Positions 1 to 25,338 of a stretch of 25,338 nucleotides of DNA are shown piece after piece (the first letter of the stretch is position 1; the number at the start of each line of letters is the position of its first letter). Below the pieces are notes generated by a model. The model saw nothing but the letters and a program-made list of their open reading frames with translations, ran no database searches and was not told the DNA's origin. Source of the stretch: a virus; the IMG/VR virus record IMGVR_UViG_3300030061_004364, positions 25,604 to 50,941 of that record. One strand, 5' to 3'. The position numbers and the translations under genes were made by a program.

Positions 1-115
1 AAAGTGTCTGCAGATAAGTTAAAAGAGCTAAACCTATAATAGGAGCTACTTTAAGAAATGTATCCAAATCCCCAAATCCCACCCTTTTTTCCTTGCCCAA
101 ATTCTTTTCTGACAT
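1..115 (-). CDS. Small membrane protein, N-terminal part only (runs off left edge)
   Basis: An ATG at 115-113 on the minus strand opens a frame of 38 codons that stays open to the window edge. The product begins MSEKNLGKEK, is charged for about 20 residues, and then has a hydrophobic stretch around residues 21-37 (FLKVAPIIGLALLTYLQ) that could be a membrane anchor. A copy of the phage motif GTGTAATAT lies 12 bases upstream, overlapping the stop codon of the neighbouring phosphoesterase gene, which supports a real start. Function is unknown and the C-terminus is not in the window. Its place after the glycosyltransferase and phosphoesterase genes suggests the same accessory block, though the motif suggests it can be transcribed separately. 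Confidence 0.55.
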   Translation of the reverse strand, partial: MSEKNLGKEKRVGFGDLDTFLKVAPIIGLALLTYLQTL

Positions 116-125
116 CGTTAACAAT

Positions 126-137
126 ATATTACACTTT
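126..137 (-). promoter_or_regulatory. Putative phage late promoter motif
   Basis: Read on the minus strand this is AAAGTGTAATAT. It ends about 10 bases before the ATG at 115 and overlaps the stop codon of the phosphoesterase gene. It matches the motif found before the portal, protease, PhoH and other genes. Promoter function is inferred from recurrence and position. Confidence 0.5.
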
Positions 138-866
138 TTTTTTATTTTCCCAGTAAAATTTTTTTACATTAAATGTACCATCTAAATTTTCTACAATGTA
201 GCTGCACGAACTTATCCAATCGCCACAGTTAAAATATTCAATATTATTAATATTTTCGTAGTGTTTAGGGTGATGGATGTGTCCGCAGATCACTCCTTCG
301 CATTTGTACCTTTTAGCTTCTTGGGTAGTGAGCGCTTGAAAATTATTCAATTTAGGGTTTAAAAAGATAGACATATATTTTTCTCTCCAACCTAATTTAC
401 GTATAAGCTTATTTACTATCCTGTTGATTTCTAAAGCTCCATCATACAGCAAGTTGCTAAATTTCTGTAGGATTGAAAAAAACTTCAACCTTATAAAACC
501 ATCAAATTGGTCCCCATGAATCAATAAATATTTTTTACCATTAAGTGCTTTGTAAATTTTACGCCTGTTGATTTCTATATTTTTGCCTAATGCGAACTTT
601 TTCCACTTGCATAGAAAATCATCATGATTGCCCCATATGTAATATATTTTCCCTGCGCCGCGAGTAAATCGTAAAATCTTTTCTACAATAGCATTATTAT
701 CATTTTTCCATAAATATCCTTCATGGAAAGCGCAGGCATCAATCAAATCACCTACCACAAAAAGATTTTCGCATTCTATTTCTTCAATAAAAGCTAAAAA
801 TTTATCTGTTTTGCAGTGAGGGTATCCGAGGTGAATATCGGATATAAACAACGATTGGACCTTCAT
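129..866 (-). CDS. Calcineurin-like metallophosphoesterase (LpxH-like)
   Basis: A 245-residue protein with the full metallophosphoesterase signature: D10-x-H12, GDLID at 39-43, GNHD at 79-82, HGDQFD at 117-122 and GHIHHP at 195-200. These residues bind the two catalytic metal ions. The layout resembles LpxH/UDP-2,3-diacylglucosamine pyrophosphatase-type enzymes, so lipid A or another phosphoester/pyrophosphate is a possible substrate; the real substrate cannot be read from sequence. No signal peptide or membrane segment is seen, so it should be cytoplasmic. Its ATG (866-864) directly abuts the stop of the upstream glycosyltransferase gene, so the two are almost certainly co-transcribed and translationally coupled. 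Alternative: a generic phage phosphatase or nuclease of the same fold. Confidence 0.85.
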   Translation of the reverse strand: MKVQSLFISDIHLGYPHCKTDKFLAFIEEIECENLFVVGDLIDACAFHEGYLWKNDNNAIVEKILRFTRGAGKIYYIWGNHDDFLCKWKKFALGKNIEINRRKIYKALNGKKYLLIHGDQFDGFIRLKFFSILQKFSNLLYDGALEINRIVNKLIRKLGWREKYMSIFLNPKLNNFQALTTQEAKRYKCEGVICGHIHHPKHYENINNIEYFNCGDWISSCSYIVENLDGTFNVKKFYWENKKKV

Positions 867-1973
867 TTATTTAACTAAAAAATCACATTTTTCAAAAACT
901 GAATTAAGGCCATATTTTCTACCTTCAATCAAATGATTAAAATAATTTTCGTACATTTTAGAAACAGTATTAATAGTGAAATTTTCTTCAGCATAACGTC
1001 GACAAACTTCTGGCTTTATAATATCTATAGCATGCAAACTATGGAAAAACTCATTAAGAGATTTACACCTAAACCCTGTTTTGCCATGAATATTATATTC
1101 GCTTAATCCTCCCCAGTCAGTGGATAACACTGGAGTTCCAGAGATAAAAGCTTCTAACATAGACCACCCACAGGGCTCTGCATATAATGTTGGCATGATT
1201 AAAGCTTTAGCGTTAGCCAATAAATTTTTTCTTTCTTCATAACTAACAGTGTGAAGGTACTCAGCCAAATTATTATTTTTTACAAGTGTATTTTTTAAAT
1301 TTTGAGGGCCAACAAATTTAATAGGAATTTGGGTTGCTTGAGACAAGCTTTGCGCAATATGAATCCCTTTGCCGTCTACCATTCTCCCTAAAAATAAAAT
1401 ATAATTTTCTTTTTTTTCTTTATACAAAAAGTCTTCAAAATAAAAGCCCGGTCTAATAACATGGTCATTAAAAGAAGGGAAAGGAGACCCTTTATACATT
1501 TTATAGTGGAGTTTGTGCAGATGGGCATAACTTTCAAATACTTTAAAAGGAGCAAAAGCCGACTCGTATCCAATACTTGGTTCCACAATAATAAAATCAT
1601 CAGCTAATTTTTGACAGCATTCTAAATGCCCAATCCCCCAAAAAGCTAAAACAAAATCATTTTTACTTTGTTTATTTTTTTTAATTAATTTGGCTGCATT
1701 TAAATTAAATTCAGAATGAACTTTATTTTCGATACTTTGAGATAGAAAATTCTGCCATTGTTCTTTTTCGTACACTTCGTTATAAGTGGACGTAGAAACG
1801 ACATCAAAATGTTGGGTACATGGAACATTAGATTCAGGATGACCATAATGAAAAACTGTATGCCCACGTTCCGTCATAGACTTACAAAATTTATAAACTT
1901 TCTGAGTGAAAGCGCACAAAGTTATTTTTTTTTGTGTAGGGTGTACAGGTATGGCTAAAACATGAAAAATCAT
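867..1973 (-). CDS. GT4-family glycosyltransferase
   Basis: A 368-residue GT-B type glycosyltransferase. The C-terminal half carries the Glycos_transf_1 pattern: a sheet-loop LFLGRMVDGKG near residues 193-203, and EPCGWSMLEA near 266-275 with the two glutamates in E-x7-E spacing typical of retaining GT4 enzymes, followed by GTPVLSTDWGGLSE. The N-terminus (CAFTQKVYKFCKSM, then GHTVFHYG) resembles a group of glycosyltransferases I associate with aquatic phages. I chose the ATG at 1973; a frame-compatible TTG lies two codons upstream. The donor and acceptor are unknown; candidates are phage DNA, virion protein or host surface glycan. A sigma70-like promoter lies just upstream (1986-2013) and the phosphoesterase gene follows without a gap. 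Confidence 0.85.
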   Translation of the reverse strand: MIFHVLAIPVHPTQKKITLCAFTQKVYKFCKSMTERGHTVFHYGHPESNVPCTQHFDVVSTSTYNEVYEKEQWQNFLSQSIENKVHSEFNLNAAKLIKKNKQSKNDFVLAFWGIGHLECCQKLADDFIIVEPSIGYESAFAPFKVFESYAHLHKLHYKMYKGSPFPSFNDHVIRPGFYFEDFLYKEKKENYILFLGRMVDGKGIHIAQSLSQATQIPIKFVGPQNLKNTLVKNNNLAEYLHTVSYEERKNLLANAKALIMPTLYAEPCGWSMLEAFISGTPVLSTDWGGLSEYNIHGKTGFRCKSLNEFFHSLHAIDIIKPEVCRRYAEENFTINTVSKMYENYFNHLIEGRKYGLNSVFEKCDFLVK

Positions 1974-1985
1974 ATTCAATTTTAA

Positions 1986-2013
1986 ATTATAAAGGGAAAA
2001 TGGCTCAAGTCAA
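1986..2013 (-). promoter_or_regulatory. Sigma70-like promoter for the glycosyltransferase gene
   Basis: On the minus strand, TTGACT (2013-2008) and a perfect TATAAT (1991-1986) are separated by 16 bases. The expected transcript start falls near 1979, only a few bases before the ATG at 1973, so the leader would be very short. The -35 element overlaps the phage-type motif facing the other way for PhoH, making this a compact divergent control region. Confidence 0.6.
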
Positions 2014-2020
2014 GTGTAAT
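2012..2020 (+). promoter_or_regulatory. Putative phage late promoter motif before PhoH
   Basis: AAGTGTAAT ends five bases before the ATG at 2026 (and eight before a second in-frame ATG at 2029). No Shine-Dalgarno sequence fits in this space, so a leaderless or near-leaderless transcript is implied if this is a -10 type element. It would drive the packaging operon. Confidence 0.55.
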
Positions 2021-2025
2021 GTTTA

Positions 2026-2751
2026 ATGATGAGCAGAAGGAAAAAGTCCTCAGCGTCGGAAAAGATAATACCTCTTGCGGAAAGTAAATACAAGCTTTAT
2101 CTGAAAAATTTTGATTTAACTCAAAAACAACACGAATTTTTAAAAATAGCATTCGACAAAAATACTAAAATTATTTTTGTTTCAGGGCCGGCGGGCTCGT
2201 CGAAAACTTTTATTTCGATTTATGCCGCATTGCAATTATTTAATATGAATATGAATCAAGATTTGGTTTATGTTCGTACTATAGCAGAAAGCGGTGAAAG
2301 AAATTTAGGAAGCCTTCCCGGCGATGTGGATGAGAAATTCCATCCTTTTATGATGCCTATGCAAGATAAGTTGTGTGAGCTTTTATCTAAAGAGCAAATT
2401 AAAATGTTAATAGATGAAAAAATTATACAATGTGCTCCTATCAACTATTTACGAGGGGCAAGTTGGGATAATAAGTTAATCATAGCGGATGAATCTCAAA
2501 ACTTTACCAGAAAGGAATTAGTGACTTTAGTTACACGGATTGGTACTAATTCTAAATATTTTATATGTGGAGATCCAATGCAGTCTGACATTAATGGTAA
2601 GACAGGTTTTGCACCTGTAATGGAGATTTTTGACGATAATGAGTGTAAAGATAAAGGGATACATACTTTTCGATTCACAGAAGAAGACATTTTAAGAAGT
2701 GAAATTTTAAAATTTATTGTGAATAGACTGGAAAATAACCGTGTGAAATAA
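2026..2751 (+). CDS. phoH: PhoH-like ATPase
   Basis: A 241-residue P-loop ATPase of the PhoH family. Walker A is GPAGSSKT at 54-61, the family block NLGSLPGDVDEKFHPF lies near 93-108, Walker B is LIIADESQN at 151-159, and a YFICGDPMQSD sensor-like strand is at 178-188. PhoH-like proteins are common in phage genomes and are related to the helicase/RNase-associated PhoH of bacteria; the role in phage is not settled. The N-terminus is rich in Lys, Arg and Ser. It is the first gene of the plus-strand packaging operon, followed after 10 bases by the zinc-ribbon gene, and has the phage motif immediately upstream. Confidence 0.9.
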   Translation: MMSRRKKSSASEKIIPLAESKYKLYLKNFDLTQKQHEFLKIAFDKNTKIIFVSGPAGSSKTFISIYAALQLFNMNMNQDLVYVRTIAESGERNLGSLPGDVDEKFHPFMMPMQDKLCELLSKEQIKMLIDEKIIQCAPINYLRGASWDNKLIIADESQNFTRKELVTLVTRIGTNSKYFICGDPMQSDINGKTGFAPVMEIFDDNECKDKGIHTFRFTEEDILRSEILKFIVNRLENNRVK

Positions 2752-2761
2752 ATTATAAAAA

Positions 2762-3169
2762 ATGGCTAGTATATTTTGTCCTCAATGTGGAGCTAAAAAC
2801 AATTACAGCTTGAAGAAGCCCAACTTCTGTCAAAGCTGTGGTGAAACTTTTTCAGCTTTTGGTTTAACAAGCGATTCAAGCGCTGCACAAGGTAGCTATT
2901 CTACTGCTAACACGGCAATCCGAACAAATTCGGATGGTATTCCGGCGCTTTCAAAATTAGAGTACGACTTAGAGCTTCCAGAAAGCTCTAGTCAAACTTT
3001 TGAATCTCTAGTAAATAATCCTTTAAATCCTAATGAATTAAGGGATCGAAAGACCAATAAAGGTACACGATCAAAAATGTCTAAAGAAGACTACCTAAAA
3101 GAATCTCAAGCCAAATGTCGCAGTTCAAGGGGGAAATATAAAGACATTGGTGGTAGTGCGGAAGAATAA
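2762..3169 (+). CDS. Zinc-ribbon protein
   Basis: A 135-residue protein with an N-terminal zinc ribbon: C6-P-Q-C9-G and C23-Q-S-C26-G, the two CPxCG-like knuckles that bind one zinc ion. The remainder is low in hydrophobics and looks disordered, with a basic stretch around 95-125 (RDRKTNKGTRSKMSKEDY). Ribbons of this type occur in RNA polymerase-associated and nucleic-acid-binding proteins. It lies between PhoH and a sigma-like factor and overlaps the latter's start by about 20 bases. A role as a late-transcription accessory factor is attractive but purely inferred from position. The ATG at 2762 is the only good start. Confidence 0.7.
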   Translation: MASIFCPQCGAKNNYSLKKPNFCQSCGETFSAFGLTSDSSAAQGSYSTANTAIRTNSDGIPALSKLEYDLELPESSSQTFESLVNNPLNPNELRDRKTNKGTRSKMSKEDYLKESQAKCRSSRGKYKDIGGSAEE

Positions 3170-3872
3170 AAAACATAGCTACGAAGATAAATACGAGATA
3201 ATAGATAACGAGATAAGAAAAAGATATTATAAGTGGCATTTGCATGCATTAGCATGGCTAGATTTCGACGACGTATCTCAAATTATCCGTACTCATATTT
3301 ATAAGAAATGGGACCAATGGGACCAGCTTCGACCTATTGAGCCTTGGGTAAATAAAATTATATCCAATCAGCTCAAAAATATCTTACGTAATAATTATTC
3401 TAATTTTGCGCGGCCTTGCATAAGCTGTAAGCATAATCAGTCCAAAGAGCAAGCTATAGGTCAAGTAGCTAATTTATGCTCTTTGACTAAAAGTGGTTTG
3501 CAGTCAGGAGAATGCGCCGACTATGCAAAGTGGGAAAAAACACGAAAGCAAGCATACGATATTAAAATTCCTGTCTCTTTAGAGACAAATCCTTTTGATA
3601 GATATACCATCCCACAAGATCATTATAATATAGACGGGGCTGTTGGTTCGATGCATTTACGGATGAGAGTATATCTAAATGATCGCCATTACGTCATTTA
3701 CAAAATGCTTTTCATTGATCATATAGATGAAGAAACAGTGGCAAAAGTCTTAGGCTATAAAAGTAACGAGAAGGGCCGTAAAGCTGGCTACAAACAAATT
3801 AAAAATTTAAAAAATCTATATAAGAAAGTGGCAAGAAAAATTTGCGATGAAACCGATATATTTTTTGAATGA
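3147..3872 (+). CDS. Divergent sigma factor-like protein with Cys4 insert
   Basis: A 241-residue protein laid out like a minimal sigma factor. Residues about 33-83 (DFDDVSQIIRTHIYKKW, EPWVNKIISNQLKNILRNNY) resemble region 2. Residues about 170-232 (LNDRHYVIYKMLFIDHIDEETVAKVLGY then a basic helix KQIKNLKNLYKK) resemble a region 4 helix-turn-helix. Between them sit C91-x2-C94, C111 and C123, a probable zinc-binding insert not usual in sigma factors. It probably directs RNA polymerase to late promoters, as gp55 does in T4. No ATG is available: the frame opens after 3098 and starts are TTG 3147, GTG 3150 or GTG 3156, with a GGGGGA about 12 bases upstream. The start overlaps the zinc-ribbon gene, and the end overlaps the next gene as ATGA. 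Confidence 0.6.
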   Translation: MVVVRKNKKHSYEDKYEIIDNEIRKRYYKWHLHALAWLDFDDVSQIIRTHIYKKWDQWDQLRPIEPWVNKIISNQLKNILRNNYSNFARPCISCKHNQSKEQAIGQVANLCSLTKSGLQSGECADYAKWEKTRKQAYDIKIPVSLETNPFDRYTIPQDHYNIDGAVGSMHLRMRVYLNDRHYVIYKMLFIDHIDEETVAKVLGYKSNEKGRKAGYKQIKNLKNLYKKVARKICDETDIFFE

Positions 3873-4939
3873 AAGACTACGTACTAACTAAGGAAGAAAA
3901 AGAGCGCAGCCTTCAATTATTTGAAGAGCTTGATGGTGATCTAAGTGGTGCTACCAAAAAATTATTTAACGATGATAACGAAAAAGGTAGTACGGTGCGC
4001 GGGCGTGCCCTAAGAAAATATTGGGTGGAGAAAGGGCTTAGTTATCGGACCAAAGTAAAAAAAAGAGTTGTCAAACATTTCCTCACTGATGACGAAAAAT
4101 CTTTTGTCAAGCAGCATTACTGCGCCGAAATGACCAAGAAAGAAATTGGTCAATTATTATGGCCTAAAGAAGCGGAGCATAAAGGTTTTGCAGAAAGCGA
4201 TAAGTTTATTGCGTTGTGTGAATATATAAGCGCAGAGTTTCCTTCAGCAGTTAATTTACGAGATGATGCAGCTGGAGAAAAATATACCCCTCCTCAAATT
4301 GTATCTACGGCTGTTAAAAAATTAAATAAAGTGGCATCTACAGAATTGGACGTAGGAAAGTTAAATTTACAGGATCGCAAGTGCATTGAAAAGATGATTA
4401 CGTATATAAATGGACCTCGTTTTTTGCAGGTAATTAATTCTTATCTCACGAAACAAAGTCGAGAACTTTTTGAAGCGGAATATATAAGGAGCACATGGGA
4501 TAAGCCAGATTTAACATCTGATGAATTAAATTTATACGTTAACGTCTGCATGGATTATGTAAATCTTAAAGAAATAGAATTGCAAAAACAAAAATTAAAT
4601 TTAATGTTTGACGATACAGAAGGGCAAAATGATTTGACGATGCGCTTAACTGAAATGCTCAAAACTAAAGCTGAAGAATATAATCAATGCATTAATCGTA
4701 TAGACAAGATGCTTGCCAAGCTAAATGGAGAGAGGGCAAAAAGAGTTGCTAACCAACAGCAACGAAACGCATCTATCATTTCTTTAGTGCAGCTTTTTCA
4801 AGACGAAGAAGAAAGAAAGCTCATGATTATGATGGCCGATATGCAAAAGAAAACCGTTAGAAAAGAAGCAGACTCTTTGGAAAAAATGTCAGATTGGAAA
4901 GCCCGAGTATTAGGCATTAGTAAAGAGGACGCAATCTAA
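3869..4939 (+). CDS. Putative terminase small subunit (HTH and coiled-coil protein)
   Basis: A 356-residue mostly helical protein. Two helix-turn-helix-like segments are seen near the N-terminus: about 13-57, and 71-99 (LTDDEKSFVKQHY...MTKKEIGQLLWP). The region from about 225 to 345 is rich in Leu, Glu and Lys and is likely coiled coil (IELQKQKLNLMF, INRIDKMLAKLNGERAKR). A DNA-binding N-terminus plus a helical oligomerisation region, two genes before TerL, is what a small terminase subunit looks like, but I do not recognise a specific family. It would select phage DNA for packaging. The ATG overlaps the preceding stop (ATGA), and its own stop overlaps the next ATG (TAATG), so the operon is translationally coupled. 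Confidence 0.5.
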   Translation: MKDYVLTKEEKERSLQLFEELDGDLSGATKKLFNDDNEKGSTVRGRALRKYWVEKGLSYRTKVKKRVVKHFLTDDEKSFVKQHYCAEMTKKEIGQLLWPKEAEHKGFAESDKFIALCEYISAEFPSAVNLRDDAAGEKYTPPQIVSTAVKKLNKVASTELDVGKLNLQDRKCIEKMITYINGPRFLQVINSYLTKQSRELFEAEYIRSTWDKPDLTSDELNLYVNVCMDYVNLKEIELQKQKLNLMFDDTEGQNDLTMRLTEMLKTKAEEYNQCINRIDKMLAKLNGERAKRVANQQQRNASIISLVQLFQDEEERKLMIMMADMQKKTVRKEADSLEKMSDWKARVLGISKEDAI

Positions 4940-5880
4940 TGGAAAGAGTTGTAGCTAAAATTTTTCCGTGCGCGGAGTGTAAAAAAGAATTTTCGAGTAG
5001 GGCATCATTACATAAACACCTAAAGCAGCATGGTTTAAATTTAGCCTCTTATTATACTAAATATTTTCCTCGAATAAATAAACTGACAGGAGATCCCTTG
5101 CCTTTTAAAAGATTTGAAGAATACTTCGAAAGAGATTTTTCTACAAAGCAGCAACTTTTAAAATGGTGCCAAAATACTCCTAAGGAGGAAGTAAAAGAAT
5201 ATGCCCTTTCGCTTCTTGAAAAAAGACATCTAAAAAAACAGAGGCAATATGGGCCTTTTCATTTGGAAACTAAAAATTCTTTTATGCCTCCTATCGCTCT
5301 TTATCGCGAACTTTTTGGAAGTTATAATGCCGCTTGCGAAGCCATAGGGTGCGAACCACTCTATCATAAAAATTTACCTAAAGATTTTTTTAGTAGAGAG
5401 ATGCCTCGGGATCTCACAATTGCGATAGATACTCGAGAACAAAAACCTTTAAAATTTGAAAGCTGTGAAAATGAGATTTTAAAATTAGATATTGGAGATT
5501 ATACCGCGCTCGGAGACTATTATGATTATACTTTTATAGACCGGAAGTCTGGCAATGATTTACAAGGGACGGTAGGCAAGCACAATATCGATAGGTTCAA
5601 AAGGGAAATAGAAAGAGCAACCGAAGTAGGAGCATATCTATTTGTAGTAATAGAATCTAGTGTGGAAAAAATAATTAAAGAGAATAAAATTTTTAATAGA
5701 AAAGCTAATATAGATTATACTTTAAGACAAATTAAAGATATATCCCATACTTACCCCCGATCGTGTCAATTTATTTTTGCAGAAAATCGGGAAGGGGCAG
5801 CTCGACTAATTCCTCGGATTTTAATGGCAGGTAAAAAAATTTGGAATACTGATATGCAATATTTTTTAGATAAAGAATGA
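4939..5880 (+). CDS. C2H2 zinc-finger / ERCC4-type nuclease
   Basis: A 313-residue modular nuclease. A textbook C2H2 finger is at the N-terminus: C11-x2-C14-x12-H27-x3-H31. The middle segment MPPIALYRELFGSYNAACEAIGC (about 116-138) resembles the homing-endonuclease-associated (HNH) repeat, a small DNA-binding unit. The C-terminal half is an ERCC4/XPF nuclease domain: D164-T-R-E167, LDIGDY around 183-188, and DRKSGNDL at 201-208, the counterpart of the ERKxxxD motif with Asp in the first position. It likely cuts branched or specific DNA during replication, recombination or packaging. An AGAGGA Shine-Dalgarno lies about 10 bases before the ATG. It lies between the putative small and the large terminase genes and overlaps both neighbours. 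Confidence 0.8.
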   Translation: MERVVAKIFPCAECKKEFSSRASLHKHLKQHGLNLASYYTKYFPRINKLTGDPLPFKRFEEYFERDFSTKQQLLKWCQNTPKEEVKEYALSLLEKRHLKKQRQYGPFHLETKNSFMPPIALYRELFGSYNAACEAIGCEPLYHKNLPKDFFSREMPRDLTIAIDTREQKPLKFESCENEILKLDIGDYTALGDYYDYTFIDRKSGNDLQGTVGKHNIDRFKREIERATEVGAYLFVVIESSVEKIIKENKIFNRKANIDYTLRQIKDISHTYPRSCQFIFAENREGAARLIPRILMAGKKIWNTDMQYFLDKE

Positions 5881-7742
5881 GTTGGACAGAAGGACATCAA
5901 CAGAGGCGTTGCCCTAAACTGAGGGATAACGAAGAGTTATTAAAGATAGAAGGTTTTCTAGACGAGAGGGAAGCTAAACTAGCTTTGTATGAATTTTTAA
6001 GAAATAATACCACCTTTGCTGCTGATTTAATTCTGGGAGTGAAGCTATTTCCTTTTCAACATATGGCTATCAAATCCATGTTTGAGACAGATTATTTTTT
6101 AGGGGTATGGAGCCGTGGAATGTCCAAGTCTTTTACTACGGGTATTTTTGCTGCATTAGATGCAATTTTAAACCAAGGGGTAGAGATAGGAATTCTTTCT
6201 AAATCTTTTCGACAAGCTAAAATGATTTTTAAAAAGATTGAGGATATTGCTAATAAACCTGAAGCCGGTTTTTTTCGACAATGTATTACTAAAACTTCTA
6301 AAAGTAATGATGAGTGGCTAATGGAAATTGGATCTAGTAGGATTCGTGCTTTACCTTTAGGTGATGGCGAAAAGCTTCGTGGCTTCCGCTTTCATAGGAT
6401 TATTATTGATGAATTTTTATTAATGCCCGAAAGAATTTATAATGAGGTGATAGTTCCATTCCTGTCTGTAGTAGAAAATCCCACTCAAAGAGATGACCTC
6501 TATAAATTAGAAAATCAACTTATCAAAGAAGGTCAAATGACCAATGCGGATAGATATGTATGGCCTAATAATAAGCTCATAGCTTTATCGTCAGCTTCAT
6601 ATAAGTTTGAATATCTTTATAAGCTTTATACTCAATTTGAGCATTTAATAACTCAAGAAAATCAAAAAGATAAAGCTTCCCGTTGCGTTATGCAGTATAG
6701 TTATGATTGCGCTCCTAAACAACTTTATGATGAAAATTTGATTAATCAAGCAAGAGCAACTATGAGTCAATCTCAGTTCGAACGAGAATTTGGAGCTATT
6801 TTTACGGATGATAGTTCAGGTTACTTTAAAACTAGCAAAATGGCTTTATGCACGGTACCAGACGGAGAGTTACCCTGCGTTGAAGCTCAAGGAGATCCGG
6901 ACGCCGAATACATTTTAGCCTTTGACCCCTCATGGTCTCAAACTGAAAGTTCAGATGATTTTGCTATTCAAATTTTAAAGCTTCACCCAGAGGAGCAAAA
7001 AACTACATTAGTTCATGGCTATGCTTTATCGGGAACCTCTTTAAAACATCATATTAATTATTTTCTATTTTGTTTGGAAAATTTCAACGTAGTGGCTATA
7101 TGTGGTGATTACAATGGAGGAGTTCAATTTTTACAAGCCTGTAATGAAAGCGAACTCTTTAAAAGTAAAAAAGTTAAGTTAAAAACTATAGATGTTAATT
7201 TAGACAAGCCAGAAGAATATCAAAGTGATTTGCGTACATATAATTCTCAATATAATAAAGGAGAGTATCGTTATGTTATTTTGCGCAAGCCTACGAGCAA
7301 TTGGATTAGGCAGGCTAACGAGTTATTACAAGCAAATTTTGATCATCGGCGAATTCACTTTGCGAGTCGCGCAATAGATGATTCTTACACAAAACAAACA
7401 AATAAAAATATTTCAATTTTAGATATTAAGTTTTTACGCAGTTCTGAAGAGACTAAACAAACAGCAGGAGCTAAAATGATTGATTTCATTGAGCATCAAT
7501 CAGATATGATGGACCTAACTAAGAATGAATGTGCTTTAGTTCAAATCACTACCACTTCTCAAGGGACTCAAACTTTTGATTTGCCTTCTAATCTACGTCG
7601 GCAAACTGGCCCTGACAAAGCCCGAAAGGATTCTTATTCTGCATTAGTTTTGGCCAATTGGATGGCTAAAATTCATCTTGACTCTAAATCTCAACCCGCA
7701 GAAGATGTAATAGAGACTTTTGAGCCTACTTTTATTTTATAG
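5877..7742 (+). CDS. terL: Terminase large subunit
   Basis: A 621-residue DNA-packaging motor protein. The ATPase half has a Walker A variant, SRGMSKS at 79-85, Walker B RIIIDEF at 174-180, and the coupling-type segment LIALSSASYK near 234-243. The nuclease half has FDPS with D350, GDYNGG with D411, and a C-terminal RKDSYSALVLANW block with D585, the usual acidic residues of the RNase H-like terminase nuclease. It docks on the portal and translocates DNA into the prohead. The ATG overlaps the stop of the nuclease gene by four bases (ATGA). The gene ends the packaging operon; a weak hairpin follows at 7775-7800. Confidence 0.92.
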   Translation: MSWTEGHQQRRCPKLRDNEELLKIEGFLDEREAKLALYEFLRNNTTFAADLILGVKLFPFQHMAIKSMFETDYFLGVWSRGMSKSFTTGIFAALDAILNQGVEIGILSKSFRQAKMIFKKIEDIANKPEAGFFRQCITKTSKSNDEWLMEIGSSRIRALPLGDGEKLRGFRFHRIIIDEFLLMPERIYNEVIVPFLSVVENPTQRDDLYKLENQLIKEGQMTNADRYVWPNNKLIALSSASYKFEYLYKLYTQFEHLITQENQKDKASRCVMQYSYDCAPKQLYDENLINQARATMSQSQFEREFGAIFTDDSSGYFKTSKMALCTVPDGELPCVEAQGDPDAEYILAFDPSWSQTESSDDFAIQILKLHPEEQKTTLVHGYALSGTSLKHHINYFLFCLENFNVVAICGDYNGGVQFLQACNESELFKSKKVKLKTIDVNLDKPEEYQSDLRTYNSQYNKGEYRYVILRKPTSNWIRQANELLQANFDHRRIHFASRAIDDSYTKQTNKNISILDIKFLRSSEETKQTAGAKMIDFIEHQSDMMDLTKNECALVQITTTSQGTQTFDLPSNLRRQTGPDKARKDSYSALVLANWMAKIHLDSKSQPAEDVIETFEPTFIL

Positions 7743-7774
7743 AAACTTTTAAAAATAAGCTTATTATGTGAGGT

Positions 7775-7800
7775 CAAAGTAACTTTCAAAAGTCACTTTG
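7775..7800 (+). terminator. Hairpin after terL, possible weak terminator
   Basis: CAAAGTAACTT (7775-7785) pairs with AAGTCACTTTG (7790-7800) around a TCAA loop, with one G-U type mismatch in the 11-base stem. It is AT-rich and followed by TTAACTTTAA rather than a clean T-run, so termination would be inefficient. It sits between terL and the portal promoter motif. Confidence 0.35.
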
Positions 7801-7808
7801 TTAACTTT

Positions 7809-7817
7809 AAGTGTAAT
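7809..7817 (+). promoter_or_regulatory. Putative phage late promoter motif before the portal gene
   Basis: AAGTGTAAT ends 10 bases before the ATG at 7828. An in-frame TTG at 7798 lies upstream of this motif and is therefore an unlikely start. No Shine-Dalgarno sequence is seen. Confidence 0.55.
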
Positions 7818-7827
7818 CTATTTTAAC

Positions 7828-9855
7828 ATGGCGGGAAAAAGAAGATATACAAAGCGTTCGGACTATTGGCAAAAGTTCAAAGAAAAAGAGCAGCCTCTTG
7901 AAAATTTGATAGTATCTAATGCTAAAGCTGATTATGAGCCTCAATTAGTCGGAGAGTCATTTTATAATCATGAGTCTAAAGCTTATGCCCGTAGTGGATC
8001 TGGTGGAAGTAGCACCACCGCAAGGCGTAATAATATTGCAATAGCCCCTCAGTTATTCAAATATGCCAATATCCGCATGGGTATGTTGCCCTTTGAGTAT
8101 GGAGCAGATGGGGTTAATGTACGAGACGCGATTGAATTATGTCAAAAAGCTTACTGTAATATTTCTGTTTTCAGGAACGCTATAGATATGATGTCAGATT
8201 TTGCTAATTCTACTTTATATTTGGAAGGAGGCAGTGCAAAGTCACGCGCATTTATTTCTTCATGGCTCAAGAAGATAAAAATCTGGAGTTTAAAAGACCA
8301 ATTTTTTAGAGAGTTTTACCGTAGCGGCAACGTCTTCCTTTATACAATTAATAGTAAAATTAATGTAGATGATTTTTCTAAAGTTCGTAATCTTGGTTTA
8401 AATTTAGCTACTAACAAAATCCCTATCAAATATATTCTTTTAAATCCTTTTGATGTTATGGCTCGTAGAGCCACAGCATTTGACAGAGGTTTGTATGTTA
8501 AAGTATTAAGTGAATACGAAGCAGAAAGATTAAGAGACCCCAAGACAGATGAAGATAAAGAGTTATTTGACGCTTTAGATCCAGATATTAAAAAAAGAAT
8601 TGAGGTTGGCTCATGGACTCCCAATGGCTTAAAAGTTTCATTAGATCCTAAAAGGCTAAAAATGGCTTTTAATAAAAAACAAGACTATGAGCCTTTTGCG
8701 GTTCCTTTTGGCTTTCCTGTTTTAGATGACATCAACTTCAAAATGGAGATGAAGAAAATTGATCAGTCCATTTGTAGAACAATTGAAAATGTTGTGCTAT
8801 TAATCACGATGGGCACTACGCCTGATAAAGGGGGAGTTAATCCTCGTAATATTCGGGCTATGCAGAATTTATTTTCTAATCAAAGTGTGGGTCGTATACT
8901 GGTAAGCGATTATACTACTAAAGCTGAGTTTATTATACCTGATTTAAATAAGGTTATAGGGCCGGCGAAATATGATGTAGTGAACCAAGACATTAAAGAA
9001 GGTTTGCAAAATATAATCTTAAATCAAGAAAAATTTGCTAGCACCGAAGTTAAAGCTCAGATGTTTTTACAGCGTTTAAAAGAATCTCGGGATGCTTTTA
9101 TAAACGAATTTCTTCAACCTGAAATAAAACAAATTTGTAAAGATTTTGGATTAAGAGATGAGCCGCTCGCCAAATTTGAAACTATCGATCTTCAAGATCA
9201 AACGCAAGTTCAACGTACTATTACTAGGATGATGGAATTAGGTATTCTTACTCCGACGGAGGGAATAAAAGTCATTGAAACTGGAGTTTTCCCAAGCGGT
9301 AAAGAATTGGAAGAAGCTCAAGAAAAATTTGTTGAGCAGCGACAAAAAGGATTTTATAACCCTATTGTAGGCGGAACGCCAGTTCCTTTGGATTTAGACG
9401 AAGAAATAGAATTGGAAGAAATTAAACATCCTCGTAGCATGCAACTGTTAGAGAAACCTACCAATAAAGGACCGCGAAGCGCGGCCAATCCCGGTAGGCC
9501 CGTGGGTTCTAAATCTTTGGCGAATAGTACTTATTCCGTAACTTCCATCAAAGAAATAGCCGAAAAAACTAATAATCTTTTTACTACTCTTGCAAATGAA
9601 GCAAAGAAAGCTTTCAAGAAAAAACGGTTGAGTAAAATGCAAAAAGAGATGCTCGAGAGGGTATGTGAATCCGTAGTGGTTGCTAAAAACTCAACAGAGT
9701 GGATGAAAGCTGGAAAAGAATGTTTAGCCAATCCGGACAAAATTATGGAATTGAAGCCTATGCAAGAAGTGCTCAATATCAGCGCAGAGCATGAGTTAGA
9801 TGATTACGCTGCAGCAATTTTGTATCATAGCAGAAAAAATTCTCTCAATAAATAA
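7828..9855 (+). CDS. Portal protein
   Basis: A 675-residue portal subunit. The segment around 110-170 (VFRNAIDMMSDFANSTLYLEGG, then SSWLKKIKIWSLKDQFFREFYRSGNVFLY) is a typical portal block, and the middle has the usual wing/stem order with KIDQSICRTIENVVLLITMG and a crown rich in helices. Portals form the dodecameric ring at one capsid vertex through which TerL pumps DNA. I chose the ATG at 7828 (MAGKRRYTKR) because the motif AAGTGTAAT lies just before it. The last 130 residues are unusual in being basic and Ala/Lys-rich with a GRP-type AT-hook-like motif (NPGRPVGSK) and may be a crown extension that contacts DNA. The gene lies between terL and the prohead protease, the standard order. Confidence 0.9.
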   Translation: MAGKRRYTKRSDYWQKFKEKEQPLENLIVSNAKADYEPQLVGESFYNHESKAYARSGSGGSSTTARRNNIAIAPQLFKYANIRMGMLPFEYGADGVNVRDAIELCQKAYCNISVFRNAIDMMSDFANSTLYLEGGSAKSRAFISSWLKKIKIWSLKDQFFREFYRSGNVFLYTINSKINVDDFSKVRNLGLNLATNKIPIKYILLNPFDVMARRATAFDRGLYVKVLSEYEAERLRDPKTDEDKELFDALDPDIKKRIEVGSWTPNGLKVSLDPKRLKMAFNKKQDYEPFAVPFGFPVLDDINFKMEMKKIDQSICRTIENVVLLITMGTTPDKGGVNPRNIRAMQNLFSNQSVGRILVSDYTTKAEFIIPDLNKVIGPAKYDVVNQDIKEGLQNIILNQEKFASTEVKAQMFLQRLKESRDAFINEFLQPEIKQICKDFGLRDEPLAKFETIDLQDQTQVQRTITRMMELGILTPTEGIKVIETGVFPSGKELEEAQEKFVEQRQKGFYNPIVGGTPVPLDLDEEIELEEIKHPRSMQLLEKPTNKGPRSAANPGRPVGSKSLANSTYSVTSIKEIAEKTNNLFTTLANEAKKAFKKKRLSKMQKEMLERVCESVVVAKNSTEWMKAGKECLANPDKIMELKPMQEVLNISAEHELDDYAAAILYHSRKNSLNK

Positions 9856-9857
9856 TT

Positions 9858-9866
9858 AAGTGTAAT
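9858..9866 (+). promoter_or_regulatory. Putative phage late promoter motif before the protease gene
   Basis: AAGTGTAAT starts three bases after the portal stop codon and ends 12 bases before the ATG at 9879. An ATG at 9871 is followed at once by TAA, so it is not a start. No Shine-Dalgarno sequence is present. Confidence 0.55.
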
Positions 9867-9878
9867 ATTCATGTAAAC

Positions 9879-11471
9879 ATGGATAATCAATTCAAATATA
9901 AAACAGAGTATACCTTTGATATCTATGCCACTTCGGATTTAGAGAGCGATCTAGATATAAGTCGAGCTTCATTAGATAACCTTAAACCTCTTATCCCCAA
10001 ATCTATTGATTTGGATCGAAATGTAGATTTAATTGGAGCTGCCTTTAATGCCGCGGTGGTAAATAAATTCAATAGGAATGGGGACGGAATTGATTCTGAA
10101 ACTGCCGTGGACGTTATTGATTATTTTATTAATAAGCCCACAAATATAGAGCATAAAAAGCATAAGGTAGTTGGTCATATCGTCAACGCGGGCTTTACTG
10201 ATTTAGATAATGAAAAAATTATTGGTAATGGCGCAGCGCTTAAAGAAAAAGATCCTTATTTTATATCTTTGGCTGCTGTAGTTTACAAAACTGTTAATAA
10301 AGATTTTGCTGATGTTTTACTTCAGTCAAGTGAACAAGGAAATCCTTTTCATAATAAGATTTCAGCAAGTTGGGAGTTAGGATTCAATGAATATGTTTTA
10401 GCTTTAGGATCTCAAGACTTGAAAGAAGCTGAAATTATCACTAATCCTACTCAGATCAATGAAATGAAAAAATACCTGAAATCTTTCGAAGGGTCAGGTA
10501 AACTAAATGATGGCACACCAATTTACCGATTAGTTAAAGGGGAAGTTTTCCCTTTAGGCATTGGGTTTACTACTAATCCAGCCGCTAACGTAAGCGGCCT
10601 TATAGTAGAAAAAAATATTGATTTGGAGCTTAATGATAAGAGAGACGACGTAGAAGCTTCAGAAAATTTTAAAAATAATATTTTAAAAATTTCCCAAAAG
10701 GAAAATAATACTGTAAAAAATACTAATACTATGGATATAACAGAGTTCAAAACTGAGTTCGAGAAGGTTCTCGATTCGAAGTTAGCGGACAATGCGGAAT
10801 TCACTCAAGAAGCTGTAGCCAGTGTCGCTTCCCATGTAATCGATAAGATTCGTGAGAAAGATGCTGAGTTTCGTGCTGAAAGAGAGGCTGTTGAAACTGA
10901 AAAAGTTCAAGCCAAGAAAGACGCAGAGGAAGCAAAAGCTTCGATTGAAGACCTCCAGAAAAAGTTAGAGGAAGCCACTGAGAAGATTACTTCCTTAGAG
11001 TCCTCTATCTACGCTGCTGCGGCAGAAGAGTTATTTAATAGCAGAATGGGAGCTATCGACGAGCTTTACGACCTTTCCGACCAAGACCGTGTGGTTTTGG
11101 CGAACGAAGTGAAGACTCTTGAGAGCGCCGATCCTGCCTTTGAAGATTACCAGTCTAAATTGGCATCCTTACTTCAACATAAGAGCAAAGCTTTTAAGTT
11201 GGAGCAAGAAAAACAATTTGAGGCAAAAGTTCAGGAAGAACTGGAGAAACGTTTAGCTAGTACTACTTCGGAAGAAGCAACAGCTAGTAGCGCTCCTGCA
11301 GTCGAGCCTGAGGTAGCTGAAGTTCAAGCAACTGTCGAAGAAGTTGTTGAAAATGTTGAAGTCCCGCACTCTAGCATGGCCAACAATAATGAGGCTTCTT
11401 CCACGGAAGAATCTTTAACTGACAGGTTCAAAAAGGCCTTTAGCACAGAAAGTATTTCTATAACCTACTAA
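9879..11471 (+). CDS. Prohead protease fused to scaffold region
   Basis: A 530-residue protein with two parts. Residues about 1-235 look like a phage prohead serine protease: NKPTNIEHKKHKVVGHIVNAGF with a candidate catalytic His (H92), and KISASWELGFNEY with candidate Ser (S162). This is the His/Ser order of T4 gp21/S78-like enzymes. Residues from about 285 to the end form a long charged coiled-coil scaffold (REKDAEFRAEREAVETEKVQ... EDLQKKLEEATEKITSLE), then an Ala/Glu/Val-rich linker and a basic tip RFKKAF. Codon use changes near residue 285, from AT-ending codons to GAG/AAG/TTC like the capsid gene, suggesting a separately translated scaffold. Catalytic assignments are by pattern only. Confidence 0.75.
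   Translation: MDNQFKYKTEYTFDIYATSDLESDLDISRASLDNLKPLIPKSIDLDRNVDLIGAAFNAAVVNKFNRNGDGIDSETAVDVIDYFINKPTNIEHKKHKVVGHIVNAGFTDLDNEKIIGNGAALKEKDPYFISLAAVVYKTVNKDFADVLLQSSEQGNPFHNKISASWELGFNEYVLALGSQDLKEAEIITNPTQINEMKKYLKSFEGSGKLNDGTPIYRLVKGEVFPLGIGFTTNPAANVSGLIVEKNIDLELNDKRDDVEASENFKNNILKISQKENNTVKNTNTMDITEFKTEFEKVLDSKLADNAEFTQEAVASVASHVIDKIREKDAEFRAEREAVETEKVQAKKDAEEAKASIEDLQKKLEEATEKITSLESSIYAAAAEELFNSRMGAIDELYDLSDQDRVVLANEVKTLESADPAFEDYQSKLASLLQHKSKAFKLEQEKQFEAKVQEELEKRLASTTSEEATASSAPAVEPEVAEVQATVEEVVENVEVPHSSMANNNEASSTEESLTDRFKKAFSTESISITY
10731..11471 (+). CDS. Possible nested scaffold protein (internal in-frame start)
   Basis: An in-frame ATG at 10731 (residue 285 of the protease ORF; product starting MDITEFKTEF) would give a 246-residue protein consisting only of the scaffold coiled coil. 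Support comes from the sharp change to highly expressed-type codons exactly there, and from TGTAAA at 10712-10717, a weak match to the phage motif 13 bases upstream. The known precedent is lambda C/Nu3, where scaffold is made from an internal start in the protease gene. No convincing Shine-Dalgarno is adjacent; an AAAAGGAAAA lies about 30 bases upstream. Confidence 0.45.
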   Translation: MDITEFKTEFEKVLDSKLADNAEFTQEAVASVASHVIDKIREKDAEFRAEREAVETEKVQAKKDAEEAKASIEDLQKKLEEATEKITSLESSIYAAAAEELFNSRMGAIDELYDLSDQDRVVLANEVKTLESADPAFEDYQSKLASLLQHKSKAFKLEQEKQFEAKVQEELEKRLASTTSEEATASSAPAVEPEVAEVQATVEEVVENVEVPHSSMANNNEASSTEESLTDRFKKAFSTESISITY

Positions 11472-11482
11472 CACTATAATAT
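11472..11482 (+). promoter_or_regulatory. Promoter-like motif before the decoration/capsid genes
   Basis: CACTATAATAT with TATAAT at 11475-11480, five bases before the ATG at 11486. It is a variant of the phage motif in which GTG is replaced by CAC; the very short distance to the start codon is kept. It would drive the two-gene capsid unit. Confidence 0.45.
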
Positions 11483-11485
11483 ATT

Positions 11486-12151
11486 ATGGCACTAAGATTA
11501 TTACCATTCAGACAATATAGCGATTATGATGTCATCAATCTGTTTGCAAATCAGATTGTTGACTCTTCGCCATCAACTAACGGTAACGGTAGCGCTGGTG
11601 TGCTGGTGAAGGTATTGAGCGGCAACATGAATAAGGATGTTCACGATTTAATCGAGACTTCTTATTTAGGTAAGACCGACTACCCATTTATGGGTGCGGA
11701 TAAATATCCGACAGTGCCTTTGCGAGTTCAAGCAGCTTCTACCGGTAACGGAGTAGTCGGCGTCACTCTTCGACAGACATTGGAAACAGATGAAAACGGT
11801 GAAAAACTCATCTACAATCCTGTCAAGACTGACGAGTTACAAGCTTGCCTTAGCGGACAAGCAGTTCCTGTGGCAACACGGGGAATGTTTACGTTTTCTG
11901 AGGACGCTTATGAGAAGGATGCTAACTTTATCCCCGGGAATATCGCAGGTATTTCCGCAGATAATGACGGCAAGTTAACCGGATTCGCTCGCGAATCTTT
12001 GGCTGACATTGCTGGAACTATCGTTGGGCAAATTTTAGGAACCGGAAACAGAACCTCTCAGATGGGTCAATCCGATGAGTTCGCAGGAACAGGTACCGCG
12101 CAGTATGCATTGGTACAAATAGACTGTTCTGCTTCTTGGGATGTTGCGTAA
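11486..12151 (+). CDS. Putative capsid decoration or head structural protein
   Basis: A 221-residue Gly/Ala/Thr-rich protein starting MALRLLPFRQYSDYDVINLFAN, with no membrane segment. It contains ENGEKLIYNPVKTDELQACLSGQAVPVATRGMFTFS near residues 103-140, the kind of beta-rich sequence seen in virion proteins. I do not recognise a named family with certainty. It sits directly before the major capsid gene, with which it shares a promoter and biased codon use, so it should be abundant; a capsid decoration (cement) protein is the best guess. A head fibre or other minor head protein is possible. Confidence 0.5.
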   Translation: MALRLLPFRQYSDYDVINLFANQIVDSSPSTNGNGSAGVLVKVLSGNMNKDVHDLIETSYLGKTDYPFMGADKYPTVPLRVQAASTGNGVVGVTLRQTLETDENGEKLIYNPVKTDELQACLSGQAVPVATRGMFTFSEDAYEKDANFIPGNIAGISADNDGKLTGFARESLADIAGTIVGQILGTGNRTSQMGQSDEFAGTGTAQYALVQIDCSASWDVA

Positions 12152-12165
12152 ACAATTAAATTAAC

Positions 12166-12171
12166 AAAGGA
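12166..12171 (+). promoter_or_regulatory. Shine-Dalgarno site of the major capsid gene
   Basis: AAAGGA ends nine bases before the ATG at 12181. It is one of few clear ribosome binding sites in the window; most genes led by the AAGTGTAAT motif have none. Confidence 0.6.
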
Positions 12172-12180
12172 AATTTAATA

Positions 12181-13335
12181 ATGAAAATTCAATTAAAAAG
12201 AACAGACGAACAAGTCGAATTAATTAAAGCTATGGGTTCTCGTAACCGTGATACTGCTTATGCTGCTCAGGTAGCTTTAGCAGAGTTTATTGGCCCTGTG
12301 GTTTCAGAGGTTATCAATAACGCTCCTACGGTTAGCAACTTGTTTACCCCGCTTCAATACAATGCAGATGACAATCCTTCGATTCCGTTGGATTTATACT
12401 ATGACATCTTCGATGAAGATTACATTCGTGTATACAGTCAGTCTGTAGCTGGTGGCCTTCCAACCAACTATGTGCAACCTACAGCTTCTGAGTTGAAGTT
12501 TACTACTTACAGTTTAGATAGCGCTGTGTCTTTCGATAGAAAGTACGCTTCGCGTTCGAGACTTGATGTGATTGGTAAAACTTTTACTCGTGTAGCTCAG
12601 GAAGTTCTCGTTAAGCAAGAAAGAACATCTTCTAACTTGCTTATGTCTGCATTAGCAACTGCTGCTACTGGTGACGCTACTTTCTCCGCAAAGAATCGTC
12701 ACGTTTTCCGTACAGCTCAAGCTAATCGTTTCTTAGTTGATGACTTGAATAAGTTATTCACTAAGATTAAGAGAATTAATGCTTCATGGATGGGCGGCAC
12801 TCCTGCTGGCTCTCGTAAAGCTTTATCTGACCTCTTGGTTTCTCCAGAGGTGGTTGAGCAGATCCGTGCAATGTCTTATAACCCAATTAACACCCTCGCT
12901 CCTAATGGCGCTGCCGTTGGTGCAACTTCTCAACCGGTCACTTTGATCGATCCCGAAAGAGATCGCATCTTTAGTCAGAGCGGTTTGACTGAGTTCTTCG
13001 GTGTTTCCATTATGGAAGTTTGGGAATTAGGCGTTGGCAAGTTATTCAACAATGTCTTCGATACTGTCGCAGGCAACATTGACTTCTTGGACAACGGTTC
13101 TACTACCGCTTCTACCGCCTTTAATGGTGCTACTGAAGAAATCATCGTTGGTTTGGATCGTAGCCGTGACGCTATGATTCGTGCTATCGCTGTTGATTCA
13201 GAAACCGGTTCAGAATTCAACCTAGTAGCTGATGATCAGTTCTCTTCTAGACAGCAGAGAATTGGTTACTATGGCGCTTTGGAAGAAGGACGTATGGTAC
13301 TGGACGACAGAGCTTTGGTCGGCTTAATTATGTAA
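12181..13335 (+). CDS. Major capsid protein (HK97-fold)
   Basis: A 384-residue protein placed after protease/scaffold and portal and before the neck genes, the position of the major capsid protein. The sequence has the expected order for an HK97-fold subunit: an N-terminal helical arm, YSQSVAGGLPTNYVQPTASELKFTTYSLDSAVSF resembling the E-loop and spine region, an Ala-rich helix TSSNLLMSALATAATG, and a domain with SDLLVSPEVVEQIRAMS. Codon use is the most optimised in the window, matching very high expression. It has a proper AAAGGA ribosome binding site and is followed 20 bases later by a strong terminator. HK97-fold assignment is by pattern and context, not by alignment. Confidence 0.85.
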   Translation: MKIQLKRTDEQVELIKAMGSRNRDTAYAAQVALAEFIGPVVSEVINNAPTVSNLFTPLQYNADDNPSIPLDLYYDIFDEDYIRVYSQSVAGGLPTNYVQPTASELKFTTYSLDSAVSFDRKYASRSRLDVIGKTFTRVAQEVLVKQERTSSNLLMSALATAATGDATFSAKNRHVFRTAQANRFLVDDLNKLFTKIKRINASWMGGTPAGSRKALSDLLVSPEVVEQIRAMSYNPINTLAPNGAAVGATSQPVTLIDPERDRIFSQSGLTEFFGVSIMEVWELGVGKLFNNVFDTVAGNIDFLDNGSTTASTAFNGATEEIIVGLDRSRDAMIRAIAVDSETGSEFNLVADDQFSSRQQRIGYYGALEEGRMVLDDRALVGLIM

Positions 13336-13354
13336 TTGGCATCTGCCCAATTAT

Positions 13355-13388
13355 AACTCCACCTCGAAAGAGGTGGAGTTTTTTTTTG
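13355..13388 (+). terminator. Strong intrinsic terminator after the capsid gene
   Basis: AACTCCACCTC (13355-13365) and GAGGTGGAGTT (13370-13380) form a perfect 11-base stem closed by a GAAA tetraloop and followed by a run of T residues. It would end the capsid transcript and isolate the following genes, which have their own motif. Confidence 0.9.
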
Positions 13389-13403
13389 GAAAAATCAAAT
13401 TTT

Positions 13404-13412
13404 AGTTGTAAT
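13404..13412 (+). promoter_or_regulatory. Putative phage late promoter motif (AGTTGTAAT variant)
   Basis: AGTTGTAAT, followed by ATT, ends seven bases before the ATG at 13420 and lies just after the capsid terminator. It is needed for transcription of the next gene if the terminator is efficient, which supports promoter function. Confidence 0.5.
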
Positions 13413-13419
13413 ATTAAAT

Positions 13420-13836
13420 ATGGCTGCAAAGAAAAAAGCTAAAAAGACGATAAAAGCTAGTAAAAAGAAGACCTCTTTAGAAGAAATCGAAAATTTTACT
13501 ACTGGCAAAACGACAGACAATGATTCTATAGAGAGGGTCAAAGAGCTGGAAGAAGTACTGGGCATCAAAGCCGTTAATCATTTTGGCACTAATGACCCAA
13601 ATATTTTTGAAAACAACTTAAAAGAATCTAATTTAAGTGACCTTCAGAACCTTGCCATGAAAATAGGACTTTTCCCAGATGGCTCTAAACCTCGTCTTAA
13701 AGAGAAGTTAAGACAGGAATTTAAACGAGTAACTCGTGGAAGTCGCACAATTGCATTACAGCAACCTTTATCGATTGCTGATCCTTCTCATCCTAATCAC
13801 GAAAGAGCTAAGAAATTAATGAGCGAAGGTTTCTAG
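13420..13836 (+). CDS. Small basic protein with SAP-like motif
   Basis: A 138-residue protein with a strongly basic N-terminus (about eleven Lys in the first 18 residues) and a segment at about 68-102, ESNLSDLQNLAMKIGLFPDGSKPRLKEKLRQEF, that matches the pattern of a SAP domain: two helices with a GL-x-x-x-G-x-K/R-x-x-L turn. SAP domains bind AT-rich DNA. The rest is charged and probably flexible. It is located between the capsid gene and a neck gene. It may be a virion-packaged DNA-binding protein or a head completion factor; function is not established. The start ATG is set by the AGTTGTAAT motif seven bases before it. Confidence 0.6.
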   Translation: MAAKKKAKKTIKASKKKTSLEEIENFTTGKTTDNDSIERVKELEEVLGIKAVNHFGTNDPNIFENNLKESNLSDLQNLAMKIGLFPDGSKPRLKEKLRQEFKRVTRGSRTIALQQPLSIADPSHPNHERAKKLMSEGF

Positions 13837-13841
13837 TTTTT

Positions 13842-13850
13842 AGTGTAAAT
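13842..13850 (+). promoter_or_regulatory. Putative phage late promoter motif (AGTGTAAAT variant)
   Basis: AGTGTAAAT, followed by ATAT, ends seven bases before the ATG at 13858. It begins six bases after the previous stop codon. No Shine-Dalgarno sequence is present. Confidence 0.5.
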
Positions 13851-13857
13851 ATATCAT

Positions 13858-14433
13858 ATGCCGGACAGACAAAAAACGCCATATTTGGTAAGCACGATAG
13901 CTACGGGCATTTTTAATGATGAGTTTGACTCTGATACAGGTTATGCAACACTTGCCTCTATATCTGGATGGTTAGCAAATAACGTAGGTTTATTAAATAC
14001 TATTGTTTATACTGCCTTTTCGGGATCAGGAGTTGCTGCTACGCCAAGCGACTTGATCGACGATACCGTGGTTCAACCGTCGGGAAACTTTCGATTTGAA
14101 GAATCTGATATCTACAAGCAAGTTTATTTAGCTAATTACTATACTAAAAAAGCCAGAGGTGTCCTAAGAAACATTGATACTGCGGTAGATTTTATCAGCT
14201 TAAGAGAAGGTGACTCCATGATTACCCGCACAAATAAGAATGAAATAGCTAAAACTTATCGAGGTTTCGCAAAGGACGCACAGGAGCGCCTAGATGACCT
14301 TGTAGCGCGTTATAATATTTATGAGGCACAACCCTTACAAGCAGCCGGAAACGACGCTTCTATAGACTCTAGCGGCGATATATATGCTTCTTACGATTGG
14401 AGGCCTAGATCTTTCACAGGGCCTTATAGTTAA
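13858..14433 (+). CDS. Putative head-tail adaptor (neck) protein
   Basis: A 191-residue protein. Its helical core (TLASISGWLANNVGLLNTIVYTAF, then YKQVYLANYYTKKARGVLRN, then TYRGFAKDAQERLDDLVARYNIY) and its position after the capsid gene fit a small head-tail adaptor that binds under the portal. The family is not recognised with certainty. The C-terminus is short and polar. It is the last plus-strand head gene before the moron and the minus-strand tail block. Confidence 0.5.
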   Translation: MPDRQKTPYLVSTIATGIFNDEFDSDTGYATLASISGWLANNVGLLNTIVYTAFSGSGVAATPSDLIDDTVVQPSGNFRFEESDIYKQVYLANYYTKKARGVLRNIDTAVDFISLREGDSMITRTNKNEIAKTYRGFAKDAQERLDDLVARYNIYEAQPLQAAGNDASIDSSGDIYASYDWRPRSFTGPYS

Positions 14434-14441
14434 AATTAGCC

Positions 14442-14470
14442 TTGACATCTTTTTAAAGTTCTTGTATCTT
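14442..14470 (+). promoter_or_regulatory. Sigma70 promoter for the DUF4282-like gene
   Basis: A perfect TTGACA (14442-14447), a 17-base spacer, and TATCTT (14465-14470). Transcription would begin about three bases before the ATG at 14480. This host-type promoter is unlike the motif used by the neighbouring structural genes. Confidence 0.7.
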
Positions 14471-14479
14471 TTTCCCTTT

Positions 14480-14719
14480 ATGAAAAAATTCATGAGCTTT
14501 GAGTATATGATTACTCCGGGAATCTTAAAGATTCTTTGTTATGTTGGGGCAGTAATCTCTGTCATCATAGGTATTATAGCACTTGTTTCGGGAGCTCCCG
14601 ATGCGCTTACCGTTGGACTTAGTTTTATTGTCTTGGGACCAATAGCTTGCCGTGTGTATACGGAAGTGATGTTGGTTCTTTTTGAAATACATAAGGAATT
14701 AAAAAAACTTAGTCCTTAG
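14480..14719 (+). CDS. DUF4282-like small membrane protein (moron candidate)
   Basis: A 79-residue protein with two membrane segments, about 14-38 (GILKILCYVGAVISVIIGIIALVSG) and about 43-68. The order FEYMITPGILKILCYVG, then a short polar loop, then GLSFIVLGPIACRVYTEVMLVLFEIHKEL matches my recollection of the DUF4282 family of bacterial membrane proteins of unknown function. I chose the ATG at 14480 because a sigma70 promoter ends 9 bases before it; a longer in-frame start at 14384 would overlap the neck gene. With its own promoter and terminator, between two late modules on opposite strands, it looks like a moron expressed from the host polymerase. A role in the host membrane, such as superinfection control, is speculation. 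Confidence 0.7.
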   Translation: MKKFMSFEYMITPGILKILCYVGAVISVIIGIIALVSGAPDALTVGLSFIVLGPIACRVYTEVMLVLFEIHKELKKLSP

Positions 14720-14745
14720 TTTTTCTTTTATAACGTTTAAATATA

Positions 14746-14776
14746 AAAAAACCCCGCTCTTGCGAGCGGGGTTTTT
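14746..14776. terminator. Bidirectional intrinsic terminator
   Basis: CCCCGCTC (14752-14759) and GAGCGGGG (14764-14771) form an 8-base GC-rich stem with a TTGC loop. It is preceded by A6 and followed by T5, so it can terminate from both sides. It separates the plus-strand DUF4282-like gene from the minus-strand tail block converging on it. Confidence 0.9.
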
Positions 14777-14795
14777 GTTTAATTTTAACCTTTTC

Positions 14796-16220
14796 TTAGC
14801 TTGGAGTGGTGGGCACACCACTATACTTACTGGCAGTTTTCTTGGCTTCTCCAAGCGGCCAGTAATTGACAGTGCGGAATCGATCGTATGTTCCTTCCAT
14901 GAAGATACCATTGGCGGTATCTGATGATCCGCCCACTTGAGTAGTAAACGTAATATCGACAGTCTCATTGTCTCCAATTGATGCACTGTAGCTTTCGCTA
15001 TCTAGTCGAGCGCCTTTTACTTTAATAACCATTGCGCTATCGCCTTTTCCTCCAGTACTCGTATTGGCTCTAGCTAATGTAAGCGTAAAGTCATGCTTTT
15101 GCGTATTAGATAAAGCGTCGAAAACGTTATTCTTTTGGAGCTCAGATACAATAGCAGATATACTTACTGAAACATCCATAGGAAGATCAATAACACGAGC
15201 ATAACCAAAGGTATTACCAAGTCTTCCGAGAACCGTACGGCTCATTGGAACAGAAACTCCAAAGCTTTGAAGGTGACATTTGCCATCTCCACTGAAGTCT
15301 GCAAAACCTTGATAATCGCCTGAATTGCTCATTGCGAAGGTAATATCGCCCGGACGTAAAGCACTAATCATGTCTGAGAACTGACCCGTTGTATTAAGGG
15401 TAGTTTCCGCATTGCTCTTGCCTTGCACCATGAAAATAGTGTTATTTTGTTTTGCACCATTTACTTCGTCCACCGCCGGAATGAGCGGGAACTGATTTTG
15501 GTCGGCAGCACTACTAGTAGCAGCATCTCCACTAATGAAGTCGTCAACTTTAATATTGAAAGCTTCTACTGTTACACTAGCTGTAGGAATTGCACCTACA
15601 GATGCATCAAGAGAATAATCACTTATAAAGCCATTACCTATTGAAATAACATCAAAGGCAGCTGCAGCATCACTAATTGTATCTCCTTGAACATCATCAC
15701 CTTCTTTAGAGGTAACAATGAAGAAGTTATTTCCTTGCGGATCAGCAATAAGCCCTGAAATTGCAGATGCACCGGAAATACAGCCGTCACCGGTAGATCC
15801 TTGGAAAGTGGCTGAAGAGCCATTTCTGCCTACAGTGTAAGAATTAGTAGGAATATTAAATCCTAATAATCTTTCGTTGCCGCCATCAGTAAGGTAATAG
15901 TTGAAATCTAGTCCAACAGTTGGAGATTCCATGACGATCGAATCTAATCTAGCTAATCTACCAAATTCATTAATATCTTGACGATTTATAGTGAAATTGA
16001 AGTTTGCTGATTGAATTCTATGAAGTGGCTCTAGCAAGGAACGATGGAAACCTTTAGCTTGCTCAACGGCTGTAAAGCCTGTTACGGCTCCCCAGTCTGA
16101 GCTGTCTGCTACGTCTCCAGTTCCCCCTACTAAGCCACCCCCCGTTTGCAGGTGATAACCTGTGGATGAAGGCGCCATATAAAGCGCCTGACTCTGATAA
16201 ATTACTCTGTTTCTGGCCAT
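14796..16220 (-). CDS. Putative major tail (tube) protein
   Basis: A 474-residue beta-rich protein. The N-terminal part contains EPLHRIQSANFNFTINRQDINEFGRLARLDSIVMESPTVGLDFNYYLTDGGNERLLGF (about 64-121), a pattern I associate with tail tube proteins of large phages: strands that pair around a tube lumen and a charged hairpin. The rest, with many Gly/Ser/Thr/Asp residues, may be an extra surface domain. It has no membrane segment or signal peptide. It is the last of four minus-strand genes and has an own motif-like element upstream, which fits an abundant structural protein. No sheath gene is visible here. Alternative: another large virion protein. Confidence 0.6.
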   Translation of the reverse strand: MARNRVIYQSQALYMAPSSTGYHLQTGGGLVGGTGDVADSSDWGAVTGFTAVEQAKGFHRSLLEPLHRIQSANFNFTINRQDINEFGRLARLDSIVMESPTVGLDFNYYLTDGGNERLLGFNIPTNSYTVGRNGSSATFQGSTGDGCISGASAISGLIADPQGNNFFIVTSKEGDDVQGDTISDAAAAFDVISIGNGFISDYSLDASVGAIPTASVTVEAFNIKVDDFISGDAATSSAADQNQFPLIPAVDEVNGAKQNNTIFMVQGKSNAETTLNTTGQFSDMISALRPGDITFAMSNSGDYQGFADFSGDGKCHLQSFGVSVPMSRTVLGRLGNTFGYARVIDLPMDVSVSISAIVSELQKNNVFDALSNTQKHDFTLTLARANTSTGGKGDSAMVIKVKGARLDSESYSASIGDNETVDITFTTQVGGSSDTANGIFMEGTYDRFRTVNYWPLGEAKKTASKYSGVPTTPS

Positions 16221-16245
16221 GATAGTATAATGTAAATTTAAAATA

Positions 16246-16255
16246 ATTTACAACT
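16246..16255 (-). promoter_or_regulatory. Putative late promoter motif before the tail tube gene
   Basis: On the minus strand AGTTGTAAAT, preceded by an A-run, lies about 25 bases before the ATG at 16220. It resembles the variants at 13404 and 13842 but is farther from its gene. A TATACT at 16229-16224 lies nearer the ATG and could be an alternative -10-like element. Confidence 0.35.
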
Positions 16256-16276
16256 TTTTTCTGACTTTGAGAACTT

Positions 16277-17125
16277 TTAACTTCTAGGGAAGCGATATTT
16301 GTAGACTTCAAAATCAACAAAACCTACAAAAAGATCTACAGGAATCACTTTATTAGCGCTATCCGAGATTTTTGAGACGTTAGTTTCATTAATAATGTAA
16401 GCATCTGTGTCTGAAACCACATTGGCATAATCATAACCTGTAGAATAATAAGATTTAACATCTCCATATTCATCTAATGGGGAACCAGTAAAAGGAATGT
16501 TACCAAATATAGCTCTCGCAGAATCAGCAAAAACTGATAATACTCCATCTAATTGGTAAAGATTTTCAGCAAATACTACTGCCGAAACATCTGTGATAGT
16601 ATTATCTTCTCCACCTAATGCAAAAGGAGCATTTGTGGTAGAGCCTAAAGAAAGGAAGGCTGCTGGGGTAGCTTGATCGTAAGGAGCAACATAACTTAAG
16701 GTTCTTCCATAGCGACTATTAGTTTTATATTTTCCAGCTGTAATAAGGGTTTCTTCAGTCTGGTTGCCAATATAAGTGTTAAAATCTTTAACTGTAAAGC
16801 TACCGCTGATATTCGTGCCTGTTGGAAAATTTGAGTCAAAGAGAACTCTTCCGTTATCGAAATCGAATTTCATGCCGCTGGTCCCTGCAGCAATTGCTCC
16901 TGAGTCACCACTAATAGTGGGGTTAATCATTGCCGCACTAATATTTTTATCATAAACCCATTGCTTGTAAGGAGATCCGAATACTACTTTATTTTGTACT
17001 CTTTCGTCCGCATAATAATAAAAGTCGGTGCTAAAAGTTTTGTAGGCTTCTCCTTTTTTTAATAAGTAATTATCAAACCAAAGATAAAAACTATTCAGTA
17101 GTCCATGTTGATATAAAGGTTTCAT
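16277..17125 (-). CDS. Virion structural protein, unknown (neck/tail block)
   Basis: A 282-residue protein of no family I can name. It starts MKPLYQHGLLNSFYLWFDNYLLKKGEAY, an aromatic-rich helix, followed by a mostly beta-type sequence (GMKFDFDNGRVLFDSNFPTGTNISGSFTVKDF) and a C-terminal VDLFVGFVDFEVYKYRFPRS strand pair. No catalytic motif, signal peptide or membrane helix is visible. The ATG overlaps the preceding stop by one base (TAATG), so it is translated by coupling with the 200-residue gene. Its place before the tail tube gene suggests a neck, tail terminator or tail-completion role, by inference only. Confidence 0.6.
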   Translation of the reverse strand: MKPLYQHGLLNSFYLWFDNYLLKKGEAYKTFSTDFYYYADERVQNKVVFGSPYKQWVYDKNISAAMINPTISGDSGAIAAGTSGMKFDFDNGRVLFDSNFPTGTNISGSFTVKDFNTYIGNQTEETLITAGKYKTNSRYGRTLSYVAPYDQATPAAFLSLGSTTNAPFALGGEDNTITDVSAVVFAENLYQLDGVLSVFADSARAIFGNIPFTGSPLDEYGDVKSYYSTGYDYANVVSDTDAYIINETNVSKISDSANKVIPVDLFVGFVDFEVYKYRFPRS

Positions 17126-17727
17126 TAAAATGTTTTATTTTCTAATTGTTTTATTTTTTTATAGTAATTGTTCAGCAAAGCCGACATATAGGAAGTATTA
17201 GAAAACCTTCCTCCTCTTATCTTACTATCAGTTTGTATGGCAAAACCTGATTTAGATCGAGCTAATCTAGTATTTTTTACTAAATATTCCCCAAAGCCTG
17301 AAATGCCGCGTTCAATTCCTCTAGCCCAGCTTCTTCCCATTGCCCATGGCAACGGAGTGGCTAAAAAAACTTCTTCTTTAGTAGGAACTTCGATAGTAAT
17401 TTGGATTCGATCTCTCGTTATATTATATCTTATATCATAGGTTTCTAATAAGTTTCGTAAAGGTTTGATAGGATTACTTCCTGAGTCAAAGCCGATATAT
17501 GTAAAAAGATTGCCTACCCCTCCTAAAGTGCCGCTAATATTGGTAGACCGTGCTCCTCCTTCTATTTCTTGAGTAACAGGATGGGCATTAAAAGAAGTTA
17601 TAAATTCTTTATAAATATCCTTAAAATGATCCTCTAACTGTCTTTTTAAATAGACTGTGACACTTTTATCCCGAAAAGCTTGCTGGTTTATTTTGCGTCG
17701 ATCTTGAGTTGAGAGTATAGCAGCCAT
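17125..17727 (-). CDS. Putative neck/tail completion protein
   Basis: A 200-residue protein, N-terminally helical and basic (MAAILSTQDRRKINQQAFRDKSVTVYLKRQLEDHFKDIYKEFITSF), followed by GGARSTNISGTLGGVGNLFTYIGFDSGSNP and a beta segment ITIEVPTKEEVFLATPLPWAMGRSWARGIERG. The arrangement is reminiscent of small head-tail joining or HK97 gp10-like proteins, which I cannot confirm without a profile search. It overlaps both neighbours by one base (TAATG at each side), so all genes in this block are coupled. Cytosolic assembly factor or virion neck protein. Confidence 0.5.
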   Translation of the reverse strand: MAAILSTQDRRKINQQAFRDKSVTVYLKRQLEDHFKDIYKEFITSFNAHPVTQEIEGGARSTNISGTLGGVGNLFTYIGFDSGSNPIKPLRNLLETYDIRYNITRDRIQITIEVPTKEEVFLATPLPWAMGRSWARGIERGISGFGEYLVKNTRLARSKSGFAIQTDSKIRGGRFSNTSYMSALLNNYYKKIKQLENKTF

Positions 17728-18179
17728 TAGTTCATTTTCTTTAACATCACTGTGTAAAATTTAGTGTCAAAAAGACCGTGACCTCTAAAGTCACTATAAA
17801 TGGAAAACCTTTGGTTATCAAATTCTACCCTTTTAGCATCAGAAACAGTATCATAATCTGAAGCTTTGATTTTCATTCTCACTAGCCCTTCGGGAATATA
17901 AACTTTTAACTGATTGGGGGATTTAGATGATGTAAAATAATCTTCATCCATTTGTGCTCCATATTGAATACGAGCTTGAATAGTGCTACTTTGCTCAGTA
18001 TATGTGATGGAAGTTGTAGCTCCTGCGTTTCCATAGATAGAGTTAAAGTCTACATTAGCACTAGAAACTGTTTCTATAGGATCTTTAATAATGGTGACAG
18101 CTCGCGAAAAAGTATCCGCTTGGTCATCCATCACACTATGCAATACTGCTTTATCGCTATCTGAGATTAGACTTGCCAT
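17727..18179 (-). CDS. Putative head-tail connector/stopper protein
   Basis: A 150-residue protein and the first gene of the minus-strand tail block. It begins MASLISDSDKAVLHSVMDDQADTFSRAVTIIKDPIETV and ends in a beta-rich part (LKVYIPEGLVRMKIKASDYDTV, KRVEFDNQRFSIYSDF). Size and beta content fit small head-closure proteins. I start it at the ATG at 18179; a GTG at 18194 in the same frame is part of the promoter-like motif AAGTGTATAATAT and is unlikely to be translated. Function is inferred from position between head and tail genes. Confidence 0.5.
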   Translation of the reverse strand: MASLISDSDKAVLHSVMDDQADTFSRAVTIIKDPIETVSSANVDFNSIYGNAGATTSITYTEQSSTIQARIQYGAQMDEDYFTSSKSPNQLKVYIPEGLVRMKIKASDYDTVSDAKRVEFDNQRFSIYSDFRGHGLFDTKFYTVMLKKMN

Positions 18180-18183
18180 ATCT

Positions 18184-18196
18184 ATATTATACACTT
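18184..18196 (-). promoter_or_regulatory. Putative late promoter motif for the minus-strand tail block
   Basis: On the minus strand AAGTGTATAATAT, with TATAAT ending six bases before the ATG at 18179. It is the longer form of the phage motif, also seen before the tape measure gene. It faces away from a related element at 18218-18237. Confidence 0.55.
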
Positions 18197-18217
18197 TTTA
18201 AAAAACCTTTGGAAAAA

Positions 18218-18237
18218 AAGTGTTTATTTAATATAAT
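18218..18237 (+). promoter_or_regulatory. Promoter-like element before the tail chaperone gene
   Basis: AAGTGT at 18218-18223 and TATAAT at 18232-18237 occur on the plus strand, 12 bases before the ATG at 18250. Here the two halves of the motif are separated by eight bases instead of overlapping. Together with 18184-18196 it forms a divergent control region of about 70 bases. Confidence 0.4.
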
Positions 18238-18249
18238 TTTTACGTACTT

Positions 18250-19041
18250 ATGTTACAGCAATTATATTCTTTCACAGTCCACGATAGCCAAGAAGTGGCC
18301 GAAAAAACCAAGGAAAAACGTAAAAATGCTGAAGGTATTGAGGAAGAAGTAGAGGTTACTAAAAAAATTGAAAAGAAAGTTCCGTATACAGTTATACTAA
18401 AAGAACCTACTCGTCGCGAGCTTGAAGAGGCGGATATGGAATATTCTATTGAAATGAGCAGGTGCATAAAAAGGGGTATTTTAACCAAAGCAATGTTGGC
18501 TAAAAAATATTCTGATACAGGCGGGATACTAAGCGAAAGCGATGCCAAAAAACTTATGGATCTTTATTCGGAGCTTTCAGAGCTAGAAGGAGAATTCACT
18601 AAATCGACCTTAGCTCAACGCAATGTTAAAAAAATGAGCAAAAAAGCTAGGAAAGATATTTCCGACTTGAGTTCTCGCGCTGCTATGGTACGTCGAGACA
18701 TAGTGACCTTAGAATCTGCGTACCAAACTTTATTCAATCACACGGCAGATACTAAAGCCCAGAATCGTATTATTTTGTGGTATATAGCTAATTTAACTTT
18801 TTTTAAAAAAGATAAGGGCGAGGCAGAGCCTTTGTTCGATGGAAAAACTTTTGAAGAAAAAATAGACTCTTATTATGCAAAAGATGAAGCAGAAGATTCT
18901 TTATTTCAGCTTGCTGCTGGAAAGTTAGCTTCTATTGTAAGTTATTGGTATTTTAGCAATGAGCCAGAAAAAGAAGATTTTGATAAAATCATAAATGACA
19001 TCGACGGAGCAACAGGAACAGAAGAAGAACAAGAAGAATGA
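18250..19041 (+). CDS. Putative tail assembly chaperone, first ORF
   Basis: A 263-residue charged, helical protein. Residues 20-45 are rich in Lys/Glu, then VPYTVILKEPTRRELEEADMEYSIEMSRCIKRGILTKAMLAKKY (about 42-85) resembles the start of tail assembly chaperones, and a coiled region follows (LSELEGEFTKSTLAQRNVKKMSKKARKDI). No known enzymatic motif is present. It ends in an acidic Glu/Gln tail. Its place directly upstream of the tape measure gene, with an overlapping second ORF, is the standard position of the G/GT-type chaperone pair that loads on the tape measure. Family identity is inferred from position. Confidence 0.5.
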   Translation: MLQQLYSFTVHDSQEVAEKTKEKRKNAEGIEEEVEVTKKIEKKVPYTVILKEPTRRELEEADMEYSIEMSRCIKRGILTKAMLAKKYSDTGGILSESDAKKLMDLYSELSELEGEFTKSTLAQRNVKKMSKKARKDISDLSSRAAMVRRDIVTLESAYQTLFNHTADTKAQNRIILWYIANLTFFKKDKGEAEPLFDGKTFEEKIDSYYAKDEAEDSLFQLAAGKLASIVSYWYFSNEPEKEDFDKIINDIDGATGTEEEQEE

Positions 19042-20011
19042 TATTAATTATCGGACTCTCTTTAAAGATTTAGTTTTCGGTTGGTCTAAGGTTTCTCATG
19101 ATAATCAGACAGCTTACCTTAAGCATTTATCTATATTTGATCAGGTTGATATAGAAGAGGTACGAGAAGATTTTTTTAATAAAGCTAAAGATAGAGGACT
19201 TCCCACGAACGAGGAAGTTCTTTTGCGTTTGGATGAAGAGGGATTATGGGCTTCCCATGACCAAGGTAAAATTAAAGAACAAGAAGATTATATAAAAAAT
19301 GCGGAGATTTCCAAAAAACAACTTTACCTTAAGGCTGATATTGACAGAACTAACAATGACATTAAAGAAGCAAACAAAAAGCTAGTCCACTTGGAGACCA
19401 CTAAATCCTCTTTAATGGGTCAAACTTGTGAAAGATATGCAGATGGCAGAGTTTCTGATCATTATGTTATCCAATCATTATATAAAGATGAGAATTTAGC
19501 ACACCCATTTTATACTTCTGAAGAAATAGATGATCTAACTCGCAAACAAATGGGGGCTATCGTGCAATCTTACAATAAAATTTATTCTGATTTTACTGAT
19601 GTTAACATACAGGCAGTTACTCTACAAGACTTTTATCGTCCTTATATGCCTTTTTGCGAAGATGTAACAAATATGTTTCCTAAACCATTATTTGAACTTT
19701 CTTTAAATCAGGTAAAATTAGTGATTTATAGCAGAATGTTTAAAAATATTTTTGAACAATATCAAAACATTCCTGAAAGCATAGCAAAAGACCCTCAAAA
19801 AATTGTAGATTACGTCAACGCCCAAGAAAAAGCTAAAGAAAATTTATCAAATATAGATAAAGATGGAGCCTCGACCATCATGGGAGCAAAAAATGAGGAT
19901 TACGAATATTTAGGCATTAAGAAAACCTCTGAGAACTCTCTGTCGGCCAAGTTACGTGAAAAAGGTGGAAAAATGGACATGAAAGATTTAATGCACGCGC
20001 TAAAGGCTTAA
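18995..20011 (+). CDS. Putative tail assembly chaperone, second ORF
   Basis: A 338-residue protein, helical and polar, with a likely coiled coil around 85-140 (KEQEDYIKNAEISKKQLYLKADIDRTNNDIKEANKKL). It overlaps the first ORF by 47 bases and lies in the +1 frame relative to it; an in-frame TAA directly precedes its ATG (18995). A fusion product would therefore need a +1 (or -2) frameshift, but no clear slippery site is visible, so independent or coupled initiation is at least as likely. No Shine-Dalgarno is seen at the ATG. The gene ends 28 bases before the tape measure start. Known chaperone pairs often work as a short form and a frameshifted long form. Confidence 0.5.
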   Translation: MTSTEQQEQKKNKKNDINYRTLFKDLVFGWSKVSHDNQTAYLKHLSIFDQVDIEEVREDFFNKAKDRGLPTNEEVLLRLDEEGLWASHDQGKIKEQEDYIKNAEISKKQLYLKADIDRTNNDIKEANKKLVHLETTKSSLMGQTCERYADGRVSDHYVIQSLYKDENLAHPFYTSEEIDDLTRKQMGAIVQSYNKIYSDFTDVNIQAVTLQDFYRPYMPFCEDVTNMFPKPLFELSLNQVKLVIYSRMFKNIFEQYQNIPESIAKDPQKIVDYVNAQEKAKENLSNIDKDGASTIMGAKNEDYEYLGIKKTSENSLSAKLREKGGKMDMKDLMHALKA

Positions 20012-20015
20012 AAAA

Positions 20016-20026
20016 AAGTGTATAAT
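20016..20026 (+). promoter_or_regulatory. Putative late promoter motif before the tape measure gene
   Basis: AAGTGTATAAT, preceded by an A-run, ends 13 bases before the ATG at 20040. It is the same long form as at 18184-18196. No Shine-Dalgarno sequence follows. Confidence 0.55.
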
Positions 20027-20039
20027 GTAACTTGAAATC

Positions 20040-23000
20040 ATGTCTGTTAAACTAGATGCCATCATTGACAGTAAAACTCTCGAAAGGTCTATTTCCCAAG
20101 GAGTTAAAGCTTGGAATCGCAAAAACGCTGGGAAACAAACTCTTAATGTAAAAATTAATGAGAAAGGTTTTCGGCAGCCTTTAGGTAGGATTACTGGCGA
20201 TTTAAATATGTTTGATTCGGCGCTAGCAGCCTCTAATGCTCGCGTTATTGCTTTTGGTGCATCTACAGCCGTAATTGGAGGAATAAGCAAAGCCTTTAAA
20301 GAGTTAGCCAAAACTACTATAGAGGTAGGTAAAGCTTTTGCCGATATTAACCGTATCCTTCAATTAAGCAATAAAGGTTTTGAACAATTTGGTAATAAAC
20401 TTTTCGAAATTTCCAAAAAGAATGCTACAGCTTTTCAAGATGTTACAAAAGGAGCTTTAGAGTTTGCGCGTCAAGGTTTGCAAACCGAAGAAACTTTAAA
20501 AAGAACTGCTGATGCGATGACATTGGTAAGATTAACCGGAATTAATGCCGATAAGGCGGTTAGCTCTTTAACTGCGACCGTTAATGCTTTTGATGACGCA
20601 ATGATTACCACTACCAGTTCTTTGAATAAATTTGTGGCAGTGGAAACTAAGTTTGCTGTGGGCGCTCGAGATTTGGTAGAGGCAATTGGTCGTGTGGGTT
20701 CTTCTGCTAAAGATGCTAAAGTCGGGTTTGATGAATTAAATGCCATGGTAACTGCTGTACAGCAAACCACTGGTCGAGGCGGTGCTGTTATCGGTAACGC
20801 TATGAAAACTATTTTTACTCGTTTGCAACGTCAAAGTACACTCGAAGCATTAGATCAATTTAATATAGCGGTGAGAGATGTTGAAGGTAATACATTGCCA
20901 GCTATGCAAGTGTTACAAAATTTCGCAAAAACATATGATACTTTAGCTGATTCTAGTCAGGCTTATTTGCGAGAACAAGTAGCTGGTGTTTTCCAAGCGA
21001 ATATTTTATCAGCAGTTTTAAGAGATTTAAATAAAGAGCAGCCAAAATATAACGCTGCGTTAAAGGTCTCTATAAATGCTACTAATGAAGCGGATCAAGC
21101 CACAGCCCAATTAAATAAAACTTTATCAGCTTTAGTTACTCAAACTGGCATCGAATTTCAACGGCTGCAAGCTAATATTGGTAAGGCAACTTTTGAGCCG
21201 ATAGCAAAAGCTATCATGGAACCTTTAAAAGGTTTGTTAGAAGGAATAAATGAAGTTATTGATGGAGAAGGAGCTGGAAGTGAAGTTGCAAATGCTCTGC
21301 TCAAAGGAATCAAAAATGTAATAGGAGGTCCCGGTCTTGTTGCCATTGGAGGAATATTAATAAAAGTATTCGCCAATACAATTGGATACATGGCCAAAGC
21401 GTTGCCTTCGTTGGTGGGAATGACCACGGAGACTCAAAAACGGGCTACATTAGAACAATTTATTGAAGCAGCCTTAAGGTCTGAATCCGATTTAGCTAAA
21501 GCTGTAGCTGCCGCAGAAGGAGATGCTGCGCGCCAAGCGCAATTACTACTTGGCCATGCCCAGAAAACAGCAACAGCATTAGATTCGCAGGAAGCTTCTG
21601 TCGCCAACATGGCGAAAATGATGAGGCAAAATCCCCAAGGCTTCGCTTTAGCTGCCACTGCAATGGGTGCCAAAGGTAAAGCCTCAGGAAGGGGAGCCGC
21701 AGGATTTATTCCGGGTGTGGCTGGAGAAGTTCATGATATTAAACGAGGAGTAGGTGGAGTAAGCCCTTCTTCTAAACCGGTAACTATTCCTAACTTTGCT
21801 TTTGGGGGAGGGATGCGGGGCACTATGGTTGCCAATACTGGCGAATATATAGTTCCTAATTATAACAACGGAGGATCTGCAATTTTTAATCCTAATATGG
21901 TTGCTCAATATGGAATGCCCAAAGGAGCGCGTCCTGTCAGAGGCTCTCAAGGATATGTTCCTAATTTTGCATTTGGAGGTGATATCAATAGAGCTATAAC
22001 CCAGTTGCAAGGAAAAAGCTGGGGAACATTATCTCAGAGTCAGCGAGATGAAGTGGTGAGTTTAACAGGTAGAAGCGCTAAAACCATTCAAAGTCAAGGA
22101 TTAGGGGCTAGTCTAACATCTGCCGGTAAAGTTAAGAAAGGTCAAGCCGCAAGAACTTATACTTCTCAAAGTATGGCTATGTTTGTACCTCCTCAGAGCG
22201 GGGCTATTTCTCCATTTTATCAACATAATTATAGAAATTTAATGGGCAAAGGAGCGACTTCTGTGCGCTTTCCTGCTTATACTTATGCCTCAAAACCAAA
22301 AGGTAATGCTGACGATGTGTTACCTATTAAAAAAAATATAGAAGATGCTATCTTTTCAGAAACAGTAAAATATGCGCGTAGCATTAGGCCTCCTGCGGGT
22401 AACATTACTAAAAGTAATGTGCTGGCTAATCTTGATAGCGCTCAAGGAGGTAGAGGAGCTATTTCAGCTGCAGCAGGTGCTGCGTTTGAAGTTGGAGTAA
22501 CAACTGCGCTTGGAATTTCGGCTGCTGCGAGTGACAAAGGAAGAAAAAATTTAGATATTCCTTTAGCCAGCCCTTCCTTACGAGCTGGAGGCAATCTAAG
22601 AGATTTATTTAATCAGCCTGCAACCATGTCTTCTAGAGTTCGTGGAGGAGATTTTAAAATTTCTGCTTCTGCCGATAATGTAACAAGCATGGCAGATAAA
22701 ATTACAGCTTTAGACAGAAGGTTTTTATCATGGAATGCAAAGCGTGGCGCTCACGGCTATGTGCCTAACTTTGCAGCTTTAGGAGACGCTGTAGAAAGAG
22801 AAGCTGCGGCTGGCGTGCCTTTAGGATCTATTCGTGTGTCTCAGTCTTCCAGATTGTCAGGGCCAAATAATCCTGCTGGTCTGGCAGTAACAAATACTCG
22901 TGATGAGCCAAGAGGGCTTAGAGATGTTGTAGGAGCTTCGCGAGGTTATGTTCCTAATTATGCAAAAGGTCCACTCGATGCATCTCAAGTTGCGGGGGGA

Positions 23001-25338
23001 CAGATGACCGTGACTCTTAGGTCAATAACCGAGGGCTTGAAATTTACCGGTAATGCTTTGCGCTCTTTTTCTTCTTCGGTAAATGCAAATATCCAAAATT
23101 TAAACAAAGGCAGTACCAGCCAACAAGTTTTCACAAAGAACGTTGAAGCAGCTGGGAGAAAGTTAGGTATTGCAAAGGGGGACCTTGGTAAGCTCTCAAC
23201 ATCTGCCACTGCAGCAGCTAACAGTCTCAAGGCAGCAGGAGCAGGAGCAAAAGTAGTTGCCGCTGGTGGCGGTGGCGGCGGTGGCGGCGGTGGCGGAGGG
23301 GGAATGTTCGGTAGAGTAAAAGGCTTAAATACTCGTCTTAATAATATGGGAGGAGGTATGGGCGGCATGGGAGTTGGGCTTGGTTTAGGTATGGGTCTTC
23401 CAATGGTAGGAGGTGCATTAGAGCAAGCGGGGATGAAAGACGCAGGGAGCGCTATGTCAGCTGCGGGTACTGCTGCGAGTATAGGTATGTTTGGAGGGCC
23501 TTTAGTGGCCGCAGGAGCTGCGGCGACAGCGGGTTTACTATCATTCGCTTACCACGCTGCTCAGTCAGGAGAAAGTTTAGAAGAGCTAACTGAGAAATTT
23601 CAAGAATTCGACAGGGAATCGCAAGAGCAAGTCTCTGGAGCTGAATCTATAATACAAGCACAAAAAGATATATTAAGTGCAACGACAGACAAACAGTTAC
23701 TAGATGCCCAAAAACGAGTAACGAAAGGATTTGATGCTATTGCTGGAACTGATCTTGAATCTAAATTTTTAAGTGCTGGGATTAATGTCGAGGAGATGAC
23801 TAAAGCTTTAGCAGCGCACTCTAAAGAAATTCAGACTGAAAGAATTATTCGCAAATCGATGCTGGATGCTACTGGGTTTAAACAAGAGGATGTTGTTGCA
23901 AAAAAAGGCATTGGCTTTTTAGACTTTTTTGCTGATCTTTTGCCGGGCGGTGATGAAGCTTTTAAAGGGTTGAAATTAGATGACGATGGTGGATATAGTT
24001 TACAAGGCACAGAGTTTGATCCAGCCAAAATACAACAAAAGATGCAGAGCATTTTTGGAAGCTTATTCGGAAAGGTCATGAATATGACCGAGGAACAAGC
24101 AACAGAATTGCAAAAAGTTATAGATGACACTCCAATTGATTATATGAGCAGAGCTGAGGGCAGCGACGCAATTGGAAAAGGGCAATTAGGTATGGATCCA
24201 ACTGATGATATCAGAGCAGCTCTCGTAAAAAAATTACAAGAGATGTCACCTGTATTTGCAACATTTGCTGAAGAAGAATTAGAATCGCTGTTTCCAGAAG
24301 ATGTGTTGAGGACATTAATATCTGAGGAGCGAGGGGGCGTAGGTTATACTTTTCAAGAGATTTTAAAAATTATTAACAAAAGAGCTGCCGAATTAGACAA
24401 GCAAAGAGCTGAGCAACAAAAAGGACTGGATAAAGAAAAAGAATTAACTAAGAGTCTTCTTAAAATAAACAAGCAGTTAGACGTATCTGCTAATACCTTG
24501 AAAGCGACAAGTTTGATGATGTTTAAAGATTCTTTTACGAAAATGAATACTGCTTTAACTACAATAGGCAGTAGTATTAGTGAGGCAGCGGGTGATATGA
24601 TTGGGGCTGCGAAATTCAGAGCGCAAAGAGGTAATTTAAATAGAACCATAGGGCAAGCTTTTACTAGACGTCAGTTTGGTTTAGATACTGAAAAAAAAGT
24701 AAGAAATAGCTTTAAGGGTGCCTTCCCTCAAAGCACAGCGGCTAATGACAAAATTGCAGAGGTTTTAAACGCAATTCAATCGGATCCGGACAGAGGGATG
24801 GCGCTGCTACAACAAGCAATTGATCCAAAATTAGGAGGCGCATTTTCTGGTAACTTCACAGATCCAGCGACTGGTCAAAAAATAACAGAACAGTCACCTG
24901 AAAAAGCTCATAAATTTAGGCAACAGGCAAAAGATTTAATTTTAGCCTATGAAAAACAAGAGATGAATTTAAAATCTCAAGTTATTATAGATCAGACTAA
25001 TCAAAAAATAGAATTAATTAAAGCAAAAAATTTAGAAAAGCAAGAATCAATAACTCATCAAGATAAAGTTAATTTAATTGAACGAAATAAGCTTGTCGAA
25101 TTACAGGCAATGCAAATGAATGCTGAAAAAACAGCCATACAACGTAGACTAGATGACCCAGCTAATGCAAGAGGAAATACAGTAAGACAAGAGTTAGCAC
25201 GGCAGCAGACAGGGCAGTTGGATCTACTGCGCAAACAAATGCAAATAGATGAAGCTCAGTTAAAAGCAGAGCAAGCTAACTTACAAGCAGAACTAGCGAC
25301 GCAAATAAGTTTAATTGAGTCAAATCAAGATTTAATAG
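20040..25338 (+). CDS. Tail tape measure protein (C-terminus beyond the window)
   Basis: An ATG at 20040 opens a frame that stays open to the window edge, giving at least 1766 residues. Residues about 90-340 match the phage tape measure core (TP901-type): DVTKGALEFARQGLQTEETL, then VGSSAKDAKVGFDELNAMVTAV with RGGAVIGNAMKTIFTRLQR. Hydrophobic stretches follow near 432-460. From 555 to 975 there are recurrent PNFA-type linkers (GFIPGVA 555, TIPNFAFGG 582, YIVPNY 603, GYVPNFA 638 and 906, GYVPNYA 969) bracketing an insert with a nuclease-like pattern. A 13-glycine tract lies at 1076-1088, then Gly/Ala-rich hydrophobic sequence, and from about 1440 on long coiled coils. The protein sets tail length and probably enters the host envelope during DNA injection. 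Confidence 0.9.
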   Translation, partial: MSVKLDAIIDSKTLERSISQGVKAWNRKNAGKQTLNVKINEKGFRQPLGRITGDLNMFDSALAASNARVIAFGASTAVIGGISKAFKELAKTTIEVGKAFADINRILQLSNKGFEQFGNKLFEISKKNATAFQDVTKGALEFARQGLQTEETLKRTADAMTLVRLTGINADKAVSSLTATVNAFDDAMITTTSSLNKFVAVETKFAVGARDLVEAIGRVGSSAKDAKVGFDELNAMVTAVQQTTGRGGAVIGNAMKTIFTRLQRQSTLEALDQFNIAVRDVEGNTLPAMQVLQNFAKTYDTLADSSQAYLREQVAGVFQANILSAVLRDLNKEQPKYNAALKVSINATNEADQATAQLNKTLSALVTQTGIEFQRLQANIGKATFEPIAKAIMEPLKGLLEGINEVIDGEGAGSEVANALLKGIKNVIGGPGLVAIGGILIKVFANTIGYMAKALPSLVGMTTETQKRATLEQFIEAALRSESDLAKAVAAAEGDAARQAQLLLGHAQKTATALDSQEASVANMAKMMRQNPQGFALAATAMGAKGKASGRGAAGFIPGVAGEVHDIKRGVGGVSPSSKPVTIPNFAFGGGMRGTMVANTGEYIVPNYNNGGSAIFNPNMVAQYGMPKGARPVRGSQGYVPNFAFGGDINRAITQLQGKSWGTLSQSQRDEVVSLTGRSAKTIQSQGLGASLTSAGKVKKGQAARTYTSQSMAMFVPPQSGAISPFYQHNYRNLMGKGATSVRFPAYTYASKPKGNADDVLPIKKNIEDAIFSETVKYARSIRPPAGNITKSNVLANLDSAQGGRGAISAAAGAAFEVGVTTALGISAAASDKGRKNLDIPLASPSLRAGGNLRDLFNQPATMSSRVRGGDFKISASADNVTSMADKITALDRRFLSWNAKRGAHGYVPNFAALGDAVEREAAAGVPLGSIRVSQSSRLSGPNNPAGLAVTNTRDEPRGLRDVVGASRGYVPNYAKGPLDASQVAGGQMTVTLRSITEGLKFTGNALRSFSSSVNANIQNLNKGSTSQQVFTKNVEAAGRKLGIAKGDLGKLSTSATAAANSLKAAGAGAKVVAAGGGGGGGGGGGGGMFGRVKGLNTRLNNMGGGMGGMGVGLGLGMGLPMVGGALEQAGMKDAGSAMSAAGTAASIGMFGGPLVAAGAAATAGLLSFAYHAAQSGESLEELTEKFQEFDRESQEQVSGAESIIQAQKDILSATTDKQLLDAQKRVTKGFDAIAGTDLESKFLSAGINVEEMTKALAAHSKEIQTERIIRKSMLDATGFKQEDVVAKKGIGFLDFFADLLPGGDEAFKGLKLDDDGGYSLQGTEFDPAKIQQKMQSIFGSLFGKVMNMTEEQATELQKVIDDTPIDYMSRAEGSDAIGKGQLGMDPTDDIRAALVKKLQEMSPVFATFAEEELESLFPEDVLRTLISEERGGVGYTFQEILKIINKRAAELDKQRAEQQKGLDKEKELTKSLLKINKQLDVSANTLKATSLMMFKDSFTKMNTALTTIGSSISEAAGDMIGAAKFRAQRGNLNRTIGQAFTRRQFGLDTEKKVRNSFKGAFPQSTAANDKIAEVLNAIQSDPDRGMALLQQAIDPKLGGAFSGNFTDPATGQKITEQSPEKAHKFRQQAKDLILAYEKQEMNLKSQVIIDQTNQKIELIKAKNLEKQESITHQDKVNLIERNKLVELQAMQMNAEKTAIQRRLDDPANARGNTVRQELARQQTGQLDLLRKQMQIDEAQLKAEQANLQAELATQISLIESNQDLI
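21702..22964 (+). repeat. PNFA-type linker repeats inside the tape measure gene
   Basis: Six related short peptide repeats are encoded here: residues 555, 582, 603, 638, 906 and 969. The three best copies read GYVPNFA or GYVPNYA; two are followed by FGG. Between the copies at 638 and 906 lies an insert of about 260 residues, and between 906 and 969 a 56-residue unit with SSRLSGPNNPAGLAV and NTRDEPRGL. From memory, similar linkers occur in tape measure proteins of other large phages, where they separate exchangeable domains. Confidence 0.7.
23265..23303 (+). repeat. Polyglycine tract (13 Gly codons) in the tape measure gene
   Basis: Thirteen consecutive glycine codons (residues 1076-1088), mostly GGT/GGC, make a GC-rich island in AT-rich DNA. 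It is a likely hinge between the insert-bearing part and the hydrophobic Gly/Ala-rich segment, and a likely site of replication slippage. Confidence 0.9.

Follow-up and report, generated by a model that had tools for sequence, protein, structure and literature searches.

A conserved GTGTA box that probably serves as a late promoter in a group of uncultured phages encoding a sigma-like factor of their own

A short box, GTGTAAT or GTGTATAAT, lies a few bases 5' of start codons in a virus genome and in its environmental relatives. The motif is real, as its position and conservation show, which its frequency in the window alone does not. We read the box as a phage late promoter that is recognised by the sigma factor which the phage itself encodes, whether directly or in concert with other proteins, and give this reading a probability of roughly 85%. 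The initial annotation had proposed a phage-specific, single-element, −10-like late promoter, and this is still the best reading, given the enrichment upstream of genes on the sense strand, the placement before the first genes of transcription units, the lack of a −35 element and the presence of a sigma gene.

The window, as we call the whole stretch of 25,338 nucleotides that was analysed, covers bases 25604–50941 of a 50,941-base virus record and carries a terminase, a PhoH gene, a portal-like gene, a tape-measure gene and further virion-region genes. Gene starts were called with a simple gene caller of our own. A terminase search matched at least 599 stretches, at least 597 of which were confirmed, indicating a group of hundreds of environmental contigs; the 80 loci listed share 71–90% protein identity, and the DNA upstream of orthologous genes was compared between the window and these listed relatives. 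A megablast search against phages gave no match, a conserved virion-region protein of the group had none among 50,697 sequenced phage records, and the literature held nothing relevant on GTGTAAT as a phage promoter. One possible host clue is that the sigma gene of a relative and a portal-size gene lie on a 72-kb contig (L117, PBIO01000004.1) from a Halobacteriovorax bin, possibly through mis-binning; the sigma is also present in L116, from an uncultured-bacterium bin, which could again be mis-binning. Other observations on the group include tmRNA genes, unusual for phages, in the long relatives G024 and G025 (L185:9003–9400 and L194:13988–14425; Rfam RF00023, 130 and 110 bits), a manA RNA in the window's own record that is barely above the gathering score (RF01745, L007:11199–11379, minus strand), a tRNA-Cys gene with anticodon GCA (L007:9768–9841, minus strand), and a phage accessory gene for a Nol-like carbamoyltransferase (L008:1570–3264, plus strand; PHROG 1601, E=5e-102).

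The sites and genes of the window that are discussed below are the following.

126–137, minus strand: late box AAAGTGTAATAT; exact core, with the top PWM score of the record (15.2 bits)
start ~113, minus strand: ORF served by the 126–137 box, cut by a scaffold gap (a run of 10 N at G000:25594–25603, directly before window base 1)
1986–2013, minus strand: sigma70-type promoter TTGACT-N16-TATAAT of the glycosyltransferase gene 867–1979; TTGAC in 16/16 listed orthologs, −10 more variable
2012–2020, plus strand: late box AAGTGTAAT before phoH; kept in 16/16 listed orthologs and also found at phoH of distant relatives
2026–2751, plus strand: phoH, first gene of the unit phoH...sigma...terL (PHROG 170, E=1.3e-64)
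3147–3872, plus strand: ECF-like sigma factor, probable reader of the box (Sigma70_r2; Foldseek; position relative to terL conserved)
5877–7742, plus strand: terminase large subunit (PHROG 2, E=4.8e-28; 28% to Microcystis phage MaeS)
7809–7817, plus strand: late box AAGTGTAAT before the portal-like gene (ATG 7828); core in nearly all listed orthologs
7828–9855, plus strand: portal-like protein (weak tblastn match to the portal of Bacillus phages Slash/Stills/Staley, E=1e-4)
9858–9866, plus strand: late box AAGTGTAAT before gene 9879–11471; GTGTAAY/A in orthologs
11472–11482, plus strand: "variant" site of the initial annotation, rejected; conserved in no listed ortholog
13404–13412, plus strand: late box, TTGTAAT form, before gene 13420–13836, directly after a GC-rich hairpin with a T-run
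13842–13850, plus strand: late box AGTGTAAAT before gene 13858–14433; kept in most orthologs
16246–16255, minus strand: probable late box AGTTGTAAAT (GTTGTAAAT form), 34 nt before the ATG of gene 14796–16220
18184–18196, minus strand: late box AAGTGTATAATAT before gene 17727–18179; identical core in G001, G004 and G005
18218–18237, plus strand: "split form" of the initial annotation; varies among relatives
20016–20026, plus strand: late box AAGTGTATAAT before the tape-measure gene; kept in G001, G004 and G005
20040 onward, plus strand: tape-measure gene (PhageMin_Tail, E=4.3e-22)

All eleven sequences quoted in the initial annotation are present at the positions given there. Counted over the whole window, AAGTGTAAT with at most one mismatch occurs 11 times against 10.5 expected in shuffled DNA, and AGTGTATAAT occurs 3 times against 2.3 expected, so that neither is in excess. 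Since mismatch counts in the window are at chance level, the claim was tested by position and in relatives. In the window, AGTGTA[AT] lies between −34 and −6 in 5 of the 21 called genes, as against 0.09 expected, and none of 2000 simulations reached 5. Across 453 upstream regions from 14 records, 54 contain AAGTGTA (2.1 expected) and only one has it on the opposite strand, the distance from core to start codon being mostly 12–22 nt. Motif discovery on the upstream regions of relatives, which the initial annotation had proposed as a check, recovered the same element: de novo expectation maximisation from random seeds, run on relatives only with the window's record held out, converged on AAAGTGTA(A/T), with the consensus AAGTGTA(A/T). 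When this relatives-only matrix was applied to the held-out record, 12 of 1938 upstream positions scored at least 8 bits, compared with 2 of 39,568 positions on the sense strand of genes; scrambling the matrix columns gave a mean of 1.8 upstream matches in that record, with a maximum of 8. Equal occurrence inside genes and in both orientations had been named as what would speak against the motif, and the densities found are far from equal. Over eleven records the density of AGTGTA(A/T) is 4.0 per kb directly 5' of starts on the same strand, as against 0.07 (sense) and 0.09 (antisense) inside genes and 0.20 in other intergenic DNA. In eight records, 60 of 105 exact-core matches are inside genes or not before a called start, and the density there is low.

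Comparison of orthologous genes showed that the box is kept where the flanking DNA has diverged. Nine of the eleven sites are supported, either because orthologs match at that position or because an exact core stands at a fitting distance. The core GTGTAAY/A precedes the phoH, 7828, 9879 and 13858 genes in most or all listed orthologs, and before the portal-like gene it is present even in relatives with 55% sigma identity. Just 5' of that box, at about 7775–7808, there are AAAGTnACTTT / AACTTT repeats that most relatives keep. The gene at 13420 has TTGTAAT, or GTGTAT/GTGTAAT instead, across orthologs: the box at 13404–13412 is the same in L034 and reads GTGTATACTA or TTTGTGTAATATAG in others. 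Farther upstream of gene 14796–16220 (minus strand) lies a AAAAAGTTGTAAATT block that several orthologs keep, and in its place L013/G002 have a canonical AAAGTGTATAATATAACGTGG. The proposed site at 11472–11482 reads TTAAAACATT/AATAAACTACT in orthologs, and we rejected it for lack of conservation. The site at 18218–18237 is doubtful; relatives read AGTATATAT or CTGTATAT there. In the interval 1986–2020, two promoters stand head to head, the −35 element of the minus-strand promoter overlapping the phoH late box by two bases (AA/TT).

The box consists of one −10-like element, which can be written GTG + TA(t/a)(a/t)aT and takes the forms GTGTATAAT and GTGTAATAT. These two forms align without gaps, GTG being followed by TATAAT or by TAATAT-like bases, and by our reading of the counts this alignment puts the invariant T and A at positions 1 and 2 of a −10 hexamer. 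In agreement with the proposal that there is no −35 partner, no column between −45 and −6 exceeded 0.11 bit in 87 non-redundant sites. The claim that the element stands before almost every structural gene was overstated; what it marks is the first genes of transcription units. With first-in-unit genes defined by a divergent neighbour or a gap of at least 40 nt, the box precedes 51 of 144 such genes and 1 of 133 operon-internal genes (p=7e-16), and the gene at 12181, for example, has no box and carries a Shine-Dalgarno-like AAAGGA instead. Several copies directly follow hairpin-plus-T terminators. This position, together with the first-in-unit placement, fits a promoter and not a translation signal.

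A 194-kb relative, G024, whose sigma is 55% identical, was analysed alone. Its most enriched upstream words were AGTGTAA/GTGTAAT and CTTGACA. With a sigma70-type promoter defined as TTGAC plus a TATAAT-like hexamer 16–18 nt away, 27 genes have the box, 26 have a sigma70-type promoter and none has both. Functions were assigned by scanning ten members of each set with PHROGs and some members with Pfam. The genes with sigma70-type promoters include RNR, a DnaB-like helicase, DNA polymerase, a dNMP kinase, the clamp loader and rIIA/rIIB, and the box genes include virion and tail proteins, a tail-fibre chaperone domain and PhoH. Such a division is what one would expect of early and late genes, and from it we infer that the box acts late.

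The sequence and predicted structure of ORF 3147–3872 suggest a diverged ECF-like sigma factor. Sigma70_r2 (PF04542) was found in 22 of 22 sigmas of relatives, with a best E of 1.3e-5 and several matches above the curated cut-off, and the gene is present in 19 of 22 records. Two AlphaFold models were of middling confidence (mean pLDDT 67–70), and the top Foldseek matches of both were all sigma factors or holoenzyme sigma chains, among them the Mycobacterium tuberculosis ECF factor SigH (probability 0.98) and sigma32; the best E was a modest 7e-3, and the alignments span both sigma domains. The protein is laid out as sigma2 at about residues 12–87, a linker with invariant cysteines (C91, C94, C111 and C123), and a C-terminal part with an invariant RKAGYKQ-KNLK in a helical domain, which is predicted at 162–235 (PF08281 in 3 of 22 sigmas, with weak E). 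The sequence ends in a conserved DI(F) tail, often DIFFE or DIFYE, whose conservation may come in part from an overlap with the start codon of the next gene. A region-4-like domain (a C-terminal HTH) seems to be present, yet there is no conserved −35 element. The sigma matched nothing among the 50,697 sequenced phage records, and its profile found nothing in the PDB at E≤1 when built from 22 sequences and one irrelevant match when built from 37. A search for an Rpb1-type polymerase gene was negative in nine of nine records, possibly fragments, and positive in 14 of 14 control genomes, so the partner is likely to be the core polymerase of the host. The protein probably directs RNA polymerase to the box.

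Could the boxes be chance AT-rich matches picked by eye? The one-mismatch counts over the window equal the shuffled expectation, as such an account would predict, yet position, strand, conservation and the held-out tests refute it for the nine supported sites, and we consider it practically negligible, although it stands for 11472–11482. It is also very improbable that the box is a translation signal, that is, a ribosome-binding element in place of the Shine-Dalgarno sequence. Copies 9–14 nt before the start codon would suit that role, as would the scarcity of Shine-Dalgarno-like sequences, which were found in 2 of 78 box genes as against 45 of 272 genes without a box. However, operon-internal genes need ribosomes as well and almost never have the box, some copies lie 22–34 nt from the start codon, many come after intrinsic terminators, the −10 boxes of sigma70 promoters stand at this very position in front of early genes, and the phage sigma is conserved alongside the box.

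Two further explanations keep the box as a promoter and assign it to another reader. That the host sigma70 reads it as an extended −10, with a different role left to the phage sigma, is suggested by the TATAAT contained in one form (AAGTGTATAAT), but we judge it improbable: the invariant part is GTGTA and not TATAAT, most copies are GTGTAAT, a poor TATAAT, and in G024 the genes under true sigma70 promoters have early functions and do not overlap with the box genes. Nor is there the TGn directly before TATAAT that an extended −10 would have, as GTG stands before TA where sigma70 would want TGn, and the invariant positions differ. Recognition by a second phage protein, be it another sigma, an activator or a phage polymerase, we regard as unlikely; much of the genome is unannotated and T4 needs gp33 and gp45 besides gp55 (PMC2988020), but a conserved sigma homolog co-occurs with the box, and the search for an Rpb1-like subunit gave the negative result described above. 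We favour a late promoter read by the phage sigma.

The spacing of both promoter classes bears on the length of the leaders, a point absent from the initial annotation. In 12 of 18 sigma70-type promoters of G026 and 10 of 29 of G024, the −35 element begins exactly 35 nt upstream of the start codon, which would place +1 at or beside the A of ATG. For 14 of the 27 late boxes of G024, the first G lies 14 nt upstream of the ATG, matching the place of a −10, and in the window's own record the box lies 13–22 nt before the start codon, giving leaders of about 0–8 nt. As both classes abut the start codon, early and late mRNAs are probably leaderless or nearly so, and starts are predicted to coincide with the start codon or to fall no more than a few bases from it. 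In the mechanism that we propose, early genes would be read first from sigma70-type promoters (TTGACA-N17-TATAAT). The sigma of ORF 3147–3872 would then most likely join the host RNA polymerase core, and the complex would be directed to the box, which lies about 12–22 bp 5' of the first start codon in each late unit. Transcription would begin at that codon or a few bases ahead of it and yield leaderless or nearly leaderless mRNAs. A fuller version of this scheme is tentative and, in our view, rather doubtful: besides leaderless early and late mRNAs, one fused sigma would do the jobs of both gp55 and gp33 of T4, sigma2 reading GTGTA, the C-terminal HTH serving to dock on the polymerase and not to read a −35, and the DIF(F/Y)E tail binding the replication clamp, which would couple late transcription to DNA replication. 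A homolog of the clamp loader is present, and the profile of the T4-type clamp (PF09116) matched nowhere, the controls included. The promoter grammar obtained here from sequence sorts the genes of an uncultured water-borne phage family into early and late classes, narrows the predicted start sites to a few bases and supplies a candidate promoter–sigma pair.

The likeness to T4-type late promoters that had been proposed holds for the single −10-like box and the phage sigma, but the nearest known system is phiEco32 and not T4. The sigma of phiEco32, gp36, uses a single box, tAATGTAtA, without a −35 element and with starts 6–8 bp downstream (PMC4281155, PMC8948821), and gp36 is said to have no region 4, which would explain the absent −35 (PMC8948821). 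Shared with phiEco32 are a phage-encoded ECF-type sigma, early genes read from sigma70 promoters, and a single-element box with a TGTA core and no −35, TGTA(t)A being common to tAATGTAtA and GTGTA(T)A. Here, in contrast, a G and not an A precedes TGTA, many units have a copy of the box, which adjoins the start codon, and the sigma has a cysteine-containing linker and a probable C-terminal HTH. Phage 7-11 likewise encodes a sigma for its late genes (gp47, with region 4), but its promoters are bipartite, GTAAtg-(16)-aCTA, a feature that the authors tie to region 4 (PMC8948821), whereas a single element is conserved here. Profile comparison gave no meaningful similarity to gp36 (hhalign probability 0.1–0.25%) and none to T4 gp55, for which the sequence of record X01804 was used, so the sigma would work like both, with no demonstrated place in either family. 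With T4 the group shares the single −10-like box, a phage sigma, late genes on both strands, and a short hydrophobic-acidic tail at the end of the sigma, SLDFLYEAND in gp55, where it binds the clamp (PMC2988020), and often DIFFE or DIFYE here. It differs from T4 in the probable sigma4-like domain fused to the sigma and, as had been noted from the start, in the sequence of the box, which has the consensus AAGTGTA(A/T) and is not of the TATAAATA type. The group thus adds to the known systems a sigma with a region-4-like domain that seems to use one-element promoters, and a case in which both promoter classes lie against the start codon.

Follow-up and report, generated by a model that had tools for sequence, protein, structure and literature searches.

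The locus analysed here raises the question of whether a small phage protein with a cysteine cluster in its middle can be a sigma factor, and which promoters such a factor would read. The window, a stretch of 25,338 nucleotides, belongs to a 50.9-kb viral record (IMG/VR record IMGVR_UViG_3300030061_004364, positions 25,604 to 50,941). At 3147–3872 of its plus strand lies an open ORF of 241 aa that contains the cysteines C91, C94, C111 and C123, as reported in a preliminary description. Its start codon is ambiguous (TTG 3147, GTG 3150 or GTG 3156) and the frame remains open further upstream, an ambiguity that leaves the claim of a four-cysteine sigma factor untouched. The product, for brevity called the zinc-site sigma, is very probably a small sigma protein whose middle part carries a metal-binding insert, as inferred from sequence alone. 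Region 2 is encoded by ~3174–3398 (residues ~10–84) and region 4 by ~3630–3857 (residues ~162–237), with the insert at 3417–3515 and its ligand codons at 3417–3419 (C91), 3426–3428 (C94), 3477–3479 (C111) and 3513–3515 (C123), all on the plus strand. In the absence of biochemistry, the likely role of the protein is that of late sigma factor in a large group of uncultivated phages with genomes of ~200 kb.

Sequence and predicted fold show the zinc-site sigma to be a two-domain, ECF-like (group 4) member of the sigma-70 family; binding to core RNA polymerase and initiation are inferred. The window protein alone matches the Pfam profile Sigma70_r2 at E=0.0018, under Pfam's cut-off. This region 2 profile is matched by 41/41 homologues (best 5e-6) and the region 4 profile Sigma70_r4_2 by 7/41 (best 1e-4). 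Of 42 diverse homologues, a set that took in the most divergent ones, 41 match the sigma70-ECF profile TIGR02937 (best E 3e-10); in one member the profile covers both domains with 36.2 bits, just under the curated 42.9. The AlphaFold2 model, built with 41 homologues, has a pLDDT of 79.6 and a pTM of 0.46, so that the packing of the domains is uncertain; region 2 helices are followed by a two-strand hairpin at the cysteine insert and then by region 4 helices. The solved structures ranked highest by Foldseek are sigma factors, mostly inside polymerase complexes. Superposed as separate domains with VIA-align, region 2 fits 8b3z with 72 residues at 2.3 Å over residues 10–84, and region 4 fits sigma-4 structures at 1.9–3.9 Å over residues ~160–237. 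D42, V43 and Q45 are invariant in region 2.2 of the zinc-site sigmas, and W67 aligns with the conserved ECF tryptophan (CnrH). In sigma-L Trp68 stacks on the flipped −11 base (PMC6372665), and W67 is likely its equivalent, a correspondence that is inferred. The region 2-like and region 4-like helices of the preliminary description are upheld by profiles, AlphaFold2 and structural alignment; a predicted structure without sigma folds, which would have refuted it, was not the outcome.

The four cysteines are invariant in 57/57 unique homologues of the first round, which differ in the length of the loop from C94 to C111. In a wider set of 267 complete homologues, all from uncultivated phages, 230 possess the C-x2-C...C...C (CCCC) ligand set. 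The other 37 are devoid of C94 and C111 and carry C91-x7-H-x4-C-x2-C (CHCC) instead, with the 7-4-2 spacing identical in 37/37; no homologue among the 267 is without a four-ligand set. A different pair of ligands thus takes the place of the original two and the total of four is retained, which points to metal binding, and alternatives are hard to find. This ligand swap argues strongly that the insert binds a metal, an inference made without bound-metal data; zinc is the probable metal, inferred from the ligand types. The "probable zinc site" of the preliminary description therefore holds as a conserved four-ligand site, with the ligands kept or replaced by other ligands in 267/267 homologues and with zinc remaining an inference. 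The structure of the insert is less clear. Modelled alone by AlphaFold2 it reaches a pLDDT of 65.9, inadequate for a fold search, and within the full-protein model its confidence is only modest. A comparison of the insert with PDB sequences gave no significant match, the best being RNA polymerase subunit E'' (E=1.8). A match to 8vd6 was taken as chance, as this is a repeat protein matched in several very weak stretches. Sequence data do not decide whether the insert lies inside the polymerase channel or beside region 2.

The gene order phoH, zinc ribbon, sigma, gene 4, ERCC4 nuclease, terL, portal, protease, g221 and MCP is found in ~110 loci, and the synteny of the sigma–terL operon is shown to hold down to 37% sigma identity, with extra genes between phoH and the zinc-ribbon gene in some clades. 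The zinc-site sigma gene is present at every terL locus that has over 3.5 kb of upstream DNA. In the window the genes from phoH to portal lie on the plus strand. The first encodes a PhoH-like ATPase (2026–2751; PF02562, E=6e-48) and the second a small zinc-ribbon protein (2762–3169), directly 5' of the sigma gene and syntenic in relatives, which could conceivably be a partner of the sigma, though this is inferred. The packaging operon and zinc-ribbon neighbour of the preliminary description are thereby confirmed. Downstream, the conserved gene 4 (3869–4939; 356 aa), placed by synteny, is inferred to be possibly the small terminase. It is followed by a gene for a C2H2 finger and ERCC4-type nuclease (4939–5880; domain match, phrog_3490 at E=2e-13), by the terminase large subunit gene, terL (5877–7742; profile matches), and by the portal gene (7828–9855), which is identified by a weak match to phrog_2739, by synteny and by a match to the portal of phage Slash. 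In nearly all relatives the packaging operon includes the ERCC4-type nuclease with its N-terminal C2H2 finger. Between terL and the portal promoter lie conserved ACTTT/AAAGT repeats (7745–7810, plus strand), palindromic as ACTTTTAAAAGTT / AAAGTTAACTTT and found in the same place in all clades; an operator, a packaging site and an origin are each possible functions.

The largest contigs of the relatives measure 184–205 kb. Their terL shows distant similarity (~23–28%) to the terL of MaeS, Slash-type and SPbeta-like phages. Among the 50,697 phage records of INPHARED the MCP has no match, and the zinc-site sigma none beyond one that is marginal. A search of large viral relatives for an Rpb2 homologue or multisubunit RNA polymerase gene, for which the control was good, found none; the polymerase partner of the zinc-site sigma is inferred to be that of the host.

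The promoter word is AAGTGTAAT, which occurs in four exact copies in the window (0.38 expected). The sequences of relatives show it to be one form of a wider motif, GTGTA(A/T). In an unsupervised count of the 5-mers 8–24 nt before ATGs, GTGTA far exceeds all others in enrichment (255 seen, 11.9 expected), and GTGTA(A/T) stands 12–22 nt before the ATG in 206/995 ORFs of related loci, compared with 8.5 in shuffles. The genes so marked in related loci include those for the portal, protease, phoH and tape-measure. A Shine-Dalgarno sequence and GTGTA occur together in only five genes (p=2e-14), and the median upstream gap is 38 nt for GTGTA genes versus 1 nt for others. The homologues are not independent and orthologues inflate the counts, so the p-values for the motif are too small. 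In one 203-kb genome there are 129 GTGTA[ATC] sites in all, 32 of them at gene starts, where ~1–3 would fall by chance (authors' estimate). GTGTA is present in every clade, even where the sigmas are down to 37% identical and in the CHCC clade, and is absent around the terL of MaeS and Stills, which have a related terL and another sigma. The main promoter word of non-GTGTA genes in the same genomes is of the CTTGAC type (sigma70). The GTGTA sites are followed directly 3' by A+T-rich bases and in related loci have no −35 consensus around them; why region 4 is strongly conserved despite this is unexplained. The GTGTA promoter class itself is shown by sequence. TATAAT near the ATG was considered as a third promoter class and rejected, being largely accounted for by the sigma70-type promoters of zinc-ribbon genes together with scattered cases.

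Five GTGTA promoters are located on the plus strand of the window. The copy of AAGTGTAAT at 2012–2020 precedes the phoH–zinc ribbon–sigma operon, with the G of GTGTA 12 nt from the ATG; the others precede the portal gene (7809–7817; ATG 7828), a putative prohead protease gene (9858–9866; ATG 9879), a 191 aa ORF (13843–13849; ATG 13858) and an ORF of more than 1766 aa, a probable tape measure, that runs off the window (20018–20024; ATG 20040). On the minus strand one belongs to a 150 aa ORF (18188–18194; ATG ~18179) and another, recognised by the motif, to a gene outside the window (128–136). A sigma70-type promoter, TTGACT-N16-TATAAT (1986–2013, minus strand), of the divergent glycosyltransferase gene overlaps the phoH GTGTA promoter. 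An extra conserved AGTCAAG at phoH is the −35 (CTTGACT) of this promoter, so that the motif of the preliminary description, real in itself, is corrected to GTGTA(A/T) and the extra phoH bases are assigned to the divergent promoter. The two promoters overlap head to head within 1986–2020, an arrangement under which early transcription in one direction and late transcription in the other would exclude each other.

The zinc-site sigma is the best candidate for the reader of GTGTA, an inference made without transcription or start-site data. The argument is that the protein is ECF-like and that GTGTAAT suits the −10 sequence favoured by sigma-L, itself an ECF factor. That sequence reads T-12 G-11 N-10 (C/A)-9 A-8, with G preferred at position −13, and is also given as T-G-N-(C/A)-A-G (PMC6372665); GTGTAAT fits it, and TGTAA puts G at −11. 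A GTGTA promoter precedes the zinc-site sigma operon in 129/158 loci, by which the operon would amplify itself. A sigma70-type promoter scoring at least 10 stands before the zinc-ribbon gene in 41/161 loci (3.2 in shuffles) and before terL in 1/159; the window itself has no clear promoter of this type before its zinc-ribbon gene. The role of natural reader of AAGTGTAAT given to the protein in the preliminary description is thus well supported as a hypothesis and unproven, and it is tempered by a second sigma-like protein, a real rival, in every large relative.

In the proposed mechanism, the zinc-site sigma would bind host core RNA polymerase via region 2.2 with its invariant D42, V43 and Q45, and region 2.3/2.4 would recognise the −10 element G-T-G-T-A-(A/T) without a −35 element. 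Head, tail, packaging and other late genes would thereby be switched on from promoters so near the ATG that the mRNAs are predicted to have almost no leader. The GTGTA promoter of the sigma's own operon would provide positive feedback, a loop that in many relatives could be set going by the zinc-ribbon gene's sigma70-type promoter. Placed behind region 2, the four-ligand insert would hold a structural zinc ion and stiffen the segment between regions 2 and 4, a role that is likewise inferred. The linkers of ECF factors run through the active-centre cleft and the RNA exit channel, and archaeal and eukaryotic factors place zinc ribbons and reader loops in the same polymerase channel (PMC6372665). 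A bolder and rather doubtful reading is that the insert lies in this active-centre/RNA-exit path and replaces the sigma finger, as an independent TFIIB-like solution; if true, such an insert would permit initiation at near-leaderless promoters with only a −10 element.

The rival that survives best, and remains possible, is that the second sigma-like protein reads GTGTA and that the zinc-site protein, made late, acts otherwise or only amplifies. The second protein has ~200 aa and no cysteine insert, and is found in 6/6 contigs of more than 100 kb and in 11/29 contigs searched. Its gene (L193–L196, L360–L366) lies in a DNA-metabolism cluster together with SSB and with dUTPase or kinase-like genes. 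The rival is favoured by the universal presence of this protein in large relatives and by the position of the zinc-site sigma operon itself behind GTGTA in the 129 loci mentioned above. Furthermore, in one relative (G003) the first gene of the cluster has a sigma70-type promoter, by which the protein would be made before the late genes, in parallel to T4 gp55, whose gene is expressed before the late phase. Against the rival, the second sigma of G003 is only 26–33% identical to the others, whereas its zinc-site sigma is 44–68% identical and GTGTA is unchanged; this faster divergence mildly favours the zinc-site sigma and is not decisive. GTGTA is moreover of the ECF −10 type, the ECF-like protein being the zinc-site sigma, and many relatives provide the zinc-ribbon/sigma pair with a sigma70-type promoter of its own.

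Less probable is that the insert is not a structural site and instead acts as a metal or redox sensor that switches the sigma on and off as in CorE/CorE2 (ECF238), a reading that is compatible with a late-sigma role. In its favour, CorE-type factors also have cysteines in the linker between regions 2 and 4, where a CXC and a C-terminal Cys-rich sensor domain are both required for activity (PMC8999054). However, the CorE linker has only the CXC, while the zinc-site sigmas have a complete four-ligand linker site of the form CxxC...C...C, and they are without the C-terminal Cys-rich domain, the homologues ending shortly after region 4 with no cysteine cluster. In addition, the CCCC to CHCC swap with fixed spacing and four ligands retained is typical of structural zinc, and metal sensing is of no obvious use to a lytic late sigma. 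In OrbS, too, the cysteine cluster is C-terminal (PMC9023288). That GTGTA is a translation signal or another signal before the start codon is very improbable. Its fixed short distance to the ATG and its standing in for the Shine-Dalgarno sequence would suit such a signal, but the genes it marks follow a gap or a divergent gene and are not operon-internal, another class of genes in these genomes carries TTGAC promoters in its place, and the spacing suits a −10 element with a start site at or just before the ATG. Least probable of all is that GTGTA is read by an alternative sigma of the host, with the phage protein only modulating it: the host is unknown and ECF factors are common in bacteria, but GTGTA is constant across phage clades from MAGs of different phyla and both sigma domains are present in the phage protein.

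Among known systems, the ECF sigmas (M. tuberculosis sigma-L and sigma-H) share the layout of regions 2 and 4 and give the best structure and family matches, and the sigma-L −10 (T-12 G-11 N A/C A) agrees with TGTAA (PMC6372665). The zinc-site sigma differs from them in its four-ligand linker insert, its phage origin, the missing −35 consensus and the lack of any anti-sigma gene seen beside it. The preliminary description knew of no standard sigma with a zinc finger between regions 2 and 4, a claim that is qualified by the linker CXC of CorE-type factors. A linker metal site is therefore not wholly unprecedented, yet a complete four-ligand set within a phage sigma's linker appears to be new; no other example was found in the literature and libraries searched, of which coverage was incomplete.

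T4 gp55, with which comparison had been suggested, resembles the proposed role in that it serves a large lytic phage whose late promoters have no element but the −10, with A+T-rich DNA behind it (PMC2988020), and the −10-only feature is met at GTGTA, whose reader is inferred. Unlike the zinc-site sigma, gp55 is without region 4 and metal insert and reads an 8-bp TATA box. Homology was rejected, as gp55 matches phrog_234 at 3e-69 and 0/42 zinc-site sigmas do so at E<=0.01. The C-terminus of the zinc-site sigmas has a conserved D-I-(F/I)-(F/L/Y) that loosely recalls the clamp-binding tail of gp55/gp33, from which no clamp role is claimed; a search of six large contigs yielded no bacterial-type beta clamp, and the gp45 search lacked a good control. 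The phage sigmas of phrog_1740 (Slash/Stills, MaeS) are encoded 5' of terL and are weakly matched by 28/42 zinc-site sigmas. Two examples, MaeS and Stills, have a terL related to that of the zinc-site group and no cysteine insert; their sigma genes 5' of terL are at L082:5143–5814 and L083:4988–5698. The placing of a sigma gene near terL may possibly be older than the metal insert. Archaeal and eukaryotic factors, which have no homology to the zinc-site sigma, offer no more than an analogy, in that they place a zinc element next to a segment that may reach into the polymerase.

With this protein, a phage group without a near cultivated relative, judged by its sigma and capsid genes against the collection searched, gains a concrete late-transcription system, consisting of a small sigma that carries its own metal site and of a simple promoter word used across the genome. 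It is an open point (PMC6372665) why one and the same RNA polymerase channel is occupied across kingdoms by unrelated modules, the TFIIB zinc ribbon among them, and a metal-bound linker between regions 2 and 4 would bear on it. The GTGTA word allows late operons to be called in metagenomic contigs of the group. RNA genes were also seen: the 203-kb relative encodes a tmRNA (L200:6699–7062) with the tag GNKNRVKAFGLKAKKLALAA, and the window's own record (L187) carries a tRNA-Cys (9768–9841) and a manA-family RNA (11199–11379, minus strand).
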